DNA of 64,000 bases from Dysidea avara (taxonomy: Eukaryota; Porifera; Demospongiae; Dictyoceratida; Dysideidae): NCBI RefSeq assembly GCF_963678975.1, contig NC_089285.1, positions 10,774,694 through 10,838,693 of the forward strand. The letters are read 5' to 3'. The notes under the pieces are model-generated. The model saw only the letters and a program-made list of their open reading frames with translations. It was not told the origin of the DNA and searched no databases. Positions 1-64,000 of the stretch are shown piece by piece; the first letter of the stretch is position 1; every line of letters starts with the position of its first letter. Position numbers and translations under genes: made by a program.

Positions 1-225
1 GGCCGTTTAAGGTTGTCTCTTTAGATTTCCATTCGTCACAAGCAGAATCTTTGCAATCTTTTTTGCCACTAACTGTAACAGGCTGTGATTCAGACACGCC
101 CATTGACACTGGATCAGGGGAAGGCCTTTTCACGGATTACAGTTCGCGATCAAGATTTATAATGGCGTGATGGCATATTTTATTTCGTAATTCAATGTAA
201 TATTGCTAATTACTAATTCAGAGCT
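1..225. other. 5' flank of the protease-like gene
   Basis: No coding region is supported here. The stretch is AT-rich close to the ATG at 226 and probably holds the 5' UTR and promoter of the downstream gene. I cannot place a TATA box or transcription start with confidence. Confidence 0.3.
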
Positions 226-1467
226 ATGGGTGTATCGGAATCCAAACCTATTCCTGGCAGTAGTGAGAGTACAAGTGACGATCAAGGACCGAATGCAAGA
301 GAAGAGGCGAGAGAAGAGAGCACTTGTGACAAAGACAAGGACAAAGAAAACTCCTCTAGTAGCTCTCCTAGTAGTAGTAGTAGTCACGAAGATACATTCT
401 ATATAGTGGAAGATAGTGGGGAGACCCGTATGAAGAAAACCGAAGAGGAAACAGGAGTAGATCTGAAGGGGGAGATGGCGAGCAAACATCTCGACAACCA
501 AGCGTTAGCTGTACCAGTGAAAGTTTATTCAGCTCTTTGTAGAGTGAACACCTCACTGAACACAAATTACACTGGTTTTCTGGGGAAATTTTTATGTGAA
601 AACCAGCCTTGCTTTGGACTGTTTACAACTAATCACATTTTACCTGAAGAAATGCTTTCTGCTGACCAGTTTGTCACCATCTCCTTCTATGACAGTGACA
701 GGAAGATAAGGGTACACTTAAACACCACATTTCGGTTTACTTGTTCGCTACTAGATGTATCGTTTATTCACTTTGACCAGCAGTTGGTTGATGAAATGGA
801 AAAGATTAGCCGCAACTTTTTGATTTTGGATAGTAGTTGGGTTGGCACTGAGGGAGACCAACTTTTGGTAGTTCAGACTCTAGGTAGCTGTTCAAGTCAA
901 CAACCCGATGTTGCTGCAGGTAGATTTTATTGTTATTATGGCTGTGATGTCTTCCATAGACCTGAAAAAGGTAGTGTTTTGTGTGGTTCTCCATTGGTCA
1001 CAATTGATGGTAATGTTATTGGTATTCATAAAGGTCAAGTGGATAATACTACATATAACTTTGATGTAGCTGTTTCTATAAAGTATCTGTTACGTGCAAT
1101 TTGCTGTTATGAAAGCCTTCCTAAACAGCTTGTATGTAATCCAAGTGCTCTTAATAAACTCTATGAGGATGAAGTATGTCAACAAAATTTAGAACGTTGC
1201 ACTGAACCGAACTTGAAGTTTCTAATGTACATTAGCCCTATGACACAAGTAGGAACTACACTAGTTATCACTCCTATTTGGTTTGTGCCAACTTGCCATG
1301 GCTGGTATTGGACTCCAACAGATCCATTTGACAGTGATTGCTATTCTAACTGGATGACTGTGCACAACTTGAAAGTCATTGGAGGTTACTGGCATAACAT
1401 CGAGCCTGCTAATAAAAACATTACAATTATAAACTGGCTAAGTAAAAACACTGTTGTGACAGAGTGA
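226..1467 (+). CDS. Putative N-myristoylated chymotrypsin-fold protease with Cys nucleophile
   Basis: Single-exon ORF of 413 aa. The N-terminus MGVSES fits the N-myristoylation pattern (Gly2, Ser6), so membrane anchoring is likely. Residues 10-95 are acidic, Ser-rich and probably disordered. Residues ~95-290 look like a trypsin/chymotrypsin-fold domain: candidate His137 (in TTNHIL), Asp177 (in LLDVSF) and the nucleophile motif VLCGSPL, where Cys253 stands in the place normally held by Ser. The downstream GIHKG (266-270) matches the S1-pocket G-x-H-x-G typical of 3C-like cysteine proteases. A C-terminal region (~300-413) is not recognised. Lacking introns, it could be a retrocopy, a captured gene or simply an intronless gene. 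The fold and triad are read from motifs; substrate and role are unknown. The first ATG in frame was taken as start because it creates the myristoylation signal. Confidence 0.8.
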   Translation: MGVSESKPIPGSSESTSDDQGPNAREEAREESTCDKDKDKENSSSSSPSSSSSHEDTFYIVEDSGETRMKKTEEETGVDLKGEMASKHLDNQALAVPVKVYSALCRVNTSLNTNYTGFLGKFLCENQPCFGLFTTNHILPEEMLSADQFVTISFYDSDRKIRVHLNTTFRFTCSLLDVSFIHFDQQLVDEMEKISRNFLILDSSWVGTEGDQLLVVQTLGSCSSQQPDVAAGRFYCYYGCDVFHRPEKGSVLCGSPLVTIDGNVIGIHKGQVDNTTYNFDVAVSIKYLLRAICCYESLPKQLVCNPSALNKLYEDEVCQQNLERCTEPNLKFLMYISPMTQVGTTLVITPIWFVPTCHGWYWTPTDPFDSDCYSNWMTVHNLKVIGGYWHNIEPANKNITIINWLSKNTVVTE

Positions 1468-3881
1468 TTTGTTGATTTGTGTATATACCTGACTTATATA
1501 TGCTTTAATGAAATTTAATTGTTTGTGATGCTACTATTTATAGTGGTGAAAGTTCAATGTGTAAATAGTTTGTATTTTGTACTCCACCTACCAAGCTTGA
1601 GCAAAATCATTTATGCAGTTGTGAAAATATAAGTCCTGAAAGTTCAGCATAATTTCTTCATTATTTTCTTTGGTTTTTAGGGGCTTAGATTTATTTTCAT
1701 CTTCTCACACACATTACAAAAAATACCAATGCATAATTTTATCACTATAGGTACAGAGTAGTACTTAGGATAATTGTGGCACACAGGATTGGAATCATCT
1801 CACGTTAGCCCATTGACTCCAATACAAATGCATTCGGCGGATCATTGTCAAAAAAGGCAAGATAGTAAAATATATGACTCACAATACGTTTCTGTGGAAT
1901 GTCAATATGTGAGTGTTTTAGTTGTTAGTAAGCCTTCATTGCAAGAGTGGTTAATTAGCGGCCAGGCATGGTTTCATTGGTTTGTGGGTGTGTCTCTTGA
2001 AGCAACTGGCCAAAAGCATAGCCACCATATTAGAGAAACCAAACTTACTGTACAGCGCACAGCAACTCAATTATTAATGTAGTTACAAGAGTAGAACTAG
2101 TCTTCTGTGTGATAAATTTGCAGTAGCAATGATTCAGCATGAAAACTGAATCACCATTCCAATCCTGGATACTCATCTATACTATCTGCATTTAGGATGT
2201 GTTGTGGCAGATCCATTCATCAAGTCTGATACGAATGTGATGAACTTCACACAGATCTAGAATTGTGGAGTATTATTAATTTTGTATTTAAAGTACTGAT
2301 TTTTGTCATGTCTACATACAATACTTGAAAATCAGAATGTATGTAGGTTAATTAAACCTTGTTGTTTAAATGAAATTACAATTAAAAGTACAGAGTTGTA
2401 AAAATCCAGTGTATAACATTGCGGCAAATGAAATGCTGTTATAGAACAATCACTCACTCAGTGCTTAAAAGGCTACTGTATGACAGAAACTTTTGACAGA
2501 TGGAAAAGTCTACGAATCCACATTTTGACAAATTGAATGTTAACAAAAATTAAGAAATCTAAGCACCTATTTTTAATGTTTGATGAGACAAATATGCCTA
2601 ATTCGTCAACGTTTTCTTTCATCAAAATCTCCTGTTGTATGATAGTCCTTTGCTAGATCTATTTGGTACATATAGCTAGAAAGCTGGGATTGTTGCTGTG
2701 ATGGCCGATGTTAATGGTGGCTTGCATATTGGTAGTAGTACTGGTGGTGGTGATCCTTCAACAGAGATGCTTCCTACAGTCAGTGATGAGGAAGGCTATG
2801 CACATGTAGATATAAGGCAAGCCTGTTGAGAAATGATTGTGAGTGATGATGATTTGTAATGATGATGGTGAGTTGCAATGACAAGCAGCAGTGAGGAATC
2901 ACAGGGTACGAATGAGTCATGCATGACACTGTAATCATGTGATGGGCAATGGATGCTCCGTGGCCAGTAGCTTGCAGAACATGTTGCAGCATTGGTTGAA
3001 TACATAGGTGGGGCAGTAGCTAGCATAGCAGAGCCATGATGTCCTATACAGCGGTCGTAACTTATGTCAGTGACAGTAGATCATGTCAAGGTTGCCAATA
3101 AATGAAACAAATGGCAGGTAGCAGAGTCACCCTCTTTTTATAGTCCAGTACTATCCCATAGTTGCTAAAAAATATTCAGTCACCCAATTGTTTTATTGTA
3201 GTACACACTTGCTTTGTATGTATGTAAATACTATATATTTTATGTGTGTGACCGGATTCAAAGTACCTTTTCTCAAACAAATTTTGACCCATTTCCCACC
3301 CTTTGGTAAGGACTCATGTTCTAGCAACACTCATGAAAAACCTATCTAAAAGGGTGGGAAATTGTAGAGATTGCTACTTGTACTCCAGATGGTCTGAGGT
3401 TGGTGAGTTATTACCATTTAAATACCATTCGTCAACAAGTGTGCAATGTTCATAAAAGGTCATTATCAGGTCCATACATTAATGGATCTCAACAAGCCTC
3501 CCACCCCAACCTCATCTATACCTGCAACCATCAGTAATCACCACACACTGCAATCTCACAGCCATGCATCAGCTACAAGGATGTCATGCCATTCACAAAG
3601 CTGTTTACAAAAAGGGAGTACTGCAGCATCCTACACAGAGAAGCTGTTACCATAACGAGCATGCTACAAATGACAATATAGACCATTAATTTTCATGCCA
3701 TAGGTAAACAACATCTATTCATTGTTTCCTATAATCATGGCATTAGCACGATAATCAATTCATTTACCAGTGAAACTAGAGAAGCTACAGAAAAGAATTC
3801 TGCAGTAGTAAATACAGTAGGATACTTTAGATTTAACTGTAGTAGTAAGATACATAATTCATATACAGATATAATAGATCA
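1468..3881. other. Intergenic region, mostly featureless
   Basis: No convincing gene. ORFs of 60-100 codons here have no recognisable domains. A fragment of the TGTGACCGG inverted-repeat family lies at about 3246-3295. Just beyond it a short inverted repeat (ATTTCCCACCCTTT near 3291 and its complement near 3351) may be a remnant hairpin. A weak inverted pair containing GGATTGGAAT (about 1785 and 2155) may mark another degraded element. The 3' UTRs of the flanking convergent genes presumably lie at the two ends. Confidence 0.4.
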
Positions 3882-6800
3882 CTACATAGGTTGCCACAAT
3901 TCAGCATGTTCATCACTGTCCATTTCAGTCACGTAATATTCTTGTCCCAGAAAACAGTACCTGAAGAATGCTAACATCTTCTCAACACCAACAATTTCTG
4001 CACTAATCTCCTCCACGTAATCCATAAACAAAATATCTCTCACTTCTACTGCCAGACTCTCAAAGTGAGGTCCCACCACAGACATGTCCAGTTGCACAAA
4101 TCCATGGACATGAATACAAGTCGGGATTTTCCCTGTGACTTTGCTGTCACAGATGTCCTCATCCCCTGGAGTAGGTGGAAACAAGTGTTCAAGACCTTGA
4201 AACCGTGATGTTAGGAGGTGTGCAAAGAAGTGACCTGTGTCATTGTAGCCATACAAGTCGTGTACCATCATATCCAAGAACAAGCGAAGAGCAAATATAC
4301 GACCTACAAAAAGAAAACAGTTATAATATACAGTACGTATTTTGTGTAAGACTGCACACAACCACATAATAGTACACTACATGCAACAGCATATACAAAG
4401 ATGACCTTCATTATGAAATGCTTTTGTATAGTGATTCTTGCTGGTACTACTACCTGATGACAATGCTCAGCTGCATATGTAGCTTGTAATTCTGTATGTA
4501 TGTCCTGTAAATTTCTGTTTCAATACATTATGGTCACATGATGCCTAACAATTGTGTGTAGGAATCAGTATGATGAAACTTCACATGCCCCAAGTTAGCA
4601 TATAGCTTCCTGTTGTATTGGAGAGTTGTCAGTCTATTACCATATTTAGGCATACAACATGTTCCCTGGACCCACTGCCACCTGTAGTGCCTAAGATTTC
4701 ATGAACAGAGGGAATCGTTGTGGATCAATATCTCTAAAGATAATACGTGACTTGTACCACATAGGGTGAACCCTTGGGTAAGCCAACATCTTCGGCTGTA
4801 GGCGACCTCCCTTGTTTCACTACTTTTCATCATTTCTTTGATCCCTAATCAAACTTAAAATTCCTATAAAGAACATGAGAAAGACCTCTGCAATCAATCC
4901 AGTCACAACAGAAAACTTGACAATTTCCATTACAAACGTAGGGAAGCCATCACACATGGCACTACCACAAATTGGCTTGTGCTGTCAACAAAGGTGAATG
5001 GGAACAAAGGAGAATACAGGTAAGTCCATGAAGCATGCATTGTACGTACTGCGGTATGCCAAAAGGCACCTGTCAGACTGAAGTGATGTCAAACTGTGAA
5101 AAAATCAAGCCCGTAGCCTAAATCGAGTTACAATATTCTGAAGGCATCAGTCAGTAGAAAATTCCACTAAACAATTTTTTTTCAATATTTTGTAGCAACT
5201 TATTGGAAGCACTTTAGGTCATACTGAAGGTACTTTTGGGCTTGGCTATACCTAACCAATATTGCCAAGGTGCCATGAAGGTATTGTCAGGCATTGTGAG
5301 GCTAGCTTCTGATCAATATTTTTTGTTGAGAAAGTGCAAACCTCCTAATAATACAGTATAGTTGAACTGTATGATATGCATCTGAATTTCCTATAACAGT
5401 GAAGTTTACTCACTCACTAAACCGTTGAGGAAGCCATGGCAAGGTAGTTGCAGATTGCACATACAAAACAAATCTGCTCCTAATTTTGTGTTCCTATTCT
5501 ATCATCATGTGATCATGTAATAAGCTAAGTGTGTTTGCAATAGCAACTGTATGCTCTATTAGAATAGTTTACTAGAAAATAGAACCTAAGAATGTTGTAT
5601 CTCTGTTGTAAAAAAACTAAAAGCATCATCTCATTGTCACTAGCAAAAACCATTACAACTGTTAGCAAACCATGTGAGCTAATTTAAAGCATACAACTAT
5701 GTAGTACATATATTATAATAGTTACCACTTAGATTATGACATGTATCACGTTACCTTTAGGATTAGCCAACTCATCAAACTTGTGGTCATACTTGTAGAT
5801 GGAGTTCATATGATCATAAAGGTGATAGTCATGTGACCAAGTAGACAATGACACTGATGGAGTCAATGTCTCCACATAATGCCAGGTGTATGGAGGAATA
5901 TACAACATGTCCCCTGGACCTACCGTCACCTGTAGTGCCTGAGACTTCAAGAACAGAGGGAATCGTTGTGGATCAATATCTCTAAAGTTAATACGCGACT
6001 TGTGCCACATGGGGTGGACCCTTGGGTACATGTAGAGTAACTCGTGTTGGGTAGACGACCACAGTGTGAAGCGTTTCTTGCCAGAAATTTGTATAAAGAA
6101 ATTGTAGTCTTGATCAAAGTGTCCATGTGTTATCATCCCAGCAGACGACACCCAAATGAATTGCTTCCTAGAGTCATAATCTTCATTAGTCAAGAATAAC
6201 AAGCGATCATTGTCCATGTCTGCCACTAACTTGTCTGGAACAGAGCCAAAATAATAATGCCCTTTGTAGTCATCAGCACACTTGCCGCGCCAACAAGAAA
6301 AGAATTTTTCACTGGACATGTTGGCTGTAACAAACGGAACAGAAATGTTTAATTTTAGTGGTACACGAGGATCAGGATCAAATGTTAAAAAGCCATTGGA
6401 ACATTTCACTGACTCTAGCAGTGTGGAGGGTGTTAAGTGCTTCATCAAGTAATCTGACTTCCACTTGCTAAGTGCCGGCCAGGTAGAGACCGTGGTGTTC
6501 TTAAGGATAACAGGTTGGCCTTTACTGATAATAGCCTCAGCAAATGGCTTAGGGGACCACTCTAGTTCCATTACAGTACCAGTTACTACGCTATTCAGTT
6601 TTATTCCAGAGTTAGCTGATAATGAAGGAGAATATATTGTCAACTTCTCTTCACTAAGAGATTTCTGCTCATTGTTCCCTAAAGTAAACTTCTTCGTAGT
6701 TTCATGTCCTCCACCACTATAGTCAGCAGACATTAGGTACTTCTCAGGATGAGACTGTATCTTCCTCATCTTGGGCTGATAACATCCATGTAAAGGAGAA

Positions 6801-7864
6801 CAGTGTGTACAGAGATGTAGATTACTACAGTGGTCCATAAAACTGCTATAAATACTATCAGATGACCACAGAGCTGGATTAAGACTTCTATAGTCATCTT
6901 GTAAATCCTCCAGCCTTACAAGTTTCATGTACACTCCTGTGTGTAACAAATGTGCTTGGAGAGTGTTTGATTGCTCGTTCTTAGCTTTCAACAATGCCTT
7001 GAGTGTCATAGCTTTATTGAAATGTGTACCATCACTGTAACCCTGTGTGTAGTAAGGGTCACCATATGTTGTGGTAGCTATTACACTAGCAGGGTCTAGT
7101 ACAACTGTTAGAGCATATTTGGATGAGCGATGCAGGTTGTCTTTCAAAGATATGACCAGTTCATTTATGTCAGATGTGGTTTGATAAGTGTCAATTGTCT
7201 GTGTAGAGTTTTTCTTCTTCCTTCGTGCAAACATGTCCGTAAACAAAATAAAATGTTTTTCGGTATTTTTGTTACTAAGGTTTAATGTGGTTATTTTGCC
7301 ACTGTTGATGGACGTAACAATCGGTTTGCCATTAATGAGCTCTGAAAGGACTTGCAGACTTCTAAACACTGTGAGGAACCTTAAAGAATTAGTAGACAAG
7401 GGAGTGGTACCCCTAATCCAACTATAATTAGCTGCTTTATCAATTATAGAATTTAACTGTTCACTAGAATAAAATCTCCTAAAATCTGTTGCAATTATTT
7501 TGTTGTCACTAGTTGAAGTATAGTAAAACACTAAAGCAAATTTAGCACTAAAGTCACCATAGTTACTAGCACAGGTTGCAGCAGTTAGTTGGTGCAAAAT
7601 CTCCTTAACAATCGACATCTTTGTTTGGTTTATGTATTTTGAACTTTCCAATATAAACACAAATTCAAAATTTCTTTCCCTAGATTGGATATTATCTGAG
7701 TTAGTCACCAAACAAGTGGCTCGAGTAAACAGCTGAGAATATGACAATGGTCTGCAGACCTCCAATTCCCCCCATACTCCATTACAATACACTATTGCTA
7801 CATGTAACAGCAACAACACACCTTTTACATTCATTGCTACGAAACTGCAAAGTATAGCTGACAC
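3882..7864 (-). CDS. Secreted vWA-like / JmjC (cupin) dioxygenase-domain protein, 2 exons
   Basis: Two exons, 7864-5755 and 4303-3882, join in phase (donor AAAG|GTAAC, acceptor TTTTTGTAG|GTC) to give about 843 aa. A hydrophobic N-terminus (VLLLLHVAIVYC) is a signal peptide. Residues ~65-270 resemble a von Willebrand A fold with a degenerate metal site (ESS instead of DxSxS, later FTD). A Cys-rich linker follows (~345-362). Residues ~435-680 are a JmjC/cupin_8 domain: the iron-binding HxD is His582-Phe-Asp584 and the distal His is His662 (in PPYTWHY), with Lys in GKKRFTLW as candidate 2-oxoglutarate contact. This is the layout of FIH/JMJD-type Fe(II)/2-oxoglutarate hydroxylases. The last ~140 residues (exon 2) are not recognised. 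The signal peptide implies action in the ER lumen or outside the cell; the substrate is unknown. It is divergently paired with GLTP. Confidence 0.88.
4652..4779 (-). pseudogene. Duplicated fragment of the JmjC exon
   Basis: About 128 bp closely match 5899-6029 of the JmjC-encoding exon, in the same orientation, covering the segment from VHPMW to GDMLY. The copy carries substitutions and an in-frame stop (the Gln of KSQAL becomes TAG). It cannot replace the parent exon. It abuts a dispersed repeat, which suggests movement along with a mobile element or a local duplication. Confidence 0.85.
4795..5350. repeat. Dispersed repeat, copy 1
   Basis: Begins with GTAGGCGACCTCCCTTGTTT and shares many segments in the same order with 54600-55250, for example AAGGTAAGTC, GCATTGTAC and GAGAAAGTGCAAACCTCC. 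Shorter pieces with the same leading motif occur near 30410 and 31475. Class not identified. Confidence 0.7.
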
Positions 7865-7945
7865 ACTTCAATACCATACCCATTAAACGTTAATCTGTTT
7901 TGTGAGTTCGCGTTGCTACGTTGTGAAGAGTTGAAAGAGGGAAAA
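7865..7945. promoter_or_regulatory. Compact divergent promoter between JmjC gene and GLTP
   Basis: Only 81 bp separate the two start codons, so both 5' UTRs and the core promoters must lie here or overlap the coding ends, unless non-coding first exons exist farther away. I see no TATA box. The sequence TGAGTTCGCGTTGC in the middle has the only CpG-rich look in the interval. Confidence 0.65.
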
Positions 7946-10900
7946 ATGACGTTCTTTTCTTCTGCCAAACACCAGTTTCCTGTTATATCTCAGGGCCAGG
8001 ACATCGAGACAGTACCTTTCCTTGCCGCCTGTAGCGAAATAGTCCCGTTCTTTGGTAAGAACCCTATCGTCTGAGCGAAAAAATTAAAATACGACATCTC
8101 TCTTCAGATATATTGGGACCCACAGCATTTAAGCCAGTAAAGTCAGATATTAGTGGAAATATATCCGTGAGTCTGTCAGTGTATGATTATGAGGCTTGGT
8201 GCATATGTGTTGCTAGTAATTAAGACTTGTATGTCACAGTGTATCCATTCATAGATAATAGGTAGGGGTGTCTGTACAAGTATGAAATCTATCCAGTTTA
8301 GAAGTTCCCTAGTTTGCCTTTTATGAGGAGGGCACTCCAAATTGTAATCTATGCTGAATGGACATGTGCATAGGACCCAGAGTTCAGACTATAGTGAAGA
8401 ATATTGGATGCTGTCACCTTTAGTATCAAACAAAATAAAATCACCACAAACACGTTTCTATTAAACAAAAAAATTATGGCAGTGTATCACTGCAATTAGC
8501 CCTCACTTTGGTTTAAAGGATGATATTATGCTGAGATAACAGCACTTTCACTTCCCTTCACATAAACAGTTCTTAATCCCAGAGATAGTGGCAACCTCTG
8601 ATATCTTTAGTACACAACCTCTCCATGTTCTCTGTGATAGTGACGACCTCTAATATCTTTACTACATACTAATCGAATGCGCTGGGATTACTGCCACCGC
8701 GGATATCTTTAGTATACAATCTCTCCGTGTTCGCTGAGATATCTTTAGTACACAACGTCTCTGTGTTCTCTGTATTAGTGGCGACCTCCAATTCTTTATT
8801 ATATACTAATCAAGTGCACTGAAATCGCTGGGATTACTGCCACTGCTTTCTCCCGCCCACACAAAATGGGTGAAATAGAAAGTGGGTCCTTACTTATAGG
8901 TATACATATAGCTCAAATAATGATATAGCTAACCCCTAAGGGATGGAGCAATGCATAACTTATCTTGATAGTTCATCAATGAGTAAACGATGACAATTTT
9001 TGTACGACGTAACTTAAATTAGCTAGCTAATGTTCAGACACAGGCTGTATAGCTATGATGATTGTAATTACATTATAGCAATTTTGCAACCCAGAGTCAT
9101 AACTATAATGTTATTGTATCTTAACATCTAATGTTTTAAACAATAATAAAACTGCCAGTAACAACTTTACCTGGGGGACCATGACAATAAATAAACTAAT
9201 ATCCGTTTGGTTACACATTGGGTACTTAGAGATAATAAGTCACTCTCTAGAGTTCCTATGGATACATATACAGAAAATGACAAGGAGAAAACATCCTGAC
9301 TGCCTGGCAGACTCCTGTAAACGTTTGAGCGTTAATCGGATGGCTGCAGGTTCGAGGCTACCCAGTGTAAAGCCTTAATAAATGAATAAACAAGACCCTT
9401 ATGAGAATTTCTGACAAATCTCCCTTTTTACTAAAGTATTGAGTACAAAATCAGTACCAACCACATACTCATCTCCTCCCCCAAACTTGTGGGGCTATAT
9501 ATCTCACGACCAAATATATAGGCATGCATGAAACATAAAGTCAGAAATAGAAAGTCCATACTGACTGCATAGCCACAGAGAAATATTGGTATGAATCAAG
9601 TTTCCATGCCACTACAATAATTATTCCAGCAATCTATAATTGATGCAAATCTAGACAATTAGTTGATTACCTAAAACCAGAAAAGTGCTACAGTATTTTA
9701 ACTTCTCCCTTTTCACCTTTTCAATGGATTTTTTAAAGACTTTATAGTTGCATTATCCTCAGGACCACAGTCATCAAATGATATTAGATAGCTCTGTTTA
9801 TTGTATCTTATAACCGTTCCTTTTGTACCATGTTGTGGCACTGTTATCAGGATCATTATAGAACTCCACACTAAGACGCGTACGTATAGCCTTCTTTCCT
9901 GTTGGGATTTCTTTAGTCTGCCTGGACTTTGATGATAATGCAGACCCCTTTTCAGAGGCTTTAGGGGTTTTCGGGTTCTTTTGTTGCCTTTACTTGGTAA
10001 GTAATTGTGATATTGGCTGCTATGGCAATTTCTAAAATAGCTTGCTTTCGATCTTCAAGATATACCTGTTCCACTAAAGGCTTTAAAGAAACTAATTTCT
10101 GGTTTTCTGGTACACTTTGCAGGGGCGTAGCTAGCCAGAAGGTGATGGAGGGGCAGGCATGCCCCCATGAAACACTCAAAATCATTCATAATTGCAAAAA
10201 AGGCTAATGACCCAATGGTGGGCTAGCCAACATACGGTGTTGTATTATTACAGCTTAAATAACTAGCTACGTAACCATTTCAGTACTGACTGCTTCCAAT
10301 CGAGGTAACTATATTCGTTGAGCATCATCGCACGTGCCACAACTGTACTCCAACAAATTCATCCACAGTCCAGTAGAGCTAATACTTTAGTGCAAATACA
10401 GGTTACTTTACATTAGCCACAGCCTGTGCTGCAGTCCTAGCACACTGCTGACAGGATGACGTATTCACTCACTTCACTCAGCGAAATTCAAATGCCATGT
10501 ATTGCACGAAATCCCACCTGTCTTGCGAGCAGAACTTGTAAGCTTGACTGATCCACCTGACTGACTGACAAAGTAAAAACAGACTGCACTGCCGTACGTA
10601 CAAAGGTCCAGTGTGATCGACTCGATAAAATAAACTTGGTACATTTATTTAGCTAACATTTTATCACCTCGTAGACAGTAGGTTCGTAGCATCATCTGGT
10701 CTCCTTTGTCACTTGTGAGTTGTGATTCCTGCCGTGGGGAAGCGGGTCACTCTTTATAGATTCAAAAATGTTCTATCACGCGAGTAATCTAGGCTAAATA
10801 TAGAAGTATGTGTCTAATATTTTCGTTCGATGGATTCACGAGCGAGTTGAATGTTGCGTGTGCGCATTCACTAGCAACCCCTGGTGATACCGCGTAGTAG

Positions 10901-13900
10901 TGTACATAATTTACAGTCATTTGCGTGTCAGTTTAATACTGGTAAACTTGTGACGAAGGTTTAAAAAAAAAATCATTTAGTGATGGGGGGGGGGGGCAAA
11001 TGCCCCCCCTGCCCCCCCTTAGCTACGCCTCTGACACTTTGTCGATTAATAGATTCCACTGGATTGGTGGTTCCTGGTAGATCTCATTCTTCTAGCTGTA
11101 GGCGTTACTCAGCTTCTTCAAAACATGAGGTCTTTCCACCAATCCACTGTTTCTTTCCATCTGCTGGTATCCACTTGAGAGAAATCTGTGGCCCTAAGAT
11201 CTGGCAGTAATTGATCTGCAAATTGTTCAAATGACTGCAAACCACATAGCACATCAAAGGCTTCATCTACCCTTTGCTTGGACAGCTCTTCTGGGATTCT
11301 CCTGGCAATTGACATGAAAATGTGATAGCTAGGTGATGTCATAGATGGATTTACTAACTTGGAAACACGCATAGCAGACCTCAAAAAATGTACTGCACAC
11401 CCTCGCAAAACATTTAAAAGTTCTTGTCCAAAGCTAGTAGCAAATGCATTTGATTCTGCATCATCAAAATCAACTAGTATTTCTTTGTGAGCAGTTTTGA
11501 TGTTGTATTCGCTATGATAGAGTTTCACATTATTAACTAATTTAGTCAACACTGTACCAATAGATTCAGCATCTTGACAGTTTAATAATCATCGTCCACA
11601 AGTAATGTACTTTGAAGTAATGGTGTTAAAATAGACGACATTAAGTACAAATGGAAAATTGTGGCACCCAGTGTGGTCAATGTCTACAAAAAGAAATTCT
11701 GCCTGTGACCAGTACTTTGCCTGAAATGGTGACTCAAATTGTCTGTCTCTGCCAAAGCAGTACGCATCATTTCCATCGATTTGGTATTTTCCTACCAGTT
11801 CATCTATGGTTTCACTCTGTTGGCAGTGGTTACTCTTATCAATACGCTCTTTAATGTTAGGGAAAGATGCAATGATCTTAAATGGATTAACCCGCTCATT
11901 ATCAATTTTATCTACCTCCTGCCTAGCTTTCTTAACATGCACACCCGTTCTATGTTTATAGCAGCTAATGAGCTTTCAATTGGTCTATATTCCATACCTG
12001 CTCCATTCTGAATTTCCTTAGGAGTGATACACATGTTCCTTTGTGCTGCATTGGCAATGTCACGTAACACATTTGGAGCTATCTTCCATTCAGATGGAGA
12101 ACTATGATTATGGATTTGTCCTGTTTGCTCAGCACTCAGTACTACAAACCATCTCCTACCATCTTCCAAAGGATTGGGAGGGTACACATATGCAATATAA
12201 CAGTTACAGGGACCTGTAGATAAAAGGGCAGCATTTTTATGCTCAGTGAATCGATTTACCCGTTGTTTTGTCGACACTGTATATGTGCATCCCTCTCCAG
12301 CACAGACCTTTACGCCTGAACAATAAGATTGGTTGGCCATCAGCTTTGTTTCAACCCCATCTATATTAACTTGAATTGGTTTAATACCAGCTTGCAAACA
12401 TGAGAACTGTATTACATTTAATAGATAATGGGGCTTCCTAGTTGCTTCGGTAAGTGAAAAACAATCATGAAAGTAAAAACACGCGTCACCATTTACTTCT
12501 GGCCCTAATCCAAGAAACTTGATTTTGTCAATATTTCCTTCTATCGAGCAACCTTCCAATGCAGGAATTAGTCTCGGTTTCAACTGCTTTCCCCGGTTCT
12601 GATGACACTTGCTATATTTCTTGCCTTCAACCACTCCCAACATTACATCAACAATATTTGACTGTGGATCAACCGACATTACAGAAGTAGGATTATTGAG
12701 GAATACTTTCCCGGCTGATGCAAGCGAACATTTTTGATGCACTTCACGACGATTTTCATAAGGGCGAAAATCAAATATTACATTAACGTAACCCAAATGA
12801 ATGGCAACATATATGACTTTATGCCGTGATGGCTTTGACACTCTAGCATCATTAATGTAAAGACCACTACCCCAACAAGTGTCATTATCACTGTCAAGCA
12901 AGTCAGATAAACTATCAAAACTTCTCATGTATGTTTTGTTGTACCGCAACAAAACTGAGATCAGCAGGGTCTTGGTGACTCTTGGCAAACTGGCAGCATG
13001 TACCTGTTGCATTGCATTAAATAATGTTGATAGAAAGGTTGTATGTCGATGCTCCATTGATAAATGTGATCAATTTGTGCACATACTGTGCACAATGGGC
13101 TGTTTGAAACAAAACATGTTGGTGGATCAATATCACCAGTGCCTCCATACAACACAGCCAAGGACCTTGAAAGACATTTTCCATGATATACAGAGTAAAC
13201 AAATTTCCATGATTCAAGCAATAATAATGAGCATTATTCAAATGGCTGCAGGTTTGGGAGGCTGCCCAAGGCTAGTCATGGATTTTTCTCCTTTCTTCAC
13301 CTTTTCAAACATAACAACTTTAAATAAGCTGTAGGACCAGGTGTCCTACAGACCTTCAGCACTTGTGCTGTAAAACTTTAAATTTAAATTGAGGCGGCGC
13401 ACTAGTAACTCACTCAACTTTAAGGATAAGAAAGAATGTTCTTTATCCATGGCTGCTCCTTACCACACCTAGAAAACTAAATAAGCCCCTAAACATGTGG
13501 TTGACATGGTTACAAGTGCCTGCTTACTCCACCAAGTGATAGCCTTTTTGCAAATAGTATTTTTGCAAATAGTATTTTTACAAAGGGGCAGGCACGCCTG
13601 ACTCTAGACAAACTACAGAGCCATGGCATATTAGTAACCTAATTTCGTCTCAGTCATAGCAACCATACTACACCTGTAAATATGATTTGTTTAACTGAAA
13701 TCAATATATTCTTGCCAACTCGAAGAAAGCAATTTCTATTTTAATTTCTATTTCACCCATTCTGTGCATTTTGTGTGGGCAGGAGAAAGCAGTGGCAGTA
13801 ATTCCAGCGATTTCATTTGATTAGTATATAATAAAGAATTAGAGGTCGCCACTATCACAGAGAACACAGAGAGGTTGTGTACTAAAGACTGCCATAATAT

Positions 13901-16900
13901 TAGCTATTAGACAGTCTTAATATCAAAGGTATACTGTGCTGCTGAAGTCTCCGCGTTTGTGGTGAGTTTGATTCAAAGGTTTATCAAGTCGCCATAATCT
14001 CAGCTATTACACAGCCTTTATGTCAAACAGTTTTGAAGTTGCAGATACAACAGACGCTACTGTCACCTTTAGTACAAACTGTGTTACCTCTAATATTTAT
14101 TATTATATATATACACCCCATAGGACCTGTGTTGTTATGCGAATGAGCTATGTATTTAATTTGATAATCTGGTGACACACTAAACAGTGATCTATAAACG
14201 AGTTGTCTTTTTAGGGTGTGTCCTCCATGTAATGTATGCTTTCGTTTTATGTACCGTATATTCCAAGTTGTGGTCAAGCATCAACAGAAAGTTCATGTCA
14301 TCATTTAACTGTCTTCATAAACGGTATGGAATATTCTATAGTACATAACACTTTATACTGTAAGCATTTAATTTATCAGTAGTGAAGTCTTGCGGAGTAC
14401 TTTTCAGCAAGTTCTGCTACCCCTGAGATTCGTGACTTCGTAGGATTGGAATTATCCCTTCGCCTTACATGACGGATATGTTATTGCTCTAACCTTACAC
14501 TATAACATACTTGCCATACTAAGAGCTGAGGATTCACACTAAAACTAAGCGAAATGTTTGTCACCGCCATTACCCTTATTTCTTGACCTATAAAGCTCGG
14601 AGCTTCTCATGGGAAGGTTACGGTTAAATTGACCACCTTAGAAAGGCAACCCGTCTATACATTTCATATAAAATTGTTACACCTTGAATTAGAAGCAAAT
14701 CAGCCTTGGAGGTTACACAAAGTTCAATTTCCCATTCACCCCATAATTACTACAGGAATTGTCTCATCTATTGCAATCGAGGCTCACCTACTAAGCTAAG
14801 ACATGAACAGTAATAATATTGTAACTATTATTAGAGGGCTTTTGTACTCTTTACAGGGTATATAATCTGCTGTACTTGTGAATGTGACTAAAACTTGGAC
14901 TACATTTATAGTAGATAGCTTTCCTCCTTTACACTTACACCCATGCAAGTACACACACAGATGTAAGGCTGGAGGTTTAGAGTACATAATTATGATTAAC
15001 TTTTTTTCTTTTACCAGTAATGACGGAAACTTTCTTAGTACATGTACAAGTACTTCATTGTTATGTGATGTGAACTCGGTCTGACCTAGAAACTGGATGA
15101 AACTTGTTTGACCCATGACAAATAATGACCTAGATAATCTGGATGGCCTGACCTAGTTTCAACCCTGGTGACAATTAACTTGTGGAATTTTGATTTTTTT
15201 ATTCTATAATTAAGGGAAAATCCAAAAATATTCCCCTCTATGCATATGTGAAAATCAAATTATAAGCTATGGCTGTTGGTATGTGATTTTAATTATTATG
15301 GCGCCAAGAACTGCTTCTGAAACCTGTGCAATCAAGTCGCTATATTTAAAAAAATCATCTCTCTATATGGAGACAAATATCTATGGTGCTCTAAGTCAAC
15401 CCTTCCACCTGCATGATTACTATGACCCATGCCAGTGACCAGCTGCAGATTCAATAATTTTTGTTAAGCAATAAAAGGTAATGAAAGAAGAGATGTGATG
15501 GTTCATGTCTCTCATTTCATCACTTTTTATTGATTGGATCTCTACAGTAAATTAATAATATTTTTAATGTAATAGTTTGTTTAGTATTGTTGACCATCTG
15601 CTTATAAATGTACGGCCACCTCGAGTTCTCTATGAATTCCCCCACCCCCCAGTGAAGGATTTATGCTCCTGTTTAAGGTAGCCACCTGCCTAGTAAGACC
15701 CAAATTTGTTTGCATAAATGTTGTGTGACTGTTCTATTAGAATATTTTGATCTCACTGCCGTTCTTGAGTGAGCCTTTGGTAGAGGTATATCCTATGTGA
15801 CTAAATTAGCTGGCCAGTAGATTATGACTAATACACTATTATTTTGTTTAATTTCTGTACAGTGCACCAAATAATTAGTGGGCGTGGCTCCAAGTGAGTC
15901 TGCAAACAGCAGCAGATATGGATTCATGCATACCTACAGACTGCAATACCGTAAATTGGGTTATTTTCGATGGTAATAAATTTTCAAGGTTAGTTACATC
16001 CACGAAAATTTAACATGCAAATACAAACAAACTTCAAATTTTTCTCTCGTAATTTAATTTTACTTTTAACCGGCACGTTAGTAATCATCCCACCCTGTAG
16101 TAAGTCCACTTGTGTTCCAGTTATTAAACAAGTAATACTACTTCCTCTTCGAAGAAACATTGAACAAACATGAGGCATTTTTTGAGGAGTGTATCCAATA
16201 ATACTTCCGTCTTTTATCATGACTACTGCATATCTATCACTCTCGTTTGTAGGTTCTTGTGTGCAGGTAAGATTTTCACCAACTGTAGCAGTCCATATAG
16301 TCAATGATATGCATGATTTCCACGTACACAACAATTGACCTCAATTGTAGCCTTTGAACATGCAGCTGTATGTGACCGATCACATGATCAACTTGTTAGC
16401 ATGGCATGGGCTTGCTCACTGCTGTAGGTGTTGTTCCTTGCTGTGCCTGTAAATTGTGTGTGGAAGCCTGGTTTTGTCAAATCCGGTCACATATTTTCAT
16501 ACACAAAATTAACCCAATTTACGGTACACCTACTAATAAATGAGCATGGCTCCATGTATCTAGAGATAGTAACACATAATCCTTACAAGTAGGTGTGCCT
16601 CATGAAGAAGCTGGGACTATGAAGCTCAAACTAATGCATTTCCAATCCTGGATATACTATAAAGTGGGTCAGAGCCAGATGGCCAGGTGACCCGTTTCAA
16701 CCCTGACATGTATTGCTATGAGTGTTGTATGCCAAATTTGAAAGGGTGGATGAGTGACAAGTACAGTGCTCAGCTACTGTATTTTGTTGTGAAATCACTT
16801 TTGAGTGCCATGTTTTTCATATAACAATGCTTCAACATGGGGATCTCTTCTTAGTTTACAAGTAAACTGTAAGGCTGTATAGCCTGTTACACCTGATCAA

Positions 16901-19853
16901 CAAATAACAAAAAGGATTCTTGAGTTTTCTGTCAATTAGTGTAAGAAAATTTCTGTGATTTTGCAAGCCAACTTGAAATATTGGTACATGTAAATGCATA
17001 CCAAATAACTACAAAACAATTTTAAACTTGCTTATTCTTCACCAGCAATATATTATACCTTATTGTAGTGTCAAAGTTTATAGTTCTTTGGTTTATTATC
17101 ACACAGAGGTTACAGAAGAAGTATGACACAGATCCTAGCAAGTACCCCACACTACAGAGTATAGTAGATGAGGAGATAGCAGCAGGGAAGTCACAGGGAA
17201 GTAGTTCTTGTACCATCGGTCTGCTCTGGCTGAAAAGGTAACAAAAGTGAATCTTGTATTAGAGAATTTATTAAACTTATAAAAAGTTGCTATTGTAAAT
17301 ATTTATTACATAAAGAAGTTTATACTAAATCTGTTAGGAAAACAATTGACAGAAGTGTGGGTACCATGCCAAGTAATAATCTCCCTCCAGCTGTTTAACA
17401 ATTGTGGTTGTATGGTGTATGTTGTATTAGAGAGTTTAGCTTGTCCCATGTCTCCATGGGTACACTTATGCAGGCACAAGATATTCCCTTGAGAGGAGCC
17501 CACCTACACATAACTTTTCTTAGTCACATGTTGTAATTGTAATGCTTATTGTCCGAGAATAAATCATGTGACTGATGATATTTTTTCTATTTATATTTCT
17601 GCTAATATCATGAGCTGCACTGCTGTGTGAGGTTTTGTTAGGATATCTACACACATAGTCTTGCACACACCCAGACTGCTTCCTTTTTCTTGTGTGTTTG
17701 GGCTGAAAAGAAAGTGTTTGGTGAACACAACCTAACACTATTGTTCTGCAGCTTACCTATAGCTTTTGAGAGCTCTGTAGTTTGGTGATAGGCTGTAGCA
17801 AAGAGGTGCTTGAAACATTGCTCATACCATTCCTCTCTTAAATGCACAGTTCTTGACCAATAAACAAGTTTCTTTACTGCAGGTTATCACCAATCAAAAC
17901 CACACTTGTTTTGTCGGCTGCAGTTATCAGACAGACACACAGACACACACAGACAGACAGACAGACACACACATGCACACACACACAGAGGCTATTCATG
18001 ACTATATCATTACATACTTGTTGTGTAGAGCTCTAGAGTTCATCTATGTGTTCATGGAGGCAGTGGTTCAGGGAGAAGAGGATCTGGTGAAGTGTGCCAA
18101 CAAGGCCTATGACTCCTCATTAAGGAAGTACCATGGATGGATTGTACAAGGAGTCTTCTCTGTAAGTACTACCATTGTGTATCCCTTTGCTATGTCTTGT
18201 CTATGCACATGTTATTAATGTGATAGCACAATTTGATTATGACCTGACACAAGTACAGTGCTACAGTAACTTCAAGCAAGAGTTTATAATATATGTCCTT
18301 CTACTCTCATATACCTCTGTAGAAGGATGAATCATAAAGTTATAGCATAATGACAAAGTGTGTTGTAGTTTTCAATCTATAAGCAGCCACAAAAGTTCAG
18401 AAATATTTAGTGCTGTGACACACTCATGATGCTGTATTTGTGGATGGCTGAGCAAGAAATGCCTATGCAGTTACCATGAAGACATACTTATAGTTCAATG
18501 AGAAATGCTAAGAGCTCAAGTTAGTTTGGTTCTAGTGACATTGTTTGGCACACGTTCAATTGATATTATGTTCAATTGGTGAAGCACTGATTTTACATAA
18601 AGAGAAATGGACAAAATCGAAAGTGTTGCATCATAGCTTAGAAAATGGTATGAGTAATTTAGACAAATGGAGCCAACCACTGTGTAGCATACGTATAGTA
18701 CAGGTATGGAATGTTGCTTGAATTTTAACTTGTCCTAAAACTTGTTTGGTGGGATACTGTAATTAGAAAATTAAACCATGCTGTATAGATTTGCTAGCTA
18801 AGTGTTTATTTCCATATCAGTGTAGCCAGAAAAATTAGAAGAAGGAGGCAAAGCACTTCTGACTTATCTATTAGAGTCAAGTGTAGATGACTGCTCTGTT
18901 AGACTATTTGCAATACTAAATTCATTCTTGTTAATCTGTACTAAGGAAGCTGCCTTGAGTTGGTTGACTTTTTAGTAGCTATGACACTGAGTGCTATCAA
19001 TGAGTGATCATAAACACCTGCTCCAATAGGATCTGGTGACTCCACTTACATACCGTATAGCAGGGGTTTTTTTTTGTTGAGGGGGAAACATTTTGTGGAT
19101 TGCCACCATCCAAAATTTCAAGGAGGGAAGGGGGGATATTTGCTTCTCTGGGTTCTTTTATGCATTTATAATACCAAGAGTACATAATAATAGAAGAGGG
19201 AGGAGAGTGTCTAACTCTCAATATAATCCATACAAACACACTGTGCTCAAACCCTCCTACTTCAATCCATAAAACTTCTAGTAATAAATCAATACCTTTA
19301 AGTGAACAGAAGACTGTTGATATTTCCCATTTGAAGCAGTAGAAGTGCTACAACCTCCTTCATAGAGCAAGCCATTTGTCACCTTTGGTGGCTATAGTTG
19401 ATTGTGCAAGGTCTGAGCGCAGTGAGTTTGGTGAATTCACTGAAGATAGACACTCTCCTCCCTACTCTATTATGTACTCTTGATAATACTTTGATCAAGC
19501 TAAACAATTCTGGGGGGGGGGGGGAGAGATATTTTGCAGATTGGAGCCAATCTGCAAAAAAACATGAAAATCCCCCTCTGAAAAAGCTGCTATAATCAGG
19601 GTTTCTAACAAACGATATATTTATGTACTTGTAGAGGCTACTGTGGTAACTATTCATCTATAAATTTCAGCTTGCAGTGAGGGCAGTACCCTATCACAAG
19701 GACCTTATCAACGGATTAAAGAAGGATGACTCAGTTAGCAATGAGAAGGTGATTGCTGATGCCCAGGACTTCATTGTCAACCTGAAGTCTTGTATTGATG
19801 AGATCAACCATTTCTATACTGTCAGGGGACAACACTCAGAGGATACAGTATAG
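7946..19853 (+). CDS. GLTP: Glycolipid transfer protein, 5 exons
   Basis: Exons 7946-8054, 8108-8166, 17107-17237, 18029-18161 and 19671-19853 join in phase to 204 aa, close to the 209 aa of mammalian GLTP. The family binds and moves single glycosphingolipids between membranes in the cytosol; there is no signal peptide here. Headgroup-recognition residues are visible: Asp50 and Asn54 (in SDISGNIS), Trp97 (in LLWLKR) and His135 (in KYHGWIVQ). The Lys that usually follows this Asp-Asn pair is Arg57 here, at an exon junction. The conserved PFLAACSEIVPFFD segment opens the fold. The start ATG gives a normal-length N-terminus. Intron 2 (8.9 kb) is filled with transposons, while the other introns have few recognisable elements. 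Confidence 0.95.
9290..9400 (+). repeat. Possible tRNA-derived SINE fragment
   Basis: TGGCAGACTCCTG followed about 40 nt later by GGTTCGAGGCT resembles RNA polymerase III A and B boxes, and an AT-rich tail follows. A related block (ATGGCTGCAGGTTT) occurs near 13243. No cloverleaf tRNA can be drawn, so this is only a candidate. Confidence 0.3.
9700..13057 (-). pseudogene. MULE transposase pseudogene
   Basis: Coding matter runs 13057 to about 9720 on the minus strand. The first block (13057-11912) carries a Cys/His zinc-binding region of FLYWCH/WRKY-GCM1 type (CAGEGC ... HNH). The second (11942-11589) is frame-shifted and has the first catalytic region (FVDIDHTGC). The third (to 11118) is separated by an in-frame TGA and has VDFDDAE followed by CAVHFLR, typical of MULE DDE transposases. 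The motif TTNPVESINRQ near 11050 is cut by a hAT-like insertion (10120-11033) and resumes at about 10119. One frameshift, at least one stop and one insertion make it non-functional. Confidence 0.8.
10112..11041. mobile_element. hAT-like non-autonomous element with 8-bp target duplication
   Basis: Element 10120-11033 begins CAGGGGCGTAGCTAG and ends with the near-inverse (AGCTACGCCTCTG). It is flanked by the perfect 8-bp direct repeat ACACTTTG (10112-10119 and 11034-11041). An 8-bp duplication fits hAT transposition. No transposase is encoded. It split the MULE transposase, so it is younger than the MULE. A G/C homopolymer-rich patch lies near the right end (10985-11018). Confidence 0.85.
14000..15940. 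other. GLTP intron 2, no gene seen
   Basis: Between the MULE and the HIRAN element I see no coding region. A CTGTTCTATTAGAATATTTT motif copy is at about 15729. Confidence 0.4.
15947..16526. mobile_element. Small inverted-repeat element carrying a HIRAN-like ORF
   Basis: Terminal inverted repeats TACCGTAAATTGGGTTA (15947-15963) and its exact complement (16510-16526) bound 580 bp in GLTP intron 2. The interior encodes a HIRAN-like ORF on the minus strand and contains a piece of the TGTGACCGG family (about 16478-16499). Confidence 0.8.
15990..16334 (-). CDS. HIRAN-like domain ORF inside a transposable element
   Basis: ORF of 114 aa. The central part (VGENLTC, NESDRYAVVM, IIGYTPQKM, FLRRGSSITCLITG, LLQGGM) resembles small HIRAN-like domains that recur in invertebrate repeat-associated ORFs. 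HIRAN domains in general bind DNA ends. It is complete as an ORF, but whether it is expressed is unknown. Assignment rests on remembered motif pattern, not a search. Confidence 0.55.
   Translation of the reverse strand: MLCTWKSCISLTIWTATVGENLTCTQEPTNESDRYAVVMIKDGSIIGYTPQKMPHVCSMFLRRGSSITCLITGTQVDLLQGGMITNVPVKSKIKLREKNLKFVCICMLNFRGCN
17921..17990 (+). repeat. CA/GACA microsatellite before GLTP exon 4
   Basis: Imperfect (ACAG/ACAC) tract about 40 bp upstream of the exon 4 acceptor (18028). It is purine/CA-rich where a pyrimidine tract might be expected, but a short T-rich stretch (CTTGTTGTGTAG) directly precedes the acceptor. Confidence 0.8.
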
Positions 19854-19955
19854 CAGAGTAACATGTATTATAGAGCAATTATATTTTTGTATACATACGT
19901 AGGCACAAATGCTAGGCTCATTGTCTGTATAATGCCAGCATAATTCTTAGAATAA

Positions 19956-20525
19956 TACAGTGGAACCTGTGTTACGGTCACCTGGATTAAGCGGTCACCT
20001 CTGCATAACGGCCATGGACACGAGGTCCCAAATATTTTCCCATACAAATGTATGCATTGTTGTCTGCATTAAGCGGTCACCTGTCTAACGCGTATAACGG
20101 CCAACCAAGAATTCACCTATGAATCACTGTATACATAACTTTCTCCTTCATATGGCGGTCGCTACCTTTTATGGTGGCTTGTTAAGCCAACTGTCTGGCA
20201 CCACGGCACCGTTTCAAATAATGCACAATTATCACACTTCCTGCCTTTTAATGAATACTATATAATCTGTCAGGCTTCATTGCTTAAACGTATTCAATAG
20301 CTATAACAGACATTCATAACAAGCTCACCTTGGCCTTTCTGTACTAAAATATTACTGCATTGCGGTTGGCGCGAGCCTCTTAATAATAATCACTCATTTA
20401 TAACGGCCATAGCCACTAAAATGCTGCTGACCACCTTATACAGGTTTTCTCTATAACAGCCACCTGTATATAAAGGCCAGATATATCTGGTCCCAAGGTG
20501 ACCATTATAGACAGGTTCCACTGTA
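19956..20525. mobile_element. pogo/Tigger-like non-autonomous element
   Basis: Element 19958-20523 with termini CAGTGGAACCTGT and its complement ACAGGTTCCACTG, flanked by TA on both sides. The interior repeats short motifs such as AAGCGGTCACC and ATAACGGCC. TIR sequence and TA target fit Tc1/mariner-pogo elements. No transposase ORF. Confidence 0.85.
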
Positions 20526-22291
20526 CTGTGTACTGTACATTGATTGTACAAATTAATACTGTAGTATAATGGCAGTGAATTAGCAGCTGTAGTGTGACTA
20601 TAAGGAAGTCATGTTGCAAGGACATACCATTTGCAGATTCATACATGCACTACAGTCAGGATTTTCACAGTATCTTCAATCAAGCTGCTAGTGTGATGAA
20701 TGTATAACAATAAGTAAATGTGACTGAATTTTGGAAAATTTGACACCTAAAATATTTAATGATCAAATCACAAACCTTATAGTGCAAATCTACTTGTTGA
20801 TGGGTTTAAGCCATTCTCAATACCTTAAATTACAAGTAAAAACTGTGCCCTGCTTTTAGTAGCAACTCACTAAACATGAAATTCTAATTATTTCATGCGT
20901 GCCCATATGGATGATTTTCCAAAATTCAGTCACAAATGCTATTACAAATTAGATTTGTTGTACTATAGGAGTGACCATTAGAGTCTCCAGAAAGGTGCAC
21001 TAAAAAGATAAAGAGCTTGCTTGACACATAGATTTAGGCGGGTAAATGGTCTTTATCAAGCAACGCAGGTAGTAAAATCAAGATACTCTCTAACCAAAAA
21101 ACTGTCAACTCTAATAGAACAGCCAGGACTGTTAATGTACCTGCAACAGCACAGTGATAGTAGACTATAATACTATCTCAATGCTTCTAAAATCTGAAAA
21201 ATTTAATTTCCTGAGGACATGTCACTAGAATAGCATGACCTGTTAATGTCAGATCAGTTACTATATACCAGTACTGTATATCCTGGTATGCATTTATGAA
21301 ACATATTTAGCAGAGTCAAAATGATAAAGTTCAACTTTTCCTCACAGTTACCACAAGCAGACCATCTTCTGTGTGACCCACATTGGTTTGTTCTCAGAAT
21401 AGAATCCATTGGCAGTTGACGTGCAGTTGTTGATAGTTAGTTTATACAACAGTTGACATGGTTGTCCGTTCACACTACCAAACCAGTGTCCTCTCCTGAT
21501 AGTTGAATTGCTCCCAAAACAATGTCTGCATTATCAAAGCATAATAATTATACACTCTACAACATGTTTCCCGAAGATGACAGAATCCAGCATATAACAT
21601 GATGACAACTCCATAATAATTTAAGATTCTGACTTGGGGACAATCAGCCTAAATGTCACATTTGAAATACATAGAAATCACAGTAAAACACTTATGCACC
21701 TGTTAAAACATTTCACAGTATTTATTCTATTTCAGGGTACTGATCATGACTACTAATCACTGTAAAATTGAGTGGAAGTGACATTAAGGCTAGATCCAGT
21801 TGCATAATGAATTCACAACTCCACCAAACCCATAAGCTCAGTTATAGAAAATTTAATGTAACATTACAGTAAATACAATGTTAATAGCCCCACCATTCTG
21901 TAATAGTAATGTTGTGTTATTGTTATTTGCTAAACAACAAAGAGGCACCCCCCTCATGCAAACTCCATGTTGGACTGAAGTGCAAAAACAGCTCCATCAT
22001 TTTCAACTGTGCATGTTATTTGTACATTAATTAATATACATCAGTCACACTTCTGGATTACTTTACCTGTAACTTTGACCCCTTGAACTGCACTACCTCT
22101 GTACCTGCAGTCAGCATATGTTACTGAATGCTGAACTTTTCTCTGTAAATAAAGACACAGCCTATACAAATCCTGATCACAAAATTAATACACTTTAATG
22201 ATAATCAGTTCAGTGTTCATCTAACAAGTTCTTAACAGATGAGAGTGAGGGAGCATCAATCACATTATGGTAAATTATTCCAGTCATTTAT
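20526..22291. other. Intergenic region, nothing recognised
   Basis: No ORF or structure that I can support apart from an inverted copy of the ACTCTAATAGAACAG motif near 21108. Confidence 0.4.
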
Positions 22292-22613
22292 ATCTAATCC
22301 AAAACAGCCAAGCTGTAAAAAAAGTGTGCGGCCCTCAGAAAGGCTATGGTGAAAAAAGATGTGAAATCCAAGGTGGCGGCCAAGAAATGGCTGTGATGGT
22401 AGGTTAGTGGTAAAAATTTTAATAATGACAATTCAGGTGAATTTTTGTGCCGCTTCACAAAAATTCACCTGAATTGTCGTTATTAAAATTTTTACCACTA
22501 ACCTACCATCACAGCCATTTCTTGGCCGCCACCTTGGATTTCACATCTTTTTTCACCATAGCCTTTCTGAGGGCCGCACACTTTTTTTACAGCTTGGCTG
22601 TTTTGGATTAGAT
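22292..22613. repeat. Near-perfect 322-bp palindrome (fold-back element)
   Basis: Two arms of about 158 bp, starting ATCTAATCCAAAACAG and ending with its complement, separated by only a few bases (CCGCTT, about 22451-22456). The arms look almost identical, with one obvious mismatch (ATGACAATT versus its partner). A second hairpin (CCAAAGCCGG / CCAGCTTTGG) follows at about 22641-22671. Confidence 0.9.
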
Positions 22614-22780
22614 TTCATTTCTTTTTGTATTTGTATACCCCAAAGCCGGCCTATGGCCAGCTTTGGGACTTTTTTAACCTATGTTTTTTTCTTTACTACA
22701 GGAAGAAGAAAAGATGAAGTAGATGTACTTTAAATATTTTATCAGTAAATGTACAAATTATATATACTGTATAATACATA

Positions 22781-23010
22781 TGTGACCGGATTTGCGAAAA
22801 GGGGTCCAATTTGCCAACTTTGACAATTGATAACTTCAGATTGGAAAGAGCTATTGCCTTGATATTTGGGCAGTGGTGAGCACCACTATAGCTGAATACA
22901 TGGTGAAATGTTCAGGTTAATAATTATGTTACTTGAACACTGAGTTATGGTCTCCAACATTTACGGAATTGGATGTGTGTGGAAGACCCCTTTTCGCAAA
23001 TCCGGTCACA
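22781..23010. mobile_element. TGTGACCGG inverted-repeat element, copy 1
   Basis: Left end TGTGACCGGATTTGCGAAAA, right end its complement, with TA on both sides, 230 bp. Related copies lie at 41274-41524 and 61092-61311, with fragments near 3246, 16478 and 47570. Likely a mariner-type MITE. Confidence 0.85.
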
Positions 23011-23029
23011 TATATTGATTACAGAAATC

Positions 23030-25975
23030 TCCATGGTGGTTTCTTTGTAACTGAACACTCTACAAGGTGACTTCTTCTAATTGCTCTCTCTACAGGGTGA
23101 ATTGTTTGTAGCTGAACGATCTACAAGGTAATTTCTTCTAGCTGATCTCTCTACAGGGCGATTTGTTTGTAGCTGAATTCTGTACAAGTGATTTGTTTGC
23201 AGCTGAGCTCTTTACAGAATAGTTTCTTTGTAGCTGAACTCTCTACAGGGTGATTTGTTTGTAGCTGAAATCCCTACAAGGTAACTTCTTCTAGCTGATC
23301 TCTCTACAGGGTGATTTGTTTGTAGCTGAACTCTCTACAGGTGATTTGTTTGTAGCTGAACTCTACAAGGCGATACTTCTAGGTGATTTCTCTACAGGAT
23401 TCCTTGTTTCTAACTGAACTCTCAACAGGGTGATCTGTTCATAGCTGAACTTTCTACTGGGTGATTTGTTTGCAGCTGAACTCTCTAAATGGTGGTTTCT
23501 TTGTAGCTGAACTCTCTACAATGTGACTTCTTCTAGCTGAACTCTCTACAAGGTGACTTGTTTCTAGCTGATCTCTCTACAGGGTGACTTGTTTCTAGCT
23601 GAACTCTCTACAGGTGATTTGTTTGTAGCTGAACTCTCTACATGGTGGTTTCGTTGTAGCTGAACTCTCTACAAGGTAACTTCTTCTAGCTTATCTTTTT
23701 CACTGCATATTTGTTTGTAGCTGAGTTCTCTACAGGGTGATTTGTTTGCAGCTGAACTCTCTACATGGGAGTTTCATTGTAGCTGAACTCTCTACAATGT
23801 GACTTCTTCTAGCTGAACTCTCTACAGGGTGACTTGTTTCTAGCTGAACTCTCTACAGGTGATTTGTTTGCAGCTGAACTCTCTACATGGTGGTTTCTTT
23901 GTAGCTGAACTCTCTACAAGGTAACTTCTTCTAGCCGATCTTTGTACAAGGTGATTGAGTTTTTTGCAGCTGAACTCTTTACATGGTGGTTGCTTTGTAG
24001 CTGAACTCTCTAAAAGGTGACTTCTTCTAGCTGAACTCTCTACAGGATGATTTGTTTGCAGCTGGATTCTCTACGTGGTAGTTTCTTTGTAGCTGAACTC
24101 TCTACAATGTGACTTCTTCTAGCTGAACTCTCTACAGGGTGACTTGTTTCTAGCTGATCTCTCTACAGGGTGACTTGTTTCTAGCTGAATTCTCTACAGG
24201 TGATTTGTTTGCAGCTGAACTCTCTACATGGTGGTTTCTTTGTAGCTGAACTCTCTACAAGGTAACTTCTTCTAGCTGATCTTTCTACAGGGTGATTTGT
24301 TTGTAGCTGAATTCTCTACAGGGTGATTTATTTGCAGCTTAACTCTCTACAAGGTGACTTCTTCTAGCTGAACTCTCTACAGAGTGATTGATTTTTTTTG
24401 CAGCTGAACTCTCTACATGGTGGTTTCTTTGTAACTTAACTCTCTACAGGGTGATTTGTTTGTAGCTGAACTTTCTACAGGGTGATCTGTTCATAGCTGA
24501 ACTCCCTATAAAGTAACTTCTTCTAGCTAATCTTTCTACAGGGCGATTTGTTTGTAGCTGAGTTCTCTACAGGGTGATTTGTTTGCAGCTGAACTCTACA
24601 TGGTAGCTTCTTTGTAGCTCTACAATGTTACTTCTTCTAGCTGAACTCTCTACAAGGTGACTTGTTTCTAGCTGATCTCTCTACAGGGTGACTTGTTTCT
24701 AGCTGAACTCTCTACAGGTGATTTGTTTGCAGCTGAACTCTCTACATGATTGTTTCTTTGTAGCTGAACTCTCTACAAGGTAATTTCTTCTAGCTGATCT
24801 CTCTACAGGCCGATTTGTTTGTAGCTGAACTCTCTACATGATGGTTTCTTTGTAGCTGAACTCTCTACAAGGTGATTTCTTCTATAGCTGATCTTTCTAC
24901 AGGGTGATTTGTTTGTAGTTAAACTCTCTACACGATAGATTCTTTGTAGCTGAACTCTCTACAAGGTGATTTCTTCTATAGCTGATCTTTCTACAGGGTG
25001 ATTTGTTTGTACCTGAACTATCTACATGATGGTTTCTTTGTAGCTGAACTCTCTACAAGGTAACTTCTTCTAGCTGATCTCTCTACAGGACAATTTGTTT
25101 GTACCTGAACTCTCACATGATTGTTTCTTTGAAGCTGAACTCTCTACGAGGTGATTTCTTCTAGCTGATCTTTCTACAGGGTGATTTGTTTGTAGCAGAA
25201 CTCTCTACAAGGAAACTTCTTCTAGCTGATCTCTCTACAGGGAGATTTGTTTGTAGCTGAACTCTCTATACATGATTTGTTTGCGGCTGAATTCTCTACA
25301 TGATGGTTTCTTTGTAGCTGAACTCTCTACAAGGTAACTTCTTCTAGCTGATCTCTTTACAGGGTGAATTGTTTGTAGCAGAACGATCTACAAGGTAACT
25401 TCTTCTTACTTATCTCTCTACAGGGTGATTTGTTTGTAGCTGAACTTTTTACAAGGAAACCTCTTTTAACTGAGCTCTGTACAGGGTGAATTGTTTGTAG
25501 CTGAACTATCTACAAGGTAACTTCTTCTAGCTGATCTCTCTACAGGATGATTTGTTTGTAGCTGAACTATCTACAAGGTAACTTCTTCTAGCTGATCTCT
25601 CTACAGGGTGATTTGTTTGTAGCTGAATTCTGTATAGGTGATTTGTTTGCAGCTGAGCTCTTTACAGAATGGTTTCTTTGTAGCTGAACTCTCTACAAGG
25701 TAACTTCTTCTAGCTGATGTATCTACAGGGTCACTAGTTTGTAGCTGAATTCTCTACATGGTGGTTTCTTTGTAACTGAACTATCTACAAGGTGACATCT
25801 TCTAGCTGATCTTTCAACAGGGTGATTTGTTTGTATTTGAACTCTCTACAAGAAATCTTCTTCTAACTGATGTTTTAACAGGGTGAATTGTTTGTAGCTG
25901 AACTCTCTACAGGGTGATTTGTTTGTAGCTGATCTCTATACAGGTTACTTATTTCTAACTGATCTCTTTAATTCT
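23030..25975 (+). repeat. Minisatellite array, ~30-bp unit, ~2.9 kb
   Basis: Tandem variants of AGCTGAACTCTCTACA followed by a variable 13-15 bp spacer, chiefly GGGTGATTTGTTTGT, AGGTAACTTCTTCT or TGGTGGTTTCTTTGT. The spacer types recur in a mixed order, giving a higher-order pattern. By length there are roughly 90-100 units. No coding frame is kept. Confidence 0.95.
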
Positions 25976-26830
25976 GTTCAGGGTGACTGCTCTATTAGGA
26001 TGACTGCTCTATTAGAGTATCTCGATCTCGCACTTGCTACACCAAGTTGGATTTCGTGTTATAACTCCGTGGATTTAAGTCTGATTCTTCTACACCATTG
26101 AAGAGCCTTTCTAAGATGATAGCTCCATCTGTACAGCGATTTTGAAAGCATTACCCCAAGCGGTTTACCTGGTAGGCGTGGCAAGCATAATAATAATAAT
26201 AATAATAAAATAAAAATATTAAAAATTAGCTAATCTCGATTGCGTAATTGTTACACACTGTTGATTTTTTCGCTGTATCTTCCTGGTTTTTAGCTCGATT
26301 TCTTTCAAACCACAAAAGGTTTGAGGTTCAATAGTTAACCTATTCACCCACCGATTTTCAGCTTCTTCCCATACGCGGTTTACCCTGTAGGCGTGACAAC
26401 ATATTGGTGTTATTTTTCGTGCATAATCGCTCATAACTCTTTGTCTGTTTATGGTATTCCAGCCAAAGTTGGTACCAAGATGCGCCTTTATACCCCCCTT
26501 CTGTGTGCCAAATTTCAAGGCAATCGGATAACGCGTTCGAGTTTTATAGCAGTTTTTGTAAGTGTGCGACAAGAAAAAGAAAAATAAGAAGAAGAAGAAG
26601 AAAAAAAAAACGAAGAAACTCAGCCAATTTTTGAAGTCGCATATCTCGGGAACGCGCGAAGCGATTTCGCTCAAATTTGGAATGTAGAGTGCTGCAGTTG
26701 GGGGGCATGTCCACAGCAAAAATCGTCTTGTTTCATCAAGGAAGCACAGAGCTACGGAGGTGCGAAAATTGCGTTTTCTTTCTTCCTGTCAATATACTCA
26801 CGGGTGTTACGCGCCGGCTTCTTGGGCCGC
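25976..26830. repeat. Degenerate dispersed repeat after the minisatellite
   Basis: Begins with two CTGCTCTATTAG motifs, then a near-duplicate GCGGTTTACC(C)TGTAGGCGTG unit (26160 and 26383), an (AAT)n tract, and a GAAGAAGAAG-rich stretch near 26580-26600. ORFs crossing it are low complexity. It looks like a decayed transposon, class unknown. Confidence 0.55.
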
Positions 26831-27381
26831 ACGACACACTACCGTGTGTCTTGATATCACCTGATTAGAAAATGAGTTAGATTATAGTTCATGTGTAATT
26901 TAAAGTTGTGGCCTCTAGTTGATGAGTAAGTGGCAGAAGTAGAGAGCTAGCTATAACTTGTGCAGTGCATGGTCAAGTAGTGATTTGTACTGAAGCTAGA
27001 CTACACATACCAAACTTCGTAAGCTGCTGTTGCACAACACTATTACACATAGAATTTTCTGTGTGATGGTGTGCAACATTTTATTACAGCGAATCTATAA
27101 AGAATTGGTTCTTTGTTACAGCTGATCAGTTGCAAAACATTATATCCAAACCAGCAAACAAGCCATTGTTTGAGATGTGTATACAAACAAATCACCAGAC
27201 ACATATTTCAATGACCGCTTTACTCAGTAATGTACTCTTCTTATTTTAATAGATATCCAAATTAGCAAAAACAGTTATATAATATGTATACATTATAAAA
27301 AATAATCAGAACATATACAAAAGCATAAAACAATAATAAATTGCAAATTAGTGGCAATTACAAACAGCACTAATGCTATAG

Positions 27382-27700
27382 TTAAAGATCTATCATTGGT
27401 TCATCATCATCGTCAGTATCAATATCCCTGTTTGTTGGAGAAGGGCTGGCACTACTAATAGTGACAATTTCAGAATCTGAATCATTGTTAACCCTACTGT
27501 AGCTTAGTCCATCACGTGTAGCAAGCTGACGATTACTTTTTAGTAGGTGACGGTTCCTCTTGTAAGCAAATGCAATGATGGCAAGGAATATGATATTAAA
27601 CAAGATTGAAATGAAGACACAAACAACAAGGAGCCATGGACTACTGTTATCTGTGTCAGATTTATGATTTTCAGAGGATGATGACGTCTGCTGTACCATC
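27382..27700 (-). CDS. Receptor exon 36: transmembrane helix and cytoplasmic tail
   Basis: After a Ser/Asp-rich linker, WLLVVCVFISILFNIIFLA begins a single TM helix, followed by the stop-transfer YKRNR. The ~60-residue tail has candidate sorting signals: HLL near the membrane, YSRV (a YxxPhi motif) and a terminal acidic cluster DDDDEPMIDL that resembles the acidic C-terminal part of SorLA, which binds trafficking adaptors. Stop codon at 27382-27384. Confidence 0.88.
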
Positions 27701-30700
27701 CTGAAGTGACACATAGCAGATGTAACATAATACATTACAATGCATAAAGTACACTCACTCTACACTTGTAACTTACTCGATGCTTGTGGCTGTGTGTTGT
27801 AGGACAGTAATGTCTGTAGGATCAACTTCATTCAGTTGATTAATCACCACTTGAGCTGTGTTCTCTGTAAAAGTGAAAAGAATAGTAAATAAGGCATAAG
27901 TATATCTATAAATTCTTTCATTTTTTACTATAACTCTAAAAAATTATAGTCCCTGGATGACTAGTATTAAAAATTACAGAGCTGTAAGTCATTAGTGCAA
28001 GTGACCACTCTCCTAAACACTAATAACTACATGAAGACACAAGAACAACTAGCTACAACTCCACATACAACGAATATACTTACTTGTAGGAAATATTATG
28101 ATGAAAGATACTACAATATTTGTTTTATTCTGAGAAACATGAACGCCAGTCAGCATATTCCTGTACAATATCCACACGTAGTGTACTAATCAACAGTGCT
28201 AACACTAAGTGAGTGTTACTATGCCCTGGACTGGACACTGGACTGAGCTTCTTATTTACACACATGCAAAACAATCCTCATGCTCCTTGGAACTGGGTGT
28301 ATACAAAACAATTGGTACTAATATGTTGTACAGTACTAACATTCAATCATTTTACTGTACATGTACATGGACAGCCATGGGAAGGAATACTTTTCAAGAA
28401 TGAGAAAAAAGGAATTTGCAGTGAAGTTTAAAGAACCCTTTCAAATGTAATGTAACTTCCCTGACTGGATCGGTATAGTCTCACATGTTATTAGGAAGAA
28501 TGTCAACAAAAATTGAGCCCAGTAATTCAGTCCAGTAGTTCAGTACAGTGAATGGTAACACCCATAGTAAGTGCAGTAAAGTAATATTATACTAGATAAC
28601 TACATCTCATAGTTACAATGTACAGATATAAATGCTTTATTTACACTTACTGATCAACATTGAGGACGTCTGAAACTCTTTTCAACAAAAATTTAGTGAA
28701 CTGAGACACTTGATTATCTATGGAAATTGTCGGCTCAAGGAAATTGCTGAAGGTCACCTTTACTTTAACTGTTGATCCAGAAACTGGTGAAAACACAAAT
28801 GAAATAACTGATTTATCAATGGAAAAACAGAAGTTATACAGATAAAACTTGTCAGGGGTGTAGCTAGCCTTCAGGGTTACCCTGGCACTAGGTACAGCAG
28901 TCCCCATGCAAAAAGTAAAAAAATGCGAGCCCATCTCTGTGGACTCCTTATTACACATTTGCTTTTGAAAAATTGTTTTAAAGTGTGTACGTGCTACCAC
29001 ACTGCTGTTTATGCAGCTAAGCTATTAATATTACTGCATGAATATTATAGAAACAACTGACTTAAGTTAATGCTCCAGCCTCATTAAAGACTTGCTTTTT
29101 CTCTCATTGTACCTGTATACAACTTTTCTTTAGGCATACTTCATATATCCAACACTAATATTTTGGTCTTGCTTCCCAAATCCTCGACGATAACATGACT
29201 GTCGACAGCTCTTCCCACCATGACCTGGAAAACGACAGTAGCCACCACGACTTTTGTTGGTTTTTTTATCGGTCTACCATTACATGCAGTACTGTTTTCA
29301 ACTAAGAAAGTTCACCAAAATTGTGTGTGCTCAATCCACGACTGCTCAAATTCAAAATGTGATCACGTGATGCTGTGCATTATATAGAACTTTACTTAAA
29401 GGAATTTGATGATAGCAACTGCTCAAAAGTGTCACAGATGTGCAAAAAAGAGCAAATATGTATTAATTCGTTTTAGTAGGGGTGCGCCAGGGCGGGCGCT
29501 GCAGTTTACTATGCTCGCAGCCGGGCACCAGCAGTGATTACCTGGGCATGTGCCCGGGCAGGCCCAGGTGTAGCTACGCCTCTGAAACTTGTGAATTTAA
29601 AAACAACTTACCATGATTACTGAGTGAGGAACGTTAAATTCAAGTGTGAAGTAATGTACTGTATTTCCTAGCTCGTATAAAAGCCGCATTCAATTAAATG
29701 CCTGTCTCGATTACAAGCTGGGGGGTTTCCAGCACCTCAGGAAAATAAATAATAGAGTTGTGCACCTACAAAATTTTAATCATGAGTTTATTGGTCACCA
29801 ATAATTGACGATAATCAGTTAATTGGTACAAATAAATTCCACTATTCTTAAAACAATAAAATTAATATTTCTTTATGTATGGAGTACATGTGCTTGTGTG
29901 ATTGACATTAAATTCTTATTGACTTAAGTGGGTGACTATTGATGCATAACAAAAATTTAATGCCTGGTATCAAATAGAGGCCCTTGAGTCTACTGTATGG
30001 CTTGAATTGCTTCCCTTGTTGCTGCTACTTCTGAGGGATGAGTTCCACGTGCATGCAGACATGTATGATACAATTATTTTCCAATCATTTTAAATCTTGA
30101 CGGCACTTTGTATAATCAACACACTGTATCTATACTTACCAGTACAGTAATCTCGTTCTACCACCACCTGAATTCGATTAAATGCTGGGCGTTGGTTGGA
30201 CCAATTCAAAATAAATTTCCGATCTCAAACAAAGGCGTTATTCGTTTATAGGCCGGGTCAAAAATGCTGGGAAGGAAATAAAAGCTTGGGCTTTTATATG
30301 AGGATTACAGTAATTCAAAAAGGAAGGTTGCCTTCTCTTGCAGGTATAATAGTACTTTGCCCATTTGCTGAAATAGGGGTTGAACATGCACTAGTAAAGC
30401 AACAAATGTAGGCAACCTCCCTTGTTCAGCATTTCATGCTCTTTATGGACCTTATACCTGAATATATACTCCTTGAATTTTCTTTGTGATATTTCATGAA
30501 CAATGAACTTGTGCATATCACATCAAAGAAAAGAATGATGTTGATATTTTTGACCAAACCTTCACGACCCCTACTACCATACTGTACGTATATAGCATGA
30601 TAGTACTGTATAGTAGTGATTATAAAAGCTATCCCCATCTTTCCTTCACAATAACTTGAGTAAGCTCAAACATGCATTCAGGGTTACCTGAAAACAGTTT

Positions 30701-32001
30701 CAACAAGTTTCTAATAAATATATATTTAGCTGTAATTTTCTCCTGGCACACATTATGGACTTCCTATTCCTTTCTCCACTAATGACTCATGAATATAGTG
30801 CACCAATGGCTTCTTGTGGTAGTGTTTATAATCTGTAATTTTAATACTGCGCCTGACCCCAATCCTTTCCAACAAGTTTTTAGGACATCATTTATTTATT
30901 TAGCTGAATTACCTACTAACTGACTGACTGGTTGACTGATGCCCATAGCTTGACTATGGTTAATGCTATAAGTTCGGATTCTTCACTATTCAATATCACT
31001 TCAGCCCTACATGTGCCTTTTCGTCTGGTACAATGCATACGTTATGGACTTACCTTTGTCCTCCTTTTAGTCCCATTTCTTTTCTCCACTACCACGTAGG
31101 TGTTCAATTGTAGTAACATGGTTTCACGGTAATGTGACTTCAGTGCAGCTAGCTGTCATGAAATTCATCTGTAATTCTGTTTGATTACAGCCTTCTATAC
31201 TGGTTCTGTTCAGCTTTCATTTCTCACATATACACAGGCTACTTTTAGCGTAAGCCATTTTGCTGATGTGGGTGCAGAAAGACAAGCAAATATACAAGCA
31301 GACATGCATACAAACACACACCTTTTCCGGAAGTAAACCAGGCACGTGCCCACAGCCTGGTTGAAAAAGCAAAAAAAAACAAACAAAAAAACCAAAAAAA
31401 ACAAGAGAGGTCCTGAGTGGATATTTAATTCCTACATATAAAATAGGAGGCAAATGTCCACTAGAATAGCTGCAGGTGTAGATGACCTCTCTTGTTTCCC
31501 CTACACTAGGATAACGTGTTGATAATAAGATGGTAAGAGAGAATTGTCTTATATTTGATGTGGTAATACATACATGTATGATACAAATATAACAATAACA
31601 ACAGCACACAAACAAATACACTTCTCACCATTGGCAGTGTTAAACTGGACTGGTGCACTACAGTATGGTCCAGTGGCAGCGTCATTATGTGCTCTTACAC
31701 TGAAGGTGTATTTAGTTGATGGACGCAGCAATGTTAGTGTTAGATTAGTGGTGTTGGTGAAGTAGTGTGGAACAAGCTCCCCAAGTGGATCAGAATACAA
31801 CACCACCTATGTATGTATAAACATACACAAATGCAGTAAACTGTAGATATTGAGAATGTATGCAACGAGGATACATACCACTAATACCAAATCGCACTTA
31901 TTGTATTCATTATGTGCATGTACGTAGGTGTGTGTGTGTTAGGGATCTATTATTTATTTCAGCACTGGTGTGTGTATGTGTATGTGTGTGTGCGTGTGCG
32001 C

Positions 32002-32035
<34 letters not shown>

Positions 32036-32915
32036 GTGTGTGGGTGTGTGTATGGGTGCCTGTATAGATATTATACAATGGAAGATACAACATGTATACA
32101 AAAGAGTGAGAAGACTTAAGTACACATTTCTTAAGTACACATTTGGCTATTCAAAGATTTTCTACAAACATAATATATCTGCACAATTGACACCTTTCTA
32201 TCTACTACATGCATGCGTACCTCATACTGTGTGATTTTCCCATTACTATTAACAGGTGGCAGCCATGATATCTCAGCTGTGGTGTTACCAGAATCAGGGT
32301 GCAGGTGACATAGTGGAGCTTCAGGAACTACAAACACACACACACGTACAAGCTATTGCAAGCATGAGGCAGGAATACTGTAATGTACATACACATGTAG
32401 TAGTATACAGCATCAAAATTGTTCCAATACTACACATTTCAAATAATGTATGTATAAGTCTTATGTACCACTGTTACAACTAATTTACCACCTAACAACC
32501 TGAATACATTGTTACTTGAGAGATGTCTCTATATCCTACATCATGTCTATTATGGTACTTACTATATCAAGTATGTACCCAGGTGTTGACTTAATAAGAA
32601 TATTGCAGTATATGTATTGTACACATACTGGGATATGTAGCTACATGTAGTACTGAGTATACATCAATACAACAATTTCTTTCTTTGTAATACAGGCAAA
32701 TAGCATAGTACTCACTTCCTTCCTTGGTACTTCCAGTCATCCAGTGTGTAGAATAAACATGTCCGTTAGGATGAATGGCAGACACAGTGAAGTTGTACTG
32801 TTCATATGACTTTAGTCCATACAGTGTTACTGAATACAAGTAGGGTGGGAGAATTGCCTTTAGTGAATGAGACTTCTAAAAGTATATGAAACAGTAGTAG
32901 GATAATAATTTGAGC

Positions 32916-33008
<93 letters not shown>

Positions 33009-36000
33009 TCTTCTATGGTAAATTTTGTGATATTACCATTGGGACTAACAGGAGGTCTCCAGCTCAGTTTAATACTGGTATCTGATAACGGCTCCAAAAC
33101 TACCGTATTTGGGGCCTCTGGCACTGTAGTACAGCAAATAATCAGTAAAAAACCATGACAACTAATTAATCATTTATTTATTTTATTTATTGAACAACAA
33201 ACACTCTAGGGACCTGCAAGGAGGCTAACAGTGAGCCTGTGAAGCAGGATTGTAACTGAAAATCAAGCACACATCATATTCCACAAAGCACAAGCAGGAG
33301 CTACAATCATTAGAACAATCATGGCTACCAACCATATTGAAAAGTTTCAAATGCTTCACTTCTAGAAGCATTACTCTTTCGTGGTCCAATAATTGATTTA
33401 ACTTCATAATAATATCGTCCACCAGCCTTAAGACCACAGTACTGGTAGTGTGTATCATTAACATTCTCATCAAAAATGATAACTGTACTGTGTGCTAACT
33501 GCTGTATCTCTTTCACTATAACTTCATATTGCTGTGGGGAGAAAGAATAATGTTGCATGCATTAATGCATAGCTATTTTTGCAAACACATTTACGTACAG
33601 GAAACAGTTGCATACAAAATACTATCAGTTGCAATTAAGTTACTAGCTCATGTCTTTCTTTAATACCTGCTTTATTCATTACACAGAAGGTATGGAAGTG
33701 TTGTGGTACTGCTCAAACGCAATATTGTCTTGCAAGAGTGCAAGCGATTAAAAAAAAAAACTTGCTAATTAAAAGGCAAGGTATCCATTTCACCCGTGAG
33801 TATTCATCCCTTTTCATTTGGGATGAATACTCACAAGTGAAATGGGTGCCATGTCCTTTAATTAGCAAGATTTTAATTGCTCACATTCTTGCAAGACGAC
33901 ATTGCGGTACCGTATATGAGAATATATATATACAAAGTAAGACTAACATCAACATCTTGGATATTGCTGTTAATATCTAATGGTGGACTCCACATCATAT
34001 CAGCACAACTGCTGTTCATCACTCTGGATGTTGGGTATCTTGGGGAGTTGGGGTCTAATGGAACATACATGTTTACACACATGGATGATTGCATACAAAC
34101 ATACATTATTACTACACACCAATGGTTGTATACTTACTGTATTGCCTCGAATTACGGCCAGTCTCGTATAAATGCCTGGTCCCGTTTAGTCGCCAGGGGT
34201 ATACAGTATCATAACAAAAATAAACGCCGGGTCTCGAATAAATGTCTAGTGCAGTCATTATTTTTAACAATTCCGTGCATTGTTATAAACGATGAAGTGA
34301 AGAACGTTTTATAGAGTTTCCTGTAAGCTTGAATCTGAAATATGCTGAGGGAAACATCAAGGAGACTACAACACCAAGGCATGAAGTTGACTCGTGAATG
34401 CTGATCAGGTATATAAACGCTGATCACGTATAGTCACCAGTCTCGTTTAGTAGCTGGGGTAAAAAGTTGCTTGAAAGAAATAAACACCCGGGCGATAATT
34501 CATTACAATACGGTAAATGAGATACAGTTCATATTCTGAGTGTGTACATGGGTCCATGTTGAACATAGCTTAGATAATATCATACTAACTCTCCCAACAT
34601 AACAAATGTGCACACTTCAGAGTTAAGAGCATACATGTAGGGAGTAGACACATGTGCTATACACGTACACATGTATGTCTTTCAGTTTGAGTGTATCGGG
34701 TAGTCTTGAGAGTTCTCCATTAAGGCTGGAGACTCACAATAGCTCCACCACCACCCATGGTCTTATGCTTGTGTTACAGATACAGTTATGGAACGTTCCT
34801 TTAAAATCATGGCTACAGACCACCAGTAGTTAGTTTACAATAGACTAAAGTAAATTCACACTACAGTTGGCTGCAGTCATGGTGAAAATTTCCTTTTAGC
34901 ATTCCCAAGCTGTACTACATACATATAAATCTTAAAACTGCATAATTCCATGTGCATACTTCAACAACAATGTTTTGGTCACATATGACACTACAGTACT
35001 AGTGTATTGTAGGAGAGTTTACAACAAAATGTTAAACTAAATTATACTATCTAACTTTCTTGCTACATGCATACTATGTAGAACACTAAGGTGCTTACTA
35101 TCTTGACTGACGTAAGTTGAAACAAGCACTGATGGAATACTGTTCAAACTGTGTCCATCAACATCTCTAACTACTGCTATCACCTGTAAGAATGTAAGAT
35201 AATACAACCGAATGAAATGATTGAATACTGTGCAAATTTTGTCTGTATGTCATGTACACACACATGTACACACCACAACACACGCATGTAATATATGTAC
35301 TAATACCATACCTGTTTCACAGCCCATACAAAAGTCTCAATAGTAGCAGTGAAATTTATCCCGTATTTCACTGACAGCAGTGAAAAGTTGTAATTGCGAT
35401 TTCATTGGCTATAATTTATGTAACAGTATTATGTAATTAGTGTTTAGCGCCTGAATCCGTTACGTTAGCAACGCTAGTTCAATGGCTTTTAATATTCCAG
35501 AAGATTTCTTTTCTGACGAAATATTGCAGTTTTTTAATGACAGTGACATTATAGGTACTGATACATTCTCAGAAGAACTTACGGCACCTGAAGTCGATGC
35601 AAGCTCCAGCTCGAGCTCCAGTGTGTTCGCTTCAACAACGGAAAAGGAGATACAAGGTCTACTCGAGAAAAACAAGAATGGAAACACCATAAAGTCTACA
35701 GCCACGTGGGTAAAGAGGTTTGAAAAGTGGAAGAAGGAAAAGTGTGTATCTGTAGATTTGCCAAATATTTCTGCGCTGAATTTGAACGTTGTTTTACAGC
35801 AGTATTTTGCTGAAATTCGCAATGAAAAGGGAGAAGAATACGCACCCGACAGCTTAAGAACAATGCTTTCAGCAATGCACAGATATATAAAAGGTACTGG
35901 ATACAGTCACAACATTCTTACAGCACCAGAATTTGCTAGTGCCAGGGAGGTACTCAATGGAAAAGCTATTGCATTACGCGAAAGTGGGAAAGAAAAGCGA

Positions 36001-39000
36001 AAAAGGAAGGCCGATTTTGTAACTACTGAAGATGAACAAACCATGTGGAATAATGGTATTCTTGGAAGCAGTACACCTCAAAACTTAAATTATACTATGT
36101 TCTTTTTATTGAGCCAAAATTTTGGAACACGAGGCTGTCAAGAGCATCACCAAATAAAAATTGAAGACCTAAAATTAATATATAACCCAAGTTCTGGAGA
36201 AGCTCTGTATGTTGATTGGGTGGAAGGTCCCACAAAAACAAGACAAGGAGGGTTAGCAAAACAGGAAAGATGTGTATCTCAGCGTATGTTTGCTATTGGA
36301 GGAGATAGGTGTCCAGTTAAGATATTTCAAAAGCTACTGAATAAGCGGCCGGAACCACTTAAGTCATCTGGCCCTTTGTATCTTACACCATTGCAGGATT
36401 TTCAAGGACAAGCCGATGTCTGGTATTCACAGAAGAGAATGGGAATAAATAAAATTAATAGCTTTATGAAGGACATGGCTAAACAGAGTGGACTTTCAAA
36501 CAGTAACAAACGCTACACCAATCATAGCGTAAGGAAAACAATGGTTCACAAATTACAAAAGGCGGGTTTCAGTAATGATAAAATTGCTTCAATCAGTGGT
36601 CACAAAAGTGAGCAGTCATTGAGAGATTACTCTGACATTGACATGGAGGATCATCAACAGATTAGTCATACTTTGAGCTACAACACAAGGAGTGACTGTC
36701 AGAAGCTTAGCAAGCAAATACATTCTGATGCTGAATTTTGCTCAGTGCAATCCACATCACTTCCCTTATACAATTTTACAAATTGCACAGTAAGTACATA
36801 TTACCAACAATCCAGCAATGTGTTTACCTTGGAAGAGGACTAAGATTGGAGATAAAAACTCTGAGTGAATCTTATGTGGACAATGTATTATATTAATTGT
36901 ATTATACTAGCTGGACTAGTATACATGTATAGTCAATGAACCTAATGTACAGTAATTTAAAAGTGTATGCAACGAGTATGGTATTAACTTGGAATAGCAT
37001 GGGTAGCAGTGAAATTTGGGATAAATACCACTCTTGTTGTATTGGAAATGGTAAATTTCACTCGGCTTCGCCTCGTGAAATTTATCACCATTTCCAATAC
37101 AACAATCGTGGTATTTATCCCAAATTTCACTGCTACCCATGCTATTACTAGTACATATTATATAGTTTACCTGAAAAAAGTATGATGCAGACGAAGAAGA
37201 GCAGAAGGTATGGACAATATCTTCACCAGCCTCCACCAGATTAGCTACGATATCAGCTGATGTACTACTATGACCATATATCAACACCTGACAAGAGGGA
37301 GAAGTAGTGTACACATGTACAAAATCTTTGTAATGAAAGGGGATAGATACTGATCTTTATATCTTAATCAAATTTGCTTAAACATGTCTAACAATTCGGT
37401 GTAAAATGCACAAAATAGATACAAACCAAATACTGGTATAACATCATGTGTACAGTTTACCTGGTAGGTGACAGATGGTGCATTAACAGGATCCCATGCA
37501 ACTTGATGACAATCAGAGGGTAATGTAGTGACGCGAACATGTTGTGGAGCATCTGGAGCTGTGGACAAGATCATTACACTAAATGCTTACTTAGCTAGAT
37601 ATATGTATGTATGTACGTGGACATGTAACCCTAACCATACAGTGATGTTAAATAACTTAATAGCAATTGATTACAAGACACACTAGTTTATTGTGCCACA
37701 CATCAAATATGCAAGGTAGCACAAGATTATTACTAATGCTTTTTCAAGCAGTACACACATGAACAGAGTTTAGCACAAAAACTTGAATAATACTAACATT
37801 AAGTCATGACAACTACATCATTGCAATCACGTCACAATACAGGTAACATTGCGCATACCTGATGGTCTGGTTCTGACTGTCACAATGTCACTAGCATCAA
37901 TCAATCTGTTGTCGATAGTGACCATTAATTGGAATTGATATTCAGTGCCTGGGGACAGGCTAGTAGTAATGTAGCTATAGAAATCAGGGAGTAAATCAGC
38001 TAGTAGCTGTGGAGATGTATTGGTTGAGTCAGTTCTCCTACAGTGAATTATACATGATACATGAAACATTTTTATGGAGAATTTGAAGCCACAATTATAT
38101 AATATGTACAAAATAATTTTTGGTCATTTGTTGGATAAACTATCTTTATAATGTATACGTCTTTGGGACTGACAATTTTCAATATAGTGATACGTATCAA
38201 TGCTGAACATTTCTAACCACTATAGCTGTACAAGAAATGGAATGCTTGAAGTGTTTTGTGTGCATACATGAAGTACTCCTACAAACTGAACAAATGGTAG
38301 GGATAAGTGCATGAGGATTCACTGCTCATGTATATAACAAAGCCAATGCAGGAAATTTTTGAAGGGCATTATTTCAAAGATGCCTCACTTTGAAAACTAA
38401 TTTCAAATTTATACCTACCATTCACATGATCCATAAATTTGGCATGGATGCATATTCACTTGCAATTTCTTTGAATTACGTAAAGTTGGTAAAACATTAA
38501 ACAGTTGCAGGATAGTTGTCATTGCTGTCTGCAGCTCTATAGTGGAAATGTGATTAAGCAGGTAGATTTGCTCCACTTGTACTACCCAGTCTTATTATTA
38601 TCTCACAGGGATTAGGGATCAGTCATTAGTGAGTCAGCTTTTGGCAAGCATATACACAATTTGGTTAAATGACAAGTACATATTATAAGTCTGTCATGTG
38701 GATATAACACAAAACTGCACAATACACACACAACATTTTAATCCACACACAACAAACTTGTAGTAGATGTGATATCCTGCAATATCTCTCCATGATGGAG
38801 CCTTATCCCAGTTAACTTGTACTGCAGTAGTACCTAACACTTGAGCTCTAAACTGGTGACTTTTTATATCTGCAAAAATAAGACATGTCATGTACATTGC
38901 AATTTGGTTCAGATCTAATGCAGTACATGCCATAGTGTGGACATATCATGGTCATTTACAAGTCAATTATAGCATTATCAAATATCACTGGATTCATAAA

Positions 39001-42000
39001 ATTTCACATTAGTAGATTAATGGTTCATAACCATAGTGAATATATATACTAGTACTTTAAAAAATTGTTAATTTAAAATCTATGCAATAAAAAGCAGTAA
39101 AACAAGAGATGAATGATGGTATTACAGCATAGCTTGGTGGGAAGTCCCTACTTTGGCATTGAACATAATTGTTATAGCTAATGTGCCAAAGTAGGGACTT
39201 TCTCAATTGATGTAATACTATATCGGTAAAAAAACTTAGGCAGAAAAAGTGTGACGAAACCTCTCTGCTGAAAAAATTGGTGGAAAAAACTTTGGCAATT
39301 GAAATAATATTTGCCAAAGTTTTTACCGTTAAAGTGTTTACTGTACATTACGTAAGGATATTATGATGAGGTGTCAACTCATCAGTTAAGTAACATAGTA
39401 AGTACATAGGTAGCTAGCGTTGTTGTTGTAGCTACGTAGCAGTACTTTTGTAGCTACTGATCTAACAATGTGCTAGCTTAGGTGTGATTCGCTATCTCCT
39501 GCAATGCCGAGAGCGACCACATTTACTTTTCCAGTAGCAGAGGTTATCATGTATATCAAAGTATTTGGCCAAATTCATCGCGAGACGATGAACTAGCTGA
39601 TGTGTGAACGGGAAGCTGGTTGGAAATGCTATCCCAAGGAGTGCTTACAACAGTGGGATACATTCCTAGGAAGATCTCCAAAGACAGCTCGATCTTTATT
39701 GCGTGGTGGTACGAGCTGACCTTCATCCCAAGTTCTAGTTACTCAATGTGCTTGTGTGATCATCTAAAATAATTGGCGAAAAAAACTTTGGCGAATTGAA
39801 CGCTATTTGCCAAATTCGCCAAAGTTTTTTACTATACAGTACCATTATTCATCTCTTATTTTACTTGCATAGATCCCTACTTCATTTTTAAATACTAGTT
39901 TGTTTAGTTTTTGTTGTAGCACAGCTAGCTACAGTGTAACTTGTGCTGTTCTATTAGAATAGCACACATGACTGTTGTATTAGAGTATCTTCAGTCAGCC
40001 AAGGGGTGTGCAGTGAGCTATACCAATAAGGGGTGAGGTCATCTTGTTTACTGTTAAGTAAATAGCTAGATTGTAAAGAGGTACAGTCTCCGTACTCTAT
40101 TGCTATTAGTCCACCTAGATCTTCATTTGATGGGCGTGGTTGAGAACCTTGAATGGGATTCAAATCACGAAGTTCCAGATATCTAGCTAGTGTGCCTCAT
40201 ATAGTAGCACCAGGACTGAAGTGCTTCTGAAATCCAGCTCTGAAACAATTCTGTGGCATCTAAATATGCTGCTGAAAGAAAGTGTTGATATGGAAAATTA
40301 ACACCTCGACATGGTTTTGTTGGATGAAGAACAAGACAAGCAGCCTGAGTGAAGATAAAAGAAAAGACAAGATGCATAAGGCCTACACTCGTCAGAACCC
40401 CAAAAGGCACATCTCACTGGTGAGTTTGTAATTGTGGTGTAAATTTGTGGCCGTGTGCTGCTTTGTTTGCCGCTTTGTTTGCCTTCTAGCCTTGCAACTG
40501 TGGTCAGTCAGTCAGGCAGTTAATGAGAATAAAATTCGAGTTTTGGTGATTTTTAAAAATTCTGTATCCAGCCACCTGTAAGTGTTTTGTTATATATTGT
40601 ATATTATATAGAGTGAGGCTACTCTGTAAAGGTGATTTTCATTGTGCAAGATGTTTCTAGGATGATTTTCAAAGGCAGAATTTTGGGCGGCGTGCAAAAT
40701 GTTTGGGCCAATCCCTATTTAAACGGTACTACCGTACTGTTTGATATATTATATGAAATTTTCACCAAGGTTGGTTGTGTGTGCTCACACTGGGGTAGCA
40801 AAGACAACTAAAGGCTAGAAATGAAATTATAGGACAGCTCCTTAATGGCTAAAATGTAGCACTACTTCCATGTAAGCCAGGGCCACAAACACTCATTTGG
40901 AACATAACACAAGGTAAAAAGAAGTAAGACATTTGTAGTGAATTTTGAGAAGAATTTCTCTAACATAAAATCACTAAAAGAGACAAAAAATCAAAATAAG
41001 ATACTAATACTTATATATTTTGCTCTCTAAATACGCACGCACCATGTATGTAGCCAGAATTTTTTTGTGTACTGCAAACAAACTTTAAATTTTCTTATTT
41101 AATTGTTTAAATGTACATGTGTATGGTGTTTATTTATAAATGTATTTATATACACATACCAATAACATTTACAGTGCTGGTAGCAATAATACTGGATATG
41201 CTGTTATTAGCTTTCACCATGACTGCAATGCTACAGTGAAAAAAAAACAACTGTTCTATACAGTTACACTATATGTGACCGGATTTGCGAAAAGGTACCT
41301 TTTTCACACACAAAATTTGACCCGTTTTTTGAACTTAAAAGTTTCATAACTTTTTTATCATGGCATATAATTGCTTAACATTTTCAATGAATGTAGCTAC
41401 AGTATCTGGCTACATTTTGATATTAAGAGCAAGTTAATCAGTATAAGGAGTCAAATGTTACATTATTTAGTTAGCTGGTATGTCAAATGTGTGGAAAAGG
41501 TACCTTTTCGCAAATCCGGTCACATATACAGTTACATAGACACCTTTAATAAAATTAATGTCACATTAACATCTAAGAACCATGTAGTATGCATGTACCT
41601 ACATAATATGCAACAATCGATAAGTTGCAAATTAAAGGAGTTTGCTAGTTAATTTAATAAATTAATATTGAATTTTACTATTTACAAACCCAAATTAGCT
41701 ACTATAGAATTTGGGTAGCTGAAAAGGTGGATATGGGGCAGACATGGACGTGAAAATGGACATTTTCAAAATCCACATTTATGCTATACAATAGTTAACT
41801 TACATACCCAACATTGTTCTGTGCAGTAGTCTAGGCCCAGACATGATCTTCACTTATAGTGCTTATCCATTTATAAGCACATGTGCAGAGGATTGGTTAA
41901 CACACTACAAGTATTATAGACCATGTACTGTGGTACAAATGCTCTAAGAATCTAATACAGTAATGTAGCTATGTAATTATTGTAGTGATCCACCCTAGTT

Positions 42001-45000
42001 TACTCTCGCAGGCCAGGTCCAGGAGGTACAAGTCACAGGGGCTTATATCTATTTAATAAGGGTCTGGCCTGTTGGGCCATAATGCATTTCTGGAGTGTGT
42101 GTACATTATGGCATATAGTATTCTGGCCTATCCTCCACACATGCTCTTATAAATAATATTGATCATTGCTACTTGAAGACAATGTTTGTGTCTGGAAGCA
42201 AAGTCTACTGTACAGAATATGAAAAATAACTGTTTTATATGTGCATTTTGAAAATGTCCAAGTCCATGTCCGCTTTTTCCAACTACCCATAGAATTTCAA
42301 CAAAAAACTAAAGTTAATCATATTCGTGATGGATGGGATGAGAGAACTTATGCAATTCACACAAACTTCATTTTTATTATCCAGATAAGTATGCATTGTA
42401 CCTTCCAGGAGAATCAAAACTAATGGTGAGAACTTGTGAATGACTAGAAGTAGTAGGTTGACCATTAATGGACCAGTAAAATGTCACATCACCAAATAGC
42501 AACTACGTGTACAGAGGATAATAGTAATACACACTAAATACACTACAGTGTATGCATTTTATACAACAATTATGTGATATAAAAAAGCTTGAAAGGTAAA
42601 CAAATGAAGTGTGATCATGGCCCTGAAGTGTCTCACCTAGCATAAAACATGTCACATGGCCACATAGCATATGGAGACTCATTAATAGTAACAGTCAGAC
42701 CTTCGTTCTGGGAAACAAGCTACTTCACAGGGTTGGTAGGGTAGCATTATTATCAATGATTTTGTAGTCTTTAGGTGCCTCAAGTCAACTGTCATGCATC
42801 TGCTAATTGTTGAGGTAGCTGGTTCAAATTGGTACAGCAAATCCCTACTGCTGAGGGTTGCTATGGTAGAAGTCACTATAGTAGGATAAGAAGCTGGTAT
42901 CATGATCAGCATTGAAACCGGGTTGGGTCATCTGGGTCACATTTTCTCCGGGTCATCCGGGTCCAACCCGGTTTACAAATTATCCGGGTCTGACCCAGAT
43001 TGGATCACGTGAGAAACAAAATTATTCGTTTGACGATGTGGAAACTTATAAACGGTAGTCTCATGAGCTATGCCCACTTATCGCATTACAAACATACACT
43101 CAGCCACGCCCATTTATTAGTAGGTGCAGTCTGTAGCACGAAACTGTGTTCGTTGCTGCCTGCAAGCTTACGTGGAGCAACGCCCACTAATGGATTATTG
43201 TACGAGTTGTATATAGTCTAGTCTTGCAGCAGGATAAGTACTTTAGTGAGCCACACCCACTTCATTATCAGGAAATTGTAATACTAGGTATGCACAAAGA
43301 CACACCCAATTGCTGTCTGTAAATTCACAGTAGCTATGTATAAACCCACTGACTGATTTAAACTTACCGGCTTAGTTATCACATAACTACTCGTTTACTC
43401 AACATGAATCGAACGCTCAAAATGTAGTCTCGCTCGCTTGAGACTACCCGAAACATAGCTCGTACCGCATGCCTCGGCTTTAATTAATCCGGGTCAGTGG
43501 GTCATCCGCAGCAGTAGTGACCCAGTTTCAACGTTGGCTTGTGTTGATGTTTTATAAGTAGACATTCAAAATTCCTCAACTCTCAGCTGGACTGTAGATA
43601 GAAAACTGAAGGATTATTACAGGTTTTTGCAATTGAATTCGTCGCCTTTGCAATTGAATTCGTCCCGTTTGCAATTGAATTCATCGGTATTGCAATTGAA
43701 TTTGTCGGTATTGCAATTGAATTCGTCCCGTTTGCAATTGAATTCGTCGATTTTGCAATTGAATTCGTCGCTTTTGCAGTTGAATTAGTCGGTTTTGCAA
43801 TTGAATTCGTCGCGTTTGCATTACAATTCGTCATAAACAAAACGGCTCCAAGAGACCAACCCGTTCATTAAGAGATGAACTATTTATGCCTTGGAGAGTT
43901 ACACTTGAGACACTAGAAGGTAATTGAAGCTGGTAGTACGCGAAGTTGATAGCTGTCTGACAAGTTAATTAGCTTGCTCGCGAGTGACCACACCCATCGC
44001 GAATGGCGTAGTAGAGTTTGGAATGTTGTTGGAGAGGCTGTAGAGGAAGAATTATTGCCTTATAAAGAGTTGTTTACTACTGTTGTACTTGAACAAGTTC
44101 TTGTAGCAGCTGCTACATCATGTTTTCATGTTTGCTCCAGCTGCCATTCTTGTTATGGACGAATTTAACTGCAAAAGCGACGAATTCAATTGCAAAAGCG
44201 ACGAATTCGTACTAGTAATAGCATGGGTAGCAGTGAAATTTGGGATAAATATCACGAGTGTTGTATTGGAAATGGGGATAAATTTCATGAGCCGAAGCCG
44301 AGTGAAATTTACCATTTCCAATACAACAAGAGTGGTATTTATCCCAAATTTCACTGCTACCCATGCTATTCCTAGTTAATACCATACTCGCTACATATAC
44401 GCATGCTGTGCATTAGCGTTGCCATGTACTGCAATTTCATTGGCTAGAATTTATGTTAACAATGTAGCGCCAATTAGTGTCGACGCGTGTTTAGTACATA
44501 GTGACAAATTGCGTACATGGTAACGCTAATGCACAGCATGCGTATATGTAGCGAGTATGGTATTAACTAGGAATAGCATGGGTAGCAGTGAAATTTGGGA
44601 TAAATACCACTCTTGTTGTATTGGAAATGGTAAATTTCACTCGGCTTCGCCTCGTGAAATTTATCCCCATTTCCAATACAACACTCGTGATATTTATCCC
44701 AAATTTCACTGCTACCCATGCTATTCCCAGTTAATACCATACTCGCTGCATATACACATGCTGTGCATTAGCGTTGCCATGTACGCAATTTGTCACTATG
44801 TACTAAACACGCGTCGACACTAATTGGCGCTACATTGTTAACATAAATTCTAGCCAATGAAATTGCAATTACAACTTTTTCACTGCTGTCAGTGAAATAC
44901 GGGATAAATTTCACTGCTACTATTGAGACTTTTGTACGGGCAGTGAAACAGGTATGGTATTACTAGTACAAACGGGACGAATTCAATTGCAAAACCGACG

Positions 45001-48000
45001 AATTCAATTGCAAACGGGACGAATTCAATTGCAAAAGCGACGAACTCAATTGCAAACGGGACGAATTCAATTGCAAAGTCGCCGAATTCAATTGCAAAAA
45101 CCTGTAATGGTAAATCTGGACATGTATGGAACTGTAGTGTACGTATCTTTATAATCCTCCATATGAAACATCTTGAGCATGCAAAATTAGATAGGGGAAT
45201 ATTTTAAATCATATAAAAGTCCCTACTGTCCACAATACAAGCTGCACACACTGAATAGAAGTCACATTTTTGTGTGGGTTATTTACCACACTACAATAAC
45301 AGACACACCCATGGTTAGTTAGTGTATACATACCAAATAAGGCTTTGCTAACTAACAGCAAGTTGATATCAATTACAACACCCAATACCTTATAAAGCAG
45401 AAGTTCTCCTGGTTAACACAATGTGCATTTATTGTTGTGAAATATTTACAAGTCATATCTATATACTCATAATGCCTAACTTGTGTAGAACATAAGTAGG
45501 TCTATCGTACAGTACAGTACTGCACTGCACTGTGTAGTAGGGATGTCTCCAAACAAATTGACACATGCTGCCACCAAAAGTCATCATAGAAATCCTTTGC
45601 ACAATGAAAAGTACTTAATGGAAGAGTTTTAATGTTTCTAACATCAAAATCAAATCTGCTGTTTAAAACACGAAAACACTTACACAAAGTTGAATGTTGA
45701 ATTTTAAAGTCATCAAAACTTAGTTTTTGGTCTACACTATCTACCTGCCTGAACAAGTCGCAAGGCTAGAAGTTACCAGCACAGCATACGGCCACCATTA
45801 CATGCTACAACAACAAACTAATGTGTGGGATGTGTTCCCAGTTCCACTTTGTGTCTGCCCTATGCATGTTGTGCTTCTTTTAAACTTTGATTAAATGGTC
45901 ATCTTACTAGGAGACCATATAGAGGTATCTAGCACTTAATAAGCAATTGGATTGCTACTGAAAACAGAGCAGGACAACCATGTCTTTAAATGGTCAGATC
46001 ATACCTATCACACTCTAATAGGTCATGACCACACCTCCTCTAAGAAAATCAGAGCATAATTAGTGACCACGCCCTCAAATGATCAGCTTAGTCGTACAAT
46101 GATCACAGCATGGTGCCTACGCTCCTTAATTATCCAGCTGCCATTGTAACATGATGCAGCTGTAGTTTATGGTTATCAAGCCTCTTGATATATTATATAG
46201 CTCATTCGAGATGAGCAGTAAGATCAAAATTCTCTAATAAAGCAGTTATCCTACTTAGCTATAGCTATGCTATAACCAAAAAATTTAAAATGAAGTAGGG
46301 ATCCAAGCGACAAATAGTAATGAAACAAGACATAAGAATGTGCTATTGTGACATAGCTATGTGGAAAATCTCTGTTTTGGGATTAAACAGTTTGTGATAG
46401 CATATCTATGTAGGGATTTTTCTACATACCCTGTAGCTATGTGTAATACCATCATTCATATACCTTGTTTCATTGCTTTTTATCGTATGTACTTCAATAT
46501 TTGTGACTGGAACTGTGAAAACCCAACACAAACGCACAAGCCTAATTTTTTCAATATAAAGCATTGAATACAATGTGTGAAATACTTGCACAATATTAAA
46601 AAAAAATTGACGCTTTGTTCTTAGCAAAGAAAGGGCCTAACAATAAAAATTTGGTATTCGCCTACTCAAGAGGAGCTTAGTTTCGTTGTAGTAGACTCAA
46701 GGATACTGAAGTTATGGGTGTTTGTTTCATCAGGTTAAAACAATAGTATGCAGTTTACCTTTCTTCAATAACTTTTCCTTTGTACGTAGTGAAGAAAGGT
46801 GAACAATTCACCAGTCACATTTAGTGTATTGTGTATTACATCAACTAATAACATAAAAAAGTTACACTAACTTTATTCCTATTTGGTAAGAATGCAGTGA
46901 AAGTTACTTCCTCCCCAATCATTGGTTTGATGATGTTAGGTTGTACAATGAAGCCAGCTGAAGTAAGTCGATCTGCAGTTGCACACAACAAATGAAAATA
47001 GGACAACAAACTCTTAACTAGAATTTAATATCAAGTAAACCAGTAGCAACACACACGTAGCATACAATTACAGATACATAGATGTATGCTGTAACTACAG
47101 TACACAACTGGCTGTTAAAATATATACAGGGTACACATGTAAGGCACGCATGCACATACATACATACATACATACATACATACATACATACATACATACA
47201 TACATACATACATACATACATACATACATACATACATACATACATACATACATACATACATGCATGCATGCATGCATGCATACGTATATACATACATACA
47301 CACAGACAGATAGATAAATATACTCACCATACACTTCCACAACATCAAGGTCTATTATACTAGACACATTAGTGACAATACCAGCTGTCACAAAGAATAA
47401 TCCAGCCCTACATGTGACAAAACAGTTGTGATTAAAATACTCATATTACTTCCCATATAAAACAAAAGACTTTCAGACCTTATATAGAAGTTGTTCAACA
47501 TACAAAATTTGTTGTAACAGCACTGCTCTGAAATGGCTACTAAAATTGAGTAAACTATCTACACATAACATGTGACAGGATTGTGAAAGGGGTCTTCCAC
47601 ACAAAAGAGAAACATATAGAGATATTGTAATGACATGTGTTACAGACATATGTGCAGAATTTGCATACTTCACACTCTAGCAACATCCCTATGTACTAGT
47701 ACAAGACACAAGATTCAGTTACACATACAAATACCTGTTAAACGTGAACACATAGGAGGGACTGTTAGTAATCACAGAAACATTACGATCACTACTATAC
47801 CACCTAGAGAAATAATAATTAAAAGTGAAGGTTGATTCTACCATATACTGTACTTACGTAAATTTGGTATTTTTTCCATATATGGTAGCAACATGAAATT
47901 CTATTGATTGTCCCACTCCCACAATAACTGGCTCACTTTGAGAAGTGTTCTGACCATTTCGTAGTGACAATGAATCCTGTACAACTGCAGTGACAATGAT

Positions 48001-51000
48001 AGTAATTTGTTAGGATACATTAGAGTCTATTAGACACTGTAATATAGTGGCCGCTTTGTAGGTACTTTACATGTAATGTACATACATGTTCATGTGTATA
48101 TGAATTATGACTAGAACATGGTAAAAGTTAAATGTCAGTGAAATATCACCTGGGCAAGTATAAGTTCTTGGCAAAAAATCCCTTTCTTGTCCACCCACAC
48201 ACTTGTCTCCAAAAATCTTCCGGTATCCAAGGGTGATATAGTACTTATTACCAGAAGGACAAGGGTAAGGTATCCCATATGGGATATCAAACTCATCAGA
48301 TGGTGTACACTCAGCATTGCCATCATCTTCTTCAAACCCAAAATCACTATAAACAAATTAAGTGCTTATATAACATGGCTAAAATACAGAAATATGTAAT
48401 TATTTTATAATGAAACTGAGTGCATCAAACACTTTTAAATTTACAGTTAATCAAAGACACAACATCTTTAAATTAATCTACTGTTTGTCCTAACCACAAA
48501 TCTGTTATATTGTGTATTCAGGGGTGGACCCGTCAAGGGGGGTGCACCGTGACCAAGAGTAGTCGGTAGCTATATAAAGCAAGGGGTATGAGGCAGGTAT
48601 TATACATGTTTCAGGCTTTAGATCACTTAGAAAGTATGATTTATTACTATGATTTAGACCCTTTTTGTGGTGAATTTGGTGGATTTTGGAGGTGTCTAAG
48701 TTACTTAGACCCTTTTTATGTTTACTTAGACCCTTTCATGTTTACTTAGACCCTTTTCATGTTTATTACGCGCACCTGCACTGGTAGCGTTGGCAACGCA
48801 TCGCCACCTGAAAATTAATTTTAAACCCGTAACTGTTGTTACGGGTGGAGTAATGGCTTGTTTCTACTAATGAACGCTACATTTCTCTGTTACCAGCAGC
48901 TGTCAACAATGTTAAGGTACAACAACTACATAAAGGGGCTAAATAACTTAGACTTCAGACCACAGGGGTCTAAGTAATTTAGTGACCCTCAGGCCTTGTA
49001 GTAGCGCCTTCGCTTCGCTCAGGCGCCACAACACAGGGCCATCAGGTTACTAAATTAATTAGACCCCTGTGGTCTGAAGTCTAACTATTACTTAGATATT
49101 TGTCCATAAAACTACTGTACATAAAAATTTCAGTAATGAGTTTCACTATAAGCCTAAAGTAAATTGTTGACATACAAAGGACCAAGTGAATGTAATTTGC
49201 CCCAGCAGGCTACATAGCCCATGGGCTATGCTGCATATGCAAGTTTGAAGGATTCTTAACAGCACTATATCTAGTGACTGTTCTATTAGAGTATTTTGAC
49301 AGACTTTTTGATGGACTGCTCTATTAGAGTATCTCAAGTAACAAACTCTGTATTGATACACCCAGTAGTGATCACCCAGTAGTGATCACCCAGTAGTGAT
49401 ACACCCAGTAGTGATCACAATAGTAGGTATAGTATATGGAATAAAGTGTATAGTAAATGTTTTCCCTGAGCTTCTCCTTGTTACCGTAACATCAGGTTGT
49501 TAAGTGCATGTGCTCATAATTTTTGGAGAAAAGTCTTGTAAAAATAATACTAGCTGTTAGGTACATACACCTAATTTATAATTATGATGTGTTTTAACAA
49601 TGAATCACTATGTTGTAATAGTAGTCGTGGCCACCAAGTCAGTGAAGAATATTTGACTCCATTTCTGGACGAAATCCTTTGTGATGAACAAGAATATCAG
49701 TGTATATGGAGATCTCAATGCAGATGTAAGCACTAGTGATGTGCAATATACTGAAAAATTATCGAAATTGTAATTTTTTTATAATAACATCGTATCGAAT
49801 CTCAATATTTTTATAATTGATATCAATATTTATCGTTTAGTCAATATTTTGCTACAATTTTCAATATATTGAGTAATATTTTGGTAATTTACAACTTTTG
49901 GTGTGTGATTGTGCAATCACGGTAGAAATGAAGCTCAGTTCTGTAAAGTTTAGCCATTTTAAAAAGCATCTACCAGTTTCAAGTAGCTAAGCAATGTCGA
50001 TAATTTTTCAGTATATTGCACATCACTATTTCCAAGGCTTGTTATTACCTTCATCACAAATTCTATAAAGCATATATAGCTGCTAATTATAAACAATTGC
50101 CCCATGCAATTAATCAAAAGAAAAAAAACCCAAAAGTATTGAAATTTCAATATTTTACCAATTATCATATCGATATCATACCAAAACCAAAATCCTAATA
50201 TCGCACATCACTAGTAAGCACTTGAGGAAACATTAATTTCCAGCTTGTCTTCCCATGCGTAGCTTTGTCACGTGTAAGCCTTGCATTGGGCCATGTGCAC
50301 TTATCAGCCATGGTTAATCACAGGAAATGTGTATGCAATTAACAAATAGGGGCGTTACTATTCAGTGGACTGGAACACTGGACTGGACTTCTGGACTGCC
50401 ATATTTTTGGTTTTTGCACATTCTACGGTTGGATTTATGGAATCTTGCTAGTAAGCACCCTTAGGGTACCTGCAGCCCACTTCTAAATGCTGAAGATAAG
50501 CAGTGGAATATGCGAAAACTGTATTTCACTACCGTTCATTATGCCACTATACAGCACTTATTCCTTACCCTGGTGTGTAGTAATGCTGCAGGCAGTGCAG
50601 GGAACATGACAGCAATAGTTAACCAATGATCAACAGACAACATTCTGCGAGATATCCTTAGTTTTGAGGAGCAAGGTAGTCTTGCATGGCCAGACCTCTA
50701 GTTCAGTGCAGGGGCTTACCAATTAGAGTTTTTTCAGCACAGGCACCTATAATCTTTACTGCTAAGAAACAGAAATGTGGCAGCGAAACTAGCTTGCTCC
50801 TCAAGTTTGCTCTAAGGATATCTTGAAGGATATTGTCTACTGGCAAGTTGATTGCTGGTTAACTATTGCTGTCACATTCCCTGCATTGCCTGCAACATTA
50901 CTACACACCAGGGAACTCAGGCATAATAAACAGTACCAAAATTATTAAGAGACAGTTTTTGCATATTCCACTGTTCATCTTCAGCGTTTGGAAGTGGGCT

Positions 51001-54000
51001 GCAGGTGCCCTAAGGGTAATTACTAGCAAGACTCCATAAATCCAACCATAGAATGTGCAAAAAACCAAAAAAATATGTCAGTCCAGTAGCCCAGTCCAGT
51101 GTTCCAGTCCAGTAGTCCAGTCCACTGAATAGCAATGCCCAACAAATAGTATGTACATATTAGACACATGCACTTAACAACCCAACTCTACGGTGTTCCA
51201 AGACAAAATAACATGACCATTAAGTTTCCATCCAACTAATCATTACGAACATCACATCATGGAACAATATGGCACTCAGATAAAATCAAAATAAATTAGT
51301 AGCCATTAGAAAGCCATGCAGTTATTACTTTCTGAACACACCTGACAAGTTGTATCAAACCAGTCTACTTTCAATATAAGAGTACAGTACACAGGTACGT
51401 ATGGGACCAACTATATCTTACTTGTATACAATGATACAACATTTAATTTTAAACGGAACAACCATACCATTCAAAATCTTCACGTGAGCAAGGACAGATG
51501 GTTCTATTGATAAATCTCTCATATTCTCCCCCATTTAGACAAAGATGATTGGCTACTTTACGTTCAAACGTCTCCCTCTCACCAAGTGTACACTCATGGT
51601 TCTCAAGGTTGTCAGATGGTGACCACAAGAAATAATCATTAGCAGTACACTCCTCAGCTGTAACAGGTACGATATTGCATGGAATATAATAGCTAATAGT
51701 AAGAATTAGGCAATAAATACTTCTATTACGGTGAATAAATAATAGTAAACACGTGTATGGGTTGTGTGCAGCTTTCCCTATGTATACAGGCCTGAAAGTA
51801 TTGGGTTAATTTCTCAAAGAAAACGACAGTAAAACATTAAAATGTTGCACATGAATAAAAAAAAAACACTAACACAAGATTGTGGAGAAGTCGACCCTAA
51901 TCATAACCCAGTTGTGTGGAGTTACTGAGGTGTTAGCACCATAGATACCAAACACTGTTGTGGCTTCACCAGGTTCAGTTAACATGCCGTACACACGGAA
52001 TGTACTAGTGTTGCTAAACTGGTAGGAGTACCATGTAGCACCCTCATCAAGACTGTACCTGTGATGAGACAAGTATAGTAACATAACACTACCATTAATG
52101 GCAATAACATTTCACATACACATTTATGTCACAGGTTGAGTTACTTGCAAACAAACAGACGTATATCAGAATTTAATAGTGCTTACTCAAAATGGTCAAT
52201 GCCACCTCCAAAGTTCTGTTCAACTGCCACGAGAACACTGCCAAAGTCACCAAACTGATAATAATGTCTCCCAGTGAGTGCCTGTAGTGATAGGTGTTCA
52301 CGTGATATTATGTAGCCACACACAACAGCGACAGCACAAAATACAATTTACGGAACAACTAATATGTATCTATGTGCATAGGCGTAGCAAGCACCTCGTG
52401 GTTGGGGGGACCATACAATGGTAAGGGTAAAATAAAAGCCGAGCATGCTAAACTAGGGGGTCTAAGGGCATTCCCCCTCAGGAAAGTTTTTTTTTGAAAA
52501 CTAACACTATTTCAAAGTATTTTTAGTAGTAAAAACATGCTTGAATCATTCCATCAGTGCATTCTTACTTGTGTAATTTACGTCAGTGACAAACAACATT
52601 GTGCTTATACGAAAATTAATTTTAGAGGTGCTTGTTGCAATCGTCAATCTAAAGTGTTGCTAAAGAGTCACTGTGCAAGCTGATAGTTTCATGAGTTCTT
52701 TATGGATTGTTGATTGAATAGAAAGGCGAAATATAGAGTGGCCTCCTGCCTATCATATGTAGTAGTAATATTATGACTGAAACTAAAATAATTACTATTT
52801 TCAATGGTAAAATGGAACACCTACTAGGCTGGCTGGTTTACCTTAATGACACACATATCCACACATTATCCCTACACTATTGTCACTATGCAGTCCCACA
52901 AACACTCACATCAACCCACGATGCTCCAGATGTGTTAGAAACAAATAAATTATAATAGTAGTTAATAGATGTGCTAACAAGGTTAGTACCAGTAAAACCT
53001 GCCAAAATACAATAAACAGAGGATAATATACCAATACATGAATGTATAACTGTACCAGATGCCATGATGATGCCTGGAGTTGACTCCTTAGAGTAGATTG
53101 GTTCCACATAATACTTGGAGAGTGAAAACTGGCTGGCCAAGTGGAGTGAACAATCCGGCTATGTGTGTGTGGAGAGAGAAATACAAATCAATCATAGCAG
53201 TATTAACGCTGGGAAGTGAAGCCATGTGTATACCACTTGTTGTCCAGGTAACACACAAATTACCCATACATGAGTAGTAGATATACATAATGTACATATT
53301 AGTTTGTAGGTATCCATGAAGCCATACCCATTTATAGGAAATGTGTTTTGCTATCAGTAAGGATTACTAATCGTTAATAAAACTTACCTGCTTATAGCTA
53401 CCTGTTTATGTAACTTGATACGCTTGTTGCTCGGCCAAAATATAGCTCCAGTGCATGCCTTGGTATTAACTAATCTGGGTCAGATTCAGGACAAATCTTG
53501 GTCAGTGGGACATCCAGGTCAGCAGTATTGACCAGTTTTCAATGCTCACACACACACACACACTACACACTACACACTACACACTACACACTACACACTA
53601 CACACACAAAACAACACACTACACACACAAAACAACACACTACACATACTTACCCATTCACAATTGAGTAAATGACCATTAGCCCCATATGTGGGAGGTC
53701 TCAAGTGTTCCCACACTCCACCCTTATCAAATGTGATGAAACTCTCTAGTTGTTTATTAGAGTTGATCTGTGATGCGATGTATGCCCCCTTCAATCCTTC
53801 TACCTTGTGGAAGTCAATCACTTTGTATGATGGCAGGTAGCTACAATAGTGAATATATTGTGATCAATATGCCAGTATAATAAGTGCCATATTACAGATC
53901 ACAAAATTTGTACATATACTGTGAAATGTATGACTGCTTTATTAGGGAAATATGTTAAGCTTGACAATCCTATGAGTGATATCTGCAATGACGTTTCTTT

Positions 54001-57000
54001 TCATTGCAATTACAAAATTTGCATAATTGGCAAAATGGCCATGTTAGTACAGGGCTTCAAAGACTTTGGCACACAATATTCAAAATGAATGCTGTCTGTA
54101 GTGTTTTACACATGGATCCATTATATAATAAAGGTAAGAAGTATTACATGTACCGTGACAGTGCAAAACGCGCTCCAACAGGGAAAGCAGACCAAAAATG
54201 TTAAATTCGGATGCAAATTGGCCTATTTGAATTGCATTATAAACTATATGCCTCACCTTCGCCCCTTTTTCGAATTTATAAACACTATCATAGGGAAACA
54301 CTATCTCGCCCAATACCTCTCCCTGTACAAAGTCCCCACACCATGGTGGCCATTTTGTTTTGTGACATCATAGATAACATGAAACAGAACCGAAGTGAAC
54401 GTCATTGCGGATATCGTTCATTGCACCATTGACTGCCTTATCTTTAATTTTACAAAAATTAGGAGTTTTAAATTCAATTAGGGATCATTGAAATAAAAAG
54501 TAGTGAAACAAGGGTGGTAATTGCAGATATAGTAGTGGAGACATTTAATCTCTAATTCATTCATGGCTATACACTGAATTAGGGATTCCAGTGTATCTGC
54601 AGGTGTAGGTGACCTACCTTGTCTCACTATTTTTTATTTCTATGATCCTTAATGGAACTAAAACTAAACTTGCTTGTATAATTATTTTGCAAAATAATTA
54701 TTACTGGTGAACTCTTGCATACCACATCAAAAGATAGAATGGTGCCAAATACAGTGAAGTGGCTATTACGCTTTGTTTTCAGTTTTGTTCAGCATGTTAC
54801 AAATGAAGAACAGTACAAGGGTCTTTGCAATATATCCGGTCACTACAAAAAATACGGACAATTTTAGATATAACCGTGATAATCAGCAGATAGGAAGCCA
54901 TAATGTGCTATATTGATACCTTTGCACTGTCAGTGAAAAGACATAAAGGAAGACAAAGGTAAGTCAGTGATGTATGCATTGTACATATTGCAGCATGCAA
55001 AAAAATACTTGTCGGGTTGAAGTGATATTTAACAGCGAAAAGATCAAGCCATTATCTTTAGCCGTTATTGAGTTACAAGATATCAGGCAGGCAGGGAAGG
55101 CAATAAACAATTGTCTTACACAAAAAGTTGTATTAACTTATCTCTAGCTGCTCTGAAAACACTTTGTACTTGCCAAGCACCATGAAGGTATTGATTTCTG
55201 GTCAATATGTCTTGCAAGAAAGTGCAAACCTCCATGATCCCTACTATACAGTACTACTGATTTATTAAAAAAAAAAAACTGGACACCTGATGCCGCTGAG
55301 CTACAAAGGACACTACAGATTGATGTCTATGCTTACACAAACTTACAGGGCATAGGTGTTCCCAGACAGTGCCGGGTCATCAAACACGACGTTGTCCAAA
55401 GAGAGAGAGTAGCTAACTCCCTCCTCTTCTGAGATGTACAAGTTGGACAAGTTCTTCCTATGGTAGACTGCTACAAATACTTGTTGTTCAGAAGTGTCCG
55501 CAATGTAGTAACTCTGGAACAAGAACATGTCAGGTTGTAAAAGATGCTCTAACTAATGAAACACAGGAATACGGTATGTAGCATGTATGTGATGCTCTGG
55601 AAAGACATTTAAGTGTGCTTTGTAAATATATTGTGCATGTAGATGTGTACATACTTTTTCAGTTATTCTCTCTCCTTCAACACTTTGTGGGAACTGAGCT
55701 TGTTTGAATGGTCTCCGTTTATAAGACACCATCAAAGTGAGTGAGTTACTATCAGCTGGCTACAGATACAGTATCAGTATATAATAGCAGCAGCATGTGA
55801 TATAACACATACACACACATGCACGCGCACCAGTGCAAAAATTACAATAGGGCAGGCTCACATGATCCTTAACAGCAAACATATAATCATCACTAATACT
55901 GAACTGCAACACTTCGGACATGATCAGACGTGAACTAGACATGTCAGTAGCCACCTCATACACATCTGACAACCTGCTACCTGTAATGACATTCACTATG
56001 GTAAGGGATAATGTATTATAACCTGTAATAATAATAATAGCATAGTATGTAGTTCACCAATGAAGCTGTGTTCTATGAAGCTTAGCATGTACAGTATTTG
56101 CTGTAGCTTCAATAACTTATTTTGAACCCAAAAAATTTCTTTGTTTTGGTCTGTCCACCTAGATCACCTATCTACACATATAGGAAGTCCATATAAACTG
56201 GATATTTGATCACTACTATTGTTGTTACTGTATTGTGGACACTAACTAGACTACTGTCCAGTCTATATGATCATTGATAAACTCACTTGAATCTTGTACA
56301 ACTTCCAGAAATATTGAATTGTTGACTGGATTCCTAAAACGTAGTGGAGATTATAACAGTATTACTGTGTATTTACAAGGTATGCCACTAGCAGTGTATT
56401 ACAGAATGTTACACAGTATTAAATACACAACAGCGTATATACAGAAAAGCCTGGTAGCCTTGACTGTATAAATAGAATACTTGAAGTTTCAGTTGGATAC
56501 CATTCTTTCCTATACTGTATAGTAACCTAGGTTTAAAGAACAAAGCCAGCCAACTTGAATTACCTACAAAGTTGCCTGTGTAGTAAGGTCAGCAAACTTT
56601 GGTCCCGACCAAAGCACACAAATTGTTAGTAGTTGCACTACACTCACCAAATAGCCAACCTCACTCTTTTACCAGGAAACACTTCACTGCTATTGTGCCA
56701 TGTCTCACCAAGGTCTGTAGTCGTGTACAGCTACAATGAAATAAGGACAGCGATTATCCATACACTCTAAAGTCAACATGAATCCTGGCCATCTTGTAAC
56801 AGCCCTTATAAGCTAATATGACATTGTGAAAACAAAATGGGTTACATGTGACAGAACTGGTCAGTCTTATCATGTGCACGTTACTAATCTACATTTGTCC
56901 AGTATAATGACAAACACACTAGGACTATCACTCACTATTCCACTGTTCCCGTCCCGGACCTTCATCACCTCCAGTGTTGGGTGAAAGTCAACTGACGACG

Positions 57001-58622
57001 GTACAAATGGTAGGAGATATTTCGCAAAAGTGTGACAGTCATCAGGGGACACAAATATTGCTCTATTTGTGGCATCCACAAACACATACTGGAAAAGAAA
57101 ACAAGAATTTAGTCAATCCATTCACACAGTAAAAAACCTTCATATATCTATAGTAATAATAAGTTGTACACACTAATGTATAGTATAGCTAACATACCAG
57201 TTGATATGTGAGTGGTCCCCTCAAAAAGTAATCCAGTCGAGCAGGTTGCGTCCTAGATACATTCAGTGTTACAATGTCAAAGAATAGTCCATAGTCATGG
57301 GATATATGGAGCCTGCTACTCTTTGCTGCCTGAGTACCCAGTATGACCATCGTGTCACTACTGACCTTACCACTCCAGTCCAACTGGATCTGGTAGTGAC
57401 CATCCTGTAGGTCAACCTATGGCAACAAAGTTCTTTAACAGTGAGAACAACTACAAAACACAACATTCTTCTAGGGATAAACTCACAAATCTATATTTAT
57501 GATCAAGGCAGAAGTGGGGCTACGCAGACCATCAGTAAAACGGGTTGATTCAGAACTTTTGATTTAAAAGTACTCCATACTATGAGCCACATGTTTAATA
57601 AAACAATGTACATGTAATGGACTAAAATGTGGTTAGTACCAAATAAAGGAATGCACACAAAGAGGAAAGAAAACGGAATATTGTTGCTTTTGTAATCACT
57701 TATACCAACTTTACAGACTCTAAAGTCTACTCAATGTCAAGGAATACATAAGCCACTCACAGAGACTTTAAAATTATAATAATTTATTTAATGTACATAT
57801 GTAGGAGTAAATCCTTCATTCACTATGTTGACAAAAAACCCTAACCCAATCTTCAATTCAGGTTAAATTGAATTGATTATGAAAACAGCTAATGGTCATA
57901 TACTTAATAGAGCTTCTGTATTTGCATTAGTTTCAGGATCATAATTCTTGTGTCACAGCTAGATGAACATACAAGGACACTTGCACAAACACATACATAC
58001 ATTATCAGTTTGGTTGCAACAGTTACTTTTGTAAGCTAGGCGCTTAGCTAGAGAGAACCATTGAAACATTCAATAAAATAAAGATCAAATCTCGGTCTCA
58101 TGCAACCTCAACCAATATTTGTGTCGGCACGGCAAGGTACAAACTATACAAAATGGTTGATTATATTAAATGGCTCCAAGCAAATTCTTTGTGAGCATGA
58201 TATGCACATATATACTAGCTGCATTGTCAACAGTTTGTCTGATGGAAGCCCTAACACCTTAATTCAGTACAGAATGGTCTCCTGGTAAAGTGGTGACAAA
58301 TCTACACATATAGGCCACAATGTACATCTCATCTCATTCTTCAGAGTGACAAATGATAAACGAAGCTCGTTCAGTATATTCTGTGCTAACAATTAAACAC
58401 TCAGCTTACCACTACGACGTCAGGAGTGACAGAGGGGTCAGGTCGTACAGTTGCTCGGCGTGTACGAGTGTTCAACACATCGGTATGTTCATCGGGGGCG
58501 TGGACTTGAATGATCTTAGAAGACTGCCGCTTTACTGATCGAGTAGCACTACTGTTAGCCCTGCTGAACACGATACCGATCGCTACAATACACAATAAGT
58601 TTGCTGCTTTGAATAATCGCAT
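27382..58622 (-). CDS. VPS10-domain sorting receptor with PKD and fibronectin III domains, 36 exons
   Basis: 36 exons encode about 1,591 aa with unbroken phase (4,776 nt). Order: signal peptide 1-20, furin-type site RTRR (53-56), VPS10 ~72-590, 10CC ~590-717, PKD1 ~718-810, PKD2 ~811-900, five FNIII ~901-1386, SEA-like ~1387-1486, TM ~1507-1531, cytoplasmic tail ~1532-1591. VPS10 receptors carry cargo between Golgi, endosomes and the surface and can signal. VPS10-10CC-PKD-PKD is the SorCS plan; FNIII repeats before the TM and an acidic C-terminal cluster are SorLA-like. YWTD propeller and LDLR-A repeats of SorLA are absent. Orthology to a single vertebrate family is therefore left open. Exon coordinates are given block by block in the entries below. 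The main doubt is whether all blocks belong to one transcript. Confidence 0.88.
27777..28783 (-). CDS. Receptor exons 33-35: SEA-like membrane-proximal domain
   Basis: Exons 28783-28651, 28160-28084, 27864-27777. Pattern: VKVKVTFSNFLEP, helix QFTKFLLKRVSDVLNV, strand TNIVVSFIIIFPT, helix TAQVVINQLNEVD, strand ITVLQHT. This alternation resembles a SEA/ferredoxin-like fold, placed as the membrane-proximal domain is in SorCS receptors. I see no GSVVV-type self-cleavage site. Exon 34 acceptor was set at GTACAG|GAATATG because it alone keeps phase without an extra exon. Confidence 0.65.
28209..28565. mobile_element. Degraded relative of the 50350-51140 element
   Basis: Left end GAGTGTTACTATGCCCTGGA and right end TGAATGGTAACACCC resemble the termini of the element at 50350-51140, and both contain GGACTGGAC-type tandem motifs. 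Target duplication imperfect. Lies between receptor exons 33 and 34. Confidence 0.5.
28853..29584. mobile_element. hAT-like element, second copy of the CAGGGG-TAGCTA family
   Basis: Starts CAGGGGTGTAGCTAGC and ends TAGCTACGCCTCTG, flanked by the perfect 8-bp duplication AAACTTGT (28845-28852 and 29585-29592). Same family as 10120-11033. It lies 70 bp upstream of the acceptor side of receptor exon 33. Confidence 0.85.
29657..30312. mobile_element. TACYGTA-ended MITE, copy 1
   Basis: Left TACTGTATTTCCTAG with TATAAAAGCC, right GGGCTTTTATATGAGG with TTACAGTA. Interior has CCTGTCTCGATTAC. Related to 34135-34515. Located in receptor intron 32. Confidence 0.65.
30400..31620. other. Receptor intron 32, remainder
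   Basis: No exon or gene recognised. Short pieces of the GTAGGCGACCTCCC dispersed repeat occur at about 30410 and 31475. Confidence 0.4.
31629..32327 (-). CDS. Receptor exons 31-32: fibronectin III domain 5
   Basis: Exons 32327-32221 and 31806-31629. EISWLPPVNSNGKITQYE, then VVLYSDPLG, LRPSTKYTFSVRAHN and a C-terminal APVQFNTANG strand. Most complete FNIII match in the gene. The intron between the two exons contains a GT-rich microsatellite (about 31928-32055). Confidence 0.88.
31928..32055 (+). repeat. GT-rich microsatellite
   Basis: Imperfect (GT)n with GTGC, GTAT and GAGT variants between receptor exons 31 and 32. Confidence 0.9.
32716..33123 (-). CDS. Receptor exons 29-30: fibronectin III domain 4
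   Basis: Exons 33123-33008 and 32875-32716. KLSWRPPVSPNGNITKFTIE and LKSYEQYNFTVSAIHPNG are classic FNIII strings. The exon 29 donor (GTGAGTG) runs straight into an ~80-bp GT microsatellite, so part of the 5' splice site is repeat. Confidence 0.85.
32919..33003 (+). repeat. (CA)n microsatellite at a splice donor
   Basis: About 40 uninterrupted CA units on the plus strand. On the coding (minus) strand it begins inside the exon 29 donor, GTGAGTGTGTGTG. Confidence 0.97.
33333..34054 (-). CDS. Receptor exons 27-28: fibronectin III domain 3
   Basis: Exons 34054-33948 and 33531-33333. DMMWSPPLDINSNIQD followed by QYEVIVKEI and LKAGGRYYYEVKSI give the FNIII core Trp and tyrosine corner. The intron between them contains a snap-back inverted repeat (33718-33907). 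Confidence 0.82.
33718..33907. repeat. Snap-back inverted repeat
   Basis: Two arms of about 90 bp (CGCAATATTGTCTTGCAAG ... and its near complement ending GACGACATTGCGG) around a short loop (TTTTCATTT). Sits in the intron inside FNIII domain 3. Confidence 0.85.
34135..34515. mobile_element. TACYGTA-ended MITE, copy 2
   Basis: Left TACTGTATTGCCTCGAATTA, right ATTCATTACAATACGGTA; interior has repeated AAATGCCTGG/CGTTTAGTCGCC-like units and ACACCCGGGCG. Same family as 29657-30312. Confidence 0.7.
35099..37558 (-). CDS. Receptor exons 24-26: fibronectin III domain 2
   Basis: Exons 37558-37461, 37287-37171, 35183-35099. QVAWDPVNAPSVTYQ then VLIYGHSST, SASYFFQ|VIAVVRDVDG and a VLVSTYVSQ end strand. 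The domain is interrupted by a 2-kb intron carrying the antisense Crypton; the Crypton's right end lies only 17 bp from the end of exon 25. Confidence 0.8.
35482..36843 (+). CDS. Crypton tyrosine recombinase
   Basis: Uninterrupted ORF of 453 aa. Residues 55-150 form a helical N-terminal core-binding-like region (TATWVKRFEKWKKEK, SLRTMLSAMHRYIKG). The catalytic part shows Arg217 (FGTRGCQEHH), Lys252 (EGPTKTRQGG), the HxxR box His348-Arg351 (TNHSVRKTM), His374 (SGHKS) and the nucleophile Tyr383 (LRDYSD). This set is the tyrosine recombinase signature, and EHHQIKIEDL with EGPTKTRQGGL is typical of Cryptons and Crypton-derived animal genes. All catalytic residues are present, so it may be active or recently active. 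A basic stretch KEKRKRK (170-176) may be a nuclear signal. Unrelated in function to the receptor it lies within. Confidence 0.9.
   Translation: MAFNIPEDFFSDEILQFFNDSDIIGTDTFSEELTAPEVDASSSSSSSVFASTTEKEIQGLLEKNKNGNTIKSTATWVKRFEKWKKEKCVSVDLPNISALNLNVVLQQYFAEIRNEKGEEYAPDSLRTMLSAMHRYIKGTGYSHNILTAPEFASAREVLNGKAIALRESGKEKRKRKADFVTTEDEQTMWNNGILGSSTPQNLNYTMFFLLSQNFGTRGCQEHHQIKIEDLKLIYNPSSGEALYVDWVEGPTKTRQGGLAKQERCVSQRMFAIGGDRCPVKIFQKLLNKRPEPLKSSGPLYLTPLQDFQGQADVWYSQKRMGINKINSFMKDMAKQSGLSNSNKRYTNHSVRKTMVHKLQKAGFSNDKIASISGHKSEQSLRDYSDIDMEDHQQISHTLSYNTRSDCQKLSKQIHSDAEFCSVQSTSLPLYNFTNCTVSTYYQQSSNVFTLEED
37005..37147. repeat. Palindromic terminal block of the Crypton
   Basis: Imperfect palindrome beginning TAGCATGGGTAGCAGTGAAA and ending with its complement, with a short hairpin GGCTTCGCC at the centre. 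Two further copies occur at 44217-44374 and 44570-44729. Confidence 0.88.
37859..38869 (-). CDS. Receptor exons 22-23: fibronectin III domain 1
   Basis: Exons 38869-38758 and 38037-37859. QVNWDKAP gives the core Trp, AGYHIYYK the Tyr strand, LSPGTEYQFQLMV the tyrosine corner. It enters in phase 1 from PKD2, which supports one continuous transcript. Donor of exon 22 is GTTTGT, weaker than average. Confidence 0.82.
39200..39840. repeat. Inverted-repeat segments with AAAACTTTGGC
   Basis: Inverted pairs AAAACTTTGGC...GCCAAAGTTTT occur at about 39289-39330 and 39780-39830, and another pair (AAGTCCCTACTTTGGC) at about 39142-39205. These look like termini of one or two decayed MITEs. No gene recognised in the intron between exons 21 and 22. 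Confidence 0.5.
41160..46972 (-). CDS. Receptor exons 19-21: second PKD domain
   Basis: Exons 46972-46872, 42502-42402, 41230-41160. Joined they read FIVQPNIIKPMIGEEVTF, then TFYWSING, LTISFDSPG and a final VMVKANNS...STVNVIG strand, a PKD pattern. The 4.4-kb intron 19 is full of repeats (43616-45108). Exon 21 uses an acceptor at CTGTAG|CATTGC; a later AG would bring an in-frame stop. Confidence 0.82.
41274..41524. mobile_element. TGTGACCGG inverted-repeat element, copy 2
   Basis: TGTGACCGGATTTGCGAAAA at the left and its complement at the right, TA flanks, 251 bp. In receptor intron 20, 44 bp from the acceptor of exon 21. Confidence 0.85.
42911..43530. mobile_element. Element with GGGTCA-rich ends
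   Basis: Left ATTGAAACCGGGTTGGGTCA and right GTGACCCAGTTTCAACG form a terminal inverted pair. A truncated relative (about 53320-53545) keeps GTTAATAAAACTTACC, TGCATGCC and the right end. Class unknown; no ORF. Confidence 0.65.
43616..45108. mobile_element. Element with terminal arrays of an 18-bp repeat, itself invaded
   Basis: Termini ATTACAGGTTTTTGCAATTG (left) and its complement (right). Left array 43624-43840 is about 12 tandem units of TTGCAATTGAATTCGTCG with variants. The right array is the same repeat inverted, in two parts (44157-44210 and 44970-45100), split by the Crypton-like insertion 44209-44969. A unique core of about 315 bp (43841-44156) has no recognised product. Confidence 0.82.
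44209..44969. mobile_element. Non-autonomous Crypton relative
   Basis: Ends GTACTAGTAATAGCATGG and GTATGGTATTACTAGTAC. Its right ~130 bp is the complement of the left flank of the Crypton at 35297, and it carries two copies of the Crypton palindrome (44217-44374, 44570-44729) separated by a further inverted repeat around TGCACAGCATGCG. No recombinase ORF. Inserted in the 18-bp repeat array. Confidence 0.8.
45109..46870. other. Receptor intron 19, remainder
   Basis: No exon recognised. ORFs at 45502-45756 (-) and 46361-46627 match nothing I know and break the receptor frame. Confidence 0.4.
47158..47285 (+). repeat. (CATA)n microsatellite
   Basis: About 30 units of ACAT/CATA, grading into ATGC units at the right edge. 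Between receptor exons 18 and 19. Confidence 0.97.
47328..47984 (-). CDS. Receptor exons 16-18: first PKD domain
   Basis: Exons 47984-47858, 47803-47735, 47407-47328. Strands are recognisable: VIVGVGQSIEFHV, KFTWYSSD, SYVFTFNRAGLFFVTAGIV and an IDLDVVEVYG end strand. This matches the PKD/Ig-like fold that follows 10CC in SorCS receptors. A CATA microsatellite begins just downstream of the exon 18 donor, in the intron. Confidence 0.85.
48150..51657 (-). CDS. Receptor exons 14-15: 10CC module
   Basis: Exons 51657-51468 and 48346-48150. Together they contain exactly ten Cys, the count that names the 10CC module of VPS10 receptors. Diagnostic strings are EECTAND, HECTLGERE, CPCSREDFECDFG (spanning the exon junction in phase) and LGYRKIFGDKC. 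In sortilin this module packs against the propeller. The 3.1-kb intron between the two exons holds two target-duplication-bearing elements (49734-50213 and 50350-51140). Confidence 0.93.
48520..49100. repeat. Repeat with AGACCC motifs and a terminal palindrome
   Basis: Several spaced TTACTTAGACCCTTT units (48690-48755), then a palindrome (about 48950-49083) whose arms contain GACTTCAGACCACAGGGGTC and whose centre is GCGCCTTCGCTTCGCTCAGG. Starts with CAGGGGTGGACCC. Probably a MITE; no gene. Confidence 0.6.
49358..49412 (+). repeat. Short tandem repeat CACCCAGTAGTGAT
   Basis: Four imperfect tandem copies of a 14-16 bp unit in receptor intron 14, just after two CTATTAGAGTAT motifs. Confidence 0.9.
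49734..50213. mobile_element. hAT-type MITE with 8-bp target duplication
   Basis: Ends TAGTGATGTGCAATA and its near complement ATATCGCACATCACTA, with perfect flanking GTAAGCAC (49726-49733 and 50214-50221). A second internal inverted copy of the left end (TCAGTATATTGCACATCACT, about 50007-50026) suggests a nested or rearranged structure. Confidence 0.88.
50350..51140. mobile_element. MULE-type MITE with 9-bp target duplication
   Basis: Long inverted repeats starting GGGCGTTACTATTCAGTGGA and ending with the near complement, flanked by perfect AACAAATAG (50341-50349 and 51141-51149). The 9-bp duplication and long TIRs fit Mutator-like elements. Interior tandem GGACTGGA motifs. No transposase. 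Confidence 0.88.
51874..58622 (-). CDS. Receptor exons 1-13: signal peptide, propeptide, VPS10 propeller
   Basis: Exons 58622-58410, 57416-57198, 57088-56936, 56730-56648, 56333-56287, 55980-55862, 55759-55655, 55513-55347, 53840-53654, 53158-53056, 52998-52910, 52281-52187, 52058-51874. Exon 1 has MRLFKAANLLCIVAIGIVFS (signal) and RTRR, a furin-type site as in other VPS10 pro-receptors. Asp-box-like motifs mark propeller blades: TTDLGETW, ITFDKGGVWEH, VSNTSGASW and YSLDEGATWYS. CSLHLASQF and ALTGRHYY align with the conserved C-terminal half of sortilin-type propellers. Exon 13 uses donor GTTAGT rather than a GTGTTA two bases earlier, because only this keeps phase with exon 14. Confidence 0.9.
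53549..53646 (+). repeat. ACTACACAC tandem repeat
   Basis: Tandem (CACACTACA)n and CACACAAAACAA units directly downstream of the exon 9 donor of the receptor. Confidence 0.92.
54600..55250. repeat. Dispersed repeat, copy 2
   Basis: Matches 4795-5350 in order and orientation: starts GTAGGTGACCTACCTTGTCT and ends near GAAAGTGCAAACCTCC. In receptor intron 8. Confidence 0.7.
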
Positions 58623-61091
58623 TCTTGTACAGCGATAGGAAGTGAATCGATTGTCTCAGTTGTACGCGCAGCGGCTTTAAGGCTGTGAAATCTGGCGCCG
58701 CCCGCATCTTAAGGCTTAAGGGGAGGGCGGCGCCAAGCCACAGACATCTGGACCACAGATTCCTCTCCTTAATATATGCATGCACTCTTCAGCACTGATA
58801 GCACCTCCTTCATCTGTGAAATACCTGATGACATGAAAAGGTTGCTTTTTCAGTATTACGTAAAGCCAAATTTATAAACTAATGCAGAGCTCTCAACTGG
58901 TGGAAATCATTTTGAGTGAGAACATAAGTGAAAATGAGTGAGATTGGTATGAAAATGAGTGAGATTATGTAGAGGGCAGGAGACTCACCTGCAGTGTGTA
59001 ATCACACTCCTAAATGCAAAGGATTTCTCCTCTAGAGGGTCTGGGGTATGTGAAAAGTTTGCAACTCAAGACGTGACATTGCGGCTTAGGTGCAATTTTG
59101 ATTGATAGTTCATGATTTTTGGATCAGCAAGATTTTAATCACATACAGAAAAGGATTATATTGCATTGTTTGCTGCTGTGTGCCCTGGTAATTCTGCATG
59201 ATGTTTTCTTCGCATACTTAAGCACCGTTTCTGCAGGACTGTTTTTATGACAAGGCTCTGTTTTGATTATAACAGATAATGACCTGAATACAAACAGTAA
59301 CTTTACAGCTTGGAAATGGCTTAGTATATAATAACTGCATGTCAGTAAAAAATAATGTGAAGTCCCAGTTAATTAGCTAGCTATAAGGAGTTTAATAATG
59401 GCAATGAGAGACTTTCTGTTTACATGGCTTCTATTGATGGTTGGTGGCTGAACATAAGTGAATTTAACCCTAACGATACTGCGATATACCTGTCCTTACG
59501 AGTGATCACGTGATGCTAAGAAACGCTGCTTTTAACTGATAGTTCGAGATTCATGCTATGAGTCAGAGAGATTAATGCGTGAGTTTCAGAGGTGTTGTGA
59601 GTGAGAGAGTGAGATTTTGCTTCAATGCGTGAGACTCACGCAGAATGCGTTAGAGTTGAGAGCTCTCAGTGGCTGCTCTGCTAATGTGCATGTGGATGCA
59701 AGTGACAAAAGCACCAAACTTTCTCCATATAGCTAGGTAGTACAACCTTAACTTTCACTGATTTTTTGATGGGATCCATCTTATTCTATAAAGGGCCTCT
59801 AAGATTGGGTTTCCACTCAAAATAGGAAGGTGCTTCATTTTGTTGTTCCTGGAGATTTTCACACAGATTTACCTTTAAGATAAAGCAATTATTGGAATGT
59901 TTGCAGCAGTTGCTATCAGCACAATTTTAACATATGTAAATATCCAAAAAGTGGCCATGTGACCAAAAAATATAGGATTTCCACTGCAAAATAAAATGAT
60001 GCCTCAGCCTTTTTCATTGTTTCTGATGATATTCATGCAGGCTGACCTTAAGATAAAACAAGCAAGTGCTAATATATTATTAAACTGTTTATTACTTTGC
60101 AGTTTTCACTGTAAGTACTCAAAAAGTGGTCATATGATCAACAATCCCATTACAGCTATAAAGGATGTGCTAGCTATAGCACTACGACTATGCAAGATGT
60201 AGAAGTCTTCATTATAAGGCAAGAAAATGCACTAATTGTGACTTAATTCAGTCACCCTGAAATACAGTGATTTTCTAATAAGTTGTCCAATTCACCTATT
60301 ATGATATTTTTGGTCACGTGACCACTTTTTGTATGTTTCTGTGTGTTAAACTTATGCTGATACCCAATGCTACAAGCAATCCAATAATAAATTAGCACTT
60401 GTTTGAAGGTCAGTCTGTGTGAAAATCACCAGAAACAACAAAAGGAAGCACCTTCCTGTTTTGAGTTGGAAACCCTAAATTCTAAGATAGCTGTGCTGAA
60501 ATCACATGCAAAGAAGAGTTCAACTAGCATAGTGGTCATGGTAATTATATCACGCAGCAGAATTTTATAGATGTTGACTGTTCTAGCAGTATTATTCTTT
60601 CTAATTCCCACATTCAATAAATCAGTCCTGCTAATAGAAGTTTGACCATGCAGCACTGATTAGTTTTCAGAAGAGCTTAGTTCTTTTTGCTATTTTCATC
60701 TTTCTGTTATGATGCGATTGTTGTGTCAGAAATGTACTCTACTAGCTTTTCCTATAGCAAATACATGGTTAGATTTCTGAGCAAATAAGTGCTCCGAGAT
60801 CTGGGTCCCTAGGCTGGAAATTGTACACTTCAGGGCAAGCTAATCTAAAGATTCCATCTTTCAAAATACGTACATGCCACCTTGAGGAGATTGTATGCAT
60901 ATGGATTTCTCTGTGGGGCACAACACAGCCTAGGGATATACTTGTGGTGGTGGATTATAGCATGCTTTAAGTGATTGTGGTTCAAGTGCATGTAAAAAGC
61001 AGGGTGGAGATGTGATTATCTTTGTGTTACAGGAGGCAACAGTACTGTATGACTGCTCTAATAGAGTAATTGGGAATAAAACAAAAATAAT
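58623..61091. other. Receptor upstream region and repeats
   Basis: The first ~150 bp upstream of the receptor ATG include GC-rich segments (GGCGCCGCCCGC, near 58690) likely to be promoter. Farther out are no genes, but a pair of inverted segments (about 59800-60060 versus 60240-60480, sharing CACCTTCCT/AGGAAGGTG and GGTCACGTGACC-like motifs) suggests a decayed inverted-repeat element. AAGTGACAAAAGCACCAA near 59700 recurs near 61897. Confidence 0.45.
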
Positions 61092-61311
61092 AGTGACCGC
61101 ACTTGCAAAAAGGGGTCTTCCACACACATCCTATTTACCAACTTTGACAATCCATAACTTTAGATTGGAAAAAGCTAAATTTATTCAGCAGTGAGCACCA
61201 ACATAGCTTAATGGATGGAGGTTTATATGTTACTTGAACACTAAGTTATGGTCTTCCAAGTTCATAGAATTGGATGTGTGTGGAAGACCCCTTTTTACAA
61301 ATCCGGTCACA
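61092..61311. mobile_element. TGTGACCGG inverted-repeat element, copy 3
   Basis: Diverged left end GTGACCGCACTTGCAAAAAG, right end TTTTTACAAATCCGGTCAC. Interior shares GGATGTGTGTGGAAGACCCC with copy 1. Confidence 0.8.
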
Positions 61312-62084
61312 TAAAAATTATTTTATTTTTATAGACATGTGTTGATGAATATTTAACCTTAATGACATAATTTATAATTTAATGTCACCTGGATTATTCA
61401 AAGTTTCAAATTACTATTTAAAACACCAAAATTGCAAAAAGTGTATTTCCAAGCCTTGAATGGCTTCCCAGCAGGCATGCCTGAGGTGCATTGTAAAAAC
61501 AATTTTGTCATTTTAACAGATGATACAAGTCAAACCAAGCCAATAATGTACTCCACCAGGGCTAGATGGACTCCCCTTGCCTACCACTCCCAGCACTTGA
61601 CAGCTGGTACCCTACAGGGTACCAGCTATAATGTACTCTTGATCAAACTAATAGGCCTGTATTTAACACTATCCTATCCTAATTAGCACTATGTAATTAG
61701 CAGTATAGTCATAAACAATACCCTACTCTTCAGATTTCCTCCTAGTTTCACAATAAATTGCAGTGGTTATGCACTGATACATCTGACCTTGTAGGCAGCA
61801 TGCTGGTAGTAGCTACACACTGCAACACAGCTTAAGTGATCAGCTCCTATGCTAAATTATATAGTTAGATGGCTTAGCAAAAAAATGTGGACGCAACTGA
61901 CAAAAGCACCAATTTTTTCTGTGAGTTGCTTGCCACATAAGATTAAAATTTTTGATAGGATCCACACTGTAAAAACGATTTTGTCATTTTAACAAATTGT
62001 TTGTTACCACCATTTTGTAATTTCTTGTTTGGCCAATTTTTTGCATCAAAACAACAGATTACAAAACAGTGGTAATGGGTAAAG

Positions 62085-63240
62085 TTCTTGACGTACTTTG
62101 TGACTCCCAGTTTGGCTTTTGTAATGGATCCACTACTTCTTTACTACTAACTACAGTACTTAACTGGGCCAAAACTCTGGATGATTGCACACCTTATAAA
62201 GACACATTGTATTTTATTATGCTAAGGCATTTGATCCGTCCCTCATGAAAGAGTGCTGTTAAATATGGAATTCATGGGTCATTGCTTCAGTGATTGCACT
62301 CCTTCCATCATTACCCATAGACAAAGAGTGGTTGTCAGTGGACACTATTCTAAGTGATAATGTTTCTTCAGGCGTTCCTCAAGGGTCCATTGTAGGACCT
62401 TTTTTGTTCATCTTGTACATCCATGATGTCTGTATCTTCTCTAAAGATATTTGTTAATGATTTTATTTTGTACAGACAAGTTAAAAATCTAGAAATACTA
62501 CAAAGGATTAACTCAATTTCTGATTGGAGCATTAGTGTGCTCTGGCAAATACGATTGAGTCCGCAGAAGTGTGAGCTACTCTGTATTTCCAATAAGCGCT
62601 CTCCCCCTAAATACGATTATACCATCAATGATTCTGGATTAAAGTGGTGCAGCTTTGTTAAATACTTGGGAATTAGATTACCTTAAATTTCTCTTGGTTC
62701 CTACGTTGTACCCATGTACTGCAAAGGCTACAGGAGTGCTAAATATGCTTCATCAACATCTGTTTGCAATTGGGTGCTCATTAGAAAGCAAGCGTCATGC
62801 TTTTAGTACCTATTTTACAGTATGTTTATGTTTGTATAGTTTGGAATCCCCATATTCAAAAGAACTTGTTCAAACCCATATATGGAGCTAGGTGAGTTTG
62901 CGGTGTTTGGTATCATTAATGGTACGGTATGATCCATTGATATTTCATCTTTGTTACAGTGTTGTATAAATTTACACTGGTCTTCACTTCAAATCAATTA
63001 TAACCTTCCATTGTCAAAACTGTCTGAACTTCAATGACTTTTTTACAATATTGTCAACCTGTACCAGATCTCATTCTCTCGCTGTAGACAGGCCTCTCTA
63101 TTATTCTTTTCTTATTAACTGTTATTTAGATACCTTATTCTGTTCTAACCATAATATGCATTTAAGTCTCAGTTGTATTCGTATTTGTGCAACTGTTAAC
63201 TTTTTCTTTGTATATAATTCTTTTGTGTAGCTATGTAGTA
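62085..63240 (+). pseudogene. Non-LTR retrotransposon reverse transcriptase remnant
   Basis: Frame-shifted reverse transcriptase. Segments in order: QFGFCNGSTTSLLL ... NWAKTLDD (about 62107-62200), a motif A-like YYAKAFD (about 62216), motif B SGVPQGSIVGPFLFILYIHD (about 62370), a degenerate motif C FVNDFILYR, then RLSPQKCELLCISNKRS and KYLG. The C-terminal part (SLAVDRPLYYSFLI) is near 63080. Multiple frameshifts and a probable deletion make it dead. Likely of the CR1/L2/jockey group. Confidence 0.82.
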
Positions 63241-64000
63241 TCTGTTTTAAACTTCCTTTTCAATTTAGCTTAGTGGCAGTCTAACTTGCTTCATCAATGG
63301 CAGTAATACATGTACCATAGCAAAATACTATTGTACCACTGACTGTGTTGCAGTAGCATGCATGCATGTGCATTGAACTAACATCCACTAAGCTATTAAA
63401 CCCTCAGCAACACTCAGGCTACTTTCACCTCTCACTGCATCAAGATATTCTAACAGCTAGAACAGTAAAGTAACTACTCTGATAGAGTATTTAATGCTTT
63501 AGAGCTTAGTCATAACTTTTGCCCTGCAGTTAGTTTGTAGTTTAAAGCATGGATTTTAGAAACTGTGATTATTAATTAAACTTAGCCTAAAATCCAACCT
63601 CATGCATGCAGAGCTTCTAAATTCTCAAATTATCTGGGCCATACTATTGGATGCCTTATTCTATATAGCTTAGTCGTCTTGACCCAGTATTTAATCATAA
63701 TAATCACAATCATTTTTTCAGAAACCTCTTTTCAAAATTCTAGATCTGCCATTGACACCTTTACTGTCACCACTAATTACCTAAAAGGCTGAAATGTTAT
63801 TTATCTTTGCCAAAATTCCACATGTCTCCCCAAAGGCATCGGAGTAGGTGGGACCAGTGAGATCACGCTTTTTGGCAGGAATTTAAAAAAAAAACTTGAT
63901 GAAGCCAAAGCTAAATGTAGTGAACATACAGTACCTATACTTTCCTGGGGAACATGCCCCCAGATCCCCTAGACTAGCTTCCTTCAACAGCATTAGAACT
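63241..64000. other. Right edge, nothing recognised
   Basis: No gene supported. A CTCTGATAGAGTAT motif lies near 63477, and a CCTGGGGAACATGCCCCC segment at 63940 resembles ends of common sponge-type repeats seen near 52470. Confidence 0.35.

Follow-up and report, generated by a model that had tools for sequence, protein, structure and literature searches.

A VPS10-domain receptor of the sponge Dysidea avara that combines a PKD pair with an FNIII array

SorLA (SORL1), a major Alzheimer's gene, combines parts of VPS10 and of LDL-receptor type in one mosaic protein. A preliminary description of 64,000 nucleotides of the genome of the sponge Dysidea avara (contig NC_089285.1; this whole stretch is the window below) pointed to a receptor gene in which a VPS10 domain and a 10CC are followed by two PKD domains, as in SorCS, and by FNIII domains, as in SorLA. 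The locus raises the question whether this combination belongs to one real gene, and on which branch of the VPS10 family such a receptor should be placed.

The receptor gene runs from position 58622 to 27382 of the window on the minus strand, and consists of 36 exons in a single open frame (obtained by script and manual rebuilding) with GT-AG borders at all 35 introns. The spliced exons are letter-for-letter identical to the 1,591 residues of NCBI model P0001, recorded as 'VPS10 domain-containing receptor SorCS2-like [Dysidea avara]'. This rebuilding first gave 1,605 residues, and became exactly P0001 when the acceptor of exon 6 was shifted from 56022 to 55980. The features are as follows.

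27382..58622, minus strand: whole receptor gene, 36 exons, 1,591 residues, identical to P0001
58410..58622, minus strand: exon 1, N-terminal hydrophobic stretch, a signal peptide as judged by eye, then the propeptide containing RTRR (residues 53-56), a convertase-like site that is putatively cleaved
51874..57416, minus strand: exons 2-13, VPS10 propeller (Pfam 106-549, E 2.6e-81); the last part of exon 13 already belongs to the Sortilin_C match
48150..51657, minus strand: exons 14-15, 10CC with all ten Cys, Sortilin_C 554-716 (Pfam, Cys count)
47328..47984, minus strand: exons 16-18, PKD1, phase-1 intron at its start (Pfam, exon borders, fold model)
41160..46972, minus strand: exons 19-21, PKD2, phase-1 intron at its start (Pfam, exon borders, fold model)
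37859..38869, minus strand: exons 22-23, FNIII 1 (fn3 scan, home-made profile, exon borders)
35099..37558, minus strand: exons 24-26, FNIII 2 (fn3 scan, home-made profile, exon borders)
33333..34054, minus strand: exons 27-28, FNIII 3 (Pfam, home-made profile, exon borders)
32716..33123, minus strand: exons 29-30, FNIII 4 (Pfam, home-made profile, exon borders)
31629..32327, minus strand: exons 31-32, FNIII 5 (Pfam, home-made profile, exon borders)
27777..28783, minus strand: exons 33-35, predicted membrane-proximal beta-alpha-beta-beta-alpha-beta domain, SEA-like or SoMP-like (AlphaFold2, mean pLDDT 60.6)
27382..27700, minus strand: exon 36, TM at residues 1509-1529, then a tail that contains YSRV and ends in DDDDEPMIDL (from sequence; motif roles putative)

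Pfam matches and exon borders give the order VPS10 (106-549), 10CC (554-716), PKD1 (718-809), PKD2 (810-900) and FNIII 1-5 (901-1386), followed by the membrane-proximal domain (1387-1485), the TM (1509-1529) and a tail to residue 1591. The VPS10 match and the Sortilin_C/10CC match (E 5.8e-37) identify the protein as a member of the VPS10 receptor family, and the 10CC contains, as had been claimed, ten Cys residues (592-716). Putative type I features are visible in the sequence: the N-terminus is hydrophobic, RTRR follows it, and another hydrophobic stretch lies close to the C-terminus; an RxRR is also aligned in P0005 and P0066. Residues 1509-1529 form the top hydrophobic stretch near the C-terminus, with a 62-residue tail after it. 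Pfam PKD matches two stretches (7.4e-11), and PKD_3 matches residues 821-886, below the cut-off in the whole protein (7.7e-5) and above it when the PKD region is scanned alone (4.5e-7). Pfam fn3 matches four stretches (4.2e-38), while FNIII 1 and 2 scanned separately give two fn3 stretches, and a home-made FNIII profile matches exons in each of the five; the proline-rich start usual for FNIII is missing from FNIII 1, whose exons still score as FNIII. The Pfam list of P0001 (E up to 0.1) contains no YWTD, EGF or LA family, and the TM does not directly follow the 10CC as in the sortilin plan, the PKD and FNIII domains lying between. The domain search of the 1,591-residue model thus recovered VPS10, 10CC, the PKD pair and FNIII, and the plan described earlier, on one strand and in unbroken phase over 36 exons, with two PKD, five FNIII, one TM and an acidic tail, stands. 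The combination of PKD and FNIII in one VPS10 receptor is real.

Downstream of the 10CC, all eight domains start behind a phase-1 intron (exons 16, 19, 22, 24, 27, 29, 31 and 33). With 12 phase-1 introns among the 35, this would occur by chance with a probability of 2.1e-5, a value that is supportive rather than independent, as the borders were set after the exons had been seen. Having phase-1 introns at all of these borders would make the swap of a block structurally easy.

Other elements were observed in the introns and flanks. A 462-residue open frame (35455-36843, plus strand) in the intron between exons 25 and 26, opposite in strand to the receptor, matches DUF3504 (1.6e-25), QRICH1 (6.1e-9) and phage-integrase (9.0e-8), pointing to a tyrosine-recombinase mobile element, presumably crypton-like. 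The repeated reading 'NSMGSSEIWDKYH' (36916-37356 and 44107-44823) is present on both strands in at least three copies, one of them directly after exon 25, and probably represents a family of inverted-repeat mobile elements. Two minisatellite-like arrays (43558-43871 and 44889-45207), with peptide readings AIEFVAFAIEF or TNSIAK, lie in the large intron that separates exon 19 from exon 20. Long open frames in the left part of the window are one of 712 residues (5729-7867, minus strand), putatively of cupin/JmjC type as judged by eye, and one of 416 residues (217-1467, plus strand).

The same whole domain order was found in P0008 of Oopsacas minuta (Hexactinellida; named Sortilin-related receptor-like by NCBI), in the relatives P0005, P0006 and P0010, and in P0066. 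The plan, which had been proposed for a search beyond D. avara, is present, among the matches listed in our protein searches, in a glass sponge and these other proteins, and in two named sponge classes, Demospongiae (Dysidea) and Hexactinellida (Oopsacas). The first search gave 4 matches from the 7,985 best candidates only, the second 348, of which 120 were listed, and the third, with a three-row profile, 10, mostly SorLA and fungal with no SorCS among them. P0005-P0007, P0009 and P0010 are labelled glass-sponge-type on the basis of their grouping with O. minuta in the 28-row tree described below. P0008, P0005, P0006 and P0010 share 38-39% identity with D. avara in VPS10-10CC. Their PKD domains are weaker in Pfam (4.7e-8 in P0010, 2.3e-5 in P0005, 0.0034 in P0008, no match at 0.1 in P0006), the value for P0066 is 9.8e-15, and the aligned PKD region of the relatives has 17-23% identity with the D. 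avara pair. P0005, P0006 and P0008, the three that were segmented, have five FNIII each. In the shorter proteins P0007 and P0009, Pfam recognizes a single fn3 stretch apiece. The order of the FNIII is common to Dysidea and P0005/P0008, and also to P0066 and P0005/P0008 (1 of 120 possible orders each), and weakly so to Dysidea and P0066 (14 of 120). In a literature search of open-licence papers, no listed title dealt with this sponge receptor plan. As O. minuta, the relatives and P0066 have the same plan, a prediction artefact is an unlikely source of it, judging from these protein sequences.

The kinship of the VPS10-10CC part was analysed in a tree of 28 rows (7 sponge-type, P0066, 13 SorLA chosen from many listed, 5 outgroup, and two PDB chains) and in one of 34 rows, to which six D. 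avara fragments were added (DysC10_E filling 46% of the columns). In both, the 7 sponge-type rows, P0066 and the 13 SorLA rows form one clade, with support 99/94 and 100/97, respectively. AU tests rejected trees in which the sponge rows are joined to SorCS2 as a clade (p 0.025 and 0.009), SorCS2 being a single sequence; both SorCS and sortilin are represented by one long-branched sequence each. Within the SorLA clade, two alternative orders of sponge, P0066 and SorLA also fit (p 0.39 and 0.42). The best PDB sequence matches of the VPS10 part are SorLA 3wsy and 3wsx. Moreover, the distance from SLSL to the next DF/DI-type motif is 27-31 residues in all 21 SorLA-clade rows and 15-19 in all 7 others; the loop of 22 residues in three D. 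avara paralogues counts against the SorLA-branch reading. On its sequence, the head of the sponge receptor groups with SorLA, apart from SorCS2, sortilin and the six D. avara paralogues. The phylogeny called for in the preliminary description therefore retains its claim that the gene bears on the family split, but not that of an intermediate between SorCS and SorLA, since the head is not midway.

The paralogues were surveyed with home-made profiles in 20 stretches and the window, the flanks of several of them only in part. Six further VPS10 gene regions were found, one on C3 (33.08 Mb) and five on C10 (23.36-23.61 Mb), the window itself being positions 10774694-10838693 of C14. They group together (89/90) outside the SorLA clade. 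FNIII was matched only in the window gene (9 ORF matches) among the surveyed stretches. Scores for LA or YWTD were weak and partial (0.04 to 0.5), with profiles built from 5 and 20 segments and having no positive control in DNA; the PKD and FNIII profiles were controlled by the window gene. The five C10 regions lie within about 260 kb (23.35-23.62 Mb), and C10_D and C10_E are nearly alike (tree end branches of 0.07 and 0.10), a sequence likeness that suggests recent duplication.

The sponge receptor resembles SorLA in the affinity of VPS10-10CC, the long stretch after SLSL, the FNIII array in the membrane-side half and the acidic C-terminal DDxP end. It differs in having two PKD where SorLA has a YWTD-EGF-LA block, five FNIII instead of six, with no match in their order, a domain between FNIII and TM, and a D. 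avara tail in which no FANSHY-like motif was seen by eye. With SorCS1-3 it shares the PKD pair directly after the 10CC, and its membrane-proximal domain as predicted is compatible with the RRM-like SoMP; unlike SorCS, it has five FNIII between PKD2 and that domain, and its VPS10-10CC does not group with SorCS2. We consider it probable that the gene encodes a VPS10-domain sorting receptor of type I that belongs to the SorLA branch, with a kept PKD pair that SorCS also has; firm placement is limited by SorCS and sortilin having entered the trees as single sequences. As kinship and predicted fold suggest, the ancestor of SorLA and SorCS would have been VPS10-10CC-PKD-PKD. Sponges would have kept the PKD pair in the SorLA line, with FNIII behind it, and on the way to cnidarians and bilaterians YWTD-EGF-LA would have taken the place of the PKD block.

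A more far-reaching version is that the sponge plan, VPS10-10CC-PKD-PKD-FNIII-SoMP-TM-acidic tail, is that of the full ancestor of both lines, SorCS having lost FNIII, and SorLA having swapped the PKD block for the LDL-receptor block and lost the SoMP; we hold this to be possible but doubtful. SorLA has six FNIII, according to the accessible parts of PMC7427315 and PMC9673319. When these were compared with the sponge domains, 365 of 720 orders fitted as well, so that no order match was seen, though great divergence could hide one, and common descent of the two arrays is not supported by their sequences.

The PKD pair might instead have been gained anew, by a SorLA-branch receptor without PKD into which, independently of SorCS, exon shuffling brought two behind the 10CC. 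Mobile PKD modules are common, and here they are flanked by phase-1 introns; in profile comparisons collagenase and endoglucanase PKDs score ahead of SorCS2, so SorCS2 does not stand out by PKD sequence alone. In predicted fold, however, SorCS2 is the best match of the two-domain pair among 350,542 PDB chains, and the number of domains and their position right after the 10CC are as in SorCS. Furthermore, the D. avara genome itself contains a PKD-bearing VPS10 paralogue: one C10 gene (about 23.40-23.43 Mb) is followed by four clear PKD matches. It is like the window gene in having VPS10-10CC and then PKD, but differs by its at least four PKDs, the lack of an FNIII match and its place outside the SorLA clade; weak PKD scores by two other C10 places (0.067 and 0.23) and at 39504 (0.38) were left uncounted. 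Because the pair is SorCS-like in predicted fold, the modelling favours retention from the ancestor, and we regard a fresh gain as unlikely.

Retention in the SorLA branch has also to be weighed against the reading implied by the NCBI name, in which the gene is orthologous to SorCS and an FNIII insertion separates PKD2 from SoMP, its likeness to SorLA being retained ancestry. This bears on the membrane-proximal domain, for which AlphaFold2 predicts the order beta-alpha-beta-beta-alpha-beta, made of four strands and two long helices, and a short end helix. Such an order suits a SEA domain. The earlier label 'SEA-like' thus holds for the topology of the model, at its low pLDDT, but Pfam gave no SEA match for the domain at E values up to 1, no PDB profile match was obtained, and the SoMP fold fits equally. 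The SoMP of SorCS2 (residues 958-1066) is RRM-like and has its processing site in a disordered loop, as stated in the accessible part of PMC6065357, and the predicted strand and helix order is that expected of an RRM-like fold. In five of seven proteins (P0005, P0006, P0008, P0009 and P0010) the domain has a basic motif (KQKR, RERR or KQTR), aligned to the loop before the second helix; it is absent from the domain of P0001 and P0066. The structural matches of the model are generic ferredoxin-like, with SorCS2 not among the best 50 listed. On this model we lean towards SoMP rather than SEA. The PKD pair, and this domain if it is a SoMP, are what a SorCS orthologue would have, but the VPS10-10CC trees and AU tests oppose it and make this explanation improbable.

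Finally, although the joint between exons 21 and 22 (41160 to 38869) is known here from the genome sequence and predicted models rather than D. avara reads, spans a 2.3-kb intron and precedes an FNIII 1 without the usual start, it is extremely improbable that gene prediction misjoined a SorCS-like receptor (exons 1-21) and a neighbouring FNIII membrane protein (exons 22-36), since phase 1 is kept (donor gtatgt, acceptor gcag), P0001 spans the joint, the same N- and C-terminal parts occur within one protein in O. minuta, the relatives and P0066, whose record name we read as one complete transcript ORF, and the TM SILFNxIFL is common to P0001, P0007 and P0009. The annotation in the D. avara genome paper itself used RNA data, according to the accessible part of PMC12909245.

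For a SorLA-branch receptor with a kept PKD pair, we propose that a furin-like protease would remove the propeptide at RTRR, by analogy with SorLA, sortilin and SorCS2, and that the VPS10 propeller would bind ligands, either peptides or proteins. The shape of the receptor would be set by the PKD pair together with the membrane-proximal domain, which would possibly also dimerise as in SorCS2, for which the accessible part of PMC6065357 gives a PKD-based dimer contact. The five FNIII would lengthen the stalk. The tail, with YSRV, presumably a YxxPhi-like motif, and DDDDEPMIDL, may direct cycling among Golgi, endosome and surface. Each of the six glass-sponge-type tails shows YATL, YAIL, YRIL or YAVL, with TPLL(S) or IPLL at its end, and that of P0066 has YSVL and DDDPLLVA. 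SorLA binds retromer via FANSHY and is moved by GGA adaptors, as given in the accessible part of PMC9673319.

Annotation transfer hides this gene, as it is named SorCS2-like in Dysidea (P0001) and sortilin-related receptor-like in Oopsacas (P0008). If the reading is true, a receptor that sits on the SorLA branch and has a PKD pair of SorCS type would be a concrete state from before the swap that gave SorLA its LDL-receptor block. The swap would then be dated after the sponge split (P0116 of the coral Acropora already has that block), and the geometry of the ancestral dimer would become testable.
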